Shown one piece after another: positions 1-64,000 of a stretch of 64,000 nucleotides of DNA. The DNA is from an uncultured Bacteroidales bacterium (GTDB lineage Bacteria > Bacteroidota > Bacteroidia > Bacteroidales > Paludibacteraceae). The notes under the pieces are model-generated. The model saw nothing but the letters and a program-made list of their open reading frames with translations. It made no database searches and had not been told where the DNA came from. Where the stretch lies: contig CADBWK010000003.1 in assembly GCA_902798385.1 (NCBI GenBank), positions 1 to 64,000 on the forward strand. The letters run 5' to 3'. The first letter of the stretch is position 1; each line of letters starts with the position of its first letter. The position numbers and the translations under genes are program-made.

Positions 1-537
1 ATTATATGCGCGCGCACCCTGATCATATGAGGTAAAGGTGATGGAAGCCGGAGCAGTCCAGTTGTCCGGTAATAGAATCCATCCGTTCACACCGTTCACC
101 TTAGCTGGACCACGCAACAAATAGGCATTGGGACGTTCGCTAAGCAAATATGCCCACTCACTCTGCGTCAATGTGCGATAGTCACCGCTAACCTTGCTCC
201 CCCAATCGTAAGCCGTATTGGCGATAGAATTATAACCTCCTCCATAGACGACAGAAAGGCTTGTCTCATAGGGCATAAGGTTGTTGTTTCCGCTGGTTCC
301 CCAACCGAAAAGGTCTATATATCCTGCATAGCTGGAAGATATATTGGAATTACTCTGTCCGACAACATCATATTGATTTGTCGCAAAGGACCATGCTTTG
401 GTGGAACAATGGTATCGCAAGTTCCCCTTGGAGAAATACACCTGCTTGGAGGCAGAAACAGAAAACTGTCCTGATAATTGGGCGTTTGCACTTGCGACAA
501 TCAGCAACAAGCCGATTAAGTAAGTAAATCGTTTCAT
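1..537 (-). CDS. Secreted surface protein, FISUMP-like, 3' end outside window
   Basis: This is an open frame of 179 codons from an ATG at 537 running off the left edge with no stop. Residues 1-20 form a signal peptide with cleavage expected after ANA (next residue Q). The mature part has aromatic/Gly-rich motifs such as YFSKGNLRYH, DLFGWGTSG and LTQSEWAYLLSERPNAY. These resemble the extracellular domains found in many copies in Bacteroidales and Fibrobacter (the major paralogous domain with a W-R-x-L-T-x-x-E-W core). Its role is unknown; it is probably exported to the cell surface. It lies 32 bases after murA on the same strand with no clear promoter in the gap, so it may be read through from the nadE-murB-murA unit. 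Whether a C-terminal secretion or anchor domain exists cannot be seen. Confidence 0.8.
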   Translation of the reverse strand, partial: MKRFTYLIGLLLIVASANAQLSGQFSVSASKQVYFSKGNLRYHCSTKAWSFATNQYDVVGQSNSNISSSYAGYIDLFGWGTSGNNNLMPYETSLSVVYGGGYNSIANTAYDWGSKVSGDYRTLTQSEWAYLLSERPNAYLLRGPAKVNGVNGWILLPDNWTAPASITFTSYDQGARAYN

Positions 538-569
538 AGATACTATAATTTTGATATCTGGATAGTTGG

Positions 570-1877
570 TTATTCTTCGCGGCGGATGTGGGCGCCGATG
601 GCGTTGAGGCGATGCTCGATGTCTTCGTAGCCACGGTCGATCTGATCGATATGGTCGATCTTGCTTGTGCCTTCGGCACTCATGGCGGCGATGAGCATCG
701 CGATACCGGCACGGATATCCGGGCTGGTCATGTTGTTCTTCTTCAGTTGGCGTTGATGGTCATGACCTACGACAACGGCTCTGTGTGGGTCACAAAGGAT
801 GATCTGTGCACCCATATCGATCAGTTTGTCCACAAAGAAGAGACGCGATTCAAACATCTTCTGGTGAATGAGCACGGTACCCTTTGCTTGGGTAGCTACC
901 ACGAGCAACACGGACAATAAGTCCGGAGTCAAACCCGGCCAGGGTGCATCAGCCACCGTGAGGATAGAGCCATCGAGGAAGGATTCTATCTGATAGTGCT
1001 CTTGGGCGGGAATGATGATATCATCGCCATCCACGTCAATGCGGATTCCGAGGCGACGGAAAGCATCGGGTATGATACCCAAATCCCGGTAGCCTACTTT
1101 GCAAATGCGCAGTTCTGAGCCTGTGATGGCTGCCATACCGATGAAGGAGCCTACTTCGATCATATCCGGAAGGAGCGTGTGTTGTGCGCCATGCAATTCC
1201 TTCACACCTTCAATCGTCAGCAGGTTGCTACCTACTCCGCTGATCTTCGCACCCATATGATTGAGGAGTTTGCAGAGTTGTTGCAGATAGGGTTCGCAGG
1301 CGGCATTGTAGATGGTCGTAGTGCCTTCGGCGAGGACAGAAGCCATAATGATATTGGCGGTACCGGTGACGGACGCCTCGTCGAGAAGCATGTAGGTGCC
1401 CTTGAGATGCTTGCCGCTAAAACGGTATGCGAGGAGGTTTTGATCGTATTGGAATGTTGCCCCGAGATTGACCATTCCCTGGAAATGGGTATCGAGACGC
1501 CGACGACCAATCTTATCTCCGCCGGGTTTGGCGTAGGTTACTTCACCCAGACGTGCCAAGAGCGGACCGATAAGCATCACCGAACCACGCAGTTTATTGC
1601 ATTTCTTGAGGAAGTCCGCGCTGCGGAGATAGGCCGTGTCGAGTTCACGCGCCGTGAAGGCATAGGTGCCTTTGGCGAGTTTCTCCACACGCACGCCGAT
1701 GGACGCAAGCAAGTCGATGAGGTTATTGACATCGAGGATGTTCGGCAGGTTATTGATGACTACCGTTTCCTTGGTGAGCAGCACGGCACACAACACTTGC
1801 AGCGCCTCGTTCTTGGCACCTTGCGGGGTGATCGAACCATGCAGTTTATGTCCTCCTTCTACGATAAATGAAGCCAT
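570..1877 (-). CDS. murA: UDP-N-acetylglucosamine 1-carboxyvinyltransferase
   Basis: MurA transfers enolpyruvate from PEP to UDP-GlcNAc, the first committed step of peptidoglycan synthesis in the cytoplasm. The 435-residue protein has normal family length, with the Lys22-Asn23 substrate motif (AKNEAL) near the start. The catalytic loop reads PGGDKIGRRR, so the usual Cys of PGGC-x-IG-x-R is Asp121 (codon GAT at 1515-1517). Asp at this place is active but not alkylated by fosfomycin in mycobacterial and chlamydial MurA. It is the third gene of a nadE-murB-murA run, one base after murB. The ATG at 1877 is well supported by the conserved N-terminus MASFIVEGG. Confidence 0.97.
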   Translation of the reverse strand: MASFIVEGGHKLHGSITPQGAKNEALQVLCAVLLTKETVVINNLPNILDVNNLIDLLASIGVRVEKLAKGTYAFTARELDTAYLRSADFLKKCNKLRGSVMLIGPLLARLGEVTYAKPGGDKIGRRRLDTHFQGMVNLGATFQYDQNLLAYRFSGKHLKGTYMLLDEASVTGTANIIMASVLAEGTTTIYNAACEPYLQQLCKLLNHMGAKISGVGSNLLTIEGVKELHGAQHTLLPDMIEVGSFIGMAAITGSELRICKVGYRDLGIIPDAFRRLGIRIDVDGDDIIIPAQEHYQIESFLDGSILTVADAPWPGLTPDLLSVLLVVATQAKGTVLIHQKMFESRLFFVDKLIDMGAQIILCDPHRAVVVGHDHQRQLKKNNMTSPDIRAGIAMLIAAMSAEGTSKIDHIDQIDRGYEDIEHRLNAIGAHIRREE

Positions 1878-1878
1878 A

Positions 1879-2808
1879 TCAGATATAGTTTACTTCGGGG
1901 TTAATTGATATATTGAATTTCTCTTTGACGCTCGCGCTCACTTGCGCAGCCAAATCGATGATGTCTTGGGCCGTAGCGTGGTTGGCATTGACGATGACCA
2001 GCGGTTGTTTGGGCCATACTTGTGCGCCGCCGAGGGTCTTGCCTTTCCAACCGCATTGTTCGATGAGCCATGCGGCAGGAATCTTCACGCCTTGGGGCGT
2101 CGCAAAATGCGGCATGTCGGGATATTGGGCAAGCAGTGCATTCGCTTGTTCTTCCGGCACAAAGGGATTCATGAAGAATGATCCTGCTGAGCCCACTTCG
2201 CCGACTTTCGGTAATTTGCCATTACGGGTCTCGATGATCTCTTCGCGGGTCTTCGTTGCATCGCCGGGTTTGACTTTATAGACAACAGACGTGACGATAT
2301 ACTTGCCCTTGAGTTCATGCTTGAAGGCACTGTCACGATAACCGAACTTACACTCGGCGTTAGTAAAAACGCGCTCTTCAAGGGTATCGACGTCAATCGT
2401 ATAAACGCGCTCAATTACATCTTTCGCCTCTACGCCATATGCTCCGACGTTTTGCACAGCCGACGCTCCTACTTCACCGGGGATCAGGCTGAGTTTCTCC
2501 AAGCCGGAATAGCCCATGTCGGTGAGTTGGGCGATCATATCGTCGAGTCGTAAACCGTTTTGTGCCTCTACTGTATTGTCATCGAGGAATTTTGCACGCG
2601 CCATACCGGAATGGAGGATGATGCCATCGAAATCCTTGGTAAAGAGCAAATTAGAACCTTGACCTATATGCAAGATTCGCTCGCCACGATGCTCTTTGAG
2701 TACATGCCGCAACTCATCCAGCGAGTAGTACTCGATGAACAGTTTTGCTTTCGCATCTATGCCGAACGTATTGTACGGCAGTAACGATATATCAGATACA
2801 GCACGCAT
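1879..2808 (-). CDS. murB: UDP-N-acetylenolpyruvoylglucosamine reductase
   Basis: MurB reduces the MurA product to UDP-MurNAc with NADPH and FAD. From the chosen ATG at 2808 it is 309 residues. Visible motifs are PYNTFG near residue 11, the FAD-binding GQGSNLL (about 49-55), IPGEVGASAVQNVGAYG, the type I tyrosine-loop segment CKFGYRDSAF, and GSAGSFFMNP with the catalytic Ser210. An open frame continues 14 codons upstream, but the 2808 start places the conserved PYNTFG at the usual distance. It overlaps the end of nadE by 17 bases, implying translational coupling. It sits one base before murA, so the two consecutive enzymes are co-produced. Confidence 0.95.
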   Translation of the reverse strand: MRAVSDISLLPYNTFGIDAKAKLFIEYYSLDELRHVLKEHRGERILHIGQGSNLLFTKDFDGIILHSGMARAKFLDDNTVEAQNGLRLDDMIAQLTDMGYSGLEKLSLIPGEVGASAVQNVGAYGVEAKDVIERVYTIDVDTLEERVFTNAECKFGYRDSAFKHELKGKYIVTSVVYKVKPGDATKTREEIIETRNGKLPKVGEVGSAGSFFMNPFVPEEQANALLAQYPDMPHFATPQGVKIPAAWLIEQCGWKGKTLGGAQVWPKQPLVIVNANHATAQDIIDLAAQVSASVKEKFNISINPEVNYI

Positions 2809-4723
2809 CGCTCGGCATTCTCCAATCGCCCCGTGGGGACAGTGAAACACTAACTACTTTGGGCCCATCCGGCATCGCAGAGCGCTTGAACTGCTGCGTG
2901 CAGAAACGGCGCATGAACACATTCAGCCATTTGTCAATCGTGGCTTCGTCGTATTGGTCTTCGAAGGCCTGACACGCCATGTATTTTATCTTCTCGCGGG
3001 TAAAACCAAAGCGCATAAAATAATACAAGAAGAAATCGTGCAACTCGTACGGCCCCACTTTATCTTCGGTCTTCTGCGCAATCTCGCCGTTCTCGTCGGT
3101 GGGCAATAGTTCCGGGGATACAGGGGTCTCTACAACGTCTAATAAGATTGAACGAAGCGGTTCGCCGTACAGGTTCTCTGCCGCATAACGAACGAGATAT
3201 TTGACGAGCGTCTTGGGGATACCGGCATTGATGCCGTACATCGACATCTGATCGCCGTTGTACGTACACCAACCGAGTGCCAATTCGCTCAAGTCACCGG
3301 TTCCGATCACGAGTCCGTTGAGTTCATTCGCCAGATCCATGAGGATCATCGTGCGGACACGTGCTTGCGCGTTCTCGTAGGTCGCGTCATGAATATCCAT
3401 GTTATGCGCAATGTCATTCAGATGCTGGGTGGTCACCTCGCAGATCGAAATCTCCCTGTGCGTGATTCCGAGTTCTTCCATGAGTTGGAGTGCGTTCTGG
3501 TAGGTGCGGTCTGATGTTCCGAAGCCCGGCATCGTCACGCCTACTACCCGCGTGCGGTCATAACCCAATAGGTCTGCTGTCTGAACGGCGACAAGCAATG
3601 CGAGTGTGCTGTCGAGGCCACCGGAAATACCGATGACGACAGTATCCGAATGCGTATGTTCCCAACGCCGTGCCAGTGCCGAAGTCTGGATAGAGAACAC
3701 ATCCATGCAGTACTGGTCTTCCTTCCCTTTCTTGGGCAAGAACGGCGACGGAGAGAAGGTACGATGGATTGGTTCGGTTATCTCCTCTTCGCGCTCGATG
3801 GGTGCTACATTGATATGACGGTAGTGCCCGGCTTTATCCTTCGTAAAATTCGTATTACGCTGTCTGTCGGTACGCAGACGCTCCACATCCAGTTCCTGGA
3901 TAATCATCGTGTTTTCGCGCTGGAATCGTTCGCCCGTGGTTAGAATATCCCCATTCTCTGCGATATACGTACTACCGGAGAACACCACATCGGTAGTCGA
4001 TTCCCCAACGCCGGAAGAGGTGTACACATAACCGCAGTGGACACGTGCACTCTGCTGCTTGATCATCTGTTTGCGGAAGATATGCTTGCCGATGATGCAG
4101 TTGGAGCTCGAGAGGTTGAAGATGATCTCTGCGCCTTGAATAGCCAATTGCGTCGAGGGCGGTAACGGGCTCCACAGGTCTTCACATATCTCGATACCAA
4201 AGGTATGGTTCCGTGTACAGAAAAGCAGATCCGTACCAAACGGCACTTCGCCGCTCCATATCTCAATCTTCGGGATACGCGGAGCGATACCGCCGGGCGT
4301 GAACTCACGCGCTGCACGACCACTCGTGAACCATCTTTTCTCGTAGAACTCACCCGTGTTCGGCAGGTTCACTTTCGGTACTACACCCATCACTTCGCCG
4401 TCCGTCATCACGAACGCACAGTTGAACAGGTCGTTATCTACCTGCAGCGGAGCGCCGACTAACACAATGATTGCTTTTCCGCGCGTGTAGTCACATAAGG
4501 CCTCCAACTCACGCATACTGCTTTGCTGCAAGGCTTGCGTAAAGAACAAGTCCGCACAGGTGTAACCCGTCAGGCTCAACTCCGGGAAGCAAATCACTTC
4601 CACACCTTCTGCAATCGCCTCATCAATCTGCAGCTTGATCTGCTCGGCGTTATACTTGCAGTCCGCTACCTTCATCGTCGGCACTGCTGCCGCTACTCGT
4701 ACAAATCCAAAATTGGTATTCAT
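2792..4723 (-). CDS. nadE: Glutamine-dependent NAD(+) synthetase
   Basis: NadE amidates deamido-NAD with glutamine nitrogen and ATP, the last step of NAD synthesis. The 643-residue two-domain form is present. The N-terminal nitrilase-like glutaminase has its triad visible as Glu48 (FPELS), Lys117 (VPKVNLP) and Cys180 (IEICEDLW). The C-terminal ATP pyrophosphatase has the loop SGGLDS at 367-372. It is the first gene of the nadE-murB-murA unit. It has its own promoter at 4747-4777, divergent from and overlapping the promoter of the gene at 4813. Confidence 0.97.
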   Translation of the reverse strand: MNTNFGFVRVAAAVPTMKVADCKYNAEQIKLQIDEAIAEGVEVICFPELSLTGYTCADLFFTQALQQSSMRELEALCDYTRGKAIIVLVGAPLQVDNDLFNCAFVMTDGEVMGVVPKVNLPNTGEFYEKRWFTSGRAAREFTPGGIAPRIPKIEIWSGEVPFGTDLLFCTRNHTFGIEICEDLWSPLPPSTQLAIQGAEIIFNLSSSNCIIGKHIFRKQMIKQQSARVHCGYVYTSSGVGESTTDVVFSGSTYIAENGDILTTGERFQRENTMIIQELDVERLRTDRQRNTNFTKDKAGHYRHINVAPIEREEEITEPIHRTFSPSPFLPKKGKEDQYCMDVFSIQTSALARRWEHTHSDTVVIGISGGLDSTLALLVAVQTADLLGYDRTRVVGVTMPGFGTSDRTYQNALQLMEELGITHREISICEVTTQHLNDIAHNMDIHDATYENAQARVRTMILMDLANELNGLVIGTGDLSELALGWCTYNGDQMSMYGINAGIPKTLVKYLVRYAAENLYGEPLRSILLDVVETPVSPELLPTDENGEIAQKTEDKVGPYELHDFFLYYFMRFGFTREKIKYMACQAFEDQYDEATIDKWLNVFMRRFCTQQFKRSAMPDGPKVVSVSLSPRGDWRMPSDACCI

Positions 4724-4746
4724 AGATAAACATATTATTTGCGCTG

Positions 4747-4777
4747 CAAATTTACAACTTTTTTTGCATATATCAAA
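4747..4777 (-). promoter_or_regulatory. Promoter of nadE-murB-murA
   Basis: On the minus strand, TTTG (4777-4774) and TAAATTTG (4754-4747) are 19 bases apart, matching the Bacteroidota primary sigma consensus. The upstream element shares its bases with the divergent promoter of the gene at 4813. Confidence 0.75.
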
Positions 4778-4794
4778 ATAATTTAGTAATTTTG
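4763..4794 (+). promoter_or_regulatory. Promoter of the CarboxypepD_reg-like gene
   Basis: TTTG at 4763-4766 and TAATTTTG at 4787-4794 are 20 bases apart. The predicted start site leaves a leader of only about 12 bases before the ATG at 4813. The core TTTGCATATATCAAAAT (4763-4779) is identical to that at 15531-15547. Confidence 0.8.
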
Positions 4795-4812
4795 CAGCGA
4801 TTTTTGAAATAA

Positions 4813-6060
4813 ATGAAGAGTTTGTTGCTGATATTGGCTTTTGTTAGTTCCTTTTTCGGACGCGTAGTGGACGAGAAAGGCATGCCTATCGCCTACGCTA
4901 CGGTGTATCCGGAGATTGCTCCGGAATGGGGTACGGCTACCAATAACGACGGTTATTTCTCGTTTGAAGCCAATCTTCCGCCGGACAGTCGGGTCATCGT
5001 TTCCTTTATCGGCTATCAGAAGAAAACCGTTTTAGCGCGGGATCTGCAGGGAGATATCGTGCTCATCGAGCAGCCTATCGCGTTACAGGAGACAGTAATA
5101 GCGGCAAAAAAGAGCAAACAGCGCAATAAACGCAAGCAGATGGCTGCCCTACTCCACGCTGTCTATGTGAAGTTGGAGCAGGAGTTTCCGCATGACAACA
5201 CGCAGTATGCTGTGGTAAGCGACGTTAGGATGAGTAGCGACAACAGCCCGTGGGGCATGGAGCAGATGATTGCCAACATTGTTGTGCTGCCCGAACAGGG
5301 TTCTGAAGGCCGCGATTCTGTGCAGTTTCAAGGACGTTATTGCAAGCGATTCTTTGATGCCCGGAAGCGAGCGCAGGCGGACTCTATATTGGCGGGTAAT
5401 GCCTTAGAACGCATGGAACAGAAGAGTGCGCCAAAAGGTACGCCGGCGAATATGCTGCGCCGCGCAGCGAATGCGGTGGACAGCGGTGTGGTGGTACATG
5501 AAGCGCTCTTTGCCATCGGGAACATGCGTTATGATTTTGAGCAGACCATGGCCGACACCAAGCATTGGACAGTAAGCAATGAGTCGGAAGGAGAGACGGT
5601 GCTGACCCACACGCAAACCGTTAGTAAGTATTTGGGGTGCTTTAAGATGACATTTGAGCGCCATTATATAGTTGATTCGCGCACGTACGCGGTGCGACGT
5701 TTCTCCGAGCACGCCGAAGTGAAGGTTACTATTCCTTTCGGTATCAAACTCAACGCCGACCAACTGCAGATGCTCAATCTCGTCAATATGAGCGAACAGC
5801 AGATCGAGAAATTCCGCCTAAAAAAACTGCGTGGGTCGGTGGACCTCAACACGATTTATCAACGGCAGGAAGGACGCGTTTATACCCAAGAGAAGAACAT
5901 GATTTGCAACGCGCATATTCTGGGCAGCAAGAAGGCGGAGATCCCGCTTGTCATCAAGGCTACGCAGCGCGTGACAAACCTTCAAACGCAAAGCGTCAAG
6001 CCTCTCACAAAGCGTCAAATCACCAAGCGAGTGCCGCGCGAGATCGTGGAGATATACTAA
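4813..6060 (+). CDS. Secreted protein with CarboxypepD_reg-like domain
   Basis: This 415-residue protein has an N-terminal signal peptide (about 1-16) followed at once by a carboxypeptidase regulatory-like beta-sandwich (about 16-90: GRVVDEKGMPIAYATV, then GYFSFEA and VSFIGYQKK). That fold is common at the periplasmic N-termini of Bacteroidota outer-membrane proteins. The remaining 320 residues match no family I can name; they are rich in charged residues with no beta-barrel ending or Plug domain evident. Its own promoter and a hairpin at 6074-6099 make it monocistronic. It may be a periplasmic or surface accessory protein; the specific function is unknown. Confidence 0.85.
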   Translation: MKSLLLILAFVSSFFGRVVDEKGMPIAYATVYPEIAPEWGTATNNDGYFSFEANLPPDSRVIVSFIGYQKKTVLARDLQGDIVLIEQPIALQETVIAAKKSKQRNKRKQMAALLHAVYVKLEQEFPHDNTQYAVVSDVRMSSDNSPWGMEQMIANIVVLPEQGSEGRDSVQFQGRYCKRFFDARKRAQADSILAGNALERMEQKSAPKGTPANMLRRAANAVDSGVVVHEALFAIGNMRYDFEQTMADTKHWTVSNESEGETVLTHTQTVSKYLGCFKMTFERHYIVDSRTYAVRRFSEHAEVKVTIPFGIKLNADQLQMLNLVNMSEQQIEKFRLKKLRGSVDLNTIYQRQEGRVYTQEKNMICNAHILGSKKAEIPLVIKATQRVTNLQTQSVKPLTKRQITKRVPREIVEIY

Positions 6061-6073
6061 AAATTTTTACAAA

Positions 6074-6107
6074 ATGACATGCAAATTTGCGTATGTCATT
6101 TTTTTAT
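6074..6107 (+). terminator. Hairpin with T-run, overlapping the lepA promoter
   Basis: ATGACAT (6074-6080) pairs with ATGTCAT (6093-6099), with a smaller palindrome GCAAATTTGC between and a run of T after it. It lies 13 bases after the stop of the upstream gene, so it could end that transcript. The same bases hold the TTTG element of the lepA promoter. Confidence 0.5.
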
Positions 6108-6117
6108 TGTAATTTTG
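6086..6117 (+). promoter_or_regulatory. Promoter of lepA-nhaD-dedA
   Basis: TTTG at 6086-6089 and TAATTTTG at 6110-6117, 20 bases apart. The upstream element extends as TTTGCGTATGTC, matching other promoters in the window. Confidence 0.75.
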
Positions 6118-6149
6118 TAGCCGATTTTAGATTGGATAAATAGGGATTC

Positions 6150-7925
6150 ATGGATAAGATACGTAATTTCTGTATTATTGCGCATATAGACCACGGGAAG
6201 AGTACGCTGGCGGATCGTATGCTGGAGCTGACGGGAACCGTTGACGTAAGGCAGATGGAAAACCAGGTGCTGGATGACATGGAACTAGAGAAGGAGCGCG
6301 GTATTACCATTAAGAGTCACGCGATACAAATGGAGCATAAGGGTTACACCCTTAACCTGATTGACACTCCGGGGCATGTGGACTTCAGTTACGAAGTGAG
6401 CCGTTCTATCGCGGCGTGCGAGGGAGCGGTGCTGGTGGTTGATGCCACGCAAGGCGTACAAGCGCAAACGATTTCCAACTTATATATGGCTATTGAGCAC
6501 GATCTGGAGATTATTCCGGTGCTCAACAAATGCGACATGGACAACGCCATGCCGGAACGCGTGGAGGACGAGATCGTGGATCTGTTAGGCTGTAAACGCG
6601 AGGAGATTCTTCGTTGCTCTGCCAAGACCGGTGAAGGTGTGCCGGAGATCTTAGACGCCATCATCGAGCGTATCCCTGCGCCGGTTGGTGACCCGAACGC
6701 TCCGCTGCAATGTCTCGTTTTTGACAGCGTCTTCAACTCCTTCCGCGGCATCATTGCGTACTTCAAGGTCGTGAACGGCACGATGCATTCGGGCGACAAG
6801 GTGCGCTTTGTCAATACGGGCAAGGAGTACGATGCCGATGAGATAGGTATTCTCAAGTTGGACATGAGTCCGCGCAAGAGCATCAGCGCCGGAAATGTGG
6901 GCTACATCATCTCAGGAATCAAGACGAGTACGGAAGTGAAGGTGGGCGATACGATCACCCATGTAGCCCGTCCGTGCGACAAAGCCATCGACGGCTTTGA
7001 GGAAGCCAAGCCGATGGTCTTCGCCGGTGTTTATCCGATTGAGAGCGAGGACTACGAAGACCTGCGTGCGAGTCTGGAAAAACTGCAACTGAACGATGCC
7101 TCCCTCACTTTCCAGCCGGAGAGTTCGATGGCTCTGGGCTTCGGTTTCCGCTGCGGATTCTTAGGACTGCTGCACATGGAGATCATCCAGGAGCGCCTCG
7201 ACCGCGAGTTCGACATGGATGTCATCACCACCGTTCCGAACGTGTCTTACAACGTCTATACCAAGGACGGCGGCATGGTGGAAGTACATAACCCTGCCGG
7301 CATGCCGGATCTTACTGAGATCGACCGCATCGAGGAGCCCTATATCCGTGCGTCTGTCATCACTACGGCGGATTATATCGGTCCGATCATGACCCTTTGT
7401 CTCGGCAAACGCGGCGAACTGGTCAAGCAGGAGTATATCTCCGGTAATCGAATGGAACTACTGTTCGACATGCCGCTGGGCGAGATCGTCATTGACTTCT
7501 ACGATAAGTTAAAATCTATATCCAAGGGCTATGCATCCTTCGATTGGCATATGAACGGATTTAGACCGTCGAACCTTGTCAAGTTGGATATCCTGCTCAA
7601 CGGCGAACAGGTCGATGCCCTCTCTACCCTCACCCACCGTGACAATGCCGTGGATTTCGGACGTCGTATGTGCGAGAAGCTCAAAGAACTCCTACCTCGT
7701 CAGCAGTTTGATATTGCCATCCAAGCGGCTATCGGTGCGAAGATTATTGCGCGAGAAACGGTGAAGCAAGTTCGCAAGGATGTATTGGCTAAATGTTACG
7801 GCGGTGACGTGAGTCGTAAGCGTAAGTTGCTTGAGAAGCAGAAACGCGGTAAGAAACGTATGAAGCAGATCGGTAACGTCGAAGTGCCGCAGAAAGCCTT
7901 CCTCGCCGTGCTGAAGTTGGACTAA
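6150..7925 (+). CDS. lepA: Elongation factor 4 (LepA GTPase)
   Basis: LepA is a translational GTPase that acts on the ribosome. The 591-residue protein has the G1 loop AHIDHGKST (about 10-18), switch regions with RGITIKSH, G3 DTPGHVDF, G4 NKCD and the LepA-specific C-terminal end [24 protein letters not shown]-like (positions about 567-591). Length and domain order are those of the family. It begins a plus-strand unit with nhaD and dedA; nhaD follows after 27 bases. The ATG at 6150 starts the conserved [16 protein letters not shown]. Confidence 0.98.
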
Positions 7926-7952
7926 GATAACAAACAATAAATACTAATTACT

Positions 7953-9254
7953 ATGCTTGAGCATTTAATTCCTGCGTGGATGTTAATCCCGTTTGTGGTG
8001 ATGCTACTGTGCATCGCCGTGCTGCCGCTCATTCCTCATGTAGGGGAGTGGTGGGAAGAAAATCTGCACAAGTTGTACGTCTCTCTGATTCTCGGAGTAC
8101 CGGTAGGTATCTGGCTCTGTGTCAACGGCATGAGTCATGAGTTAGAGCATCAGATGATTTACGACTACGTGCCGTTCATCTTGCTGCTGATGGCGCTGTT
8201 TGTGACCACCGGCGGTATCTGTATCCGAGGTGACTTGAAAGCGACCCCGATGACCAACACCATCATCCTGGCTATCGGCTGGGTGTTAGCGTCGTTCATG
8301 GGAACGACAGGTGCAGCTATGTTGCTGATCCGCTTGCTGTTAAGCACTATTCAGCAACGCAAATACCGCGTACACACGGTGCTGTTCTTCATCGCTATCG
8401 TAGCGAACTGCGGTGGTCTGTTGTCGCCGCTCGGTGATCCTCCTTTGTTCTTGCTGTTCCAGAAAGGCACGCCGTTCATGTGGTGGATACAGAACATGCT
8501 GCCGGAATGGGCAGTGACAGGTGCGTTGTTGCTCGGTATCTATTTCCTGATCGACACCTATTATTATAAGAAGGAGCCGATAGAACACCTGATGGCGGAT
8601 GTGCGCGAAGCGAAAAAACTGACCGCTACAGGTCTGATTAACATCTTCTGGTTGCTGTGCGTAATCATGAGCACGATGTTCATCAACTCGACTTACATCC
8701 CGGCTATGGGAGCGCACGATGCGCCTTGGTACCTCAAACTGTTGCGCGAGTGGGCCTTCATCGCTATCATCGCAGCCAGCTGGTTGACGACCAAGAAAGA
8801 GGTTCGCGTGAACAACAACTACTCATGGACGCCGATCATGGAGGTTGCCTGCGTCTTCCTCGGCATCTTCGCTACGATGACACCGGCGCTGATGTTCCTG
8901 CAACAGAACCCGCTGCCTATCGAGCATGCTTGGCAGTTTGTGTACTGCACAGGTGCGTTGAGTGCATTCCTGGATAACGCCCCGACGGCCATGGTCTTCC
9001 ATGCTACCGCTACTACCCTTCCTGCCGGAATGGACGCAGTAGCAGGTATCGCGCCCGAGTTCATGAAAGCGATCTCTATGGGTGCTGTCTTCTTTGGCGC
9101 ACTGACTTATATCGGTAACGGACCTAACTTCATGGTGAAGTCCATCGCGGAGCAGGAAGGTATCGACATGCCGTCGTTCTTCGGCTACATGATTAAGTTC
9201 AGCTTGATCATCTTGTTGCCGGTTTATATCATCGTTCAACTCCTCTTTATCTAA
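7953..9254 (+). CDS. nhaD: NhaD-type sodium:proton antiporter
   Basis: This integral inner-membrane protein of 433 residues belongs to the ion transporter superfamily (CitMHS/ArsB/NhaD). It would exchange sodium or lithium for protons. About twelve hydrophobic segments are visible. Family signatures include NCGGLLSPLGDPPL in the first half and FLDNAPTAM plus TYIGNGPNFM in the second, the two inverted-repeat re-entrant regions that line the pathway. It sits between lepA and dedA; its TAA is followed directly by the dedA ATG. Confidence 0.9.
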   Translation: MLEHLIPAWMLIPFVVMLLCIAVLPLIPHVGEWWEENLHKLYVSLILGVPVGIWLCVNGMSHELEHQMIYDYVPFILLLMALFVTTGGICIRGDLKATPMTNTIILAIGWVLASFMGTTGAAMLLIRLLLSTIQQRKYRVHTVLFFIAIVANCGGLLSPLGDPPLFLLFQKGTPFMWWIQNMLPEWAVTGALLLGIYFLIDTYYYKKEPIEHLMADVREAKKLTATGLINIFWLLCVIMSTMFINSTYIPAMGAHDAPWYLKLLREWAFIAIIAASWLTTKKEVRVNNNYSWTPIMEVACVFLGIFATMTPALMFLQQNPLPIEHAWQFVYCTGALSAFLDNAPTAMVFHATATTLPAGMDAVAGIAPEFMKAISMGAVFFGALTYIGNGPNFMVKSIAEQEGIDMPSFFGYMIKFSLIILLPVYIIVQLLFI

Positions 9255-9908
9255 ATGAGTCTCGTTGATAACATCATTACGTGGTACTCGGCGCATATGA
9301 ACTATGCGTCGATTACCGCGTTGATGGCGGTGGAGAGTTCGTTCATCCCCTTCCCGAGTGAGGTAGTGATTCCGCCTGCAGCCTTTGTAGCCGGGCAACC
9401 GGAGAGTATCTTATGCGCTACAGGGAACTATCCCGTGGATGTATTGATCATCGTGCTCTTCGGAACACTTGGTGCGATGATAGGCGCCGTCATCAATTAC
9501 GGGCTGAGTGTGTGGCTCGGACGTATTATCATCTATAAGTTCGCCGACAGCAAGCTTGGTCATCTGTGCTTGCTCTCGAGCGAGAAGATTCAGAAGGCAG
9601 AGGAGTACTTCCGTGAGAAAGGTAATGTATCCACGTTCATCGGTCGTTTCATCCCGGGTATCCGTCAGTTGATATCCATTCCGGCGGGACTGAGCCGCAT
9701 GCATTTCGGTGCGTTCCTCTGGTGGACTTTCCTCGGCGCGTTCATCTGGAACTGCGTGCTGGCGCTGTTAGGTTACGTCGCAGCGGGACAGATGGACCGT
9801 ATAAAAGAATATAGCCACGAATTGTCCGTAGCTATACTCATTCTGTTTGGAGCGGTAGTGCTCTATTTCGTCATCAAGAAACTTATTGTTTTAGCCAAGC
9901 GCCAATAG
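9255..9908 (+). CDS. DedA/VTT-family membrane protein
   Basis: DedA proteins are inner-membrane proteins linked to undecaprenyl-phosphate or phospholipid flipping and to membrane homeostasis. The 217-residue protein has the motif ESSFIPFPSE near residue 27 and GRFIPGIRQLISIPAG in the second half, including the G-R-F-x-P-G-x-R signature, with four to five hydrophobic segments. The ATG follows the nhaD stop with no gap, so translation is probably coupled. Its 3' end overlaps the convergent Wzz-like gene by 26 bases. Confidence 0.9.
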   Translation: MSLVDNIITWYSAHMNYASITALMAVESSFIPFPSEVVIPPAAFVAGQPESILCATGNYPVDVLIIVLFGTLGAMIGAVINYGLSVWLGRIIIYKFADSKLGHLCLLSSEKIQKAEEYFREKGNVSTFIGRFIPGIRQLISIPAGLSRMHFGAFLWWTFLGAFIWNCVLALLGYVAAGQMDRIKEYSHELSVAILILFGAVVLYFVIKKLIVLAKRQ

Positions 9909-10833
9909 CTTTGCGCTTGTCGATGATCTCCGCGAGGACGCAACCTCCCATCCATCCGAGAAGGAAGAAGATCACCAAACATTTCCTGCGACTGTTCACC
10001 GGTTTGGGATTCAAGGCAAAATGATTCTCCAATACTACGGGAGCAGTCGCTAATTGCATGCGGTAGTCAACCATCTGCATGTGTTCGTGCTGTTCGTATA
10101 TACCATCCAGGAACAAACGAATACGACGATCTCCGTAAAAATTGACGCCATTCCCGTTATAATTCATCGGCGCAGCCGCAGAAGCAGGCGTGAAGTAGTA
10201 AGCGCTGGTGAGGCTGTCCAGTTTGATCGCCTGACGATGGTTAAACGCCACCTCTTCGTTCAGGTTCTTCAGGTACGCAACATATGAGTTGTTCATCGCC
10301 GGATCCGCATTGAGGGTGGCAAGCAGCGCCTGCTCTATCTCCGGCACGAGGTGCATATCGCGTGCCTTGATACGGAACTGCAAGCAAAGCCGATCTTTCA
10401 TCTGCACGTTGAGCGTATCAGCAGGGGTCGATTTGCACCGGAAGTCGATGTAATCCGCCGTGTTATCATCCAGACAGTCAATAACGCGGAAGGTATCGAA
10501 CGAACGAGCGGTGCGATCCCATACATAGGGAGCAATCGGTGCTTGAGGCGGCAAGAGGCATCCCGTACGAACAGCTGCGTAAGCCTGCTCAAACTGCTGA
10601 ATGGTAGGTCCGTTAAGGAGGGCAACAGCTTCCATCTTAAACGTCACATTGTCACGACGCGTGTAGTACAACGCAGCAGCGATAGCCAGAGCCACCACTG
10701 TCAGCACGATCCACCAATAACGGTACGTCAAGCGGATCATTCGCCCCAACAAGTGCCAACATGCGACACACAAACGACCTATCGCACGACCACATGCCGC
10801 ACAGAGGTCAAAGAAATTCATCTCTTTTTCCAT
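9883..10833 (-). CDS. Wzz-like two-TM membrane protein
   Basis: The 316-residue protein has one transmembrane segment near residues 39-58 (IVLTVVALAIAAALYY), a large periplasmic region and a second near 288-306 (LVIFFLLGWMGGCVLAEI). This is the topology of Wzz/chain-length determinant proteins that set polysaccharide length. No clear Wzz sequence signature is visible, so this is a topology-based guess. It starts 4 bases after the ftsZ stop, making it the last gene of the murC-ftsQ-ftsA-ftsZ unit. A link to division or envelope polysaccharide is possible but not shown. Confidence 0.6.
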   Translation of the reverse strand: MEKEMNFFDLCAACGRAIGRLCVACWHLLGRMIRLTYRYWWIVLTVVALAIAAALYYTRRDNVTFKMEAVALLNGPTIQQFEQAYAAVRTGCLLPPQAPIAPYVWDRTARSFDTFRVIDCLDDNTADYIDFRCKSTPADTLNVQMKDRLCLQFRIKARDMHLVPEIEQALLATLNADPAMNNSYVAYLKNLNEEVAFNHRQAIKLDSLTSAYYFTPASAAAPMNYNGNGVNFYGDRRIRLFLDGIYEQHEHMQMVDYRMQLATAPVVLENHFALNPKPVNSRRKCLVIFFLLGWMGGCVLAEIIDKRKAIGAWLKQ

Positions 10834-10836
10834 ACT

Positions 10837-12081
10837 TTATTTTCTTCTTATCCATCCGAATGGACGGCGGGTTTCTTCTTTCGGTTCTTCTACTTTGGCC
10901 TCGTCCTCCACGGTGATGACTACGTCATCAGCCGAAGTGGAAGCTGCTCTCTCGCGAGGTTGCTGAGGTTGGTCAAACCCATCGGCAAAGAGTGTCTCAC
11001 TCAGGTCGATGAGTTGTGCCTTCTCGTCCTCTAAGGGTTTCGGCGTCTGCGGAGGATAGTTATCTTCGATAGCCTCAGAGATAGTCTTCTTGCCCTCTTC
11101 TTCGTCCTCCGAAGGCAGGCCATCTACTTTGTAACCCGTCGCGATAACCGTCACGCGTACTTCTTCGCCCAGACTCTCGTCAATAGAAGCGCCCCATTGA
11201 ACCTCGATATCATCGCCTACTTCCTGTACGAAATCATTGATCTGGTCGATCTCCTCCATGACGATGGCATGCTCTGTGGAGCAATAGAACTGCAGCAGGA
11301 TACGCTCTGCGCCATGTACATCGTTCGTGTTCACCAGCGGACTGTTAAGCGCATCGTTGATCGCATTGGTGATACGTTTCTCACCGGAAGCACGACCAAT
11401 ATTCATGATCGCTACTCCACCCTTACGGAGCGTGTTACGCACGTCGGCAAAGTCCGTATTGATATAGCCCGGCACGGTGATGATCTCCGCAATCGCCCTG
11501 GCGGCATTGGCTACCACGTCATCGGACTTAGAGAAGGCATTGAGCAGGTTCAGTTCGGGATAGATCTGTTTGAGTTTCTCGTTATTGATGATCAGCAGTG
11601 CATCGACATGCTTTGCCAAGCGCGCAACGCCGGTCATCGCTTTCTCGATCTTCTTCTTGCCCTCGAAAGCAAACGGAATGGTGACTATACCTACGGTAAG
11701 GATCCCCATTTCCTGTGCCACTTCGGCTACTACGGACGAAGCACCGGTTCCTGTACCGCCACCCATACCGGCAGTGATGAACAGCATCTGCGTGCCGTCA
11801 TTGAGTGCCTCGCGAATATGATCGCGACTCTCCTCCGCATACTGACGAGCGGTCTCGGGATCACCGCCTGCGCCTAAGCCGGGACCTAACTGTAACTTAC
11901 TCGGCACGGACGACTTGATGAGCACCTGACGATCGGTGTTACATACAAGGAACGTGACATCTTTCAGTCCCTGACGATGCATGTAATTGACCGCATTGCA
12001 ACCGCCGCCACCGACTCCGATGACTTTGATAATGCTATCTTCCGTTAATCCTTCCAAAGGTAATGTAATGAGATCTTCCAT
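10837..12081 (-). CDS. ftsZ: Cell division protein FtsZ
   Basis: FtsZ is the tubulin-like GTPase that forms the division ring. The 414-residue protein has the N-terminal nucleotide motif GVGGGGCNAVNYM (about 22-34), the tubulin signature GGGTGTG at 107-113 and the T7 synergy loop NTDFADVRNTLRKGG. A long acidic linker begins near residue 320 and ends in a basic tail (RRPFGWIRRK), the expected site for FtsA contact. It follows ftsA after 17 bases that hold part of a 7-base repeat. No separate promoter was found. Confidence 0.98.
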   Translation of the reverse strand: MEDLITLPLEGLTEDSIIKVIGVGGGGCNAVNYMHRQGLKDVTFLVCNTDRQVLIKSSVPSKLQLGPGLGAGGDPETARQYAEESRDHIREALNDGTQMLFITAGMGGGTGTGASSVVAEVAQEMGILTVGIVTIPFAFEGKKKIEKAMTGVARLAKHVDALLIINNEKLKQIYPELNLLNAFSKSDDVVANAARAIAEIITVPGYINTDFADVRNTLRKGGVAIMNIGRASGEKRITNAINDALNSPLVNTNDVHGAERILLQFYCSTEHAIVMEEIDQINDFVQEVGDDIEVQWGASIDESLGEEVRVTVIATGYKVDGLPSEDEEEGKKTISEAIEDNYPPQTPKPLEDEKAQLIDLSETLFADGFDQPQQPRERAASTSADDVVITVEDEAKVEEPKEETRRPFGWIRRK

Positions 12082-12089
12082 AATGTAAT

Positions 12090-12110
12090 GGTTATTGGTT
12101 ATTGGTTATC
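12090..12110. repeat. Heptad repeat, unit GGTTATT, 3 copies
   Basis: Three adjacent 7-base units (the last with C at the end) lie between ftsA and ftsZ and contain the ftsA stop codon (12099-12101). Confidence 0.75.
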
Positions 12111-13382
12111 AATAAACATATCGAGTGTTGATTCTTTCATTCGGTCAAAGAACCCCGGTTTCTGCACCAGTTTGTCTTTGTGATTATCGCGGTAGTCCTG
12201 CCCGAGCAGGAGGGTTCCTACCAGCGACGTGTATTGCGGCGAGAGGTATTTATCGTCCGTATCACGATGGAGGAGTAAGTTATGCGCTCCGTACTGAACC
12301 GTGATGGGGGTCAGCGTCTGGATATAATCCGCCATGCCTGCCATCATCGATCCTCCACCGGTTATATAGAGCGTCTTGATGCGGCTCTCCACTTTCTTGA
12401 GTTCCTCCATCAGCGGCGCGAGTATCTCATGCAGTTTGAGTTCGATGGCTTCTGCCAACTCTTGCGCTGTGATGATCATGTCGCCACCTATCTCGGACGC
12501 CGCGGGGATGCGCAAACGTACGTTCTTCTCCACGAAAGCAGGCGATGCACAACCGTATTGTTTCTTGAGCACCTCTGCCGTATTGAAACTCATTCCTTGC
12601 TGCTCCAGCATACGCGTGATATGATAGCCGCCTTTGGGCACAACCTTGTTGATCAGGTACTGCCCGCCTTTATAAACCGTCAGACTCGTGGTCTGCGCGC
12701 CGAGGTCGAGTACCGCACAACCGTTCTGCAGCACATGATTGCCGTCGCAGGTGGCAAACGCAGACAACAAACACTCCGGACGAACGAACGCATGTTCAAT
12801 GCTACGCCCGGCTTGAGAGAAGGACTTCTGCAACTGCGTGTCGATCGCCTTACGGCCGTAGAATGCGATATAATGGGCTTCTACCAGAGCAGCGCGCTGT
12901 TCCGGCGAAGGTGTCTCATCCTGCTCTACGCCGTCTAACTTGAAATACGAAGGAACAAGTCCTAAGACCGCCACCTCCGGGTTGCGGAGTTCGATCTTCT
13001 GCTTGCACTCCAGTTCCATCTCATCCAGCAGCGCCTGACTGATCTCTTTGCGCCGCGCCTGGTCGCGCTTCGAGTGCACCGCCACGATCTGCATGGACTG
13101 TCCGCCGATGGATAGGAAAGCCGTCGGTAACTCATCTACGCCGATGCGGTTTGCCAGTAGTTTGAGCACTTCAGCGATGACGTATCCGGCGTTACTGGAC
13201 TGCGTGATCACGCCCTGCTCCACACATACATTGCCGAGTTTCTGCGGACGCTCCTCCACGCCGATGATCTGGAACAGATCCGGTGCTATGCGCCGTGCCG
13301 CCATGGCACGTACACTATCGCTACCCAAGTCCAATGCCACCAGAGGAAGCGAGGCTGCTGTTTGTGTTTGTTTTCTTGCCAT
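12099..13382 (-). CDS. ftsA: Cell division protein FtsA
   Basis: FtsA is the actin-like ATPase that tethers FtsZ to the membrane and recruits later division proteins. The 427-residue protein begins with the phosphate-1 motif VALDLGSDSVRAMAA and has ALVEAH and CAVLDLGAQTTSLTVY (phosphate 2), with TLYITGGGSMM as the adenosine motif. The C-terminal 20 residues (about DRMKESTLDMFID) form the expected amphipathic membrane anchor. It lies between ftsQ and ftsZ as in most dcw clusters. The stop falls inside a 7-base tandem repeat. Confidence 0.96.
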   Translation of the reverse strand: MARKQTQTAASLPLVALDLGSDSVRAMAARRIAPDLFQIIGVEERPQKLGNVCVEQGVITQSSNAGYVIAEVLKLLANRIGVDELPTAFLSIGGQSMQIVAVHSKRDQARRKEISQALLDEMELECKQKIELRNPEVAVLGLVPSYFKLDGVEQDETPSPEQRAALVEAHYIAFYGRKAIDTQLQKSFSQAGRSIEHAFVRPECLLSAFATCDGNHVLQNGCAVLDLGAQTTSLTVYKGGQYLINKVVPKGGYHITRMLEQQGMSFNTAEVLKKQYGCASPAFVEKNVRLRIPAASEIGGDMIITAQELAEAIELKLHEILAPLMEELKKVESRIKTLYITGGGSMMAGMADYIQTLTPITVQYGAHNLLLHRDTDDKYLSPQYTSLVGTLLLGQDYRDNHKDKLVQKPGFFDRMKESTLDMFIDNQ

Positions 13383-13399
13383 AATAAAGTAGTTAAAGT

Positions 13400-14100
13400 T
13401 TAGTTTCGTCCGATGACTTGCCCACGAAAGCGCAAGTCCAATTCCGTATATCGCTTGGCTTGTACCTCTTCGGGACTGTTCTCGAGGAAAGTACGCAATT
13501 TGGTCAGTTTTTGTTCATAGCGCGTCATGTTACCCAATACTGCCCGCGGTTGGTTCTCACCTTTCATATAGACATATACCATCTGCGGCGATTGTACATG
13601 CACGTGATGCACCCGCTCATGCCAATATTTATTGTCTTGTAACCACAACGCAAAATCTGCCAGTTGGTGCGCAGCGAACTGCGGTCCTACCGCACCGGTC
13701 GCCACAAGCACTTTATCCGTCACCGCCGTGCGTACGGGCATCACTTTGCGGTCGGTGTCAATGAAATAGATATCTGCCGGCATCTGGACGCGCAGCAACG
13801 GCACACGTTGCGTCAAGCGCACCCGCACCTCATATCGCGGGGTGACGTAGCACTCTGCCGTTCTTACCATCGGATGATGCAAGATCGTCCCACAGGGTAA
13901 ATATGTTCCGCCTCTAATACCTGATTCAACTCGTTCGGCGTGAGGTACAAACGCTCGTTTTGGTCCTCGATGATATAGGTTATCGTGCGACAAGGCTGCT
14001 CCGACGGACGCATGCGTACGCCCAAGACCACCGCTGTGATCAGCAGTGCCGCCACGAGGCTGATGCCTACACTCTTCCATATGATACGAGCATTAACCAT
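13400..14100 (-). pseudogene. ftsQ: Cell division protein FtsQ, frameshifted
   Basis: FtsQ is a bitopic divisome protein with a POTRA domain. The ATG at 14100 opens a frame with a transmembrane helix (about residues 10-27) and the start of the POTRA domain (CRTITYIIEDQNERLYLTP), but it stops at 13864 just after IYPVGRS. The rest (from ILHHPMVRTAECYVTP through LTQRVPLLRV to the end at 13400) is in another frame. Compared with other Bacteroidales FtsQ proteins as I remember them, about 13 codons plus one base are missing at the junction near 13870-13890. Position between murC and ftsA fits ftsQ. It could be a true lesion, a recoding site or an assembly deletion; ftsQ is usually essential, so an error is plausible. 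Confidence 0.8.
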
Positions 14101-14118
14101 TCACCATTAAGCATTAAC
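14091..14118. repeat. Heptad repeat, unit CATTAAC, 4 copies
   Basis: Four 7-base units span the murC stop and the ftsQ start codon. The plus-strand unit CATTAAC is GTTAATG on the coding strand, which supplies the ATG. Confidence 0.8.
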
Positions 14119-15489
14119 CAATGCCTTGGCCACATCGGGGACGAGGCGATCTATATCACCTGCACCGACTGTTAAAATCACTACGGGTTCCCGGCTCTCC
14201 GCCACGCGTTTCTTCAGTTCTGCTACCAGGTCTTTCTTCTCCACCACCTGCCCGCCGAGCATCTCACTCGTCACGCCCGGTATCGGTTCTTCGCGTGCCG
14301 GGTAGATAGGCAGCAGGATCAGTTCATCCATCGTGTGCAATACCCTACTGAAATCCGCTGCAAAATCGCGTGTGCGGGTATAGAGGTGCGGTTGGAAGAC
14401 ACCGATCAACTTGCGCTCAGGGAACAGCTTACGGATCGAATCAATGGCCGTTGCTATCTCCTGCGGGTGATGGGCATAATCATCAATGTACGCCACCTTC
14501 GGGGTATGAACGTGGATATTAAACCGTCGTAACACGCCTTTGAAAGAAGCCACACCGCGATGTAGTTCATCGGCCTTCACTCCGTTGAGCCAAGCCACCG
14601 CCATGGCTGCCACCGCATTCTCGATATTCACCCAAACGGGTACTCCGAGTTGCAAGTCACTTATCGTCTCCGTCGGGGTATGGAAATCGAAATGTATCTC
14701 ACCGTTCCCCACGCGGATATTGTCCGCATAGAAATCCGCCTCCTCGGTCATCGAATAGGTGTAGCATTTCACGCCGGGTTGCAGCCGAGGTTGCAGTTCG
14801 ATCCCTTTCTTCATGACCAGTGCACCGGTGATGAGGCTCGTGTAATGCGCAAAGGCCTCGCGATAAGCTTCCGGCGTACCGTATATATCCAGATGATCGG
14901 CATCGACGGCCGTCACAACGGACATATATGGGGTCAGATGATGGAAAGAGCGGTCGTATTCATCCGCTTCTACCACCACATACTCGCTGTCTTTGTCCAA
15001 GAGCAGATTGGTGTTGTAGTTCATACTGATTCCGCCGAGGAAGGCATTCGTGCCGAGCGGCGACTGATGCATCAGATGCGCGAGCATGGTACTGGTTGTC
15101 GTCTTACCGTGCGTACCGGCCACACAGAGCGCCTTCATCTGACGCGTCACGAGTCCTAATACCTCCGCGCGCTTGCGGATATCAAAACCCTGCTCACGAA
15201 GATAGGTATAGATGCTGTTTTGCTCCGGTACAGCCGGCGTACGAACCACTAAAGTATCCGCAGGAGAAAAATCTAAAATCTTAAATTTTAAATCTTCAAT
15301 TTTTAAATGATCATCCCCATAGATGATCGCTATTCCTTCGTCTTCCAACTCTTTGGTCAAGGCAGAAGGTGTACGGTCATAACCGGAAACGGGATATCCG
15401 CGGTGATGAAAATAGCGCGCCAAGGCACTCATTCCGATGCCTCCGATACCCAAGAAAAAGATATTTTGTATGTCGCTATGCGAGATCAT
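14107..15489 (-). CDS. murC: UDP-N-acetylmuramate--L-alanine ligase
   Basis: MurC adds L-Ala to UDP-MurNAc with ATP, the first amino acid of the stem peptide. The 460-residue protein has the Rossmann start FFLGIGGIGMSALA (about 11-24), the ATP loop AGTHGKTT at 124-131, and the Mur central and C-terminal domains (VEADEYDRSF, IDDYAHHPQE). Residues 62-75 (LKIEDLKFKILDFS) are encoded by a 7-base tandem repeat and look like an in-frame expansion between two N-domain strands. It is first in the murC-ftsQ-ftsA-ftsZ unit, with its own divergent promoter at 15515-15545. The other dcw genes are not adjacent here. Confidence 0.97.
   Translation of the reverse strand: MISHSDIQNIFFLGIGGIGMSALARYFHHRGYPVSGYDRTPSALTKELEDEGIAIIYGDDHLKIEDLKFKILDFSPADTLVVRTPAVPEQNSIYTYLREQGFDIRKRAEVLGLVTRQMKALCVAGTHGKTTTSTMLAHLMHQSPLGTNAFLGGISMNYNTNLLLDKDSEYVVVEADEYDRSFHHLTPYMSVVTAVDADHLDIYGTPEAYREAFAHYTSLITGALVMKKGIELQPRLQPGVKCYTYSMTEEADFYADNIRVGNGEIHFDFHTPTETISDLQLGVPVWVNIENAVAAMAVAWLNGVKADELHRGVASFKGVLRRFNIHVHTPKVAYIDDYAHHPQEIATAIDSIRKLFPERKLIGVFQPHLYTRTRDFAADFSRVLHTMDELILLPIYPAREEPIPGVTSEMLGGQVVEKKDLVAELKKRVAESREPVVILTVGAGDIDRLVPDVAKALVNA
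15271..15305. repeat. Heptad repeat inside murC, 5 copies of ATCTTAA-like units
   Basis: Five A/T-rich 7-base units lie in frame within murC and encode a Lys/Asp/Leu/Ile-rich stretch at about residues 62-74. Three units equal seven codons, so gain or loss by threes keeps the frame. Confidence 0.75.
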
Positions 15490-15514
15490 GAATCGTAACT
15501 ACACAAATCGGGCG

Positions 15515-15545
15515 CAAAGATACAAAAAAATTTGCATATATCAAA
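15515..15545 (-). promoter_or_regulatory. Promoter of murC-ftsQ-ftsA-ftsZ
   Basis: Minus-strand TTTG (15545-15542) and TATCTTTG (15522-15515), 19 bases apart. It overlaps the divergent promoter of the PagL-like gene in the same arrangement as at 4747-4794. Confidence 0.75.
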
Positions 15546-15562
15546 ATATTTTTGTAATTTTG
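15531..15562 (+). promoter_or_regulatory. Promoter of the PagL-like gene
   Basis: TTTG at 15531-15534 and TAATTTTG at 15555-15562, 20 bases apart. The ATG at 15572 is only 9 bases after the second element, so the predicted leader is a few bases at most. Confidence 0.8.
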
Positions 15563-15571
15563 CAGCGGATA

Positions 15572-16897
15572 ATGAGAAATTTTTTTGTTTGCATATTGTT
15601 TTTTGCCTGTTTACAGGCATTGGCACTCCCTCATTATGAGTTAGCCTACCGGTTGAGCGGGTCGGGCGCGATGATGATGAAGGACGGCAAAGTGGATCAA
15701 TGGATTCAGCGTCCGGTCTTGGGAGGACAGTTTGCAGTCGAGTTTCTGCCAACCGGTCGATGGCATTGTTTGCAACAATGGAACAACGCCTCCATCGGTG
15801 TCGGCGTGAGTTATCTGAATCTGGGCAACGACAAGTACTTAGGCAGCGCAATCGCGGCCTACGGCTATATGAACCAGCCTTTCTACAACGGTACGCATTT
15901 CCGTATCGGCATTCGCCCCACGGTGGGTCTGGCGGCGGTGACGAAGACTTATGCCAACACCCTACCCGACGATGTACCGCCTTATACGAAAGCGCGCGAT
16001 AGTGAAGGTAAGTTGATAGCCAACTGGTCGATCGGTTCGATTCTCAATGCTTATCTGGCGCTGGAGATGTACATGGACTTCCCCATCAAAGACGGCTGGG
16101 AAATCACGCTCAGCGGTGGTTGGCATCATATCAGTAACGGTTCTTTCATGCACCCGAACGCGGGATATAATATGTTCGGAGGCGAGCTGGGACTGCGCTA
16201 CACGCCCGGAATGGATGAAAGGGTGAAAGGATTAAAGGATGAAGGGTATCAGAAGCCCGAACCGGATGTTCCTCGCAAGCTCTATGACGGCGTCGATAAG
16301 CCTTGGGCGGTGGAGATCAGCGCTACGGGTGGTGCGAAGCAGAACTACTATGCCGACAATCAGAACGGTCAGCGGTTCTACGGCGTAGCAACGCTCAAAG
16401 CAGCGGCTTATTGGGTTCCGGTGTCGATCTTCCGTATCGGTGCGGGTGTAGACGCTTTCTACGACGGCTATTACAGCGCCGTGAACGATGAGTACAAGAA
16501 CGATAACCCGGGTGCGCCCGTCACTTATTTCGGAAAGACCTACCTGGCCAAGAGTGAGGTGAAGAACTGTTTCCGCGTAGGTATCAGTCTGCAACCGGAG
16601 TTCATCATCGGTAAGCTCACCGCCGGTATCCATGTGGGATTCTATGTGTTTGACCCGGTCAAGAACCTCGAGCCTTATGACGAAGCGAAAGCGGCTGCAC
16701 AGAAAGGTGAATCGCTCGATCGGGGTGTTTTCTATAAGTATGATTTCTCGAAAGCCAGCAATTATCAGGACGGCTGGTGCTATATGCAATTCGTGCTCAA
16801 GTATCATGTACTTGACCACCTGTTCGTTCAGTTGGGTCTAAAGACCCACGGTGTACGGGCTGAGTTTATAGATGCCGGTTTAGGCGTTGCTTTCTAA
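15572..16897 (+). CDS. PagL-like lipid A deacylase (acyloxyacyl hydrolase family)
   Basis: This is an outer-membrane beta-barrel of 441 residues with a signal peptide (about 1-18, ending ALA-LP). The N-terminal half matches PagL-type lipid A 3-O-deacylases: GWHHISNGSFMHPNAGYN holds the catalytic His186 and Ser188 of the H-x-S-N-G motif. The place where Pseudomonas PagL has its catalytic Glu appears to be Asn here, so activity is not certain. The C-terminal half (about 230-441) is a further barrel-like region ending in F, usual for outer-membrane proteins. The start at 15572 was chosen over an upstream one at 15437 because the latter lies before the promoter. It overlaps the next, convergent gene by 18 bases. 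Confidence 0.75.
   Translation: MRNFFVCILFFACLQALALPHYELAYRLSGSGAMMMKDGKVDQWIQRPVLGGQFAVEFLPTGRWHCLQQWNNASIGVGVSYLNLGNDKYLGSAIAAYGYMNQPFYNGTHFRIGIRPTVGLAAVTKTYANTLPDDVPPYTKARDSEGKLIANWSIGSILNAYLALEMYMDFPIKDGWEITLSGGWHHISNGSFMHPNAGYNMFGGELGLRYTPGMDERVKGLKDEGYQKPEPDVPRKLYDGVDKPWAVEISATGGAKQNYYADNQNGQRFYGVATLKAAAYWVPVSIFRIGAGVDAFYDGYYSAVNDEYKNDNPGAPVTYFGKTYLAKSEVKNCFRVGISLQPEFIIGKLTAGIHVGFYVFDPVKNLEPYDEAKAAAQKGESLDRGVFYKYDFSKASNYQDGWCYMQFVLKYHVLDHLFVQLGLKTHGVRAEFIDAGLGVAF
16213..16244. repeat. Octamer repeat inside the PagL-like gene, unit GGATGAAA, 4 copies
   Basis: Four 8-base units encode DERVKGLKDEG (about residues 205-215) between the deacylase half and the C-terminal half. This is an in-frame expansion of a linker or loop. 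Confidence 0.75.
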
Positions 16898-18001
16898 CAA
16901 CTTATCCTCTAATATATAGACGTGCTCCATGGGGATGCCATGATCGACCAAAGCGCGTCGGTCAGGACGGAAGAGCGAGAAGAACTCTTTCGATGAACCG
17001 CATAGTTGGCGGGCTTGTTTGTAGTTCTCAAAAGCCATCATCCGGTCGCCTCGCATCAGCAGACAATGGGCATAATTGATATAGTCCATCGGGGTATTAG
17101 CGCCATCTCGTAAACGCTCCAGAAAGACTTTCTCCGCGATATCCGGATAGTTCCACATCATGTCGCGTACGCCGGCTTTGAGACAATGGAAAGCGAACTT
17201 ACGCTCGCGCTCCGTAGAGCCTTCAATGAGCAAGGCATAGAGCCACGTATCCGGTATGAGCGGGATGAGTTGCGTCACATATTGCTCGTTTCCGCCGGGT
17301 AACATTTGCATGATCATCTCGTTGCGAATAAGCGCGCAGAGCAAGTCGAACACATGTTCGCCGCTGTCACTCTCGCCTATTGCTGTCACGAAAGCGTCCT
17401 GTATCTGCGGGAAGAAATCGATGCGTACGTCGTATTGAACGAGCAGCATCAGGGTGTGCGCTACGCACATGCCGGCCGCCATCTCGTTCTCGGCATTGAT
17501 GCCGTCGATGAGCGCCATGAAGGAGTCGATAGAGAAACAGGTACGGAGGTTAAAAGCCATGCCTGTGACGGCTATCAAAGCGACTTCCGTACGATTCGGA
17601 TCATTCAGTATGTCATGAAACCATTGGTAGTCCTCGGGGCGCAGACGCACGCAGTTCTCGAAATAGTGCATCACGGACTGCGCCGAGTCCCCGTTGAAGC
17701 CGTGCATTTCCGGTGACAGGCCGCGCTTGAGACGGATATCCGCATAGACGGCGTCCACCAACTGATAGGCTTCGCCGGTCATCTTAGTCAGTTCTTCGTC
17801 TGCGTTGGGATCGTCTATATTGAGCCATTGAGAGAACAAGTCGCGGTAACGACTCTGCAGCGAGGTATACGCCTCTTCATAGGGGTTGTTCTCCCCTATT
17901 TCGTTGAGCCATGACCGCACGACAACCAGCGCCGTGTCGATCATACATTCGCCTAACGCGCGCTCAACTACCGCTACTTGTTCCTCCAAGGATTGTGCCA
18001 T
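16880..18001 (-). CDS. Conserved helical (TPR-like) protein of unknown function
   Basis: The 373-residue cytoplasmic protein has no signal peptide or membrane segment. It is built of amphipathic helices with TPR-like pairs near the C-terminus (YINYAHCLLMRGDRMMAFENYKQA). I do not recognise a characterised family. Its ATG overlaps the stop of the glycosyltransferase gene by one base (TGATG), so the two are co-translated. It may act with that enzyme or simply share its transcript. Its 3' end overlaps the convergent PagL-like gene by 18 bases. Confidence 0.75.
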   Translation of the reverse strand: MAQSLEEQVAVVERALGECMIDTALVVVRSWLNEIGENNPYEEAYTSLQSRYRDLFSQWLNIDDPNADEELTKMTGEAYQLVDAVYADIRLKRGLSPEMHGFNGDSAQSVMHYFENCVRLRPEDYQWFHDILNDPNRTEVALIAVTGMAFNLRTCFSIDSFMALIDGINAENEMAAGMCVAHTLMLLVQYDVRIDFFPQIQDAFVTAIGESDSGEHVFDLLCALIRNEMIMQMLPGGNEQYVTQLIPLIPDTWLYALLIEGSTERERKFAFHCLKAGVRDMMWNYPDIAEKVFLERLRDGANTPMDYINYAHCLLMRGDRMMAFENYKQARQLCGSSKEFFSLFRPDRRALVDHGIPMEHVYILEDKLLESNA

Positions 18002-18966
18002 CAGATCTCTTCTTTGATCAGATAATCATTACGGCTCGGGCTGTTGCGGATGACGAGTTCTGCCAGGAAGCCGGCCAAGAACAGCATACAACCCAAGATC
18101 ATCATCAAGATCGCGATGTGGAAATACGGGTTGACGCCCACGAGCATAGCGGCTACACCATGCGACAGGGCGTAGAGCTTCATGCTGCCCACTACGATGA
18201 CCGCGATAAAACCGATAAAGAACATCAGACTGCCCACGAGGCCGAAGAAATGCATGGGTTGCTTGCCGAACTTATTGAGGAACCACAAGGTCATCAGATC
18301 GAGGTAGCCGTTCACGAAGCGGTTGATACCGAATTTAGAGGTACCGAACTCGCGTTTGCGGTGCTGAACGACCTTCTCGCCGATCTTTGTAAAGCCCGCA
18401 TTCTTAGCCAGGTACGGGATATAACGGTGCATCTCAGAGAAGACCTCGATATTCTTCACCACTTCGTTGCGATAAGCCTTCAGGCCGCAGTTCATATCGT
18501 GCAGTTGGATGCCCGTCACTTTGCGCGCGGTGGCGTTGAAGAGCTTGGACGGCAGGTTTTTGGTCAGTTTGTTGTCAAAGCGTTTCTGCTTCCAACCGCT
18601 CACGAGGTCGTAGCCGTCCTTTGTGATCATGTCATAGAGCTCGGGGATCTCATCCGGCGAATCCTGCAGATCGGCGTCCATCGTGATCACTACATCACCC
18701 TGCGCAGCCTTGAAACCGCAGTACAACGCAGCCGACTTGCCGTAGTTACGACGGAAACAAATGCCACGAACGTGCTCATCCCGTAACCCGTCACCCGTAA
18801 CCTGTAACCCCTGGATGACTCGCCACGAGTCATCCGTGCTGCCATCATTCACGAAAATAACCTCATAGGAGAACTTGTTCTCCTTCATCACGCGTGCGAT
18901 CCACTCATAGAGTTTCGGCAGCGATTCCGCCTCATTAAACAGAGGCACTATAATCGAAATATCCAT
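18001..18966 (-). CDS. Family 2 glycosyltransferase with two C-terminal TM helices (GtrB/ArnC-like)
   Basis: This is an inner-membrane glycosyltransferase, GT-A fold, of the polyprenyl-phosphate glycosyltransferase type (DPM1/GtrB/ArnC). MDISIIVPLFNEAESLP starts the fold, with VNDGSTDDSW, the metal motif TMDADLQDSPDE and the acceptor-region FRRNYGKSAAL following. Two hydrophobic helices lie near residues 230-255 and 270-295. Such enzymes move a sugar onto undecaprenyl phosphate. The start at 18966 gives the conserved N-terminus; in-frame ATGs at 18981 and 18975 are possible. Residues about 54-65 (GLQVTGDGLRDE) come from a 7-base repeat. It is co-translated with the 373-residue gene. Confidence 0.9.
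   Translation of the reverse strand: MDISIIVPLFNEAESLPKLYEWIARVMKENKFSYEVIFVNDGSTDDSWRVIQGLQVTGDGLRDEHVRGICFRRNYGKSAALYCGFKAAQGDVVITMDADLQDSPDEIPELYDMITKDGYDLVSGWKQKRFDNKLTKNLPSKLFNATARKVTGIQLHDMNCGLKAYRNEVVKNIEVFSEMHRYIPYLAKNAGFTKIGEKVVQHRKREFGTSKFGINRFVNGYLDLMTLWFLNKFGKQPMHFFGLVGSLMFFIGFIAVIVVGSMKLYALSHGVAAMLVGVNPYFHIAILMMILGCMLFLAGFLAELVIRNSPSRNDYLIKEEI
18780..18807. repeat. Heptad repeat inside the glycosyltransferase gene, unit CCCGTAA, 4 copies
   Basis: Four 7-base units encode the VTGDGLR-like insertion just before the conserved FRRNYGKS segment. Related proteins as I remember them have a short loop here. Confidence 0.75.
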
Positions 18967-19021
18967 ACTTCTCATCTGCATAGTTTATCCTGCTCCGGTT
19001 CTAAACCGGCCTTTGCGGCTG

Positions 19022-19052
19022 CAAAGGTACTGCTTTTTTACGACATATGCAA
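19022..19052 (-). promoter_or_regulatory. Promoter of the glycosyltransferase unit, with inverted repeat
   Basis: Minus-strand TTG (19052-19050) and TACCTTTG (19029-19022), 20 bases apart. CCTTTGC (19010-19016) and GCAAAGG (19021-19027) form an inverted repeat over the second element and the expected start site. A second small hairpin (CCGGTT/AACCGG, 18995-19009) follows in the leader. Confidence 0.75.
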
Positions 19053-19072
19053 GTTTTCGCGCATTTTTTGCT

Positions 19073-19489
19073 CTATTCCTTTCGTGCCTGATATATCATC
19101 GCCCGCACAAATGCCGGTAACTGCACATAGCGTTTACGCGCTCCGGTGGACGGATCAATCGGTGCTTGCGGATCGGGCTTGGTGCCCTTTGTATAGGGCA
19201 ACTGCGCCTCAAATCGTAATTCCCAATTCAACCGCATTTCCGGATTCGCCAATTCCTCCTTGGTCTGCGTACAAACCTCACGCCAAAGGTTATGGTACTC
19301 CAACTCTTTACCTACCATCGGATTGTGTTTGAAATTCCGCGGATTGGTAATGAAATACCCTTCTTGCTTACCATAAGCAATTATTCTGCCCTTCCGATCC
19401 CGATACGTCTTTTGCCGCGTGATCATTCCGCCTTTCGACAGTGCACCTTGTGTACCCTCTATCGCAGGGTTATACTCAACTTTTGCCAT
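19073..19489 (-). CDS. Small basic orphan protein, unknown function
   Basis: This 138-residue cytoplasmic protein is rich in Lys/Arg with no membrane segment or signal. Similar proteins occur in Bacteroidales as I recall (pattern GALSK-x-G-x-I-x-RQK-x-YRD near the N-terminus, HN-x-WR mid-protein and LPAFVRAM near the end), but none has a known role. Two features are odd. The start codon has a full Shine-Dalgarno (AAGGAGG, 5 bases before the ATG at 19489), rare in this phylum. The predicted mRNA also has a leader of about 210 bases with an 11-base repeat array. A nucleic-acid-binding, self-regulating protein is one guess from charge and leader; it is not shown. Confidence 0.8.
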   Translation of the reverse strand: MAKVEYNPAIEGTQGALSKGGMITRQKTYRDRKGRIIAYGKQEGYFITNPRNFKHNPMVGKELEYHNLWREVCTQTKEELANPEMRLNWELRFEAQLPYTKGTKPDPQAPIDPSTGARKRYVQLPAFVRAMIYQARKE

Positions 19490-19502
19490 ACTTTCCTCCT
19501 TC
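19490..19502 (-). promoter_or_regulatory. Strong Shine-Dalgarno of the 138-residue protein gene
   Basis: Reading the minus strand, AAGGAGG is followed by 5 bases and the ATG at 19489. Other starts in this window lack such a site. It fixes the start codon. Confidence 0.8.
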
Positions 19503-19550
19503 TTTTTTCGTTATTTCCTTCTATTTGTTATATAATATTGTTGTGTTTCT

Positions 19551-19664
19551 CATATGCCGTTCATATGATAATCTTATGTGATTCATATGTTATTCTTATG
19601 TTATTGCTATGTTATTCATATGATATTTTCCTAATTATCACCTAATTATCTCGTAATTATTACG
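19551..19664. repeat. 11-base periodic array in a long leader
   Basis: TATG occurs at 19553, 19564, 19575, 19586, 19597, 19608 and 19619, exactly 11 bases apart seven times, mostly within a unit like TTATTCATATG. After a 2-base phase shift, TAATTAT occurs at 19632, 19643 and 19654, again 11 apart. Weaker TAC-starting units follow at 19665 and 19676. The array lies in the predicted untranslated leader of the 138-residue gene. This 309-base gap (19490-19798) holds no other gene. Confidence 0.85.
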
Positions 19665-19709
19665 TACATTTCCGTACCGTTTTAATTACATACTTAGGAA
19701 AATTTGCGA

Positions 19710-19741
19710 CAAAGGTACAACAAAAAATCGACATATGCAAA
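19710..19741 (-). promoter_or_regulatory. Promoter of the 138-residue protein gene
   Basis: Minus-strand TTTG (19741-19738) and TACCTTTG (19717-19710), 20 bases apart, extended as TTTGCATATGTC. The predicted start site near 19703 gives a leader of roughly 210 bases. Confidence 0.8.
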
Positions 19742-19798
19742 TATATGCCGACTTTTTGTACGAGTTTTTAATATTTTCCTATCTCACCTCAAATGGTT

Positions 19799-21115
19799 TT
19801 ATCCTTTGATGCTGAAAGGCCAGCAGTACGATTCCTCTTGATGAACCACATGCGGGAATCGTAAAGCAACCTCGAGAACGAAGTTGAAGTCATACAGGTG
19901 CGTTGCTGCTATATAGGCTTGGTTTTTCGCTGCTGCATATGCTGCGGTTATTTCGCCGCCGTTGCGGATCTGCTCGAGTTGGTTGTCCAATTCAATCAGA
20001 CGCTCCATCATGGCGGTCATTTTTACATCGTATGCTTTCACTTCCGCGAGCCATTTCTCTGCTTGTTTCCTGTTATAAGCATCGATGAGTGCATTCTCCG
20101 ATTTGCGGCCTTCAATCCACCATGAAGGATAGCAAATGGTTTGTCCTTCTTTGGCATTCTTGCAGCAGTCCCAGTTATCCAAGCGCGCTGCGAGCTGGTC
20201 TTCCATTTGGATAGCACGCTTGCACTCTGCGGACGTAGGCCAGCCGTCAATAATCTGAGCATAGAGGTCCTCCAATTCATTGGTGGGCAGACCCAGCGCC
20301 GCACCAACGCCCATATGCATCAGGTCGGCAGAATTGATGTGCGCATTGTGTTGCACATGCTTCACCATGTCCATGTTATTATTCCTAAAATCGAAGGCTT
20401 CGTTAGCCAGCGCAGAGAGTTGCTCACCCAATGCACCGTATTCGTTTTCGTGCGGGTCTCCGGCATTGACATTCTCATTGCCAAACTGCGCATTGGCCGC
20501 ATAAAGACGGTTATAGAGGCTCGGATGATTCGATTTGAGATAGGCTTCCGTTCCTTTGGGATTGGACTGCGCCATATTGATGATTTTGATGTACTCCTGT
20601 TTGGAGATCCCCCATTTCGCGGCGAACTTTCCGGCCATAACATCCATCATCTGCGCCTCGGACATTTTCTCATTGATCTCACCGGACATATAAAGTTGCA
20701 TCATCTCTTGCTGCGAAGGCATGAGTCCGGCGTTCACATTGGCGTTATACTGCGCCATGGCTTTTTGGTTGTTCTTCGACTGTTTTTTGCCGTATTCAAT
20801 GGTTTTCTTATTCAAGTCCTCTTGCTGTTGCAAGATCGAACTGCGGAAATTAAGGGTTCCTTTATAATAAGCGGCAGCACCTTTGCGGGCGTAAGCGGCT
20901 TTGGCTTCGGGCGTAATAAGATCATTAGCCGCAGGCATCGCCGGACGCTTGTTGATAAGGTCTGCGAACGTGTTAATCTTCATCGCAGGGATGTTTTCTT
21001 CCAGTTCATAGCCTCCATCGGTTATAAGGGCTTCAATTTGATGGTCGAATTCTTGCGCCATACCCGGCATGGCCAGCACTACGCCAGCCAATACCGTAAA
21101 CAATACTTTCTTCAT
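19799..21115 (-). CDS. Secreted helical protein of unknown function
   Basis: The 438-residue protein has a signal peptide (about 1-20, cleavage after GMAQ or MA). The mature protein is mostly helical and polar, rich in Ala, Asn, Gln and Met, with coiled-coil-like stretches (LQQQEDLNKKTIEYGKKQ; MERLIELDNQLEQIRNGG). A Cys-containing patch (NWDCCKNAKEGQTICYPSWW) lies near residues 315-334. No family is recognised. It begins 12 bases after the four-repeat lipoprotein, so the two are co-transcribed and may act together in the periplasm. Confidence 0.8.
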   Translation of the reverse strand: MKKVLFTVLAGVVLAMPGMAQEFDHQIEALITDGGYELEENIPAMKINTFADLINKRPAMPAANDLITPEAKAAYARKGAAAYYKGTLNFRSSILQQQEDLNKKTIEYGKKQSKNNQKAMAQYNANVNAGLMPSQQEMMQLYMSGEINEKMSEAQMMDVMAGKFAAKWGISKQEYIKIINMAQSNPKGTEAYLKSNHPSLYNRLYAANAQFGNENVNAGDPHENEYGALGEQLSALANEAFDFRNNNMDMVKHVQHNAHINSADLMHMGVGAALGLPTNELEDLYAQIIDGWPTSAECKRAIQMEDQLAARLDNWDCCKNAKEGQTICYPSWWIEGRKSENALIDAYNRKQAEKWLAEVKAYDVKMTAMMERLIELDNQLEQIRNGGEITAAYAAAKNQAYIAATHLYDFNFVLEVALRFPHVVHQEESYCWPFSIKG

Positions 21116-21127
21116 AGTTTTACGCTT

Positions 21128-22144
21128 TTATTCGTGACAAGAATCCGGATCTGTTGCGGCTGCAAGTTCGTAGGAAGCCGTACCCATACCGGTACTGATG
21201 ATTGCGTCTACTTGTGCTTCCGCTTCTGCTTCTGTGCCCCAATAGTAGGAAACTTGAGTTACGCCCATTACGGTTGCTGTAATCTTCCAGCAAGCTTCCT
21301 GACGTTCTTGACTGTCTTCGAGTTGATCACAAGCATCCTCATTGTCAGCCTCTGTTACATGACGATAGGTATAATCGATATTGATCAAATCGTACATCAT
21401 CACGATAACTTTTTCCGTTTCCCAACGATAGGTGACTATGGTCATACCGTAAGCCTCTTGCGTGATTTCCCAGCATTTGAATGTTACACTATCATATTGG
21501 CTGTAATCTTTCTGCTCTGGATCCGGAGGAGTTACAATAGTCGTATCTTCCGGATTCATTGCCCAGCACGCATCTTTGTCAGTTTTGTCCGTTACGCGCT
21601 CGTATGTATGATTAGCCACACCGATCTGCTCCAGTTTTGCCATGTAATAATCATGACGCTCTTTCATGTTTGCCTCCGGCATCCAACCATACTCCTGACT
21701 GGTGTGCTGTCCGCCGAGAGAATCGATCCAGGTAATGGTCTCAAGCCAGCACTCAGCGCCTTCCCATTGACGAGCCAGACATGCCTCTTCCGTATTCTCT
21801 TCTACCAGATAATAGCGGTATTTCTTGTGATACTCACCAAACACCTTCATTTCTGCCTGCATGGATTGATCAATCATCCAAAGCAGTTGAGCTTCTGTTC
21901 CCCAGAACGGTTCTACGCCAATGGTTGTTCCATCGCACCAAACATGCCAATCCCAGCAGCTATAGGTAGAGTCGTCTACCAAGGTCATGTCAAATTGCTC
22001 CGGAGAAGTAATCCATGTGTCTCCGGCATACGTTGTGCCATCAGTCGGCTCGTCATTGCCACCCGATTTGCCTTTTTGTTCACAAGAAACGAACATTGTC
22101 ACACTGGCAAGCGCTACAAGCGCTACATAAAAATACTTTTTCAT
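21128..22144 (-). CDS. Lipoprotein with four degenerate Cys-Trp repeats
   Basis: The 338-residue protein has a lipoprotein signal ending in FVSC (Cys21) and then a short Gly/Asp linker. Four repeats of about 50-70 residues each open with CW (63, 132, 224, 285) and close with a Cys, usually AC (122, 193, 272, 336). Two share W-G-T-E-A and a third has WETE after a Y/F-rich strand. Paired cysteines suggest one disulphide per repeat. No known family is recognised. The start lies 11 bases after an OmpA-type gene remnant, so it was probably once downstream of an intact ompA-like gene. It is now behind the zeta-toxin-like pair. Confidence 0.8.
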   Translation of the reverse strand: MKKYFYVALVALASVTMFVSCEQKGKSGGNDEPTDGTTYAGDTWITSPEQFDMTLVDDSTYSCWDWHVWCDGTTIGVEPFWGTEAQLLWMIDQSMQAEMKVFGEYHKKYRYYLVEENTEEACLARQWEGAECWLETITWIDSLGGQHTSQEYGWMPEANMKERHDYYMAKLEQIGVANHTYERVTDKTDKDACWAMNPEDTTIVTPPDPEQKDYSQYDSVTFKCWEITQEAYGMTIVTYRWETEKVIVMMYDLINIDYTYRHVTEADNEDACDQLEDSQERQEACWKITATVMGVTQVSYYWGTEAEAEAQVDAIISTGMGTASYELAAATDPDSCHE

Positions 22145-22155
22145 AATACTAAAAT

Positions 22156-22272
22156 TTATTTTTTAACAAATTCTACACGTCTATTTTTTGCACGACCTTC
22201 GTCGGTCGAATTATCCGCAAGCGGGGCGCTCTGTCCCATTCCTTTAGCGGACAGGCGGTTGGCAGCGAGGGG
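22156..22272 (-). pseudogene. Remnant of an OmpA-family C-terminal domain
   Basis: After the stop of the 50-residue gene, the same frame continues for 38 codons without a start and ends at TAA (22156-22158). It reads as the end of an OmpA-like peptidoglycan-binding domain: [16 protein letters not shown], then [11 protein letters not shown]. An intact domain would have about 70 further residues before this, and a barrel or linker before that; these are absent. The 5' part seems to have been replaced by the zeta-toxin-like module. There is no start codon of its own, so it is unlikely to be made. Confidence 0.85.
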
Positions 22273-22425
22273 TTATATCGCTACCGTAAACGGATCGACT
22301 TGAGTCACTACACCATTCTCACTAAAAATGAGCGGTTGATTGTCACGACGATGTTGCTCGACGATCTTACGATACGATTGTTTCAAGCCAACACTAAGCT
22401 TGGCCTCTAATTCACGTTCACTCAT
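22273..22425 (-). CDS. Small partner (putative antitoxin) of the zeta-like protein
   Basis: This 50-residue open frame starts at ATG 22425, overlapping the stop of the zeta-like gene by 4 bases (ATGA). It begins MSERELEAKLSVGLKQSY, has a helical basic middle (KIVEQHRRDN) and ends PLIFSENGVVTQVDPF. Small proteins of this pattern accompany zeta-type kinases in several phyla, usually as the presumed antitoxin. Here it comes second rather than first in the operon. The role is inferred from context and pattern. Confidence 0.65.
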   Translation of the reverse strand: MSERELEAKLSVGLKQSYRKIVEQHRRDNQPLIFSENGVVTQVDPFTVAI

Positions 22426-23006
22426 ATTTTTGAGATTAATTGGTTCCACATTTCTTTTTCGTATACCTGTATACTCCCCGTTGATGAGGCACGTTTTGCA
22501 ATAAGAATAGCCTCTCCATGTGCGTTATTATATACCAATACGTTATCACACACAGGCATATACAAGTTGATGAGGTTATAGATACCTCGTTTAAAACGAC
22601 GACGGATATCTTCTTCGGGGATGTTGTGCCCGCCGTTGCTGACACGTTGCGCCACACGTTGGATAGCTTGCTCTTCGTTCTCCAAAAAGAAGAAAATCAA
22701 GTGTACCTTATATCCAAGTGCTTGCGCGCGACGAACAAGTTGTACGTACGAACGAGTTGCAAGGGTTGTCTCAATGGCGAAATCAACTTTTTGCGGCAAG
22801 AGTTCATCAATGCGTTGAAGCATAATACGTCCCGCTTGGAAAGCCACTATCTCCGGGGCAAAAGGTGATAAACCACGCGCTATCTCATCTGCGTTTACAA
22901 AGTTTGGACAATGCAGCACATCGGGGAGCAAGTTAAACGAAGCAGTTGTTTTTCCTGCACCATTCGGACCGGCTATAATATATAAATTCGGTGTCTGCAT
23001 ATTCAT
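22422..23006 (-). CDS. Zeta-toxin-family P-loop kinase
   Basis: The 194-residue protein begins with a P-loop IIAGPNGAGKTTAS (about 8-21), followed by NADEIARGLSP and FAIETTLATRSYV, the pattern of zeta toxin/UDP-sugar kinases. Zeta toxins phosphorylate UDP-GlcNAc and block MurA; chromosomal relatives may have other substrates. The start at 23006 was chosen because the upstream extension to 23117 runs through the promoter at 23026-23057. It is co-translated with the 50-residue partner. The pair stands where the 5' part of an ompA-like gene would be expected. Confidence 0.8.
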   Translation of the reverse strand: MNMQTPNLYIIAGPNGAGKTTASFNLLPDVLHCPNFVNADEIARGLSPFAPEIVAFQAGRIMLQRIDELLPQKVDFAIETTLATRSYVQLVRRAQALGYKVHLIFFFLENEEQAIQRVAQRVSNGGHNIPEEDIRRRFKRGIYNLINLYMPVCDNVLVYNNAHGEAILIAKRASSTGSIQVYEKEMWNQLISKI

Positions 23007-23013
23007 TACAAAA

Positions 23014-23057
23014 CCTTTGCGCTCGCAAAGGTACAACAATTTTTTGATATATGCAAA
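23014..23057 (-). promoter_or_regulatory. Promoter and palindrome of the zeta-like module
   Basis: Minus-strand TTTG (23057-23054) and TACCTTTG (23033-23026), 20 bases apart. ACCTTTGCG and CGCAAAGGT form a near-perfect 20-base palindrome (about 23013-23032) over the second element and the expected start site, a plausible operator. Confidence 0.75.
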
Positions 23058-23102
23058 TAAAAATGCAAAACGGCCACAAATATCAATAAAAATGCACAAA
23101 GA

Positions 23103-23134
23103 TTTGCATATATGCAAAATTTTTATTACTTTTG
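23103..23134 (+). promoter_or_regulatory. Promoter of the GH13 gene pair
   Basis: TTTG at 23103-23106 and TACTTTTG at 23127-23134, 20 bases apart, extended as TTTGCATATATG. The ATG at 23156 follows after 21 bases. Confidence 0.8.
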
Positions 23135-23155
23135 CAGCGCAAAATATGTGAAACC

Positions 23156-25195
23156 ATGAAAAAGTCTATTTTTCTTCTTGCTTTTTCCCTATGTCTGATA
23201 GGGTGTCAACAACACAATCACATGGCCGGAACGATCGGGGCATCGAATCCTATTATGCCGATTCGTATGACAAGCGACACGATGCATGTCGTGCTGACGG
23301 ATTATGTGCCGGCATTGTACGGTGATCCCAAGGCGTGGAAAGGTCTGCAGTGGACGACGAGTGAGTCCGTGGAGTGCCTGAACATTAGCGGTGCAGCGCC
23401 TGTCATCGACGAGATGGATATCGTTAACCGCGACCGTTCGATCCATGCGTTCACGATGCATGACAAGAGCGGCAGTTTTGCCATCCCTATCCTACCCAAC
23501 AAGCCCGTTCGGCAGGCCTTGATATCCTTGGGCTATGCGGATAATAAGCTCATCTTCGGTTTCTATGACAGCGTCACCAATCCTTCTTTTGATGCCTATA
23601 TCCAGAACACCCTCATCGACCATGAGCGTATCAGCGCCAATGAGGATGGGACATGGACGTTGGATATTGGAAATTTGACATTGGATAATTTACAGGGACG
23701 CACGTATCTGCGGATCTTTGCCGAGGATGACACGTACCTCTACAACGACCTGTTGCTTCCGATGCAGGATGGTCAAATCATTACGGATGCCGCACAACTG
23801 AACCGCCATGACCAACAGGCGCAAGTGCTCTACTCGCTGATGATCGACCGTTTCTACAACGGCAATAATGCCAACGACTGGAAGATGAACAGTCCGGAAG
23901 TACTGGATATCGTGGATTACCAAGGCGGCGACCTCGCCGGTATCACGAAGAAGATCTCCGAGGGATATTTCGATCAACTCGGTGTGAACACGCTCTGGAT
24001 CAGTCCGATCACGCAGAACCCATGGGATGCCTGGGGCTGCTACCCGTTCAAGAACGGCAACAAATACGACAGCACGAAGACCTATACCAAGTTCAGCGGT
24101 TATCACGGTTATTGGCCTATCTATGCAACCAAGTTAGACGACCGCTTCGGTACACCGGACGAGTTCCGCACCTTGTTAGATACCGCGCACGCGCACGGGA
24201 TCAACGTCGTGCTGGACTACGTAGCGAACCACATGCATATCAACTCCCCGACCCTGCAGCAACACCCCGATTGGCATACAGACTCTATCCTACCCGACGG
24301 ACGCCGTAACTTCGAGTTATGGGACGAAGCGCGCTTGACGACATGGTTTGACAAACATATCCCGACGCTGGATCTGGAGCGCGAGGAGGTTTGCGAGCAG
24401 ATGACGGACAGTGCGTTATACTGGCTGGAGAACTACGAGTTGGACGGTTTCCGTCACGATGCATGCAAGCATATTCCGGAAGGTTACTGGCGTATGTTAG
24501 GACAGAAGATCGCAACGCGCTGGCCGGGACGTCCTATCTGGATGATCGGCGAGACCTACGGCAGCCCGGAACTCATCGGCAGTTATGTGAAGACCGGAAT
24601 GCTGAACGCGCAGTTCGATTTCAATGTGTATTTCACTACCCGCGAGGCCTTGATGGGTCTGACCGGTATGGATCAAGTGCTTCAGAACGAGTTGACGTCG
24701 CTCCGCACCTACGGTGCGCACCACACGATGGGTAACATCAGCGGTAACCACGACCAGATCCGTTTTGCTTCTATCGCCGGCGGTGCCATCGATATCCATG
24801 CGTATGGCAAAGAGGAAGGCTGGACACAGGAGATCGGTATCGGCGATGCAGAAACAGCGTATAAGCGTGCGTTGCTGCTCGAGGTGATCAACCTGACGTT
24901 GCCCGGTGTGCCGTGTATCTATCAAGGCGACGAGTACGGAGAAGTGGGCGGCAATGATCCCGACAACCGCCATATGATGCGCTTTGACAATATCAACGAG
25001 CAGGAAAAGGCAATGCGCGACAAAGTGGCAGAACTGATCCATTACCGCCGCCACTCGATGCCGCTGCTCTACGGCGATATGATTCCGCTGATCGACCGTC
25101 CGGACGAGATCATCTACCAGCGTATCTATCTGGGTAAGAAAGTGACGGTGATTATCAATCGTAGCGATCTCACGTATGAGATCATTGAAGATTGA
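23156..25195 (+). CDS. GH13 alpha-amylase-type lipoprotein
   Basis: The 679-residue protein has a lipobox LIGC (Cys17), so it is anchored in a membrane. An N-terminal beta-rich region (about 30-215) precedes a GH13 barrel. Catalytic residues are visible: nucleophile Asp435 in DGFRHDA, acid Glu466 in MIGETYG and Asp533 in GNHD; DYVANH is conserved region I. It would cleave or rearrange alpha-glucans or maltodextrins. No SusC/SusD genes are near, so it is not part of a normal uptake locus. A 7-base repeat (23660-23694) encodes part of the N-terminal region, and another covers the stop. The start upstream at 23132 (TTG) lies in the promoter and was rejected. Confidence 0.92.
   Translation: MKKSIFLLAFSLCLIGCQQHNHMAGTIGASNPIMPIRMTSDTMHVVLTDYVPALYGDPKAWKGLQWTTSESVECLNISGAAPVIDEMDIVNRDRSIHAFTMHDKSGSFAIPILPNKPVRQALISLGYADNKLIFGFYDSVTNPSFDAYIQNTLIDHERISANEDGTWTLDIGNLTLDNLQGRTYLRIFAEDDTYLYNDLLLPMQDGQIITDAAQLNRHDQQAQVLYSLMIDRFYNGNNANDWKMNSPEVLDIVDYQGGDLAGITKKISEGYFDQLGVNTLWISPITQNPWDAWGCYPFKNGNKYDSTKTYTKFSGYHGYWPIYATKLDDRFGTPDEFRTLLDTAHAHGINVVLDYVANHMHINSPTLQQHPDWHTDSILPDGRRNFELWDEARLTTWFDKHIPTLDLEREEVCEQMTDSALYWLENYELDGFRHDACKHIPEGYWRMLGQKIATRWPGRPIWMIGETYGSPELIGSYVKTGMLNAQFDFNVYFTTREALMGLTGMDQVLQNELTSLRTYGAHHTMGNISGNHDQIRFASIAGGAIDIHAYGKEEGWTQEIGIGDAETAYKRALLLEVINLTLPGVPCIYQGDEYGEVGGNDPDNRHMMRFDNINEQEKAMRDKVAELIHYRRHSMPLLYGDMIPLIDRPDEIIYQRIYLGKKVTVIINRSDLTYEIIED
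23660..23694. repeat. Heptad repeat inside the first GH13 gene, unit TTGGATA, 5 copies
   Basis: Five 7-base units encode TLDIGNLTLDNL (about residues 169-180), an in-frame expansion in the N-terminal beta-rich domain. Confidence 0.75.
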
Positions 25196-25228
25196 AGATT
25201 GGAGATTGGAGATTGGTGATTGGTAAAT
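25187..25228. repeat. Heptad repeat between the GH13 genes, units GAAGATT to GGTGATT, 6 copies
   Basis: Six 7-base units drift from GAAGATT to GGAGATT to GGTGATT across the array. The first units contain the stop codon of the upstream GH13 gene. Confidence 0.85.
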
Positions 25229-25238
25229 TTTATATATT

Positions 25239-26504
25239 ATGAAAAAGACACTCTTTTTTGCGCTGGCTCTGATCGGTTTGATGAGCTGCGCCAAGCAAGC
25301 AGAGGAGTTGCGTCACCCGAAATGGGCGTATGACGCTACTATCTACGAGTTAAACACCCGTCAGGCCACGCCGGAAGGTACGTTCGCCGCTGCGGAAGGT
25401 TTGTTACCGATGCTCAAGGAGAACGGCATCGACATCATCTGGGTGATGCCCTGTCAACCGATCGGCGTTATTACCCGCAAAGGTACGCTGGGCAGTTACT
25501 ACTCGATCATCGATTACTGCGCCATCAACCCCGAGTTCGGTACACGTGCCGACTTTGAGCATTTCCTGGCGAAAGCACACAAAATGGGCTTTAAGGTGAT
25601 CTTGGACTGGGTGGCTAACCACACGGCACCGGACAGCGAGTGGACGAAGATGGTTCAATACGACTGGACGGATATCTCCAAACTGAACTACGAGAACCAA
25701 GACATGCGCAACGAGATGCTCAAATGCATGCATTGGTGGATGGACTCGATCGGCATCGACGGTTTCCGTTGCGACGTAGCGGGTGAAGTACCGACTGATT
25801 TCTGGAACTGGGCAATGAGCGATCTGCGTCAAACCCACCCGGACATGTTCACCCTCGCAGAGGATGAGGACAAGGCCGACGAGTTGACCGAGAGTGCGTT
25901 CGATATGTACTACGGCTGGAGCCTGCATCACGTGATGAACGATATCGCACAAGGCAAGGCTACCGTAGAAGACCTGTGGGCTAACCTCGCTAAGACAGAT
26001 AGCACCATTCGTCCCGAAGCCATCCGTATGAACTTCATCACCAACCACGACGAGAACAGCTGGAACGGCACGGAGTTCGAGCGTATGGGCGACGCCGTGA
26101 AACTGTTTACCACCTTGTGCTATTTCCTCCCCGGCATGCCGATGATCTACACCGGTCAGTTGAGTGGTAACCACCATCGTCTGGCGTTTTTTGAGAAGGA
26201 CGTGATCGATATCGACGAAGAGCACGCGCAGGCTGAGTTCCTCCATAACATGAACCTGATGCGTAAGCACAATCCTGCGTTGTTTAGCCCGGAAAAGGGT
26301 GCTCCGCTGGAGCGTATCGGATGCGACAACGAGGCTATCTTCGCCGCCAAACGATGCTTGAGAGAAGGCAAAAAGGTGAATGAAGTGATTGCCGTAATGA
26401 ACATGTCCGACCAACCGCAGAAAGTTACGCTGGAAAACGGCGAGACGTATGAGTTCGAGCCGTGGAAAGGTATGATTAGCTTCGAGCAGGGAAAGAAGGA
26501 ATAG
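25239..26504 (+). CDS. Second GH13 alpha-amylase-type lipoprotein
   Basis: The 421-residue protein has lipobox LMSC (Cys17) and then a GH13 barrel with almost no N-terminal extension. Catalytic residues are Asp179 (DGFRCDVAG), Glu208 (FTLAEDED) and Asp271 (ITNHDEN); DWVANH is region I. It differs from its neighbour in lacking the N-terminal domain, so the two probably act on different alpha-glucan substrates or sizes. It follows 43 bases after the first gene with only a repeat between, so they share one transcript. A strong hairpin terminator follows. Confidence 0.92.
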   Translation: MKKTLFFALALIGLMSCAKQAEELRHPKWAYDATIYELNTRQATPEGTFAAAEGLLPMLKENGIDIIWVMPCQPIGVITRKGTLGSYYSIIDYCAINPEFGTRADFEHFLAKAHKMGFKVILDWVANHTAPDSEWTKMVQYDWTDISKLNYENQDMRNEMLKCMHWWMDSIGIDGFRCDVAGEVPTDFWNWAMSDLRQTHPDMFTLAEDEDKADELTESAFDMYYGWSLHHVMNDIAQGKATVEDLWANLAKTDSTIRPEAIRMNFITNHDENSWNGTEFERMGDAVKLFTTLCYFLPGMPMIYTGQLSGNHHRLAFFEKDVIDIDEEHAQAEFLHNMNLMRKHNPALFSPEKGAPLERIGCDNEAIFAAKRCLREGKKVNEVIAVMNMSDQPQKVTLENGETYEFEPWKGMISFEQGKKE

Positions 26505-26531
26505 ATTATTGATTATTGATTATTGATTATA
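26504..26531. repeat. Heptad repeat, unit GATTATT, 4 copies
   Basis: Four nearly perfect 7-base units begin at the last base of the GH13 stop codon and end just before the terminator hairpin. Confidence 0.85.
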
Positions 26532-26534
26532 GAG

Positions 26535-26568
26535 AAAATAAATCCCGCGAGATGCGGGATTTATTTTT
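26535..26568. terminator. Bidirectional terminator between GH13 and fabG
   Basis: A perfect 14-bp stem (left arm 26535-26548, right arm 26554-26567, core AAATCCCGC/GCGGGATTT) with a 5-base loop has A-rich and T-rich outer arms. It can therefore stop transcripts from both sides. It also covers the fabG stop codon. Confidence 0.9.
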
Positions 26569-27307
26569 ATGCCATGGCTCCGTTGACTTGGATGACTTGT
26601 CCGGAGACGTATGATGCCAGGTCGCTCGCTAAGAAGAGTGCGACTTTTGCTACTTCTTCGGGTTCGCCTCCACGGCGCATCGGGATGAGCGTCACGAACT
26701 GCTTGAGCGTCTCTTCCGGCAGTGCTTTGGTCATGTCGGTCAAGATAAAGCCCGGCGCAATCGCGTTAGCACGTATTCCACGAGCACCGAGTTCTTTGGC
26801 TACCGACTTTGTGAGGGCAATGATACCGGCCTTAGAAGCGGCATAGTTGGCTTGTCCGGCATTACCGTTGATACCCACTACCGAACTGAGGCTGATGATG
26901 GAACCGCTGCGCTGACGCATCATGACCGGCGTGGCAGCATGCGTGAAGTTAAACGCCGATTTGAGGTTTACTTGAATGACGGCATCCCACTGTTGCTCAG
27001 TCATACGCATGAGCAAGGTGTCGCGCGTGATACCGGCATTGTTCACCAAGATATCGAGGCTGCCGAAGTCGGCAACCACCTGCTCAACCACCTTATGCGC
27101 TGCCTCAAAATCTGCGGCATTGGAAGCGTAGAACTGCACCTTTACGCCCAAGGCAGCTATCTCATCGCGCGTAGCCTGTGCGGCTTCGTTGAGTTCGAGA
27201 TCCGTGAACGCGATATTGGCTCCCTCGCGGGCATAAGTCAAAGCTATCTGCTTACCTATTCCACGAGCGGCACCCGTGATAAGGGCTGTTTTATTCTCTA
27301 ATAACAT
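26567..27307 (-). CDS. fabG: 3-oxoacyl-ACP reductase
   Basis: FabG reduces 3-oxoacyl-ACP with NADPH in fatty acid elongation. The 246-residue short-chain dehydrogenase has the cofactor motif TGAARGIGK (about 11-19), NNAG, and the active-site set Ser in LSSVVG with YAASK. It ends VSGQVIQVNGAMA, typical of FabG. It is last in the 132-aa/acyl-CoA ligase/coaX/barrel/TPR/lptC unit and ends in the bidirectional terminator. Confidence 0.95.
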   Translation of the reverse strand: MLLENKTALITGAARGIGKQIALTYAREGANIAFTDLELNEAAQATRDEIAALGVKVQFYASNAADFEAAHKVVEQVVADFGSLDILVNNAGITRDTLLMRMTEQQWDAVIQVNLKSAFNFTHAATPVMMRQRSGSIISLSSVVGINGNAGQANYAASKAGIIALTKSVAKELGARGIRANAIAPGFILTDMTKALPEETLKQFVTLIPMRRGGEPEEVAKVALFLASDLASYVSGQVIQVNGAMA

Positions 27308-27309
27308 AT

Positions 27310-27882
27310 TTATTCGTCTTCAATGGGGAAGACTCCCGTTGGATTTAAAATGGTATATTTGCTCATGTCTTCGTTGGAGTCAAACCCTACTCCTTCGATG
27401 ATGTTCTTCGCGCGCGTGATAATAATAGAGGAGTCGGAGAAGATACGATGGGTCTTCTGCTGCCAGATCAGTTCCTCCGTATCAAATTGCTCGCCTTTCA
27501 GATTCAGCGCGTGTACATGTCCCCGCAGCGTCCACTGCTGCGCCGTTTCGTCATAATAGGCGTAATCGGACTTCAGCGAAGCCTGTACACTCAAATCCGC
27601 ATCAAACTGCTCCAGATAAACACCTTTCGGGAATTCCTGATAAGGCGGTTCGGTCTTATCGTACACGAGCCATTGTGGCGTCTCGATGCGGTAACGCGTG
27701 ATCCCGGAATCGGAGATAAGAGTCGTGACGCTATCGGTGATGAGCGCAGCTATCTGTTCACGCGGAAGAGACTCGGCGGCTTGTTTGACCTCACTCTTTC
27801 TGCACGAAGAGAAAAACATAGCGAGCGCCAAAAGGACACTCGCTATGATGATACTATTAACGGATCGTTGTGGTCTCACCAA
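27310..27882 (-). CDS. lptC: LPS export lipoprotein LptC-like
   Basis: LptC links the inner-membrane LptBFG pump to the periplasmic LptA bridge. The 190-residue protein has an N-terminal hydrophobic segment ending in FFSSC (Cys27), a lipoprotein-type ending common in Bacteroidota LptC. A beta-jellyroll-like domain follows (KGVYLEQFDADLSVQASLKSD, WTLRGHVHALN, GVGFDSNEDMSKYTI). No ATG is well placed: TTG at 27882 or GTG at 27879 are the likely starts, overlapping the TPR gene by about 25 bases. It lies between the TPR gene and fabG. Confidence 0.85.
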   Translation of the reverse strand: MVRPQRSVNSIIIASVLLALAMFFSSCRKSEVKQAAESLPREQIAALITDSVTTLISDSGITRYRIETPQWLVYDKTEPPYQEFPKGVYLEQFDADLSVQASLKSDYAYYDETAQQWTLRGHVHALNLKGEQFDTEELIWQQKTHRIFSDSSIIITRAKNIIEGVGFDSNEDMSKYTILNPTGVFPIEDE

Positions 27883-29272
27883 TCCATCCTCCTACGTAGT
27901 AGGTGTTACCAGAGAACTCGTTCGGAAGGTCGAAACGCTCCTCTTTGGTCGGATAGTACTTGCTGTACGAGCTGATGAACTCAGAAGCCTGTGCCTCTAC
28001 CGACGGATCGATCTGTTTTGCTTTCACGAACTTATCTACAGCAGCCCAGTAAACGGTCTTGTTGAGGATACGCCCCTTGGCATCCTGCGGATACAACTGC
28101 GTTGAGGCATAGCACATACCGATGATGATGTAGCAACGTCCCTGACCTTTGTTCATACCCATACCGCTCAGGGTAGCAATCGAAGCCAAGGCGTACTTAC
28201 GAGCCTCTGCGTATTTCTTGAGGTTGTTGTAGCAATAGAAAGCAGCGTTGTACTGATAGTCTGCTACATCCTCCAGTTCATCCTCTACCATCGCCAGCTT
28301 GATAGCCTGATCGTAGTAAGCCACCGCTTGCTCGTAGTCCCCTTTCTTGGCGGCCATCGAAGCGCATCCTGCTGCCGACTCATCGGTAGGTTGCAGTTTG
28401 TGAGCCGCCTCACATGCAGCGAAATACACATCACTCTCCGTGCAACGAACACGTTTGTACAATTTAGCAATCTTGGTCAACATATCCAGATTGTTCACAT
28501 TGTCCTTCACAGCGTTTGCATAGATCTCATCGAGTTTGGAGCAATCAGCAGCACCGGAGATAGCGAAGATGTTATCCACATAATCCTTCTGCTTGCCGGC
28601 AACCTCAGCATTCTTGTTATTCGCATTGCCGGCCTGCTCGCCCAATAAGTTGCTTGCCAACTCATAATCCGCGATGAACTGCTCAGCTTTATCGTTTGCA
28701 TCTTTCTTATACACTGCATACGAAGCGTCTACGAGTTTCACGAGCACCATGATCTTGCTGGCACTACCCATACCCTCAGCCGAAGCGCGTAAGCACTCGC
28801 GAGCCTCTTCGAGTTTGTCATCCCCGTAGAAATCCAAGTATGCCAAACCCTTCTCACCTAAGATATATGCCGTCGGGTATTTGGGGTCGTTTCCGAAGAA
28901 GCGAATACGCTTGTCTTGCATTTCGACAGCCAACTTCGCCAATCGTTCTTTCTCATTCTCATCCGAAGTAGCACGATACAATGCCTCTACGATCTTCATA
29001 CCATCGGAATAGATGGATTTATTCGCATTCGGGCAGGTTTTGTACACCTCAATCCAAGGCTCATACGCATCTGCGTACATCTTGTTCTTTACTGCCTCAT
29101 GGAAGAGCGATACGTTCATTACACACTCTTCGGTGATAACCGGATCTTCCTCTACTGCTGCGGGAGCTTCCTTAACCGGAGTTTCCGCACTTACTTTGGT
29201 CGGTTTCTTAGCACATGCCAGCGCCGGTACAGCGGCTGCCAAGGCTACAACAAGTAATGATTTCAGTTTCAT
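27857..29272 (-). CDS. Secreted TPR protein
   Basis: The 471-residue protein has a signal peptide (about 1-20, cleavage near ALACA-KK). A Pro/Ala/Glu-rich linker and then tetratricopeptide-like helices follow, clearest at about 310-395 (GDYEQAVAYYDQAIKLA; LKKYAEARKYALASIATL). It probably works in the periplasm as a scaffold. Genes of this type sit between coaX/barrel and lptC in other Bacteroidales as I recall, which suggests a link to envelope assembly. Its leader holds six 8-base repeats. Confidence 0.8.
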   Translation of the reverse strand: MKLKSLLVVALAAAVPALACAKKPTKVSAETPVKEAPAAVEEDPVITEECVMNVSLFHEAVKNKMYADAYEPWIEVYKTCPNANKSIYSDGMKIVEALYRATSDENEKERLAKLAVEMQDKRIRFFGNDPKYPTAYILGEKGLAYLDFYGDDKLEEARECLRASAEGMGSASKIMVLVKLVDASYAVYKKDANDKAEQFIADYELASNLLGEQAGNANNKNAEVAGKQKDYVDNIFAISGAADCSKLDEIYANAVKDNVNNLDMLTKIAKLYKRVRCTESDVYFAACEAAHKLQPTDESAAGCASMAAKKGDYEQAVAYYDQAIKLAMVEDELEDVADYQYNAAFYCYNNLKKYAEARKYALASIATLSGMGMNKGQGRCYIIIGMCYASTQLYPQDAKGRILNKTVYWAAVDKFVKAKQIDPSVEAQASEFISSYSKYYPTKEERFDLPNEFSGNTYYVGGWIGETTTIR

Positions 29273-29309
29273 AATATAAATATTTTGTGTTAGTAATTTT
29301 CTCTTTTTA

Positions 29310-29357
29310 GGATCCTAGGGTCCTAGGGTCCTAGGTTACTAGGTTACCAGGTTACAA
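29310..29357. repeat. Octamer repeat, units GGGTCCTA to GGTTACCA, 6 copies
   Basis: Six 8-base units run across the gap between the barrel gene and the TPR gene. The unit changes from GGGTCCTA-type to GGTTACNA-type half way. The rest of this 102-base gap shows nothing recognisable. Confidence 0.8.
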
Positions 29358-29374
29358 GCAAATCCTGTGCCAAA

Positions 29375-30601
29375 CTACAATTTGCGTTTGAAGAACCAGT
29401 TCTCCGCGATGGAAGCGCCGATGGTAAAACGCAATGCGTTCTCTTCCAGTCCCGCCAAACTGCCACGATGGGTGTACTCGATGGTTGTATTGATGACCGT
29501 ACCGATCGTCCAAAGCGGGAAGCCGATACCTATCGAGGCTGTGACACGTTTCGCACCGACCATCGTCAGATACTCATCTTGCACGTTTATGCCGGCACGC
29601 CAAAGCATACGCTCCACATACTTACGTCCTAAGGGATTATGGCGGTACTCGACGCCGAACGCGAAACGATTCTTGTCCTGTAAGCCGCTGTAACGTCCTT
29701 CTGCGCCGTTATACAACGCATCAGCCATGCATTGGCGCTCAAAATCAAAGCCTATCGTCAAGCGATTGGCCCAGTTATAACTGGCACCTACACCCCATAC
29801 CATCGGTAGTTGCCAACCGTCTTTGTAGATAGGAATCGAGTCAGAGGTCTGGGTCTCTATCAGAATAAAATCGCTGTGCAGTTTCATCTTGCTCTCAAAG
29901 ATCGCACCGAGGTTCATGGTGTGATTGCCCCAGGTATGAAAGAACTGCGCACCATAACGGAAACGCACATTGCTCACGCTCAGGATGACATCCTGGATCG
30001 TCGTATTGAGCCCGCTCTCCTTGAAGGTCAATGCACGAGCATGGGTGAGATCACCCCACATATAATAAACGTTCGCGCCTACGGCAAACCAGTTCAGCAC
30101 ATTAAAGCTCAAACCGCCATAGACCTGGCTGATATTTCCGTCTCCGACATAGGTCTTTGCATAGTGGTACTCGCCTTTAGCGGTTGAGTCACTCAGTTCA
30201 ATATTGTACCCCACCGAACTATAGGGCAACAAACCCACCGACATCGCGATCCAACGCTTGTACAACGGGAACTGCAAGGTAACGTACTCCAGGTTACCGT
30301 TAGCCTTGTTTTTCTTTCCTCCCGCGTCCGCATAACGACTCCAGTTCGCGCTGGCTGCCACATCCATCATGAAGGTAAGCGTGTCGCAGGAAGTATAGGA
30401 AGCCGGTTGAGAGGGGTTGATAGCGCGGTTGTTACGCATACCAAAGCCTACTCCACCCATCGCACGATAGCCGGTCGGTACGTTCTCATTCAGATCACCA
30501 TACGCTTCGCGCGAGTACGGCGAACTCGTCATATTCTGCGCCCCAGCCCCAACGCTCATCAGCAACGCAGCGATACATACTATAAATTTGTCAATCTTCA
30601 A
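29375..30601 (-). CDS. Outer-membrane beta-barrel protein, FadL/OmpP1-like
   Basis: The 408-residue protein has a signal peptide (about 1-21, ending GAGAQ) and regular alternating strands with aromatic residues. It begins NMTSSPYSREAYGDLN and has GYRAMGGVGFGMRNNRAINPSQPAS, a pattern of Bacteroidales FadL-like barrels that may carry hydrophobic molecules. It lies between coaX and the TPR gene. Its start is TTG at 30601, overlapping the coaX stop by 4 bases, and both lie in a 7-base repeat. No upstream ATG fits the signal peptide. Confidence 0.8.
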   Translation of the reverse strand: MKIDKFIVCIAALLMSVGAGAQNMTSSPYSREAYGDLNENVPTGYRAMGGVGFGMRNNRAINPSQPASYTSCDTLTFMMDVAASANWSRYADAGGKKNKANGNLEYVTLQFPLYKRWIAMSVGLLPYSSVGYNIELSDSTAKGEYHYAKTYVGDGNISQVYGGLSFNVLNWFAVGANVYYMWGDLTHARALTFKESGLNTTIQDVILSVSNVRFRYGAQFFHTWGNHTMNLGAIFESKMKLHSDFILIETQTSDSIPIYKDGWQLPMVWGVGASYNWANRLTIGFDFERQCMADALYNGAEGRYSGLQDKNRFAFGVEYRHNPLGRKYVERMLWRAGINVQDEYLTMVGAKRVTASIGIGFPLWTIGTVINTTIEYTHRGSLAGLEENALRFTIGASIAENWFFKRKL

Positions 30602-30618
30602 TTTTCTATCTTCAATTT
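30591..30618. repeat. Heptad repeat, unit TCAATTT, 4 copies
   Basis: Four 7-base units contain both the coaX stop and the TTG start of the barrel gene. The repeat therefore encodes the last residues of CoaX and the first of the barrel protein. Confidence 0.75.
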
Positions 30619-31362
30619 GTTATAAACCAGTATATTATTCAGTCCTATCAGCACCAGATGTTTCTCGAAACGGATCTCCCGTTTCTCGTTGCGCGAGGAG
30701 CGCACGTTGTTGAGGATGTACGGTGCGTGCCCTCCGGTGAGAAAAGTCTGATAATGCGGCATTTTCTCTTTGAGTGTACGCATATATCCCTTCACCTCAT
30801 ACGCCACGCCCCGTATCACGCCAGCCGCGATCGCATCGCGGGTGTTGGCTCCGAAAAGCGGAATCAGTTCGTTCTCCTCCGCCTCCACCATCGGCAGTTT
30901 TTTGGTCATGCGTTGCAGCATCGTGAAGCGCATCTTGATGCCCGGCGCAATGTTTCCTCCCATGTACTCACCCTCCGCCGACACGAAGTCATACGTGATG
31001 GCCGAGCCGGCATCGATGATGAGCAAGTTCTCGTTCGGACACAGACTCTTCGCTCCTACTGCCGCTGCCAACCGGTCTTGCCCCAAGGTCTGCGGCGTAT
31101 CGTAACGATTCACGATGGGCACAGGCGTCATATGATCGAAGAGGACGAAATGTTGCGACCGACGATGAAGCGTATTGACCACAGCCGCCTCTATATCCAC
31201 CACCGACGAGATGATCGAGTCCGTGATGTCATACAGATCAAAGAGACGCTCTACATCCGCTGAGGAGAAGGACTTATAGATGAGATGCTTCATGATCTTG
31301 CCCTCATCCGTCATCAGCGCCACTTTGGTTCGGCTATTTCCCTGGTCAATACAGAGGTTCAT
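30598..31362 (-). CDS. coaX: Type III pantothenate kinase
   Basis: CoaX phosphorylates pantothenate, the first step of coenzyme A synthesis. The 254-residue protein of the acetate/sugar kinase/actin fold has CIDQGNSRTK with Asp6, the GQDRLAA motif and DAGSAITYDFV, all typical of type III enzymes. Its ATG overlaps the acyl-CoA ligase stop by 4 bases. The C-terminal residues KLKIEN are encoded by a 7-base repeat. Confidence 0.95.
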   Translation of the reverse strand: MNLCIDQGNSRTKVALMTDEGKIMKHLIYKSFSSADVERLFDLYDITDSIISSVVDIEAAVVNTLHRRSQHFVLFDHMTPVPIVNRYDTPQTLGQDRLAAAVGAKSLCPNENLLIIDAGSAITYDFVSAEGEYMGGNIAPGIKMRFTMLQRMTKKLPMVEAEENELIPLFGANTRDAIAAGVIRGVAYEVKGYMRTLKEKMPHYQTFLTGGHAPYILNNVRSSRNEKREIRFEKHLVLIGLNNILVYNKLKIEN

Positions 31363-33038
31363 TGTACCATATTCGTATAGAGGAAACGCTTGATCGATTT
31401 CTTCGGCGTCTTCTCGAACTCGTGCGGATAGAGTTTGACATGGGATATCTGCTCGTACGAAGCCAACTCGGAGTTAACCTGTTTGCGGGCATCTTCCATA
31501 TAGTCATTCAACTGTTCTCGCGTCATGCCGCTGGCGTCCACTTCGGTATAATCCGGACAAACCAAGGCTACCAAACGCGTGTCTTCCTGCTGGAGAACCA
31601 ACGACTCAAGCACAAACGGCATGTTATTGATCTTCGCCTCGATCTCCTCCGGATAGATATTCTGTCCGCTGGGCCCGAGGAGCATGGTCTTGCAACGTCC
31701 TTTGATATGCAGGAAACCGTCTTCATCAATCAGACCGAGGTCCCCCGTACGCAGCCATCCGTCTTTGGTAAAGGCCTCTTTGGTAGCCTGCGGGTTCTTA
31801 TAGTATCCGGTCATTGTGTTCTCACCCCGGGTCACGACCTCACCGATACCTTTGCTGTTCGGATCCAGGATCTTGACCTCCATGATGCCTGCCAGCGGTT
31901 TACCGCAAGAGTACAAACGACTACCCTCATCGTAAGGCGTGAACGTGATCAACGGAGCACACTCGGTCATACCATAGCCCACCGACATCGGGAACTTAAT
32001 ACGATAGAGGAAGGCTTCCACTTCCGGGTTCAGGGGCGCACCGCCAATGATGATCTGTTTGAACTCGCCACCGAAAGCCTGCACCAGTTGTTCGCGGATC
32101 TTACTGCAAACAATTTCGTCGAGGAAAGGCACTTTGAGCACCCAACTTACAGGCGGTTTCTGGATCTGCGGCACGATCATCTTCTTGTATATCTTCTCCA
32201 GAATGAGCGGCACCGAGAGGATCAGCGTCGGCTTGATCTCCGCAAAAGCCTTCAGCAGGATCTTCGGCGAAGGCGTACGACCGATCAACCATTCATGTCC
32301 GCCCGCAGCGAGACAGGAGAGGAAGTCGAACGCGCATCCGTAGGCATGCGCCAGCGGGAGGAAAGTCACGAAGCGTGAGTCAGCAGATACCAAGCCCGAC
32401 TCTAAACCGTAACGTACGTTACCTGCCAAGCCGTTGAGCGGCATGATGACGCCCTTGCTAAAACCGGTTGTTCCGGAGGTATAATTGATCGAACCCACCT
32501 TGTCATTGCCGCGCTCATCGAAATGGACATCTTTTGCCCAATAGCCGTCCGGGTGTTTCTCCTTGAACTTCTGCGCGATGGCATCGTAGTTGATCTTCTT
32601 CGGATTGAGCGCCAACGAGATCGGATGCCAGTCATTGAGGCTGACCGCTGCCAGCACCTTAGGGATCTGATCCAGATCAAAGCCCTCAATATTGATATCG
32701 CTGATGAAGAGTAACCTGGAACCGGAATGGTTAATGATGTGAATAGCATCGTTCGCGCGGAAATCCTGCAGGATCGGCACGATGACGGCTCCGTAAGTGA
32801 TCGCTGCCAGATAAACAGCCACCCAGTTACTGTTGTTCTTACCCATTACGGCAATCTTATCATCCTTCTTGACACCGCACTCCTTGAAGAGGATATGCAG
32901 TTTCTCAATGTTGATAGCCAATTGTCCGTAAGTCAATGTTACATCTGTCCCGTAATCGGTGACAGCCGGCAAGTCCCAGTGTTCCCGGAACGAGCGCTCG
33001 AACATTTTGACAAAATTGTATTTTTCTTCGGTCATCAT
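31359..33038 (-). CDS. Long-chain acyl-CoA synthetase-like AMP-binding protein
   Basis: The 559-residue protein of the adenylate-forming family has the P-loop YTSGTTGFSKGV (about 190-201), GYGMTECAP and the C-terminal hinge TGDLGLIDEDGFLHIKGR. The C-terminal lysine lies in KTPKKSIKR. It likely activates fatty acids as acyl-CoA or acyl-AMP. Neighbouring coaX (CoA synthesis), fabG and lptC suggest lipid or LPS supply. Two in-frame ATGs (33038 and 33035) are equivalent. It follows the 132-residue gene after 29 bases. Confidence 0.88.
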   Translation of the reverse strand: MMTEEKYNFVKMFERSFREHWDLPAVTDYGTDVTLTYGQLAINIEKLHILFKECGVKKDDKIAVMGKNNSNWVAVYLAAITYGAVIVPILQDFRANDAIHIINHSGSRLLFISDINIEGFDLDQIPKVLAAVSLNDWHPISLALNPKKINYDAIAQKFKEKHPDGYWAKDVHFDERGNDKVGSINYTSGTTGFSKGVIMPLNGLAGNVRYGLESGLVSADSRFVTFLPLAHAYGCAFDFLSCLAAGGHEWLIGRTPSPKILLKAFAEIKPTLILSVPLILEKIYKKMIVPQIQKPPVSWVLKVPFLDEIVCSKIREQLVQAFGGEFKQIIIGGAPLNPEVEAFLYRIKFPMSVGYGMTECAPLITFTPYDEGSRLYSCGKPLAGIMEVKILDPNSKGIGEVVTRGENTMTGYYKNPQATKEAFTKDGWLRTGDLGLIDEDGFLHIKGRCKTMLLGPSGQNIYPEEIEAKINNMPFVLESLVLQQEDTRLVALVCPDYTEVDASGMTREQLNDYMEDARKQVNSELASYEQISHVKLYPHEFEKTPKKSIKRFLYTNMVQ

Positions 33039-33067
33039 AACGAATTACGATTTATAGGTCTTGCTAT

Positions 33068-33466
33068 TTAACGTTTCACCGGGGCAGCCACATAGACGCT
33101 GTCCACGATAAACTGGCTTTTTCCGCGCCAAGGTAAGGAACCCAGATAGCGCTTCCAGTGCAGCTTGACGCCGGTGTTCGTTCCTTCGTCCAACTGTTTC
33201 GCCACATTCTTGTCCACTACCGAGAACCTAAACTCATTCGACTGAATAGATCCTTGCACTTTCGTGTTCTTTAATCCGGTCTGAATCATCTTTCCCTCAT
33301 AGGTTTTGAATATAAAACCTTCGCGCTGGAAATAGTTGATGTCACCTTCATTCACGCCCTCAGCGTACACAAAACAGAATTTAAAGAAAATGAACAACGA
33401 CAACGCCAAAACGGCTATTACCGACGTCCATGTAATCACTTTTCCTGATGTACTCATAGTTTGCAT
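33068..33466 (-). CDS. Conserved single-pass membrane protein, unknown function
   Basis: The 132-residue protein has one hydrophobic segment (about 10-33) and then a soluble domain with SEG-like phrase EGVNEGDINYFQREGFIFKTYEGKM. Such proteins are common in Bacteroidota and are often wrongly labelled 6-phosphogluconate dehydrogenase. No catalytic motif is visible. The start may be 33466 or 33457; the latter leaves a more usual leader after the promoter. It heads the long minus-strand unit down to fabG. Confidence 0.8.
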   Translation of the reverse strand: MQTMSTSGKVITWTSVIAVLALSLFIFFKFCFVYAEGVNEGDINYFQREGFIFKTYEGKMIQTGLKNTKVQGSIQSNEFRFSVVDKNVAKQLDEGTNTGVKLHWKRYLGSLPWRGKSQFIVDSVYVAAPVKR

Positions 33467-33482
33467 TTTTACAATTTGGGCG

Positions 33483-33513
33483 CAAAGTTACAACTTTTTT
33501 TTCATATACGCAA
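33483..33513 (-). promoter_or_regulatory. Promoter of the 132-aa/acyl-CoA ligase/coaX/lptC/fabG unit
   Basis: Minus-strand TTG (33513-33511) and TAACTTTG (33490-33483), 20 bases apart, extended as TTGCGTATATG. Confidence 0.75.
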
Positions 33514-33550
33514 GCGCGCGAGCGTTTTTCGTTGTTTTTTCCACTTTTTC

Positions 33551-33581
33551 TTGCATATGTCATTTTTTTTTCGTACCTTTG
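33551..33581 (+). promoter_or_regulatory. Promoter of fbp
   Basis: TTG at 33551-33553 and TACCTTTG at 33574-33581, 20 bases apart, extended as TTGCATATGTC. The ATG at 33602 follows after 20 bases. Confidence 0.8.
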
Positions 33582-33601
33582 CGCCACAAAGCCGGTTTAG
33601 T

Positions 33602-35551
33602 ATGACAGACGAACGCTATTTACAACTACTGAGTGAGAAATTTCCGAATGCGCAGAGCGTTATTACGGAGTTAATTAACCTGCGTGCCATCCTGTCCCTA
33701 CCGAAGGGAACGGAGCATTTTGTGAGTGACCTGCACGGTGCATCAAACGCGTTCATTCACATGATTAAGAATGCGTCCGGTGTGGTACGTCGCAAGGTCG
33801 ATGAGGTGTACGGCTATGCGATGGATGAGGAAGAGAAACGTGCCCTCTGTGCGCTGATTTACTACCCCGACGAGCGCATTGAATACGAGCGCACCGTGCA
33901 ACCGGACATGAAAGCGTGGTACAAGAAACGCCTGCATCAAGTGGTAGATATCGCGCGCGCCGTGACTATCAAATACAGCCGCTCCAAAGTGCAGAAGATC
34001 CTGTTACCGGATTACGCGTACATCATCGGCGAGTTACTGCACGAATCGAACCTCGAGCAGCGCGACCGTAAGACCTACTACGATGCCATCATCGATGCCA
34101 TCATCGAGACCGGTTGTGCCGACCAGTTGCTCATCGTTATCTCCTATCTCATCCATAGCCTGACCATTGATACGCTGCATATCGTCGGCGATATCTTCGA
34201 CCGTGGTTCAGGTGCTGCTAAGATTCTTGACGTGCTCTCTACCGTACGTGACTATGACATCCAGTGGGGTAACCACGACATCGAATGGATGGGTGCGATG
34301 GCGGGTAACTTAGCCTTACTGGCGACCGTACTGCGTGTATCGATCCGCTATGCCAATATCGAAACCCTCGAAGAGGGTTACGGTATCAACCTCTTGCCGC
34401 TGGCGAACTTCGCCATGACCGTTTACGGTGACGACCCGTGTACGATCTGGCAGACCAAAGATTTCGAGAACAACCCGCGTCTGACGCGTTCTGCCCAGCT
34501 CATGGCGAAGATGCATAAAGCGATGTCCATCATCCAGTTCAAACTCGAGGGACAGACCGTACTGCGTCACCCGGAATGGAAGATGGATCACCGTGCGCTG
34601 CTCGATAAGATCGATTATAGCAAGGGAACCATCACGTTAGAGGGCAAGACCTACGACTTACTTGACACCAACCTGCCGACTATCGACCCCAAGAATCCGT
34701 ACGCATTGAATCAATACGAGCAGGACTTGATGGATCAACTATGGCGTTCGTTCCGTAAGTCGGAGAAGATGCAGCGTCATCTACGCATGCTCTATGAGCA
34801 TGGATCGCTCTATCTGGTTCGTAACGGCTTCCTACTCTACCACGCCGCAATACCCCTCAATGCCGATGGTTCATTCGCCGAAGCGGAAGTATGCGGCAAG
34901 CGCGTTAGTGGTAAGGCGCTCATGGATCGTACGGATGAAGTGATCCGCCAGGCTTACTACGGTGTAGGTCAAGAGAAACAGAACGCACTGGACTACATGC
35001 TCTACCTCTGGGAAGGTGAGTTCTCGCCGCTGTACCACAAAGATAAGATGACCACTTTTGAGCGTTATTTCATTGCCGACAAGGACATTCAGCACGAAGC
35101 GAAAGGCGCTTATTTCACCCTTTCTGACGACGAGAAGATCTGTGATAAGATTTTGGAAGAGTTCGGTTTGGATGCTGCGACGGGGCGCATCGTGAATGGT
35201 CACGTACCCGTTCGCACCATAAAAGGCGAAACTCCTATGCGCGCTAACGGCAAGCGATTTGTGATCGATGGCGGGTTCTCAAAACCCTACCAGGAGAAGA
35301 CCGGTATTGCCGGTTATACGCTCATTTATAACAGTCACGGCATTCAGCTCGTGGAGCATGAGAGTTTCGAGAGTCGCGAGCAAGCGATCCTGTCCGGAAA
35401 CGACATTCAGAACCGTACGCTGCTGCAAGATTTCTCCGGTCATCGTATTCATATCAAGGATACGGACAAAGGAAAAGAGTTGCTCGAGCAGATTCACTAT
35501 CTCGAACAACTCTTACAAGCTTACCGCACGGGAGCGTTTAGACAACACTGA
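33602..35551 (+). CDS. fbp: Class III fructose-1,6-bisphosphatase
   Basis: This gluconeogenic enzyme removes the C1 phosphate from fructose 1,6-bisphosphate. At 649 residues it has class III length, built on a metallophosphatase fold: SDLHG at 42-46, GDIFDRG and GNHD carry metal ligands. Class III enzymes are found in Firmicutes and Bacteroidota. The start at 33602 (MTDERYLQLL) was chosen because the frame upstream to 33461 runs through the promoter. It is a single-gene unit. Its stop touches the stop of the convergent ddh gene, and a hairpin inside ddh probably ends its transcript. Confidence 0.95.
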   Translation: MTDERYLQLLSEKFPNAQSVITELINLRAILSLPKGTEHFVSDLHGASNAFIHMIKNASGVVRRKVDEVYGYAMDEEEKRALCALIYYPDERIEYERTVQPDMKAWYKKRLHQVVDIARAVTIKYSRSKVQKILLPDYAYIIGELLHESNLEQRDRKTYYDAIIDAIIETGCADQLLIVISYLIHSLTIDTLHIVGDIFDRGSGAAKILDVLSTVRDYDIQWGNHDIEWMGAMAGNLALLATVLRVSIRYANIETLEEGYGINLLPLANFAMTVYGDDPCTIWQTKDFENNPRLTRSAQLMAKMHKAMSIIQFKLEGQTVLRHPEWKMDHRALLDKIDYSKGTITLEGKTYDLLDTNLPTIDPKNPYALNQYEQDLMDQLWRSFRKSEKMQRHLRMLYEHGSLYLVRNGFLLYHAAIPLNADGSFAEAEVCGKRVSGKALMDRTDEVIRQAYYGVGQEKQNALDYMLYLWEGEFSPLYHKDKMTTFERYFIADKDIQHEAKGAYFTLSDDEKICDKILEEFGLDAATGRIVNGHVPVRTIKGETPMRANGKRFVIDGGFSKPYQEKTGIAGYTLIYNSHGIQLVEHESFESREQAILSGNDIQNRTLLQDFSGHRIHIKDTDKGKELLEQIHYLEQLLQAYRTGAFRQH

Positions 35552-36427
35552 TCATACGAGAGCCTTCACAAGGCTCTCTTTTGTTCCCGGAAGCAGATCG
35601 ATCGGAGCCAACTCTATCATTGTCTTAGCACCATACTCACCACGCTCTTTGAGACGCAGTGCCGCGCGTGCACAGGAGACCATGACTTGGCCGGTGAGGG
35701 CGGGGTTGTTGATGGTCATATTGAATTCAAAACGCTGGTTATGCGTTTCTCCCGAGACACCATTACGAACGAGGTTCACGCCATGGGCGACGTTATTGAG
35801 CGCGTCCACGCTCTCGACGGGAATGACATGCGTCTCATCGTGGGCGAAATAGTCGTCCGCGAGGATCGCGGCTTCGACTGCTTTGAAGTCAGCACCTTCT
35901 TCGAGTTCGACATAGACCATACGGCGATGGATACCTGTACCCAAGGGGATGGTCATCGAAAGGGCATTCTTCACGCCCGGTTTGGACTTCGCAGCCACGG
36001 TATGGCCCATCGAACGACCGGGACCGAAGTTCGTGTAAGTGAGTCCTTTCGGCGCCAGCGCCATGAGCAGCGCACGCACCATAGAGTCCGATCCCGGATC
36101 CCAACCGGCAGAAATGATACTGACGGTTTGGTTGGCCGTACAAACGGCGTCTAAGGCGCTACGAAGCGACCATATCTGACCATGGATATCGAAACTGTCG
36201 ACCGTACAGATTCCGCGTGCAGCGAGCACGGTGGCGAACTTCTGCACTTCGCGTGTCGGCGTACAGATGAGCACGGCATCTGCATCGATACAATCGAGAC
36301 AATCATTATGATGGAAGATACCAGCTAACTCTATATCGGGAGCAGCCTTAATGGCTTCTTCGGCGGCTTTGCCTATGTTGCCGTAACCGAGGATCGCTAC
36401 GCGAATTTTTGATTTTTGATTTGACAT
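35552..36427 (-). CDS. ddh: meso-Diaminopimelate dehydrogenase
   Basis: Ddh makes meso-diaminopimelate from tetrahydrodipicolinate in one NADPH-dependent reductive amination. The 291-residue protein has the Rossmann motif VAILGYGNIGKA (about 10-21), then FHHND, VDSFDIHGQI, SAGWDPGSDSM and the FGPGRSMGH substrate region, all diagnostic. It follows glmS by 7 bases. Its first codons are encoded by a 7-base repeat. A second route to the same product (dapL-dapF) is encoded 2 kb away. Confidence 0.95.
   Translation of the reverse strand: MSNQKSKIRVAILGYGNIGKAAEEAIKAAPDIELAGIFHHNDCLDCIDADAVLICTPTREVQKFATVLAARGICTVDSFDIHGQIWSLRSALDAVCTANQTVSIISAGWDPGSDSMVRALLMALAPKGLTYTNFGPGRSMGHTVAAKSKPGVKNALSMTIPLGTGIHRRMVYVELEEGADFKAVEAAILADDYFAHDETHVIPVESVDALNNVAHGVNLVRNGVSGETHNQRFEFNMTINNPALTGQVMVSCARAALRLKERGEYGAKTMIELAPIDLLPGTKESLVKALV
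35558..35583 (+). terminator. Terminator of fbp, inside the ddh 3' coding end
   Basis: GAGAGCCTT (35558-35566) pairs with AAGGCTCTC (35570-35578) over a 3-base loop, followed by TTTT. The structure lies in the last codons of ddh on the opposite strand. Confidence 0.75.
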
Positions 36428-36437
36428 TTTTGATTTA
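36403..36437. repeat. Heptad repeat, unit TGATTTT, 5 copies
   Basis: Five 7-base units cover the glmS stop and the ddh start and encode the first residues of Ddh (MSNQKSKI). Confidence 0.8.
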
Positions 36438-38279
36438 TTCTACTGTTACTGATTTAGCTAAATTACGGGGTTGATCGACATCGCAGCCTTTGACGACGGC
36501 GATATGGTAGGCCAAGAGCTGAAGAGGAATGACGGTGAGCAACGGTGTGAGGCACTCTTCCGTAGCCGGTACCTCGATGCAGTAGTCAGCTATCTTGCTA
36601 ACCAGTTCATCTCCTTCGGTAACCACCGCGATCACCCTACCCTTACGGGCTTTGATCTCCTGGATATTACTTACCACTTTCTCATACGTACCACAATGCG
36701 GAGCAACGACTACAACCGGCATCTCTTGTGAGATCAGTGCGATGGGTCCGTGTTTCATCTCCGCAGCCGGATAGCCTTCGGCATGGATATAAGATATCTC
36801 CTTGAGTTTGAGCGCCCCTTCGAGTGCGACCGGGAAATTATATCCGCGACCGAGATAAATGAAGTTCTGGGCATAGGAGAAGATCTTCGCGAAATCGGAG
36901 ATCCGTTTGTCTTCGCCGAGCACGCGTTCAATCTTCGCCGGTATCTGACCTAATTCGCGCACAATGGAGACAAATTGCTCTTTGTCGATCGTTCCTTTCT
37001 CGCGACCGATACAGAGGGCAAGCATGGTAAGGGCGGTTACTTGCGCCGTGAAGGCCTTGGTAGAAGCAACACCTATCTCCGGGCCTACGTGGGTATAACA
37101 ACCGCTATCCGACACACGCGGAATAGAGGCACCTACGACATTACAGATCGAGAAGATAAACGCGCCTTTCTCTTTGGCGAGTTGAATAGCTGCGAGTGTG
37201 TCCGCTGTCTCACCGGACTGTGAGATAGCAATCACCACATCGTCTTTGTTGATGACCGGTTTGCGATAGCGGAACTCGGAGGAGTACTCCACTTCGACCG
37301 GTATCTGGGCGAACTCTTCGATGGCATACATGGCGATAAGGCCGGCATGCCAGGAGGTACCACAAGCCGTAATAATGATGCGCTTGGCATTGAGGAAGCG
37401 ATCTTTGTTATCGATGAAACCGGAAAGGGCGATATTATCCTGGCGCACGTTGACACGGCCACGCATTGAGTCGGTCAAAGTACGCGGCTGCTCGAAGATC
37501 TCCTTGAGCATGAAATGCGGATAGCCGCCTTTCTCGAGTTGCGAGAGGGAGAGCTCGAGGCGCTTGATCTCGGGCGTTTTAGCGACGTTGTTGATGGTTG
37601 TGATATCCACTTTCTCGCCTAAACGCAATGCCACGATCTCTTCGTCCTCCACGTAGATCACTTGATCGGTATATTCCACGATAGGCGTTGCGTCGGAAGC
37701 CAGGAAATACTCGTCTTCGCCGATACCGACGACGAGCGGCGAACCCTTACGGGCGGCGATGAGGGTATCAGGATGCGTCTTGTCGAGGATCGCAATGGCA
37801 TAGGCGCCAATGACCTGCTGAAGGGCCAGTTGGACGGCCGTTTTGAGATCGACATGGCGGTTGACTTGGGTGTACTCAACCAGTTGCACAAGCACTTCGG
37901 TGTCCGTATCCGACTTGAAGGTATAACCCTGCTCCATGAGTCCGGCTTTGAGGACCGCGTAGTTCTCGATGATGCCGTTGTGAATGATCGCCAATCGCTC
38001 CGACTCCGAATAATGCGGATGGGCGTTGACCGTATTCGGCTCACCGTGGGTTGCCCAACGCGTATGGGCGATACCGATCATGCCGCCTATATCTTTGCTT
38101 TCGCAGAACGCCTCCAATTCGGATACTTTGCCTTTGGCTTTATAGACATTGAGTTGCCCTTGCTCGTTGATGAGCGCGACACCGGCACTGTCATAACCGC
38201 GGTACTCGAGACGATGCAGACCTTTAATCAAAATCGGATACGCTTTGCGTTTTCCGATATATCCAACTATTCCACACAT
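36435..38279 (-). CDS. glmS: Glutamine--fructose-6-phosphate aminotransferase
   Basis: GlmS makes glucosamine 6-phosphate from fructose 6-phosphate and glutamine, the entry to amino-sugar and wall synthesis. The 614-residue protein has the Ntn glutaminase nucleophile Cys2 (MCGIVGYIG), HTRWATHG and two SIS sugar-isomerase domains (SQSGETADTLAA), and ends PRNLAKSVTVE. It has its own promoter at 38330-38360. The roughly 44-base leader is made mostly of 7-base repeats; no glmS ribozyme is present. Confidence 0.97.
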   Translation of the reverse strand: MCGIVGYIGKRKAYPILIKGLHRLEYRGYDSAGVALINEQGQLNVYKAKGKVSELEAFCESKDIGGMIGIAHTRWATHGEPNTVNAHPHYSESERLAIIHNGIIENYAVLKAGLMEQGYTFKSDTDTEVLVQLVEYTQVNRHVDLKTAVQLALQQVIGAYAIAILDKTHPDTLIAARKGSPLVVGIGEDEYFLASDATPIVEYTDQVIYVEDEEIVALRLGEKVDITTINNVAKTPEIKRLELSLSQLEKGGYPHFMLKEIFEQPRTLTDSMRGRVNVRQDNIALSGFIDNKDRFLNAKRIIITACGTSWHAGLIAMYAIEEFAQIPVEVEYSSEFRYRKPVINKDDVVIAISQSGETADTLAAIQLAKEKGAFIFSICNVVGASIPRVSDSGCYTHVGPEIGVASTKAFTAQVTALTMLALCIGREKGTIDKEQFVSIVRELGQIPAKIERVLGEDKRISDFAKIFSYAQNFIYLGRGYNFPVALEGALKLKEISYIHAEGYPAAEMKHGPIALISQEMPVVVVAPHCGTYEKVVSNIQEIKARKGRVIAVVTEGDELVSKIADYCIEVPATEECLTPLLTVIPLQLLAYHIAVVKGCDVDQPRNLAKSVTVE

Positions 38280-38288
38280 ACAAACTTC

Positions 38289-38323
38289 GTTATTTGTGAT
38301 TTGTAATTTGTGATTTGTAATTT
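38289..38323. repeat. Heptad repeat in the glmS leader, units GTAATTT/GTGATTT, 5 copies
   Basis: Five 7-base units, mostly alternating GTGATTT and GTAATTT on the plus strand, fill almost the whole predicted untranslated leader of glmS. Confidence 0.85.
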
Positions 38324-38329
38324 AGCCTG

Positions 38330-38360
38330 CAAAATTACTATAATTTTTTGAATTATGCAA
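38330..38360 (-). promoter_or_regulatory. Promoter of glmS-ddh
   Basis: Minus-strand TTG (38360-38358) and TAATTTTG (38337-38330), 20 bases apart. It overlaps the end of dapL, so the glmS unit starts anew inside the long minus-strand run. Confidence 0.75.
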
Positions 38361-39516
38361 GTGTTTTCATTCTTTTTAGTGCCTCTTCGACGTCTTTTCT
38401 ATTGGAGAATGCCGAAAAACGCACAAATCCTTCGCCTGTAGGCCCGAATCCGGCACCCGGCGTACAAACGATTTGACAAGTATGGAGCAGGTGGTCGAAG
38501 AACGACCAGGAGTCGTATCCTTGCGGCACACGGCACCAGATATAGGGCGCATGCACGCCTCCGTACACCTCGTATCCCAGTTCGCGCAAGCCCTTCAAGA
38601 GCACTTGTGCCGTCTGTTGGTAATAGGCGATGTTGGTTTGAATAGTGGCCTTACCTTCCGGAGTATAGGTTGCTAACGCGCCTCGCTGCGAGATATAGGA
38701 CGTTCCGTTGTATTTGGTGCACTGCCGCCGGAGCCACATGGCTTGCAGGCCGGTTGCTTTCGGTACGATGGTATAGCCGCAGCGCACACCGGTAAAACCG
38801 GCTGTCTTACTGAAACTGCGCACCTCTATAGCTACCTCCTGCGCACCCTCTATCTCATAGATCGAATGCGGGATATCGGGCGACTGGATGAACGCCTCGT
38901 ACGCGGAATCGAAGATGATGACACTCTTGTGCTGCTGTGCATAGCGCACCCATTGCGTCATCTGTTCACGCGTCAAGACAGTGCCTATCGGATTATTGGG
39001 ATAACAGAGATAGATGATGTCCACATGCGTCTTCGGCAGTTCGGGTACGAAGTTATTCTCCGCCGTACAGGGCAAGTACTCAATAGGCCGTCCTGCCATC
39101 ATACTCGTGTCCTCATACGCAGGATAGGCCGGATCTAAGATCGCCACCGTGTTCTTCGTATCGAAGAGTTCGCTGAGGTTACCCAAATCGCTTCCGGCAC
39201 CATCGGAGATAAACACCTCGTCAAGGTCCAGACGGATGCCTCGCGGCGTATAGTCATTATCAATGATAGCCTGCCGAAGCCATGCATATCCGTTCTCCAG
39301 ACCATAGCCACGGAAGGTATCCGGGTTTCCCATCTCTTCCACCGCACGATGCATCGCTTCCACGATAGGTTGCGGCAACGGACGAGTGATATCCCCTACT
39401 CCGAGACGCAAGACCTTCGCGTCCGGATGCTCCGTCTGATACGCCTTGGTGCGATTGATGATCTCCGTAAAGAGATACCCGTCCTTCATCTGCTGAAGAT
39501 GCGTATTGAGTTGCAT
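38353..39516 (-). CDS. dapL: LL-diaminopimelate aminotransferase
   Basis: DapL makes LL-diaminopimelate from tetrahydrodipicolinate and glutamate with PLP. The 387-residue protein of fold type I shows LGVGDITRPLP, SDGAGSDLGNL, CYPNNPIGT and the lysine motif SFSKTAGFTGVRCGYT, all typical of DapL. With dapF it forms the aminotransferase route to meso-diaminopimelate. One base separates it from dapF. It is the last gene of the long guaA-to-dapL run. Confidence 0.95.
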   Translation of the reverse strand: MQLNTHLQQMKDGYLFTEIINRTKAYQTEHPDAKVLRLGVGDITRPLPQPIVEAMHRAVEEMGNPDTFRGYGLENGYAWLRQAIIDNDYTPRGIRLDLDEVFISDGAGSDLGNLSELFDTKNTVAILDPAYPAYEDTSMMAGRPIEYLPCTAENNFVPELPKTHVDIIYLCYPNNPIGTVLTREQMTQWVRYAQQHKSVIIFDSAYEAFIQSPDIPHSIYEIEGAQEVAIEVRSFSKTAGFTGVRCGYTIVPKATGLQAMWLRRQCTKYNGTSYISQRGALATYTPEGKATIQTNIAYYQQTAQVLLKGLRELGYEVYGGVHAPYIWCRVPQGYDSWSFFDHLLHTCQIVCTPGAGFGPTGEGFVRFSAFSNRKDVEEALKRMKTLA

Positions 39517-39517
39517 A

Positions 39518-40294
39518 TCACACTATTTTAAATTCGCCTCTGAACACCTCGGTCGCCGTGCCGGTCATGAAGACCGATGACAGATCGGACTGCCACTGTA
39601 TCATCAAGTCGCCACCGGGCAGATGCACGGTCACCGTTCGTTCGGTCAGACCGTGATAGATAGCGGCTACCGCAGCTGCACAAGCTCCCGTTCCACAGGC
39701 CATCGTTTCCCCCGAGCCGCGTTCGATGACACGCACGTCGAGTTCTTTTTTATTTCGTACATGCACGAATTCTATGTTCGTGTTGACCGGTAATTGAGGG
39801 ATGGTATCGCGGAAGAAGACGGCATGGGGATTGCCCATGTTTACCGCCGTATAACCGATCGGATCCTTACCGCCTTGAATAGAATCCGGCTGGATGACCG
39901 GCTTTCCCATATTCACCGTCACTTGATCTACTATTTCTTTATCCACATGCAGTGCCAGTGCACGGATACCGGCGAGGGTCTCTATCTGCATGTGTACATC
40001 GCGACAAAGACCACTCTCGAACAGGTACTTCGCCACACAACGGATCGCGTTGCCGCACATTTCCGCTTCGCTACCGTCGGCATTAAAGATACGCATTTTG
40101 GCGTCGGCCTCTTTGGAAGGCAAAATCAGCACAAGTCCGTCTGAGCCGATACCGAAATGTCGGTCGGAGACAGCACGTGCCAAAGCCGGCAGATCGGTCT
40201 TGGCAAGGATCTGCGCCGTGGTCTTTTGGAAACAGTCTATATAGATATAGTCATTCCCCAGACCATGCATTTTGAGGAACGGAAGGGTTGTCAT
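39518..40294 (-). CDS. dapF: Diaminopimelate epimerase
   Basis: DapF converts LL- to meso-diaminopimelate without cofactor, using two cysteines. The 258-residue protein has FLKMHGLGNDYIYID, the first catalytic Cys in MCGNAIRC and the second in MACGTGACA. It overlaps the pyrG stop by 4 bases and is followed at once by dapL, the enzyme that makes its substrate. Confidence 0.96.
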   Translation of the reverse strand: MTTLPFLKMHGLGNDYIYIDCFQKTTAQILAKTDLPALARAVSDRHFGIGSDGLVLILPSKEADAKMRIFNADGSEAEMCGNAIRCVAKYLFESGLCRDVHMQIETLAGIRALALHVDKEIVDQVTVNMGKPVIQPDSIQGGKDPIGYTAVNMGNPHAVFFRDTIPQLPVNTNIEFVHVRNKKELDVRVIERGSGETMACGTGACAAAVAAIYHGLTERTVTVHLPGGDLMIQWQSDLSSVFMTGTATEVFRGEFKIV

Positions 40295-41904
40295 TTGTCC
40301 TTTGTCGCTTTAATACATGCCGCTACAAAATCCAAGAACAACGGATGCGGATGTAAAACCGTTGAACTATATTCCGGATGAAACTGCGTACCGATATACC
40401 AACGTAATGCCGGTATCTCCATGATCTCCACGAGATCCGAGGAAGGGTTGATACCCGCACATTTCATTCCGCGTTTCTCATACTCATCCTTGTAGGAGTT
40501 ATTAAACTCGTAGCGATGGCGGTGTCGTTCCTTAATAAGCATTTGACCGTGATAGGCCTGCGCGGTACGACTACCTTTGGTTAAGGCGCACTCATATGCA
40601 CCAAGCCGCATCGTTCCACCCTTCTGTGTGATATTCTTCTGTTCTGCCATCATATCAATGACATTATGCGGGGTCGTTTCGTTCATCTCACTGCTATTGG
40701 CATCTTGGTAGCCTAACACATTACGCGCGAACTCAATCACCATTATCTGGAAACCGAGACAGATTCCAAAAGTCGGTATATCGTGCGTACGAGTATATTC
40801 TGCGGCCAGGATTTTGCCTTCTATACCGCGTTGCCCAAACCCGGGACAAATGACAATACCGGCCATTCCGGATAGTTGTTCGGCTACGTTCTCGCGCGTG
40901 ATAAACTCACTGTTGATAAAATGAATCTTCACCCTATATCCCCTATATGTGCCCGCATGCGCGAGGCTCTCACGAATACTCTTGTACGCATCTTGCAGGT
41001 CGTATTTGCCAACCAGACGTATATGGAGCACTTCGTCTGCACGCTTGCGACAATCCAAGAAGTCCATCCACGATTTCAAATCGGGCTTAGGAGGTCTTTT
41101 GATGCCCATCTTACTCAGAATCACCTTATCCAATTGATGCTCATACATATTGATGGGCACCTCATAGATACTCGGCAGGTCTTGACTCTGAATCACCGCT
41201 TCGGGGGCAACGTTGCAGAAATGCGCTACTTTATTGCGCAGTTCATCGCTCAGATGGTGCTCCGTACGCAAGATAAGTATCTCCGGTTGGATTCCGAGTC
41301 CTTGCAGTTGCTTGACACTGGTCTGCGTCGGCTTGGTCTTCAGTTCATCTGCCGCGGCCAGATACGGTACATACGTCAGATGTACATTGAGTGCCCGTTG
41401 GGGTCCAAGTTCCCACCGTAACTGACGGATCGCTTCCAAGAAAGGCTGACTCTCAATATCACCAATTGTACCCCCTATCTCCGTTATAACGAAGTCCAGC
41501 GGTTGTTTGGTCGCATTGAGCAGGATACGCCGTTTGATCTCATCCGTAATATGCGGAACGACCTGTATCGTCTTACCGAGATAATCCCCGCGGCGCTCTT
41601 TCTCTATCACACTCAGATAGATACGTCCGGTTGTCACACTGTTGTCACGTGTAGTTTCGATACCCGTAAAACGTTCGTAATGACCGAGATCGAGGTCGGT
41701 CTCCATCCCATCCGCCGTCACGTAACACTCACCGTGCTCATACGGATTCAGCGTCCCCGGATCGATATTGATATAAGGATCGAATTTCTGGATTGTTATC
41801 CGATACCCACGTGCCTGGAGTAACTTACCCAAGGATGCTGAGATGATGCCTTTACCTAAAGATGAAGCAACTCCACCGGTAATAAAGATATATTTGGTGT
41901 CCAT
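40291..41904 (-). CDS. pyrG: CTP synthase
   Basis: PyrG aminates UTP to CTP with glutamine and ATP. From ATG 41904 it is 537 residues, the usual length. TKYIFITGGVASSLGKGI starts the synthetase domain and the C-terminal glutaminase has FGICLGFQ with the Cys nucleophile. The frame extends 37 codons upstream into the FNT gene, but the conserved MDTKYIFITGG fixes the start. It lies 5 bases after the FNT-type gene. Confidence 0.97.
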   Translation of the reverse strand: MDTKYIFITGGVASSLGKGIISASLGKLLQARGYRITIQKFDPYINIDPGTLNPYEHGECYVTADGMETDLDLGHYERFTGIETTRDNSVTTGRIYLSVIEKERRGDYLGKTIQVVPHITDEIKRRILLNATKQPLDFVITEIGGTIGDIESQPFLEAIRQLRWELGPQRALNVHLTYVPYLAAADELKTKPTQTSVKQLQGLGIQPEILILRTEHHLSDELRNKVAHFCNVAPEAVIQSQDLPSIYEVPINMYEHQLDKVILSKMGIKRPPKPDLKSWMDFLDCRKRADEVLHIRLVGKYDLQDAYKSIRESLAHAGTYRGYRVKIHFINSEFITRENVAEQLSGMAGIVICPGFGQRGIEGKILAAEYTRTHDIPTFGICLGFQIMVIEFARNVLGYQDANSSEMNETTPHNVIDMMAEQKNITQKGGTMRLGAYECALTKGSRTAQAYHGQMLIKERHRHRYEFNNSYKDEYEKRGMKCAGINPSSDLVEIMEIPALRWYIGTQFHPEYSSTVLHPHPLFLDFVAACIKATKDK

Positions 41905-41909
41905 TTTTA

Positions 41910-42533
41910 TTATGAATTCAAATGAATAGTTGATAAAGTACATATGCGGTAGAGGTTGCAGCCGATGAAGTTTCCAAATACGATAGAAACGTAATACGCG
42001 AGCAACGCTCCCCATGGGATATCGGTGGTATTAAACAGATAGACGCAGCAGTAAAAAGCGTCTGCAACACAGTGCGGGAAGCCGCATAGAATGAACGCCG
42101 GCACGGCAAAGAGGAGCGGCAGCCAATCTGATAAATCCCTGTTTCGTCGAGCAAAATCCACGGCAAACGACATGAGCAGTCCGCATCCGATAGCAAGCAG
42201 TCCGGTGCCGAGCCACCCAACGCGAAGACGTGCATCGATGATGCCGATGGCAGCTTCGGGAAGTGCGAGCGGTGAATAAAGGGACACGGCAGCCACCGCC
42301 ATACATCCGACAATATTGCCGAGCAAAATCACCAGCAACGGTAGCACATCGCCCCACCCCGTCAAAAATCCGGCCGTACCGGTATAGAGTTTTACTCGGT
42401 ATTTGACCACACCGATGAGTCCGACACAGAAGAGAAACATACCTAACTCGGGGTTCGCAAGAAAACCCCATCCGGCAATCGCAATAAGTATTCCGGCAAA
42501 GAAGGCGGATATTGGTAATTGGTAATTTGTCAT
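41910..42533 (-). CDS. Formate/nitrite transporter (FNT) family channel, short form
   Basis: The 207-residue inner-membrane protein has six hydrophobic helices. Helix 2/3 reads GLIGVVKYRVKLYTGTAG, and GFPHCVADAFYCC matches the FNT motif G-F-x-H-x-x-A-N/D-M-F that carries the central pore histidine. YVSIVFGNFIGCNLY matches the GN-x-x-GG motif. It is shorter than FocA or NirC (about 260-280 residues), mainly in loops and tails. It likely passes formate or another small anion. It sits in the nucleotide run with formate-using purT. Its start overlaps the aspC stop by 4 bases within a 7-base repeat. Confidence 0.8.
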   Translation of the reverse strand: MTNYQLPISAFFAGILIAIAGWGFLANPELGMFLFCVGLIGVVKYRVKLYTGTAGFLTGWGDVLPLLVILLGNIVGCMAVAAVSLYSPLALPEAAIGIIDARLRVGWLGTGLLAIGCGLLMSFAVDFARRNRDLSDWLPLLFAVPAFILCGFPHCVADAFYCCVYLFNTTDIPWGALLAYYVSIVFGNFIGCNLYRICTLSTIHLNS

Positions 42534-42538
42534 TTTAA
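42511..42538. repeat. Heptad repeat, unit ATTGGTA, 4 copies
   Basis: Four 7-base units contain the aspC stop and the FNT start codon and encode MTNYQLPI-type residues at the FNT N-terminus. Confidence 0.8.
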
Positions 42539-43687
42539 TAATGCTGCAATGCGGGACATAGCGGTACGAATCTCATCCTCGCTGATAGCATAGGATAGCC
42601 GGATACATGAAGGACATCCGAATGCGGAGCCGGAGACCACGGCAACATGAGCTTGCTCTAGCAGACGTTCTGCTATCTCATCGCCTGTCCCCCACGGGCT
42701 GACATCCGGGAAGATATAGAATGCCCCTTGCGGATGATGGAACTTGAGATTCCGGATTTCACTTGCCAATTGGCAAATCAGGTCTCGTCGGCGTGCAAAC
42801 ACCTGCCGCATCTGAGCCACACACTCCTGATCGCCCGTTAAGGCTGCTTCTGCGGCTTTCTGCGCAATCATTGTAGCGCAGGTAACCTGCTGACCTTGCA
42901 GACGAATACAGGCGTTGACAAAGGCTTTGTTCTTTGACATAAGCCATCCGATTCGGTAACCTGTCATAGCATAGGCTTTGCTGACACCGTTGATAATGAT
43001 GAGGCGTTCAGCAAAGTCAGCGAAATTGGACAAAGACATGGCGGGTTCGTAGATGATCTCGTTGTAGATTTCATCGGATAGGACATAGACATCCGGAAAC
43101 TCGCGGAGGACCCGCATCAGGGCGTTGAGTTCCTCCTTGCTATAGACGCTGCCGGTGGGGTTATTGGGCGAACAGAGGATGAGCATGCGGGTCTTGGGAG
43201 TCAAGGCCTTGCGCAGTTCGTCCGGCGTGAGGCAGTAACGGTTTTCATACTTGGTCTGCACGGGCACCACTACCCCATCCGCTAACTTGACCATCTCGGT
43301 ATAGCTGACCCAACTGGGCATGGGTATGACCACTTCATCGCCCGGGTTTACGGCGGCCTGGATGGCATTGTAGATGGCCATCTTGGCTCCGGCAGAGACC
43401 AGCACATCATCAGCAATCCAAGGGATGGCATTGCCATTCACGCCGTTTTGATAGTTAGCTACAGCCTCCCGCAAAGTGGGCGTACCGGCTACGGGACCGT
43501 AGTGCGACCAATGGTTGTCTACCGCCTCCTGCGCCGCGCGACGGATATGCGCTGGTGTATCCATGTCGGGCTCTCCGAGGGACATGCTGACCACATCGAT
43601 TCCGGCTGCTTTCATCGCCTTCGCTCTTGCTGCCATAACTAGGCTCTGCGAGGCTTCTATCTTGAGTATTCGTTGTGCTATTTGCAT
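42530..43687 (-). CDS. aspC: Aspartate aminotransferase-type class I aminotransferase
   Basis: The 385-residue PLP enzyme of fold type I has SLGEPDMDTPAHI, SAGAKMAIYNA, CSPNNPTGSVYS and the lysine motif INGVSKAYAMTGYRIGW, matching prokaryotic aspartate aminotransferases (AspB/AspC). It would make aspartate from oxaloacetate and glutamate. Aspartate feeds purC, purA and the pyrimidine and lysine routes whose genes surround it. Exact substrate cannot be proved from sequence. It follows the PurF-like gene after 26 bases. Confidence 0.88.
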   Translation of the reverse strand: MQIAQRILKIEASQSLVMAARAKAMKAAGIDVVSMSLGEPDMDTPAHIRRAAQEAVDNHWSHYGPVAGTPTLREAVANYQNGVNGNAIPWIADDVLVSAGAKMAIYNAIQAAVNPGDEVVIPMPSWVSYTEMVKLADGVVVPVQTKYENRYCLTPDELRKALTPKTRMLILCSPNNPTGSVYSKEELNALMRVLREFPDVYVLSDEIYNEIIYEPAMSLSNFADFAERLIIINGVSKAYAMTGYRIGWLMSKNKAFVNACIRLQGQQVTCATMIAQKAAEAALTGDQECVAQMRQVFARRRDLICQLASEIRNLKFHHPQGAFYIFPDVSPWGTGDEIAERLLEQAHVAVVSGSAFGCPSCIRLSYAISEDEIRTAMSRIAALLK

Positions 43688-43696
43688 TTGTTTAGG

Positions 43697-43724
43697 GAGT
43701 TACGGGTTATGGGTTAGAGGGTAT
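43697..43724. repeat. Heptad repeat, unit GGGTTAT, 3-4 copies
   Basis: Units GAGTTAC, GGGTTAT and GGGTTAG plus a weaker fourth lie between aspC and the PurF-like gene and contain the stop of the latter. Confidence 0.7.
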
Positions 43725-45144
43725 GGAAGGAAGAACCGTCGAAACAGTGGGTACAAACTTGTCCGCGGGGCAAGCCGATGGCACGGATGAGGGTCTCCAG
43801 TTTGGTGAAACGCAAGGAGTGCAGTCCGAACTTGTCAGCGATACAATCCACCATACGTTTGTATTCAGGCGAATCGGTGACGGTATATGCCTTGACGCGC
43901 TCTTCGTCGGCTGCAGCATCTTCTCCCTCCAGCTCCGCGATGACGCGGCGGGTGATGAGTTCCATGATGGATTTGGATTCCGAGAAATTGATAAACGGAC
44001 ATCCGTAGAACAGCGGCGGGCATGCCACGCGCATATGTATCTCTTTGGCACCGCCCTCGAGCAGACAGCGGGTGTTGTCCCGCAGCTGGGTACCGCGCAC
44101 GATGGAGTCATCGCAGAGCAGCACGCGGCGATCCCTCAGGATGGCGTTATTCTGAATGAGTTTCATCTTCGCCACAAGGTTACGCATATTCTGGTTCGCC
44201 GGCATGAAGGAACGGGACCAGGTAGGCGTATATTTGGATATCGCGCGACGGTACGGCACGTTGTGCCCCTCGGAATAGCCGATGGCCATACCAATACCGG
44301 AGTCCGGCACCCCGCAGCAGCAGTCGACCCGGGTGTCATCTTCCTTACCCATGGCAAAACCGATATAATTGCGCACGTCCTCGACGTTACGGCCTTCGAA
44401 CGACGAGGTGGGGAAACCGTAGTAAACCCAGAGGAAGGAACATATCTGCATATGATCCGGCAGAGGTTCCGCCAGCTGCTCCATGCGGTCGGGATAGAGG
44501 CGCACCACTTCGCCCGGGCCGAGGTCGCGCACGAAGGTATAGCCTAAGTTATAGAACGCAGAGGGTTCGCTGGCAGCACAGAAAGCGCCGTCTTTACTGC
44601 CGATGATGACCGGTGTACGTCCCCACAGGTCGCGGGCACAGACGACGCCGTCTTCGGTGAGCAGCATGAGCGAGAGCGAACCTTTGATCTTCTCCTGCGC
44701 ATGACGGATGCCTTCCGCCAGCGAGGGTTTCTGAATGATCATCAGGCCGACGAGTTCGGTCGGGTTCACTTTACCGGACGAGAACTCGGAGAGGTGCATG
44801 TTGTGGTCGAGCGCTTCCGCAGCCAGTTCATCCAGATTGTCGATCTTCCCTACCGTCACGAGGGCAAAACGACCTAGGTGGGAATTAAACAGCAGGGGTT
44901 GCGCATCCGTATCGGAGATGATACCGATACCCGCATTGCCGATAAATTTCGGCAGTTCCTCCTCCATCTTGGTGCGAAACGCAGCCTGCGAGATAGAGTG
45001 AATAGCACGGTTGAAATGCCCCGTCGGGGCGTCATAGGTTGCCATGCCACCGCGACGAGAACCCAGGTGCGACTGATAATCCGTACCGTAGAACACATCC
45101 TGCACACATGGAAAAGTGCTGATTGAACCAAAAAATCCAGCCAT
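43714..45144 (-). CDS. PurF-like amidophosphoribosyltransferase lacking the Cys nucleophile
   Basis: PurF makes phosphoribosylamine from PRPP and glutamine, the first purine step. The 476-residue protein keeps the PurF layout, including the PRPP loop LLCDDSIVRGTQ and a C-terminal region ending CTHCFDGSSFHTL. The N-terminus is MAGFFGS, with Ala where PurF has the processed nucleophile Cys2. The glutaminase half should thus not hydrolyse glutamine. A related Cys-less group occurs in other Bacteroidales as I recall. It may use ammonia, have another role, or act beside a true PurF encoded elsewhere. It follows purC in the purine run. Confidence 0.82.
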   Translation of the reverse strand: MAGFFGSISTFPCVQDVFYGTDYQSHLGSRRGGMATYDAPTGHFNRAIHSISQAAFRTKMEEELPKFIGNAGIGIISDTDAQPLLFNSHLGRFALVTVGKIDNLDELAAEALDHNMHLSEFSSGKVNPTELVGLMIIQKPSLAEGIRHAQEKIKGSLSLMLLTEDGVVCARDLWGRTPVIIGSKDGAFCAASEPSAFYNLGYTFVRDLGPGEVVRLYPDRMEQLAEPLPDHMQICSFLWVYYGFPTSSFEGRNVEDVRNYIGFAMGKEDDTRVDCCCGVPDSGIGMAIGYSEGHNVPYRRAISKYTPTWSRSFMPANQNMRNLVAKMKLIQNNAILRDRRVLLCDDSIVRGTQLRDNTRCLLEGGAKEIHMRVACPPLFYGCPFINFSESKSIMELITRRVIAELEGEDAAADEERVKAYTVTDSPEYKRMVDCIADKFGLHSLRFTKLETLIRAIGLPRGQVCTHCFDGSSFHTL

Positions 45145-45179
45145 AAAACTATCTTAATTAAACAGACTAATGATATAAT

Positions 45180-46124
45180 TTATTTCTGCAGATAATCGCA
45201 TATATTTTTCTCGATACGTGCTGCAAGATCGTCGGTAGGTGTCTCGACAAAGGAATCTCCCGTGATACCCTCGTAGAGCTCGACATAGCGATCTGTGATA
45301 TTGCGCACGATGGTCGGCGTCATCTCGGGTACCTGTTGGCCTTCTTTGCCCTGGAAGCCGTTGTCCATGAGCCACTCGCGCACGAACTCTTTGGAGAGTT
45401 GCCGCTGTGGTTCGCCCTTGGCAAAACGGTCCTCATAGCCCTCCGCATAGAAATACCGGCTGGAGTCCGGGGTATGGACTTCGTCCATGAGCATGACCTG
45501 ACCGTTATAGGAACCGAACTCATACTTGGTATCCACAAGGATCAAGCCGTGCTGCCGTGCTATCTCCTGTCCGCGTGCAAAGAGTGCAAGGGCATACTGC
45601 TCCATGAGTATGTATTCGGCTTCGGGCACCAGTCCGCGTGCAAGGATCTCTTCCCGCGAGATATCTTCATCGTGTGTGCCGATCTCGGCTTTGGTGGTCG
45701 GCGTGATGATGGGCGTAGGGAACTGTTCGTTCTCGCGCATGCCTTCGGGCAGCCGGACGCCGCATATCTCGCGTGCTCCTGCCTTGTAGGCTCTCCACGC
45801 AGAACCGCAGAGGTAGCCGCGTACGATCATCTCCACGGGATACCCCTGGCATTTATACCCGACCGAGACCATCGGGTCCGGGGTAGCCAACAGCCAGTTG
45901 GGCACGATGTCACGGGTCGCGTTGAGGAATTTCGCCGCGATCTGGTTGAGGATCTGTCCTTTGTACGGAATACCTTCGGGGAGGATGACATCGAAGGCCG
46001 AGATGCGATCGGTAGCTACCATACAGAGCATGTCCTCGCCGATGAAATAGACATCGCGTACTTTACCATGATAGACACCCGTTTGACCGGGAAAAGAAAA
46101 ATCAGTTGCAGTTAAAGCTTTCAT
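45180..46124 (-). CDS. purC: SAICAR synthetase
   Basis: PurC joins aspartate to CAIR with ATP. The 314-residue protein (longer, eukaryote/Bacteroidota-like form) begins with [27 protein letters not shown], followed by [18 protein letters not shown] and [12 protein letters not shown]-like residues. It follows carB after 32 bases holding a 7-base repeat and precedes the PurF-like gene by 35 bases. Confidence 0.96.
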
Positions 46125-46126
46125 AT

Positions 46127-46161
46127 GATTGTCGATTGTGGATTGTCGATTGTGGATTATT
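46127..46161. repeat. Heptad repeat, units GATTGTC/GATTGTG, 5 copies
   Basis: Five 7-base units, the first four strictly alternating GATTGTC and GATTGTG and the last GATTATT, lie between carB and purC and contain the carB stop. Confidence 0.85.
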
Positions 46162-49100
46162 TGTATTCACTCCATTCGCGGATAGCCAGAGAATCGAGTG
46201 GCACATCGAGGAAGGCCTTGATGAAGGCTTCGGCGAGGCGGGCATTGGTGATGAGCGGGATATTGAGGTCCACGGCCGTGCGGCGCATGCGGTAATAGCT
46301 GTCATGCACCGAGTCCGCCAGGGTATCCACCGGGATACCGACGAAGAGTTCGATCTGCTTGTTATGCATGAGGTCCGACACGACAGGTTCCTTGCGTTGC
46401 CCGTTCTCATCGACATGCTCGTTCTTATACACCCGAATATTGGGTACACCGAGTCCGTTGAGGTATTCGCTGGTACCGCCGGTAGCATAGATAGTATATC
46501 CGCGCTGCACGAGTTTCTTGATCGTATCGAGCATATGTGCCCGCTGTTTGGGACCGCCGATGGCGAACAGGATATTCTTCTGCGGAATACGCATGCCGAC
46601 GGATAGCATAGCTTTGAGCAATGCGCATCCTGCATCTTCTCCGAGGCATCCTACTTCACCGGTGGAAGCCATATCCACACCGAGGATAGGATCGGCATTC
46701 TGAAGGCGGTTAAACGAGAACTGCGAGGCCTTGACGCCGACATAGTCGAAGTCGAAGAGCGATTTATGCGGCCGTTCGATCGGTAAGCCCAGCATGATAC
46801 GCGTAGCAATATCGATGAGGTTAATCTTGAGCACCTTGCTCACAAAGGGGAAGGACCGCGATGCACGCAGGTTGCACTCGATGACCTTGATCTCGTTCTC
46901 GCGAGCGAGGTACTGGATGTTAAAGGGTCCAGAGATATTGAGTTCTCGCGCGATCTGACCGGAGATACGCTTGATACGGCGTACGGTCTCGACATACAGT
47001 CTCTGCGCGGGGAACATGATGGTGGCATCGCCGGAATGCACACCGGCGTACTCTACATGCTCGGATATCGCATAGGCAATGATCTCGCCGTCCCGGGCTA
47101 CGGCATCCATCTCCACCTCTTTGGTATTGGTCATGAACTTGGAGATGACCACCGGGTGCTCTTTGGACACTTTGGCTGCCAGCTGGAGGAACTTATGGAG
47201 TTGCTCCTCGTTGGAGCACACGTTCATCGCAGCGCCGGAGAGCACGTACGAAGGCCGTACGAGCACGGGGTAACCTACTCTGCTGACAAATTTCTCCACG
47301 TCTTCCATCGAGGTGAGGGCACTCCATTCGGGCTGGTCGACGCCGATACGGTCGAGCATGGCGGAGAACTTGTCGCGGTCCTCGGCATTATCGATGGACT
47401 TGGCGGACGTACCGAGGATAGGCACGTTCTGTTTGTCGAGTTTCATCGCCAGGTTATTGGGGATCTGTCCGCCGGTGGAGACGATGACGCCGTGCGGGTT
47501 CTCCAGTTCGATGATATCCATGACCCGTTCAAAGGTCAGTTCATCGAAATAGAGGCGGTCACACACGTCGTAGTCGGTAGAAACGGTCTCGGGGTTGTAA
47601 TTGATCATGACAGACCGGAAACCGTTGTTGCGGATGGTATGCAGGGCTTGCACGCCGCACCAGTCGAACTCGACGGAAGAGCCGATACGGTAGGCACCCG
47701 ACCCGAGGACGATGATGGACTTGTGGTCGCCTGTGTACTGCACATCGTTTTTCGTGCCGCTGTAGGTAAGGTAGAGGTAGTTCGTCTGTGCGGGGAACTC
47801 ACCGGCGAGGGTGTCGATCTGCTTGACTACCGGCAGGATACCCAATTGTTTACGGTACGCGCGCATCTTGAGCACGGCGTCCTCCATGGACATGGACTGG
47901 CCGAGCCCTACGGCACGTGCGATCTGGAAATCGGAGAAGCCCAATTGTTTCGCCCGCAGCAGGAGGTCATGCGACAACTGCTTCATGCCGCCTACCTGCT
48001 TGAGTTCGGCATCGAGGCGGATGATATGCTCCAGGCGCTGCAAGAACCAATTGTCAATCTTGGTCAGCTCATGGATTCGCTCCACGCTATATCCCTCGTA
48101 CATCGCCTGTGCGATAGCAAAGATCCGCTTGTCGGTCGGTGCTTTGAGCGCCGCATCCAGGTCTTCGACATGCAGGTCTTTATTCTCCGTAAAGCCGTGC
48201 ATGCCCTGCCCGATCATACGGAGGCCTTTCTGTATCGCATCTTCGAACGTGCGACCGATGGCCATCACCTCGCCGACGGATTTCATCGAACTGCCCAACT
48301 CACGGTTCACGCCGCGGAACTTACCCAAGTCCCAGCGCGGGATCTTACAAACGACGTAGTCAAGAGCCGGCTCGAAGAATGCCGACGTGGACTGCGTGAC
48401 GGAATTGGTGAGTTCAAACAAGCCGTATCCCAGACCGAGTTTGGCAGCCACGAAGGCCAGGGGGTAACCGGTCGCCTTGGATGCCAGCGCCGACGAACGG
48501 CTTAGACGTGCGTTCACCTCAATGACGCGATAGTCCTCCGATTCGGGGTCAAAAGCATACTGCACGTTGCACTCACCGACAATGCCGAGATGGCGGATGA
48601 TACGGATGGCGAGGGCGCGCAGTTTATGGTATTCGGAGTTGGTCAGCGTCTGAGACGGCGCGATGACGATCGACTCGCCGGTATGGATGCCGAGCGGGTC
48701 GAAATTCTCCATATTACAAACGGTGATACAGTTGTCATAGCGGTCCCGCACCACTTCGTACTCGATCTCTTTCCATCCTTTGAGGGACTTCTCCACGAGC
48801 ACCTGCGGCGAGAAAGAGAACGCTTTCTCCACCATAGTGTTGAGTTCCTGCTCGTTGTCGCAGAACCCCGAACCGAGTCCGCCTAAGGCGTAGGCGGCAC
48901 GTATGATGACGGGATAGCCGAGTTCGGCTGCCGCACGCCGTGCTTCTTCCGCCGTCTCGCATGCCTCCGACTTGATGGTCTTGACGTCAATCTGATCGAG
49001 CTGGCGCACGAACAATTCCCGGTCTTCGGTATTGATAATCGTCTCTACCGGGGTACCCAAGACCTGCACGTTGTATTTGTCCAACACACCGGCACGGAAT

Positions 49101-49402
49101 AACTCGACACCGCAGTTCAACGCGGTCTGTCCGCCGAAGGAAAGGAGGATGCCGTCGGGGCGCTCTTTGGCGATGAGCCGCTCCACGAAATACGGGGTTA
49201 CCGGCAGAAAATAGATATGATCTGCCACACCTTCCGAAGTCTGCACAGTTGCGATATTGGGATTGATCAGAACAGTCTCGATACCTTCTTCCCGCAACGC
49301 CTTGAGGGCTTGCGAACCCGAGTAGTCGAATTCACCGGCTTCACCGATTTTAAGTGCTCCCGAACCGAGTACGAGTACTTTATGTATGTTTTCAAATTTC
49401 AT
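46157..49402 (-). CDS. carB: Carbamoyl phosphate synthase large subunit
   Basis: CarB makes carbamoyl phosphate from bicarbonate, ammonia and two ATP, for pyrimidines and arginine. The 1081-residue protein has two homologous ATP-grasp halves (start [22 protein letters not shown] and second-half [22 protein letters not shown]) and a C-terminal MGS-like allosteric domain (about 935-1060). Length and order are standard. It lies 7 bases after carA. Confidence 0.98.
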
Positions 49403-49409
49403 ATCGATC

Positions 49410-50486
49410 CTATTTATTGAGTAGCTTTATGAAATCATCGAAGAGGAATTCCGTATCGACCGGTCCGGAACATGCCTCGGGATGGAACTGCGCCGAGAAC
49501 CAGGGTTCATAGATATGACGTATCCCTTCATTCGAACCGTCGTTCATATTGACGAACAAAGGTTGCCAATTAGCGTCCAGTGTGGAAGTATCCACGGCAT
49601 AGCCGTGGTTCTGTGAGGTAATGAAGCAGCGTTCAGTACCCACCATACGAACCGGCTGGTTGTGCGAGCGGTGACCGTACGGCAGTTTATAAATAGTGGC
49701 ACCGGCGGCTTTGCCCAATAGTTGGTTGCCCATACAGATACCGGCTATCGGTTTATGGGTCTGCATGTACGTGCGGATATGATCCACAAGCACCTGACAG
49801 GTATCGGGGTTACCCGGACCGTTAGATAGGAACAGACCATCCGATTCAAGGGTATTGAAATCGAAGTTCCAAGGCACACGGATCACCTCTACCCCGCGGG
49901 CAATAAGGCAACGGATAATATTGTGCTTAACACCGCAGTCCACAAGAATCACTTTCTTTCTCCCCAGCCCTTCGTTGTATCGAATCACCTCTTTGCAAGA
50001 CACCTCTGCCACAAAATTGACATCCTCGTACTTTGCCTCAGGAGCGGGTGCACAGCCTTCGATCTCGATGGATCCTATCATCACGCCGTGCTCGCGCAGC
50101 AACATTGTCAAAGCACGTGTGTCGATACCAGTGATGCCCGGCACACCTTCTCTTTTGAGCCACTGAGCGAGGGTCTCGCGACCGTTCCAGTGGCTATATT
50201 CACCACTGTATTCCGCACATATGATAGCGCGAGCATAGATGCGGTCACTCTCCATGAACGTAGCCAAGCCGTCGGGACGGAAAGAGAACTCCGGGACACC
50301 GTAGTTACCTACCAGAGGGAAAGTAAGCGCCATTAACTGACCGGCATAACTGGGGTCCGTGAGCGACTCGGGATAACCCACCATCGCGGTATTAAACACC
50401 ACTTCTCCGCTCACCGGCACATCAGCTCCGAAACTGTATCCCTCAAAGGTTGTTCCGTCACTGAGTCTTAGTATTGCTTTTTTCAT
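49410..50486 (-). CDS. carA: Carbamoyl phosphate synthase small subunit
   Basis: CarA supplies ammonia to CarB by glutamine hydrolysis. The protein has the small-subunit N-domain (FNTAMVGYPESLTDPSYAGQ) and a class I glutaminase with the Cys in AGICMGNQLLG and the His in FHPEA. The ATG at 50486 overlaps the purA stop by 4 bases (ATGA) and gives the family N-terminus [11 protein letters not shown], so it is preferred over the ATG at 50495. The placement of carAB within purine genes joins purine and pyrimidine supply. Confidence 0.96.
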   Translation of the reverse strand: MKKAILRLSDGTTFEGYSFGADVPVSGEVVFNTAMVGYPESLTDPSYAGQLMALTFPLVGNYGVPEFSFRPDGLATFMESDRIYARAIICAEYSGEYSHWNGRETLAQWLKREGVPGITGIDTRALTMLLREHGVMIGSIEIEGCAPAPEAKYEDVNFVAEVSCKEVIRYNEGLGRKKVILVDCGVKHNIIRCLIARGVEVIRVPWNFDFNTLESDGLFLSNGPGNPDTCQVLVDHIRTYMQTHKPIAGICMGNQLLGKAAGATIYKLPYGHRSHNQPVRMVGTERCFITSQNHGYAVDTSTLDANWQPLFVNMNDGSNEGIRHIYEPWFSAQFHPEACSGPVDTEFLFDDFIKLLNK

Positions 50487-51781
50487 TCTCTCCATATAGT
50501 TGCTTCACGATCCGGGCCGACAGAAATGATTTTAATCGGCGTATTCAGTTCGCGCTCTAAGAAATTGACATAATTGATAAAGGCTTGCGGCAGTTCCTCC
50601 TGTTTGGTGCAATGTGTGAGGTCCGTCTGCCATCCGGGCAGTTCTTCAAAAACGGGCTCTACATTCTCATCGATGGAGAACGGAAAATCGCGTGTCAACT
50701 CTCCGTTGATACGGTAAGCCGTGCAGGCTTTGATCACCGGGAAGGTATCGAGCACATCGGATTTCATCATCAGCAATTGGGTCACACCGTTGAGCATGAT
50801 CGTATAACGAAGCGCCACCAGATCGATCCATCCGCAGCGACGTTCACGACCGGTAACAGCGCCGTACTCATGCCCGATATCGCGTATTTTCTTCCCTGTC
50901 TCATCAAACAGTTCGGTCGGGAACGGTCCCGAACCGACGCGGGTGCAATAGGCTTTGAAAATACCGTACACCTCGCCGATGCGGGATGGCGCTATGCCGA
51001 GTCCCGTACAAGCACCCGCGCAGATAGTATTGCTCGACGTAACGAAAGGATACGAACCGAAGTCCACATCGAGCAGCGAACCTTGAGCGCCTTCACAAAG
51101 GATCGTTTGATCCTGTGCAAGGGCTTTGTTAACGAAATGCTCGCTGTCGATGAGACGGAACTGACGCAGGTATTCGATGGATTGCATCCACTCCTGCTCC
51201 AGGTTCTCCAGACCGTCCAGTGACACGGGCGTACCGCCTTTGGCAACAGCCGCTTCATTGAGTGCATGAATCATCTCCATATGACGCTGGTGCGCGAGCG
51301 CATATTTCTCTTCAAAACGATCGAGGATATCCCCTACCCGCAGACCGTTACGACTGATCTTATCGGTGTAGGTCGGTCCTATACCCTTGCCGGTCGTACC
51401 GATCTTAGCCTTGCCTTTTGCCGCCTCATTGGCCTGATCCAGCAGACGATGGGTCGGTAGGATCAAATGCGCTTTCTTGGATATATACAAGCAGTCATGC
51501 AGTTGGTGTCCGCTCTGCGCCAACTCTTCCGCTTCCTTACGGAACAACACAGGATCCAACACCACACCGTTTCCGATGAGGTTGATCTTACCGCCTTGGA
51601 AGATACCCGAAGGGATGCTGCGCAGCACATATTTCTGTCCTTCGAACTCCAAGGTGTGCCCTGCGTTTGGACCGCCCTGGAATCGCGCGATGATGTCGTA
51701 CTTCGGGGTCAGGAAGTCCACCATTTTCCCTTTCCCTTCATCGCCCCACTGGAGTCCTAAAAGAATATCTGCCTTTCTCAT
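50483..51781 (-). CDS. purA: Adenylosuccinate synthase
   Basis: PurA joins aspartate to IMP with GTP. From ATG 51781 it is 432 residues, with [16 protein letters not shown] at the N-terminus, then [22 protein letters not shown] and [23 protein letters not shown]. The open frame reaches 20 codons further into purB, but the 51781 start overlaps the purB stop by 4 bases and gives the conserved N-terminus. purB, its partner in AMP synthesis, is directly upstream. Confidence 0.97.
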
Positions 51782-53070
51782 ATTCCTAATTGATTGAAAA
51801 TATAATCTACGTTTTTCATATAATAGTCGAGCGTGAAGCAATCGTCTATCTCCTTTTCTGATAGTTTCTGCGTCACTTCCGGCGTAAGCTTAAGGTATTC
51901 CTGCATTTGACCGCCTTCCATAAGCGTACGCATCGCTACCGGCTGCACCAGGTCGTAGGCCTCTTCACGCACGAGACCTTTCTCGATAAGGGCATTCATC
52001 ACGCGTTGCGCAAAGATGGCGCCGTGCGTCAAGCCGATGTTATGCAGCATATTCTCCGGATAGACAACCAGATTATCGAGGATATTCATCAATCGCGCCA
52101 ACATATAATCAAGCAGGATCGTAGCGTCTGGCAGTACAATACGCTCCGTCGAAGAATGCGAAATATCGCGTTCGTGCCAAAGGGCAATATTCTCCGATGC
52201 TGTACACATGTATCCGCGCATAACACGCGCACACCCGCAAATATTCTCCGATGAGATCGGATTGCGTTTATGCGGCATCGCAGACGAACCCTTCTGTCCC
52301 TTCCCGAACGCTTCTTCTACCTCACGCACTTCCTGACGCTGCATATTGCGTATCTCGAGCGCAATCTGCTCCAGCGAACCGGCAATAACGGCGAGGGAGG
52401 CCAAATAGAACGCATGGCGATCCCGCCCCAGCACCTGCGTAGCGATCTTGGCCGATTCGATACCGAGGTGCTCGCATACATACTGCTGAATGAAGGGCGG
52501 TATATTGGCGTAGTTACCAACGGCGCCGGACAACTTACCGGCTTCCACGCCTTTGGCAGCCATTTCAAACCGCTCGATATTACGCTGCATAGTGGCATAC
52601 CAAAGCGCCCATTTAAGACCGAAAGAAGTGACATCTGCATGCATGCCGTGTGTGCGACCGATGACAGGCGTGTACTTGAATTCATTGGCGCGTTTCTGAA
52701 GCACCGCCAAAAACTGCTTGAGATCCTCCCGCAGAATAGTATTGGCTTGCTTGAGCAAATATCCATTCGCAGTATCTACTACATCGGTCGATGTAAGACC
52801 GTAATGTACCCATTTACGCTCCTCACCCAGCGATTCGCTCACCGCACGGGTGAAAGCCACTACGTCGTGACGGGTGATTTCCTCAATCTCATGGATACGG
52901 TCCACATCGAAGGTTGCTTTGCTCCGCAGTTGGGCGACATCTTCCTTGGGTACCACACCAAGTTCCGACCAAGCCTGTGCGGCGAGCAACTCGACCTCCA
53001 GGTAGGCTTGAAACTTATTCTGTTCTGTCCAAATATTGCGCATAGCTGCGCGGGAATAACGCTCGATCAT
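51778..53070 (-). CDS. purB: Adenylosuccinate lyase
   Basis: PurB splits SAICAR to AICAR and adenylosuccinate to AMP. The 430-residue protein of the fumarase/aspartase family begins [13 protein letters not shown], has RTHGMHAD and the flexible signature loop [16 protein letters not shown] with the catalytic Ser. It lies 2 bases after purT and is translationally coupled to purA. Confidence 0.97.
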
Positions 53071-53072
53071 AA

Positions 53073-54254
53073 TTATTGTACGTTATACGAGATACATTGA
53101 TACGCTTTCTCTGCTTTCTGCAGCGCTTTCTCCACAGTCTCATCTGTAGCGAGAATAACACCGTAGCGGCGGTGTCCGTGCACAGCCGGTTTACCAAACA
53201 GACGAACCTGTACGCCGGGGATAGCAAGGGCTTTTTCCAATCCTTCGAACGTCACCCGGGTGCCTTCCCCTTCGATGACGATCGCTTTGCTCGCAGACGG
53301 TTGGAAGAAACGTACCTCCGGTATCGGCAGACCCAATACAGCACGTGCATGGAGCGCGAACTCACTGAGGTCCTGACTGATCATCGTGACCATACCGGTG
53401 TCATGCGGACGGGGACTGACTTCCGAGAAGATAACATGGTCACCTTGCACGAACATCTCCACGCCGAAGATACCGTACCCGCCCAAGGCGTCCGTCACTT
53501 GTTTGGCGATATGCTGTGCCTGCTGCAGGGCGCTGTCCGACATCGCTTGCGGTTGCCACGACTCGCGGTAGTCACCGTCCACCTGATGGTGACCGATCGG
53601 ATTGAGGAAGGTCGTACCGCCTGCATGGCGTACGGTGAGTAAGGTGATCTCGTAGTTGAAATGCACGAAACCCTCTACGATCACTCTACCACCACCGGCA
53701 CGACCGCCTTCCTGCGAAATCTTCCATGCCGTCTCCACTTCCGCTTCGTTGTGTACGGTCGATTGACCGTGACCGGAAGAAGACATGATAGGCTTAACCA
53801 CGCACGGAATCCCGATCTCCTGAATAGCAGTAAGAAACTCATCGTGGTTATCGGCGAATTTATACCGTGCTGTCGGTAAATGCAACTCTTCGGATGCCAA
53901 ACGACGGATCGCTTCGCGGTTCATCGTCAGGAACGCTGCATTGGCTGTCGGGATCACATGGTAACCTTCTTTCTCCAGTTGTACCAGGGTCGGCGTAGCA
54001 ATTGCTTCCACTTCCGGGATGATAAGCGATGGATGCTCTGCTTCAATGATCTCGCGCAGACGCTGACCATCCAGCATATTAAATACATACGAACGATGTG
54101 CCACCTGCATAGCAGGGGCATTTTCGTACCTGTCACATGCAATCACTTCCACGCCGTAACGTTGGAGTTCCATCGTGATTTCTTTACCTAATTCTCCGCT
54201 ACCGAGCAGCAAAGCGCGCGTAGCAATAGGAGTGAGGGGAGTTCCGATTTTCAT
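53073..54254 (-). CDS. purT: Formate-dependent GAR transformylase
   Basis: PurT formylates glycinamide ribonucleotide using formate and ATP, the folate-free version of the third purine step. The 393-residue ATP-grasp protein has [18 protein letters not shown] (about 18-35), [15 protein letters not shown] and [12 protein letters not shown]. Its [11 protein letters not shown] and RPHD motifs are conserved. No purN is visible in the window, so this step seems to rely on formate. It follows folD by 11 bases. Confidence 0.96.
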
Positions 54255-54265
54255 ATTTGTATGCG

Positions 54266-55114
54266 TTATTTGTTAATTCGTTTGAGATAACATGCTATCG
54301 TATTCTGCATTAGCATAGTAATGGTCATAGGTCCTACTCCGCCCGGAACCGGTGTGATAGCGCCGGCAACAGGAGCGACGGCGTCAAAATCAACATCACC
54401 TACCAGACGACCGTCCTTCGTGCGGTTGATACCCACATCAATAATAGTAGCCCCTTGCTTCACCATTTCGCCGGTAATCATCTTTGGTTTGCCTACCGCC
54501 ACAACCAATATGTCCGCCTTACTGCAAATGGCACCTAAGTCTGCCGTGCGGCTGTGTGCAAGAGTGACAGTGCAGTTCTTGTCGAGCAGCAACTTGGCAA
54601 TCGGTTTGCCTACGATATTACTGCGCCCTACTACAACCGCATGCTTGCCTTCCAAGCTCGTTTGACTTTCTTCGAGCAGCGCCATGATACCGAGCGGCGT
54701 GCAAGGAACGACAGCAGGGTCGTTGAGCCATAACGCCGCCACATTGGACGGATGAAAGCCATCCACATCTTTCGCCGGATCAATAGCCTCAAGAACGGTT
54801 TGAACATCGATCTGTTCGGGTAAAGGCAATTGTACCAGCAATCCGTCCACATCTTCTTTTTTATTACATGCGCGGATGACACCCAGCAGTTCGTCCTGAC
54901 TTATCGTCTCCGGCAATTGAATCAGTTCGCCGCCGATACCGCAGTATGCCGCTGCTTTGCGTTTACTGCGCACATACGACATACTGGCTGGGTTCTCGCC
55001 GACGATGATGACATCCAGACCGGGTGCACGACCGTACTGTTTCGTATAGCCGGCTACTTGTTTACGCAATTCTTCTTTGCGCTGTTGTGCTATTTGTTTT
55101 CCGTCTATGATCAT
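54266..55114 (-). CDS. folD: Methylenetetrahydrofolate dehydrogenase/cyclohydrolase
   Basis: FolD interconverts methylene- and 10-formyl-tetrahydrofolate. From ATG 55114 it is 282 residues with [18 protein letters not shown] (active-site Tyr and Lys), LLVQLPLP and [11 protein letters not shown], closing with [11 protein letters not shown]. The start overlaps the purD stop by 4 bases; the frame extends 38 codons upstream but those residues are not family-like. It can supply the 10-formyl group used by PurH upstream. Confidence 0.96.
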
Positions 55115-56364
55115 AAAGCCCAATGTGCTATATCTTTGCGATAGAATAAGTTGGTACAGTGTATTTTTTGTATCTGCTCGTATACTTTGTGTTGCGCCCG
55201 GGGGATATCGTCGCCGTGCGCGATACACATCAGGACGCGACCTCCGTTGGTGAGCAGTTTATCGTCCTGCACTTTCGTACCCATATGCAGTACGAGTCCG
55301 TCGAAATCTTCTACACCGGTGATCTCCGCCCCCTTGGTATATTTACCCGGATACCCGCAGGATGCCATTACGACACCTACTGTGGCTTGCTTGCGCCATT
55401 CGACAGCCGGCAGCTCTTCTCCGGTAGCGATTGCGTGGAAGACGGTGTATGCATCCGTCTCCAACAAAGGCAGCACCACCTCCGTCTCCGGATCGCCGAA
55501 CCGGGCGTTGAACTCAATGACACGGATGCCGTCCTTGGTCTTCATCAGTCCGCCGTAGAGCACACCGGTGAGCGGTAAACCCTCCTCACACATACCATCG
55601 GCAACAGCTTGCAAAATATGTTCCAATGCCCATTTTTCCTCCTCTGCCGAGATAAACGGCAGCGGTGTATATGCACCCATTCCGCCGGTATTGGGACCTT
55701 TATCCCCGTCAAAGGCGCGCTTATGATCCTGACTGAGCGGCATAGGATAGACCCGGTGATGATGGACAAACGCCATGAACGAGAACTCCGGTCCTTCCAG
55801 GTAATCTTCAATCACTACCCGCCCTTTACCGAACGCTTCGCCCACAAGCATGCTATGCAAAGCCTCTTGTGCCTCCTGCTCATCCTGCGCAATGACCACT
55901 CCTTTACCGGCTGCCAGACCGTCGTATTTGAGCACCGTAGGATACGAATTGCGTGTCTGCACATACTGCAGTGCCTCCTCATAGATAGCAAAACTGCGGT
56001 AAGCAGCTGTCGGCACATCGTAATTAGCCATCAGCTGTTTGGCAAACTCCTTACTGGCTTCGATCTGTGTAGCCGCTTTCGTATGTCCGAACACAGGAAT
56101 ACCTGCTGCACGAAAAGCGTCGGTCACGCCAGCTGCAAGGGCTGCCTCCGGACCAACGACACAGAGGTCGATCGAATGCTCCTGCGCAAATTTGACGAGC
56201 TGCGCCACATCCGTGTCACCGATCGCCACACACTCGGCCAACTGCACGATACCGGCATTTCCGGGTGCACAGTAGATATGCGCCACCTGCGCACTGCGGC
56301 TCAACTGATACACAATCGCGTGTTCCCGTCCGCCGGATCCTATGACTAATACATTCTTTTTCAT
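55111..56364 (-). CDS. purD: Phosphoribosylamine--glycine ligase
   Basis: PurD joins phosphoribosylamine and glycine with ATP. The 417-residue ATP-grasp protein begins VLVIGSGGREHAIVYQL and has KYDGLAAGKGVVI, DHKRAFDGDKGPNTGGMGAY and EFNARFGDPE. Its ATG overlaps the purH stop by one base (TGATG). Confidence 0.97.
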   Translation of the reverse strand: MKKNVLVIGSGGREHAIVYQLSRSAQVAHIYCAPGNAGIVQLAECVAIGDTDVAQLVKFAQEHSIDLCVVGPEAALAAGVTDAFRAAGIPVFGHTKAATQIEASKEFAKQLMANYDVPTAAYRSFAIYEEALQYVQTRNSYPTVLKYDGLAAGKGVVIAQDEQEAQEALHSMLVGEAFGKGRVVIEDYLEGPEFSFMAFVHHHRVYPMPLSQDHKRAFDGDKGPNTGGMGAYTPLPFISAEEEKWALEHILQAVADGMCEEGLPLTGVLYGGLMKTKDGIRVIEFNARFGDPETEVVLPLLETDAYTVFHAIATGEELPAVEWRKQATVGVVMASCGYPGKYTKGAEITGVEDFDGLVLHMGTKVQDDKLLTNGGRVLMCIAHGDDIPRAQHKVYEQIQKIHCTNLFYRKDIAHWAL

Positions 56365-57926
56365 CAGTGTTTGAAATGACGCATGCCGGTGAAGAGCATC
56401 GTGATATGATGGTTGTTGGCAGCCTCGATACTCTCATTGTCGCGAACGCTACCACCGGGTTGTACAATAGCCGTGATACCGTATTCGGCAGCGCTCTCTA
56501 CGCTGTCGCCAAATGGGAAGAAACCGTCGGAAGCCATCACAAGTCCCGCCTCGCGGATATCTTTTCCATCTGCGGCCAGACTCTCCTGCGCCTGCTTAAG
56601 CGCAATAGCAGCCGATCCTACCCGATTCATCTGACCAGCTCCGACACCGTATGTGCGACCGTCCTTCACCACCACGATCGCATTGGATTTCACATGCTTG
56701 ACGATCCGCCATCCGAACTGCAGATCCGTCATCTGCTCCTCCGTCGGTTTAACCTCCGTCACGCACATATTCTCCGTCAACGTGATCGTCTCCGTATCCT
56801 GTTGCTGCGCCAACAAACCGCCGTTCACCGATACATACTGCATCTTTTTGCCGCTCAGCGGACGCATATCCACTTCGAGCAAGCGCAGGTTCTTCTTCGT
56901 CTCCAGCACTTCAAGGGCTTCGTCCGTGAACGAAGGCGCCATAATAATCTCCAGGAAAATAGGTTTCATCAGCTCCGCCATCTGCTTATCTACCGCGCAG
57001 TTGGTGGCTACAATACCACCGAAGATGGACACTTTGTCCGCCTCATAGGCTTTCGTCCATGCTTCCACACCGTCTTTGCCGATGGCAGCACCGCAGGGAT
57101 TCATATGCTTGAGCCCTACGCAGAAAGGCGTGTTACCGAACTCGCGCACGATATTGAGTGCCGCGTTAGCATCCTGGATATTGTTATACGACAGCTCTTT
57201 GCCGTGCAATTGACGGGCACTTGCCAGCGAATACGGCACTTGCTCCATCGAAGCGTAGAATTTCGCATCCTGATGGGGGTTCTCGCCGTAGCGCAGGCCT
57301 TGCTTGAGGTCGTATTCAAGGAACAGCTTCTCATTCAATCCCGCTGCCTTACGCATATACGTAGCGATACACATATCGTACTCCGCAGTGTGGGTATAGA
57401 CTTTGGCACTCAGCTCAAGACGCGTCTGCTTGCGCGTGTTACCTTCGGTCTGAATCTCGTGCAGCACCCGCGGATAGTCCGTCGGGTCGCATACTACGGT
57501 GACGTCATTCCAGTTCTTGGCGGCCGAGCGCAACATCGACGGACCGCCGATATCGATCTTCTCGATAGCCTCCTCCATGGTGGTACCCTCTTTGGCTATC
57601 GTCTGACGGAAGGGATACAGGTTCACGCATACCAAATCAATCAGTTCGATCCCGTTCTGCCTCAATGCCTCCATGTGGGACGGTTCGTCACGACGGGCCA
57701 ACAAAGCCCCGTGCACCTTGGGATGCAAGGTCTTCACACGACCGTCGCAGATCTCCGGAAAACCCGTCACTTCACTGATACCGATGGTCTTTACACCACT
57801 CTCTTCCAGCAGTTTCTGTGTACCGCCGGTTGCAATGATCTGCCATCCTTCTGCTTGCAGACCCTGCACGAACGCCACCAAACCGGTTTTGTCACTTACG
57901 CTCACTAATGCTCTTTTCTGTACCAT
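56364..57926 (-). CDS. purH: AICAR transformylase/IMP cyclohydrolase
   Basis: PurH performs the last two steps to IMP. The 520-residue bifunctional protein has the cyclohydrolase N-domain (RALVSVSDKTGLVAF, VKTLHPKVHG) and the transformylase C-domain (LRYGENPHQDAKF, KHMNPCGAA with Lys-His, ending GMRHFKH). It needs 10-formyl-tetrahydrofolate, probably from FolD. It lies between purM and purD. Confidence 0.97.
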   Translation of the reverse strand: MVQKRALVSVSDKTGLVAFVQGLQAEGWQIIATGGTQKLLEESGVKTIGISEVTGFPEICDGRVKTLHPKVHGALLARRDEPSHMEALRQNGIELIDLVCVNLYPFRQTIAKEGTTMEEAIEKIDIGGPSMLRSAAKNWNDVTVVCDPTDYPRVLHEIQTEGNTRKQTRLELSAKVYTHTAEYDMCIATYMRKAAGLNEKLFLEYDLKQGLRYGENPHQDAKFYASMEQVPYSLASARQLHGKELSYNNIQDANAALNIVREFGNTPFCVGLKHMNPCGAAIGKDGVEAWTKAYEADKVSIFGGIVATNCAVDKQMAELMKPIFLEIIMAPSFTDEALEVLETKKNLRLLEVDMRPLSGKKMQYVSVNGGLLAQQQDTETITLTENMCVTEVKPTEEQMTDLQFGWRIVKHVKSNAIVVVKDGRTYGVGAGQMNRVGSAAIALKQAQESLAADGKDIREAGLVMASDGFFPFGDSVESAAEYGITAIVQPGGSVRDNESIEAANNHHITMLFTGMRHFKH

Positions 57927-57931
57927 ATTTG

Positions 57932-57959
57932 AACTCTAAACTCTAAACTATAATCTCAT
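57932..57959. repeat. Heptad repeat, unit AACTCTA, 3-4 copies
   Basis: Two perfect copies plus one or two weaker units lie between purM and purH and contain the purM stop codon. Confidence 0.7.
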
Positions 57960-58971
57960 TCCCTCCTTCTTGCACGCGACCTATGATCTGTGCTTTCTCG
58001 CCCCACTTCGCTAGGATCTCAATAGCCTGCTGCGCCTCTTTCTCGTCGATGGCCAGCACCATACCAATGCCCATATTAAAGATATTGAACATCTCGCGGT
58101 GAGGCACGTTTCCATGCTTCTCAAGGAAGCGGAAAACAGGCAGAATCTCCCAGCAGCCCTCCTCAATACGGAATCCCTGTCCGGGCAGGAAGATACGGGG
58201 GATATTTTCATCGAATCCGCCACCCGTGATATGTGCTACGCCGTGTACGTCCAACTGACGAATCACTTCCAGCACCGCCTTCACGTATATCTTCGTCGGC
58301 GTGAGCAGCACTTCGCCTAAACACTTATTGGCATCCAGCTCCGGATAGACGGTATGCAGGTCCAGTTGCGCATCCTTCACGATCTTGCGCACCAATGAAT
58401 AGCCGTTGGAGTGTACGCCCGAGGATGAGATACCGACCAGTACATCGCCTGTCTTCACTTTCGTGCCGTCGATGAGTTTGCTTTTCTCCACCACACCGGT
58501 CGTATAACCTGCGATGTCGTACTCTCCGTCGGCATACATACCCGGCATCTCGGCCGTCTCACCGCCTACAAGGGCGCAACCTGCCTGACGGCAGCCTTCC
58601 GCTACGCCGCTCACGATCGCCTCCACTTTCGCAGGGATATTGTGCCCGAGCGCGATGTAGTCGAGGAAGATGAGCGGTTCTGCTCCCTGTGCCAACACAT
58701 CATTGACGCACATGGCTACTGCATCAATACCGATCGTGTCGTGTTTGTCCATCTCGAAGGCAATCTTCAGTTTGGTGCCGACGCCGTCCGTACCACTAAC
58801 CAAAATCGGTTCTTTCACGCCTAATGCCGCCAAGTCAAACATGCCTCCGAACGAACCGATCGAACCCATCGATCCGTGCCGTTCTGTCGAACGTACATGC
58901 GATTTGATCCTACTTACCACTTCATATCCGGCCTCCAGATTCACGCCGGCAGCTTCGTAATGTTGCGCCAT
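57943..58971 (-). CDS. purM: AIR synthetase
   Basis: PurM closes the imidazole ring of aminoimidazole ribonucleotide with ATP. The 342-residue protein has the Gly-rich ATP segment [41 protein letters not shown] and [14 protein letters not shown]. It follows purL by 15 bases, in pathway order (purL then purM). Confidence 0.97.
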
Positions 58972-58986
58972 AAGTATGTTGTTTTA

Positions 58987-61900
58987 TTACTGTTTAAAAT
59001 AGTTCACCGCGTTCACGAATAGCGGCTGATATTTATTACCGTCGATATTCGCGAACACATTCTCCTCCCATCGTTCACTATGTCCCATCTTGCCCAAGAT
59101 CTGACCGTTAGGCGAGAGGATACCTTCGATCGCATAGAAAGAGCCGTTGGGGTTGTAAGGTGCTTCCATCGTCGCTTGCCCTGTACACGGATCGGCATAG
59201 CGGAATGCCACCTGTCCGTTCTCAAACAACTGACGAGCCAAGTCTTCATTGACCACGAACTTGCCTTCACCGTGACTGACCGCAATACTGTGCAGCTCTC
59301 CGATCGACATACCTTCTAACCAAGGACTGTTGGTCGATGTCACGGTAGTCGTCACCATCTGCGACACGTGCCGGTTGATATCATTGCGGAACAAAGTAGG
59401 ACTGTCGGTCGTCACCTGTCCTAACTGACCATACGGCAGCAGACCGGACTTCACAAGCGCCTGGAAACCGTTGCAGATACCGAGGATCAGTCCGCCACGT
59501 GCCAACAGGTCTTCGATCGCCTGACGGATCTTCTGTTGATACAGCACCGACACGATGAATTTCGCCGAACCGTCGGGTTCATCGCCCAAGGAGAAACCAC
59601 CGGCTAACATCAAGATCTGTGCACGGCGGATATGACGCTCCATGTCATCAATCGACGAGATAACATCCGCTTCCGTAAGATTGCGGAACACCGTCGTTTC
59701 CACCTCTGCACCAGCTCTGCGCCATGCTTTCATACTGTCGAAATCGCAGTTCGTACCGGGGAAAACAGGGATATAGACCATCGGCGCTTTGCCTTTTAAG
59801 TCTTCATGTCGGAGCGCCTTCGGTTGAACCGTCGGAATCGTGTTCAGTCCCTTCGGTAACAGGTCCGCATGTTGCGCCGGTACAGCTGCAGGATAGACCT
59901 TGTTGAACGGTTCGGTACATGCCTTATACAGATCCTTTCGCCTTACAGCCTGTCCGTTAATCACGATAGCGTCCCCATCCGTCACGCGCCCTAAGTACAG
60001 CGCATGCGCAAACGACAGGTCTTGCGTGGACTCCACCAATATACTGCCGTACTGATAGTTGTACAGCAACGGTTCATCGATCTGTATATCCGCTCCTTTC
60101 TCGTTACCGAAACTCATCTTCGCGAGCGCTTCGCTCACACCGCCGAAACCGATCGCGTATGCCGAGACGATCGTACCCGCCTCTATAGCCTGCGTCGTAT
60201 CCAGCCACAGTTGTTGGACTTGCTCTGTGTTCGGCATATAATTGCTTAGCGGCGTATGTTGCAGCAGATACAATCTGTTGCCTGCCTGCTTGAGATCCGT
60301 ACTGATCACTCGATCAGCCGGTACCGTCGTGATACCGAAAGCGATCAGCGTAGGCGGGACGGATATATGCTCGAATGTACCGGACATCGAGTCCTTTCCG
60401 CCGATGGAAGGCAGACCTAACGCCGTCTGCATCTTCAATGCACCCAGCAACGCACTGAGCGGTTTGCCCCAACTGAGCCTGCTCGTCATACGCTCGAAAT
60501 ACTCCTGATAACTGAAGCGCATATGACGGTAATCCGCACCGGCTGCAACGACCTTACTGCAGGCCTCCACCACCGCATACGCGGCGCCGTGATACGGACT
60601 CCACTCCGAGAGAAAGGGGTTGAAACCGAAAGCCATCACCGAAGCGGTGTTCGTCACGCCGTCCACCGGCAGTTTCTGTACACTCACCTGCGTCTCGCTG
60701 CGTTGCATCTTTCCGCCAAAAGGCATCAGTACCGTCGATCGACCGATCGTAGCGTCGAACTGCTCAATCAATCCTTTCTGACTCGTCACATTCGGAGAAC
60801 GTAGCACCGCACACATGCGTTCTTCTAACGTATCTCCTGCCACCTGCTGCTCGAACGGATTGCGTGCTTCCACACGTCCGATCGTCGCTTGTGCATAGTG
60901 TTTGGCACCAGCCGAGTCAATGAACGCACGGCTCAGGTCCGCCACCGGCGTACCCTTGTAGAACTGCCGCATGCGCCCCGTATCGGTCACGTCGGCTACG
61001 TGCGTCACCTCGATATTATCTTGCCGGCATAACTGCTCAAACGCCGCTTGGTCCTTTTTCTCCACCACCACCGCCATGCGCTCCTGTGATTCGGAGATCG
61101 CCAGCTCCGTCGGGTTCAAACCCGCATATTTGGTCGGCACACGGTCCAAATAGATATCCAAACCGTCCGCTAACTCGCCGATCGCCACACTCACGCCGCC
61201 GGCGCCGAAGTCATTCGATTTCTTGATGAGGCGCGTCACCTCTTTGCGGCGGAAAAGACGCTGAATCTTGCGTTCCTCCGGTGCATTACCTTTCTGCACC
61301 TCGCTGCCGCAAGCCTCTAGCGATGCCTCCGTATGTTCTTTACTCGAACCCGTCGCACCACCGATACCGTCCCTACCCGTCCGTCCACCTAACAGCAGGA
61401 TCACATCGCCGGGTGCAGGACTCTCGCGACGTACCAAATCGGCTTTCACAGCCCCTACCACAGCGCCCACCTCGAGGCGTTTGACTACATACGAAGGATG
61501 GTATATCTCACGCACATGCGTCGTCGCAAGACCGATCTGGTTGCCGTACGACGAGTAGCCCGAAGCGGCTTTACGGGAGATAATCTGTTGCGGCAGTTTG
61601 CCGGGAAGCGTCTGGTTAACAGGGGCATAGATATCGCCGGCTCCCGTCACGCGCATCGCCTGATAGACATAGGCACGACCGGACAGCGGGTCACGTATCG
61701 CCCCGCCCAAACAGGTGCTTGCACCGCCGAACGGTTCAATCTCCGTCGGATGGTTATGGGTCTCGTTCTTGAACTGCAGCAACCAGCGCTCGCTCTTCCC
61801 GTCCACGTCCACATCGATAAAGATCGAGCATGCGTTATTCTCTTCGCTCACCTCCAGATCGTCCAGCAGACCTCGTTTTTTCAAGTATCGCGCGCCTATC

Positions 61901-62709
61901 GTCGCCAACTCCATCAGACAGAGCGGCTTCTGTTCCCGTCCCAGCTCCACACGGATACGACGGAAAGCGTTCAGTTCTTCTTCTATATCGTCCTTGATGA
62001 ACGATTCTTCCACTTCGATATCGTCGAGAATAGTCGTGAAGGTCGTATGCCGGCAGTGATCGGACCAATAAGTGTCCAGGATACGCAACTCCGTCTCTGT
62101 CGGATCACGTTGCTCTTTGCGGAAATAGTCCGCTACGCATGCCAGATCATCGGCGTTCATCGCCAACCCCCATGATTTGCAGAAAGCGGCGTATCGCTCC
62201 TTCGGCATCGCGGTAAAGCCCTCCAAAGAAGACAAGGGCTTGACGTCTGCTGTCTGCTGACGGTCGAGCACACTTAGGTCTTTCTCCCGTGCTTCCACCG
62301 CGTTGATGCAGTAATGACGAATCTTTTCCATCTGCGCGGCGCTGATCGCCTCCTCAAACAGGATCAGACGTCCGGAGCGGATATCGATATCCGCGTTAGG
62401 GTCAATCAGATGCACGCAGTCAATAGCCGACGAGGCACGCTGGTCGAACTGACCCGGGATATATTCGATCGCCAGATACTGCTTCCCCTCCAGATCCACT
62501 CGGTCCGTCACCACATCGGTCACTCTTTCCCCGAAGACGCTGTATCGGCTCTGCTCCAACAGTGCTTCGCTGAATCCGAACAGGTCATACACACATAGAT
62601 AGCGCATCGCTTGGATGTGCATCTGCAAGTGCTCGTTCAGTTCGTTTCGCAGGCTTTCTGCCTCTACGCGGAAACCTTCTTTCTTTTCTACATACAACCT
62701 GTAATTCAT
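58987..62709 (-). CDS. purL: FGAM synthase, large single-chain form
   Basis: PurL amidates FGAR using glutamine and ATP. The 1240-residue single-chain form carries an N-terminal PurS-like domain, two AIR-synthetase-like halves (FKNETHNHPTEIEPFGGA; IGGKDSMSGTF) and a C-terminal class I glutaminase (VFPGTNCDFDS; GICNGFQALVKSGLLPYG with the Cys). It therefore needs no separate purS or purQ. It follows purE by one base. Confidence 0.97.
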   Translation of the reverse strand: MNYRLYVEKKEGFRVEAESLRNELNEHLQMHIQAMRYLCVYDLFGFSEALLEQSRYSVFGERVTDVVTDRVDLEGKQYLAIEYIPGQFDQRASSAIDCVHLIDPNADIDIRSGRLILFEEAISAAQMEKIRHYCINAVEAREKDLSVLDRQQTADVKPLSSLEGFTAMPKERYAAFCKSWGLAMNADDLACVADYFRKEQRDPTETELRILDTYWSDHCRHTTFTTILDDIEVEESFIKDDIEEELNAFRRIRVELGREQKPLCLMELATIGARYLKKRGLLDDLEVSEENNACSIFIDVDVDGKSERWLLQFKNETHNHPTEIEPFGGASTCLGGAIRDPLSGRAYVYQAMRVTGAGDIYAPVNQTLPGKLPQQIISRKAASGYSSYGNQIGLATTHVREIYHPSYVVKRLEVGAVVGAVKADLVRRESPAPGDVILLLGGRTGRDGIGGATGSSKEHTEASLEACGSEVQKGNAPEERKIQRLFRRKEVTRLIKKSNDFGAGGVSVAIGELADGLDIYLDRVPTKYAGLNPTELAISESQERMAVVVEKKDQAAFEQLCRQDNIEVTHVADVTDTGRMRQFYKGTPVADLSRAFIDSAGAKHYAQATIGRVEARNPFEQQVAGDTLEERMCAVLRSPNVTSQKGLIEQFDATIGRSTVLMPFGGKMQRSETQVSVQKLPVDGVTNTASVMAFGFNPFLSEWSPYHGAAYAVVEACSKVVAAGADYRHMRFSYQEYFERMTSRLSWGKPLSALLGALKMQTALGLPSIGGKDSMSGTFEHISVPPTLIAFGITTVPADRVISTDLKQAGNRLYLLQHTPLSNYMPNTEQVQQLWLDTTQAIEAGTIVSAYAIGFGGVSEALAKMSFGNEKGADIQIDEPLLYNYQYGSILVESTQDLSFAHALYLGRVTDGDAIVINGQAVRRKDLYKACTEPFNKVYPAAVPAQHADLLPKGLNTIPTVQPKALRHEDLKGKAPMVYIPVFPGTNCDFDSMKAWRRAGAEVETTVFRNLTEADVISSIDDMERHIRRAQILMLAGGFSLGDEPDGSAKFIVSVLYQQKIRQAIEDLLARGGLILGICNGFQALVKSGLLPYGQLGQVTTDSPTLFRNDINRHVSQMVTTTVTSTNSPWLEGMSIGELHSIAVSHGEGKFVVNEDLARQLFENGQVAFRYADPCTGQATMEAPYNPNGSFYAIEGILSPNGQILGKMGHSERWEENVFANIDGNKYQPLFVNAVNYFKQ

Positions 62710-62710
62710 A

Positions 62711-63178
62711 TCAGATCACAGCTGCTAAAACTTTTTCTGTTTGTTGTTGACGGAATTCGATATACTGTTGGCGCAGTTTGGCATCATTCAGAGCCAGGAT
62801 GCTGACCGCTAACAGCGCGGCGTTCTTCGCGCCGTCAATCGCCACGGTAGCCACCGGTATTCCGCTCGGCATCTGCACCATAGACAGCAGGCTGTCCAAG
62901 CCGTCCAGGGTCTTGGAACGAACCGGAACACCGATCACAGGAAGATGTGTCAGACCGGCAATCACACCGGCTAAGTGCGCTGCACCGCCTGCGCCGGCGA
63001 TGATGATACTCAGCCCGCGCTCCTCGGCGCTCTCCGCCCATTCCATCAAGGCATGCGGAGCACGGTGTGCCGAGATAACCCGTTTGTCCACTTCGATACC
63101 GAAATCCGCTAACGTGTCGATAGCCGCCTGCATCACCGGCAGGTCGCTGGTCGAACCCATGATAACTCCAACTCTCAT
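62711..63178 (-). CDS. purE: PurE, AIR carboxylation enzyme
   Basis: PurE makes CAIR, either from N5-CAIR (class I, with PurK) or directly from AIR and CO2 (class II). The 155-residue protein has GVIMGSTSDLPVM at the start, ISAHRAPHALM and IAGAGGAAHLAGV. I cannot assign the class with confidence; no purK is seen in the window, which would fit class II or a distant purK. It lies one base from both guaA and purL. Confidence 0.94.
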   Translation of the reverse strand: MRVGVIMGSTSDLPVMQAAIDTLADFGIEVDKRVISAHRAPHALMEWAESAEERGLSIIIAGAGGAAHLAGVIAGLTHLPVIGVPVRSKTLDGLDSLLSMVQMPSGIPVATVAIDGAKNAALLAVSILALNDAKLRQQYIEFRQQQTEKVLAAVI

Positions 63179-63179
63179 A

Positions 63180-64000
63180 TTATTCCCATTCTATAGTTGC
63201 AGGCGGTTTGGACGAGATGTCATAGCATACCCGGTTCACGCCTTTCACTTTGTTAATTATCTCATTACTTGTCTTTGCCAACACCTCATACGGTATATGC
63301 GCAAAATCGGCTGTCATCGCATCGCTGGATGTCACGGCGCGCAGGGCTACCGGATTCTCATACGTCCGCTCATCGCCCATCACGCCTACCGACCGTACCT
63401 CGCTCAGTAAGATCGCACCCGCTTGCCAGATCTCGTCGTATAGACCCGCTTCACGCAGGTTGCGGATGAAGATATCGTCCGCTTCTTGCAAGATGCTTAT
63501 TTTCTCACGGGTGATGTCGCCTAAGATACGAACCGCCAAACCCGGACCCGGGAACGGATGCCGTTTGATCAGATGATCGGGCATACCCAGACTGCGACCT
63601 ACGCGACGCACCTCGTCTTTGAACAGCCATTTGATCGGTTCGCATAGCTGCAAGTGCATTTCCTTGGGCAGACCGCCTACGTTATGGTGACTCTTGATCA
63701 CTTTGCCCGTGATATTCAGACTCTCGATACGGTCCGGATAGATCGTACCCTGTGCCAGCCACTTGGCATCCGTGATCTTACGGGCCTCCTCTTGGAACAC
63801 CTCCACGAAATCGCGACCGATGATCTTCCTCTTCTGCTCCGGTTCTTTGACACCCGACAGATCGCTGAGGAACTGCTCACTCGCATCCACACCGATGACG
63901 TTCAGACCCAAACCCTTATAATCGTTCATCACATCGCGGAACTCATTCTTGCGCAGCATGCCGTGATCCACGAAGATACAGGTCAGCCTGTCTCCGATAG
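63180..64000 (-). CDS. guaA: GMP synthase, 5' part outside window
   Basis: GuaA aminates XMP to GMP. Only the end of the ATP-pyrophosphatase domain and the C-terminal dimerisation domain are present (272 residues; frame open to the window edge, first full codon at 63998). Motifs include [38 protein letters not shown] and the terminal KPPATIEWE. It is the first visible gene of the purine run; the promoter lies beyond the edge. Confidence 0.96.

Follow-up and report, generated by a model that had tools for sequence, protein, structure and literature searches.

Our analysis suggests that the short tandem arrays scattered through this Bacteroidales genome arise by a mutational process, in which fold-back and stuttering 7-nt template switching are followed by slippage under selection, and that they are not binding sites or promoters, a reading to which we give a probability of a little under one half. 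Heptamer repeats as such are already known; it is the variable vocabulary of the repeat units and the polar hairpins beside them that appear to be new.

In the window, i.e. the whole 64,000-nt stretch that was analysed, the initial annotation had listed sixteen places with such repeats. TRF (minimum score 30) found a match of period 7, 8 or 14 at 15 of these, the sole exception being 43697, where there is a weak GGGTTAT/GGGTTAG/AGGGTAT run. The arrays and two of the hairpins beside them are as follows.

12089..12109 (+): 7-bp array, TGGTTAT x3, at the junction of ftsZ (10837-12081) and ftsA (12099-13382), overlapping the ftsA stop; its counterpart in genome G003 is a shorter, non-array sequence
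14091..14117 (+): 7-bp array, CATTAAC, at the junction of a murC-like Mur ligase gene (14107-15489) and gene 13400-14080 (without a Pfam hit, ftsQ by position only); G003 has an AAATCTT-type array at this place
15268..15308 (+): 7-bp array, AAAATCT/AAATCTT, in frame in the murC-like gene, in which other species hold arrays of other units at about the same codons; hairpin GATCATC/GATGATC lies at distance 8
16209..16243 (+): 8-bp array, GGATGAAA, inside predicted gene 15671-16897, within about 60 nt that are identical in G003 despite differing surroundings
18780..18810 (+): 7-bp array, CCCGTAA/CCCGTCA, in frame in a family-2 glycosyltransferase gene (18001-18981), whose orthologs have no array or arrays of other units at these codons
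18813..18835 (+): perfect hairpin GGATGACTCG-CCA-CGAGTCATCC, separated by 3 nt from the 18780 array and lying 3′ of it on the C-rich strand
23660..23687 (+): 7-bp array, TTGGATA, within a gene of the alpha-amylase family; its counterpart in G003 is a GGGTTAC-type array with near-identical 40-nt flanks
25166..25183 (+): perfect hairpin GATCTCA-cgta-TGAGATC, adjoining the left end of the 25184 array, i.e. the 3′ side of the C-rich strand
25184..25224 (+): 7-bp array, ATTGAAG/ATTGGAG/ATTGGTG, where two amylase-family genes meet, its units changing gradually from end to end
26504..26530 (+): 7-bp array, GATTATT x3.9, between two converging gene ends; G003 has no array here, and the hairpin after the array resembles a terminator
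29308..29355 (+): 8-bp array, TCCTAGGG then CTAGGTTA, intergenic
30585..30620 (+): 7/14-bp array, AATTTGTCAATCTTC, at the junction of a type III pantothenate kinase gene (30598-31362) and gene 29375-30601
36405..36436 (+): 7-bp array, ATTTTTG, at the 5′ end of gene 35552-36427 (diaminopimelate dehydrogenase C-terminal domain); G003 has an ATTTATG-type array here
38292..38323 (+): 7-bp array, ATTTGTG/ATTTGTA, intergenic, upstream of gene 36435-38279
42511..42535 (+): 7-bp array, ATTGGTA, at a gene junction
46127..46158 (+): 7-bp array, GATTGTC/GATTGTG, with a 14-bp super-period, between the SAICAR synthetase and carbamoyl-phosphate synthase large-chain genes
57932..57957 (+): 7-bp array, AACTCTA, where an AICARFT/IMPCHase gene meets an AIRS-family gene

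With a stricter lag test (match +1, mismatch -2, score at least 11; these and our other detection thresholds were set by hand), 11 places in the window passed at lag 7 and two at lag 8 (16209 and 29308), against means of 0.0 and 0.2 in ten local dinucleotide shuffles, and other lags from 4 to 13 gave 0-2. In 864 kb of the same genome (G000; the window plus 40 stretches of 20 kb, out of 1.92 Mb), 117 segments reached a score of at least 12 at lag 7, compared with 1, 0, 1, 0 and 0 in five shuffles. There were 68 and 26 segments at lags 14 and 21, 17, 16, 12, 11 and 6 at lags 8, 11, 22, 9 and 12, and 0-3 at each of lags 4-6, so that 7 and its multiples dominate, as expected of bacterial heptanucleotide simple sequence repeats. 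The 7-base repeats of the initial annotation are therefore real, lag-7 similarity being in excess of shuffled sequence in both samples. Outside the genus, lag-7 segments were sparse, with 12 in 371 kb classed as same family (three of the 12 come from a same-genus stretch, L204) and six in 379 kb from other families of the order (one in the shuffle). A search of the window for RNA families and tRNAs found none.

The 117 arrays carry 58 different dominant units, most of which had been said to fit a loose G-R-x-T-x-x-T pattern. This pattern is genuine: a circular profile over the arrays, with reverse complement KKWNATT (rotated: GATTGGT), has a mean score of 3.17, versus 2.24 (sd 0.04) when unit positions were permuted (ten sets). 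Copies are also alike within a site and unlike between sites, as first described, but the same units return at unrelated sites within a genome much more often than chance would allow. Unit sharing is 2.71% within genomes and 1.12% between them, a difference that none of 200 label permutations reached; for unrelated sites in the same genome it is 2.4 times the between-genome level and about 18 times that of random intergenic heptamers. Doubled GATTTTT, counting overlaps, is present eight times in the 864-kb sample but in none of three other samples, each about 240 kb long, and doubled AATTTTC occurs 10 times, in G035 alone among the four sampled genomes. Every sampled genome has its own strand-asymmetric unit vocabulary, common to unrelated sites. 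Such vocabularies, and the greater sharing within genomes, would be produced if arrays were miniature mobile repeats dispersed by ectopic copying, in which a stalled or broken end would invade a second array and copy a few of its units. However, a genome-specific mutation bias could produce the same vocabulary, and variant order was common to family members no more than by chance (significant in 0 of 5 families, with 18-100 of 100 null sets reaching the observed count), leaving block copying without direct support; we consider dispersal of this kind improbable.

The placement of the arrays on gene junctions was confirmed in part. With genes predicted by a purpose-built hexamer caller, 33% of the 117 arrays are in contact with a gene boundary, as are only 3.9% of random places. 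For 60 arrays a boundary is at most 20 nt away, the closest one being a stop for 43 and a start for 17. Density is unequal, at 2.8 array bases per kb inside genes and 15.3 between them. On the other hand, 58 arrays lie wholly within predicted genes, 34 straddling an edge and 25 being intergenic, and arrays recur inside genes at the same codons in different species. Because half of the arrays are inside called genes, the gene-end excess fits tolerance, and gene ends are probably places where arrays are tolerated; the recurrence at the same codons makes a process acting specifically at gene ends, as first suggested, needless. Lengths of 30-34 nt were found for 87 of 157 in-gene arrays and 79 of 239 outside genes. 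The frequent contact with gene boundaries and the terminator-like hairpins, e.g. after 26504, could also indicate functional elements at gene ends, involved in transcript ends, translation control or protein binding, as proposed for TAACTGA repeats. We regard this as very unlikely, given that half of the arrays are inside genes, that units are many and can differ at the same site, and that neither orientation to the gene (C-rich strand sense 67 times and antisense 47 among in-gene arrays, p 0.07) nor GC skew (80 versus 96, p 0.26) showed a significant bias in the four genomes tested, which likewise disfavours the shared function in transcript ends that had been raised.

At orthologous sites, arrays gain and lose whole units, and the unit at one site changes between species. 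Where both sides held arrays, lengths differed by a multiple of 7 (counting 0) in 40 of 55 noncoding rows; in 80 coding rows they differed by a multiple of 3 in 79 and by a multiple of 21 in 41, with no difference at all in 33 of these 41, the rows not being independent, in that related genomes repeat and some rows are one pair twice or one site. Some sites, including the murC-like gene, keep an array across species with a different unit. When duplicate assemblies were merged, leaving few pairs, units grew more distant as flanks diverged: the unit was identical in 7 of 8 pairs with flanks at least 93% identical, 5 of the 8 coding pairs in the 87-93% range differed by 1-2 substitutions, and at 80-87% the unit distance was nearer the random spread. 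A one-step swap of whole arrays at each site was dropped as an explanation, unit distances fitting gradual change somewhat better. One pair (L052/L053) differs completely at an in-gene site despite flanks about 95-96% identical, and another (L048/L049) differs by a short replaced block.

Much of this may be accounted for by plain local replication slippage, in which any heptamer beside a pause site is copied repeatedly, in 7-nt steps set by the polymerase footprint, and harmless arrays survive. The 7-nt preference of bacterial repeats has already been ascribed to the polymerase footprint (PMC4679880, PMC4692102, citing Mrazek 2007), and slippage is consistent with unit gains and losses by 7 nt between orthologs and with copies that stay alike while the unit differs between species. 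By inspection of the glycosyltransferase gene, its four different units each hold a codon of the conserved Leu. In addition, the strings shared by an array and its own empty site are longer than those in permuted pairs (4.59 versus 3.82 in coding and 5.00 versus 4.26 in noncoding DNA, reached by 0 and 1 of 300 permutations, respectively), a small but significant excess that comes partly from a few partners holding a decayed array and that fits a local seed in some cases. However, only 8 of 59 arrays share at least 7 nt with an array-less ortholog (flanks 82-97% identical, so that a seed may have been lost), and units are shared by unrelated sites, so that the description of the arrays as locally amplified is incomplete. 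Plain slippage is also at odds with the level of within-genome sharing at unrelated sites, with the rarity of hairpins where there is no array, and with the fact that one-unit steps in a probably essential gene would be frameshifts. Because the seed test was significant and the evidence for drift came from fewer pairs than initially counted, we shifted a little weight from the fold-back reading to plain slippage, which is possible but, in our estimation, has the odds clearly against it.

Evidence for fold-back comes from perfect hairpins with a stem of at least 7 at the array edge. Of 387 arrays, 33 have such a hairpin 3′ of the array on the C-rich strand (the 5′ side on the G-rich strand) and about 5-6 have one on the opposite side, with 1.6 expected from shuffled flanks; duplicates were removed only where array flanks were identical, 16 of the 33 cases come from one genome, and a single murC site, present in two species, accounts for two. 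It was in G000 that this polarity was first seen (16 versus 3 of 110 arrays), and the remaining loci, checked afterwards, show it too (17 versus 3 of 277). E. coli quasipalindrome work has reportedly revealed template-switch mutations that make perfect hairpins. As anticipated for a template switch, the hairpin comes with the array and is nearly missing in array-less orthologs: across 13 unevenly represented sites, a hairpin with a stem of at least 6 occupied the place in 8 of 49 orthologs that have an array close by and in 4 of 170 that have none (background 1.6%; 70 of the 170 are from two sites of one genome). The far arm, expected to be the native template, was the more conserved at 12 of 21 sites, as predicted, and the less conserved at 8, contrary to prediction, with a mean identity of 0.68 versus 0.57 for the near arm. 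Hairpins were no more frequent at purer arrays (10, 12 and 11 per third), and coding DNA at large had no consistent hairpin excess in four genomes (stem at least 8, observed over one shuffled set: 0.91, 1.12, 1.82 and 0.67). Among 12 array-bearing stretches from outside the genus or from distant members of it, one array (L182) has an abutting hairpin.

We propose that, in the course of replication or repair, the G-rich strand would fold back at a 3′ end and copy itself, yielding a hairpin arm, and would then proceed in 7-nt stutter steps on a short template. Priming may sometimes take place on another array of the genome, which would spread the vocabulary, before rejoining; later slippage would add or remove units and keep copies alike, while selection would clear most arrays from genes and spare gene ends and tolerant protein segments. 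The slippage or repair process put forward in the initial annotation gains support from the multiples of 7 among noncoding orthologs and from the resemblance of array-linked hairpins to template-switch products. Against fold-back in general, an abutting hairpin (stem at least 7) is found at just 8.5% of arrays, and for this reason fold-back cannot be shown for the others; nor was the birth of any array caught. A more specific and rather doubtful suggestion is that the arrays reflect a DNA end-processing activity with 3′ fold-back that adds several 7-nt units per event on the G-rich strand, a bacterial counterpart of polymerase theta templated insertions. If so, this activity would have written new peptide segments into conserved enzymes, with its own repeat dialect in each genome.

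Among 61 same-genus genomes, some of them incomplete, Ku, which Ku-dependent end joining would require, was found in none, and SbcD, a subunit of a hairpin nuclease, was above cut-off in only 10, with G000 and G035 below. Judged by mutS, loss of mismatch repair is not the cause, because mutS1 is above cut-off in 56 of the 61, the genome of the window included. Extension of the G-rich strand with fixed polarity would resemble the making of telomere repeats, and RNA-templated addition by a telomerase-like or diversity-generating reverse transcriptase might be imagined. We find this barely credible, as the units are too many for a single template and RVT_1 had no match in the genome of the window (74% complete) or in G035, G091, G034, G004 (95-97% complete) and G097 (83%), a reverse-transcriptase domain being present in 2 of 7 relatives searched.

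In cyanobacteria, arrays of short tandemly repeated repetitive (STRR) heptamers are associated with small dispersed repeats that form hairpins. Small hairpins accompany some arrays here too, but the STRR units are fixed. TAACTGA heptamer direct repeats are found in Beggiatoaceae, some Cyanobacteria and five Bacteroidetes including Paludibacter, and two of these Bacteroidetes have other heptamer repeats too in intergenic regions (MacGregor 2015, PMC4679880). Like the arrays described here, they are 7-bp tandem repeats, mostly intergenic and near gene ends, and some are in ORFs; they have one fixed unit, mostly upstream of starts, and differ from our arrays, with their 58 dominant units, excess at stops (43 to 17 of the 60 arrays near a boundary) and linked hairpins. 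The GGGAATC repeats of Xanthomonas and GGGGA(T/C)T repeats of Nostoc (Rehm 2015, PMC4692102) likewise form arrays, often of about four units, that vary in length and sequence between related species at the same intergenic places, but their unit, as presented there, is fixed and of the G-quadruplex type. Doubled TAACTGA, GGGAATC and GGGGA(T/C)T each occurred 0 times in 1.59 Mb of four genomes. Across prokaryotes, long simple sequence repeats favour 7 nt, for which slippage was proposed (Mrazek 2007, via PMC4679880 and PMC4692102), and units that are not a multiple of three are mostly kept out of genes; our arrays share the period, but half are in genes, even if at 5.5-fold lower density per kb, and they have genome-specific vocabularies and polar hairpins. 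Template-switch mutations make short perfect inverted repeats, often with 3-4 nt loops, in a local event (PMC8794818), whereas the hairpins here are tied to one side of a heptamer array.

That bacterial tandem repeats favour 7 nt is already on record, but the explanations given in the papers cited here are tentative. The sample of 864 kb has 117 arrays, many relatives (dozens) have orthologous sites, and a minority of arrays show a polarity and a linked hairpin, so that the generating mechanism becomes testable. Here, repeats of a non-triplet unit supply in-frame peptide segments in conserved, probably essential enzymes, and the uncultured Bacteroidales gut bacteria that carry them have arrays that look as if a DNA-copying error process keeps writing them.

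The short tandem repeats that the initial annotation reported at 16 places of the window were recovered independently, TRF giving a period of 7, 8 or 14 at 15 of them. Self-matching of the window at an offset of 7 nt (lag 7; +1 match, -2 mismatch) yielded 11 segments with a score of at least 11, where ten dinucleotide shuffles averaged 0.0 (lag 8: 2 against 0.2). The source genome, G000, comprises 1.92 Mb in 44 contigs and is 74% complete; the window opens its contig 3, covering 64 of 141.8 kb. Across 864 kb of this genome, 117 lag-7 segments scored at least 12, with 1, 0, 1, 0 and 0 in five shuffles, and the other lags gave 68 (lag 14), 26 (lag 21), 17 (lag 8), 16 (lag 11), 12 (lag 22) and 11 (lag 9). 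Lag-7 segments numbered 150 in 911 kb of sequence from relatives (53 ftsA loci) and none in a single shuffled copy. Four genomes, of which 240-864 kb each were sampled, had array densities of 13.5, 26.8, 20.8 and 11.9 per 100 kb, and twelve others of the genus (20-60 kb each) had 0-10, including the nearest relative, G003 (5.2). Stretches labelled as the same family contained 12 segments in 371 kb (5 of 20 stretches), and those labelled as the same order 6 in 379 kb (3 of 20). Relatives with FtsA 50-98% identical are labelled uncultured Bacteroidales, Paludibacteraceae or Bacteroidia bacterium, and the names of many suggest ruminant fore-stomachs or gut. The gene content of the window resembles ordinary housekeeping (ftsZ, ftsA, a murC-like Mur ligase, CTP synthase, carbamoyl-phosphate synthase, purine genes, fructose-bisphosphatase); a protein at 22422-23117 matches the zeta-toxin and AAA_33 Pfam families. 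A second repeat class, of period 11 (22, 33), lies at 19550-19666 with units TTCATATGTTA and TAATTATCACG, and lags 11 and 22 are in excess genus-wide (31 and 26 in 911 kb; 13 and 6 over 200 kb from distant genus members).

The proposed placement of arrays on gene junctions describes only part of them: a third reach a predicted gene boundary, compared with 3.9% at random, but 58 of 117 lie inside genes. Density is nonetheless unequal, as had been anticipated, with 2.8 array bases per kb within genes and 15.3 between them, and where a boundary lies within 20 nt the nearest is a stop in 43 cases and a start in 17. Intragenic sites persist, recurring at the same positions across species. The family-2 glycosyltransferase gene (18001-18981) has a segment, bounded by 'VIxxL' and 'GICFRRNYG', that is short in 7 of 21 rows and in other rows carries in-frame heptamer arrays, whose units are of at least four kinds. 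In the murC-like gene (14107-15489), arrays with many different units lie in the segment before 'TLVVRTP' in some species and are missing in others, with no stop codon in any of 52 translated rows. At one place in an alpha-amylase-family gene, near-identical flanks enclose a TTGGATA array in the window and a GGGTTAC-type array in G003. An 8-bp array at 16209-16243, inside predicted gene 15671-16897, sits within about 60 nt that G003 shares identically amid diverged surroundings, a pattern unlike that of most other compared arrays.

Arrays gain and lose whole units. Among ortholog rows with an array on both sides, the length difference was a multiple of 7 in 40 of 55 noncoding rows (zero in 12), whereas coding rows pass a frame filter, differing by a multiple of 3 in 79 of 80 and by a multiple of 21 in 41 (zero in 33); arrays of 30-34 nt make up 87 of 157 in genes versus 79 of 239 outside. 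After duplicate assemblies were merged, the unit was unchanged in 7 of 8 pairs with flank identity of at least 93%, and at 87-93% it showed 1-2 substitutions in 5 of the 8 coding pairs; at 80-87%, 25 of 38 coding pairs and 13 of 22 noncoding ones differed by at least 3 (random arrays: 82%). This relation of unit distance to flank identity, in pairs that are few and related, suggests a concerted drift in which the unit wanders while its copies remain alike. At one in-gene site the units are unrelated between L052 and L053, two stretches of relatives, despite flanks about 95-96% identical, and a short replaced block distinguishes the glycosyltransferase genes of another two, L048 and L049. Other short fillers interrupt or replace arrays in relatives, such as GGCGCT-AA-AGCGCC hairpins and CCTCCC-rich runs (L052/L053 around 5215, 5640-5830 and 20030; the L076 glycosyltransferase gene).

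Each sampled genome has its own vocabulary of units. The dominant unit is common to unrelated sites within one genome in 283 of 10447 pairs (2.71%) and to sites of different genomes in 263 of 23391 (1.12%), as against 0.15% for random intergenic heptamers, and none of 200 label permutations reached the within-genome value. Circular unit profiles differ among the four genomes, with observed scores far higher than permuted nulls (3.17/2.24, 3.46/2.45, 3.84/2.44, 3.39/2.77). Counting overlapping occurrences, the G000 sample contains doubled GATTTTT 8 times and the other three samples never; doubled AATTTTC, with 10 occurrences, is confined to G035 among the four. Units are asymmetric between the strands in G and C, with a one-sided G or C in 53% (33% expected). 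The earlier view that arrays are locally amplified fares unevenly here: this vocabulary, and the finding that only 8 of 59 arrays have at least 7 nt in common with an array-less ortholog, disfavour purely local amplification, yet such string sharing exceeds that of permuted pairs (300 permutations, of which 0 and 1 were as high), and a local seed may thus have preceded some of the arrays. Variant units within families in one genome were ordered no more alike than by chance, which gives direct block copying no support. Three contigs of G091, a relative, carry the same CCCTAATCCCTAACCCC array, flanked by hairpins, close to their start (L167:188, L173:195, L174:30); it is perhaps a repeat that breaks assembly.

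Hairpins accompany some of the arrays. A perfect hairpin with a stem of at least 9 lay within 30 nt of 7.7% of G000 arrays versus 0.1% of random places (3.1, 6.0 and 0% versus 0.2-0.4% in the other three genomes), and coding DNA at large showed no consistent excess. Abutting hairpins (perfect, stem at least 7, loop 3-8) are polar: read on the C-rich strand, 33 of 387 arrays have one at the 3′ end and 6 at the 5′ end (two-sided p 1.4e-5), in coding (17 versus 2, n=168) and intergenic arrays (16 versus 4, n=219), and both in G000, where the polarity was first noticed (16 versus 3, n=110), and in the remaining loci (17 versus 3, n=277). A fixed window at the array edge gave 33 versus 5, and 1.6 after flank shuffling. 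Loops of 3-4 nt are most frequent (34 of 53 flanking hairpins). At 13 sites with array-less orthologs, those orthologs had a hairpin in 4 of 170 cases (70 of the 170 from two sites of one genome; background 1.6%) and orthologs bearing a nearby array in 8 of 49; hairpin and array thus tend to appear jointly. The arm far from the array, predicted to be the native one, was more conserved at 12 and less at 8 of 21 sites. Between converging genes, at 26535-26567, lies a strong hairpin that resembles a terminator, AAAATAAATCCCGC-gagat-GCGGGATTTATTTT.

Fixed-unit heptamer repeats are known in Beggiatoaceae (PMC4679880) and in Xanthomonas and Nostoc (PMC4692102), as is a preference for 7 nt (Mrazek 2007, as cited in PMC4679880 / PMC4692102); neither the Beggiatoaceae nor the Xanthomonas/Nostoc units form doublets in the four genomes sampled here. 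Heptamer repeats as such are thus not new. The genome-specific vocabulary and the polar array-linked hairpins appear to be, as no account of either was listed in the literature searched, mostly outside subscription journals, on bacterial and Bacteroidetes heptanucleotide repeats, Bacteroidales 7-bp repeats and heptameric repeats with hairpins.

A function at the RNA level, earlier suggested for transcript ends, is spoken against by the lack of significant bias in array orientation relative to gene direction (67 versus 47) or GC skew (80 versus 96). We favor instead a process at the DNA level in which a 3′ end on the G-rich strand would fold back, copy itself, stutter in 7-nt steps and rejoin, with later slippage homogenizing the copies. 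In a survey of 61 genomes of the genus (G000-G060), Ku was found in none, mutS1 scored above the cut-off in 56 and SbcD, a possible lead, in only 10, G000 and G035 not among them; a reverse-transcriptase domain turned up in none of the four most-sampled genomes. Because +7 or +14 would frameshift a probably essential gene, the in-frame arrays it carries argue that several units would arrive in one event.
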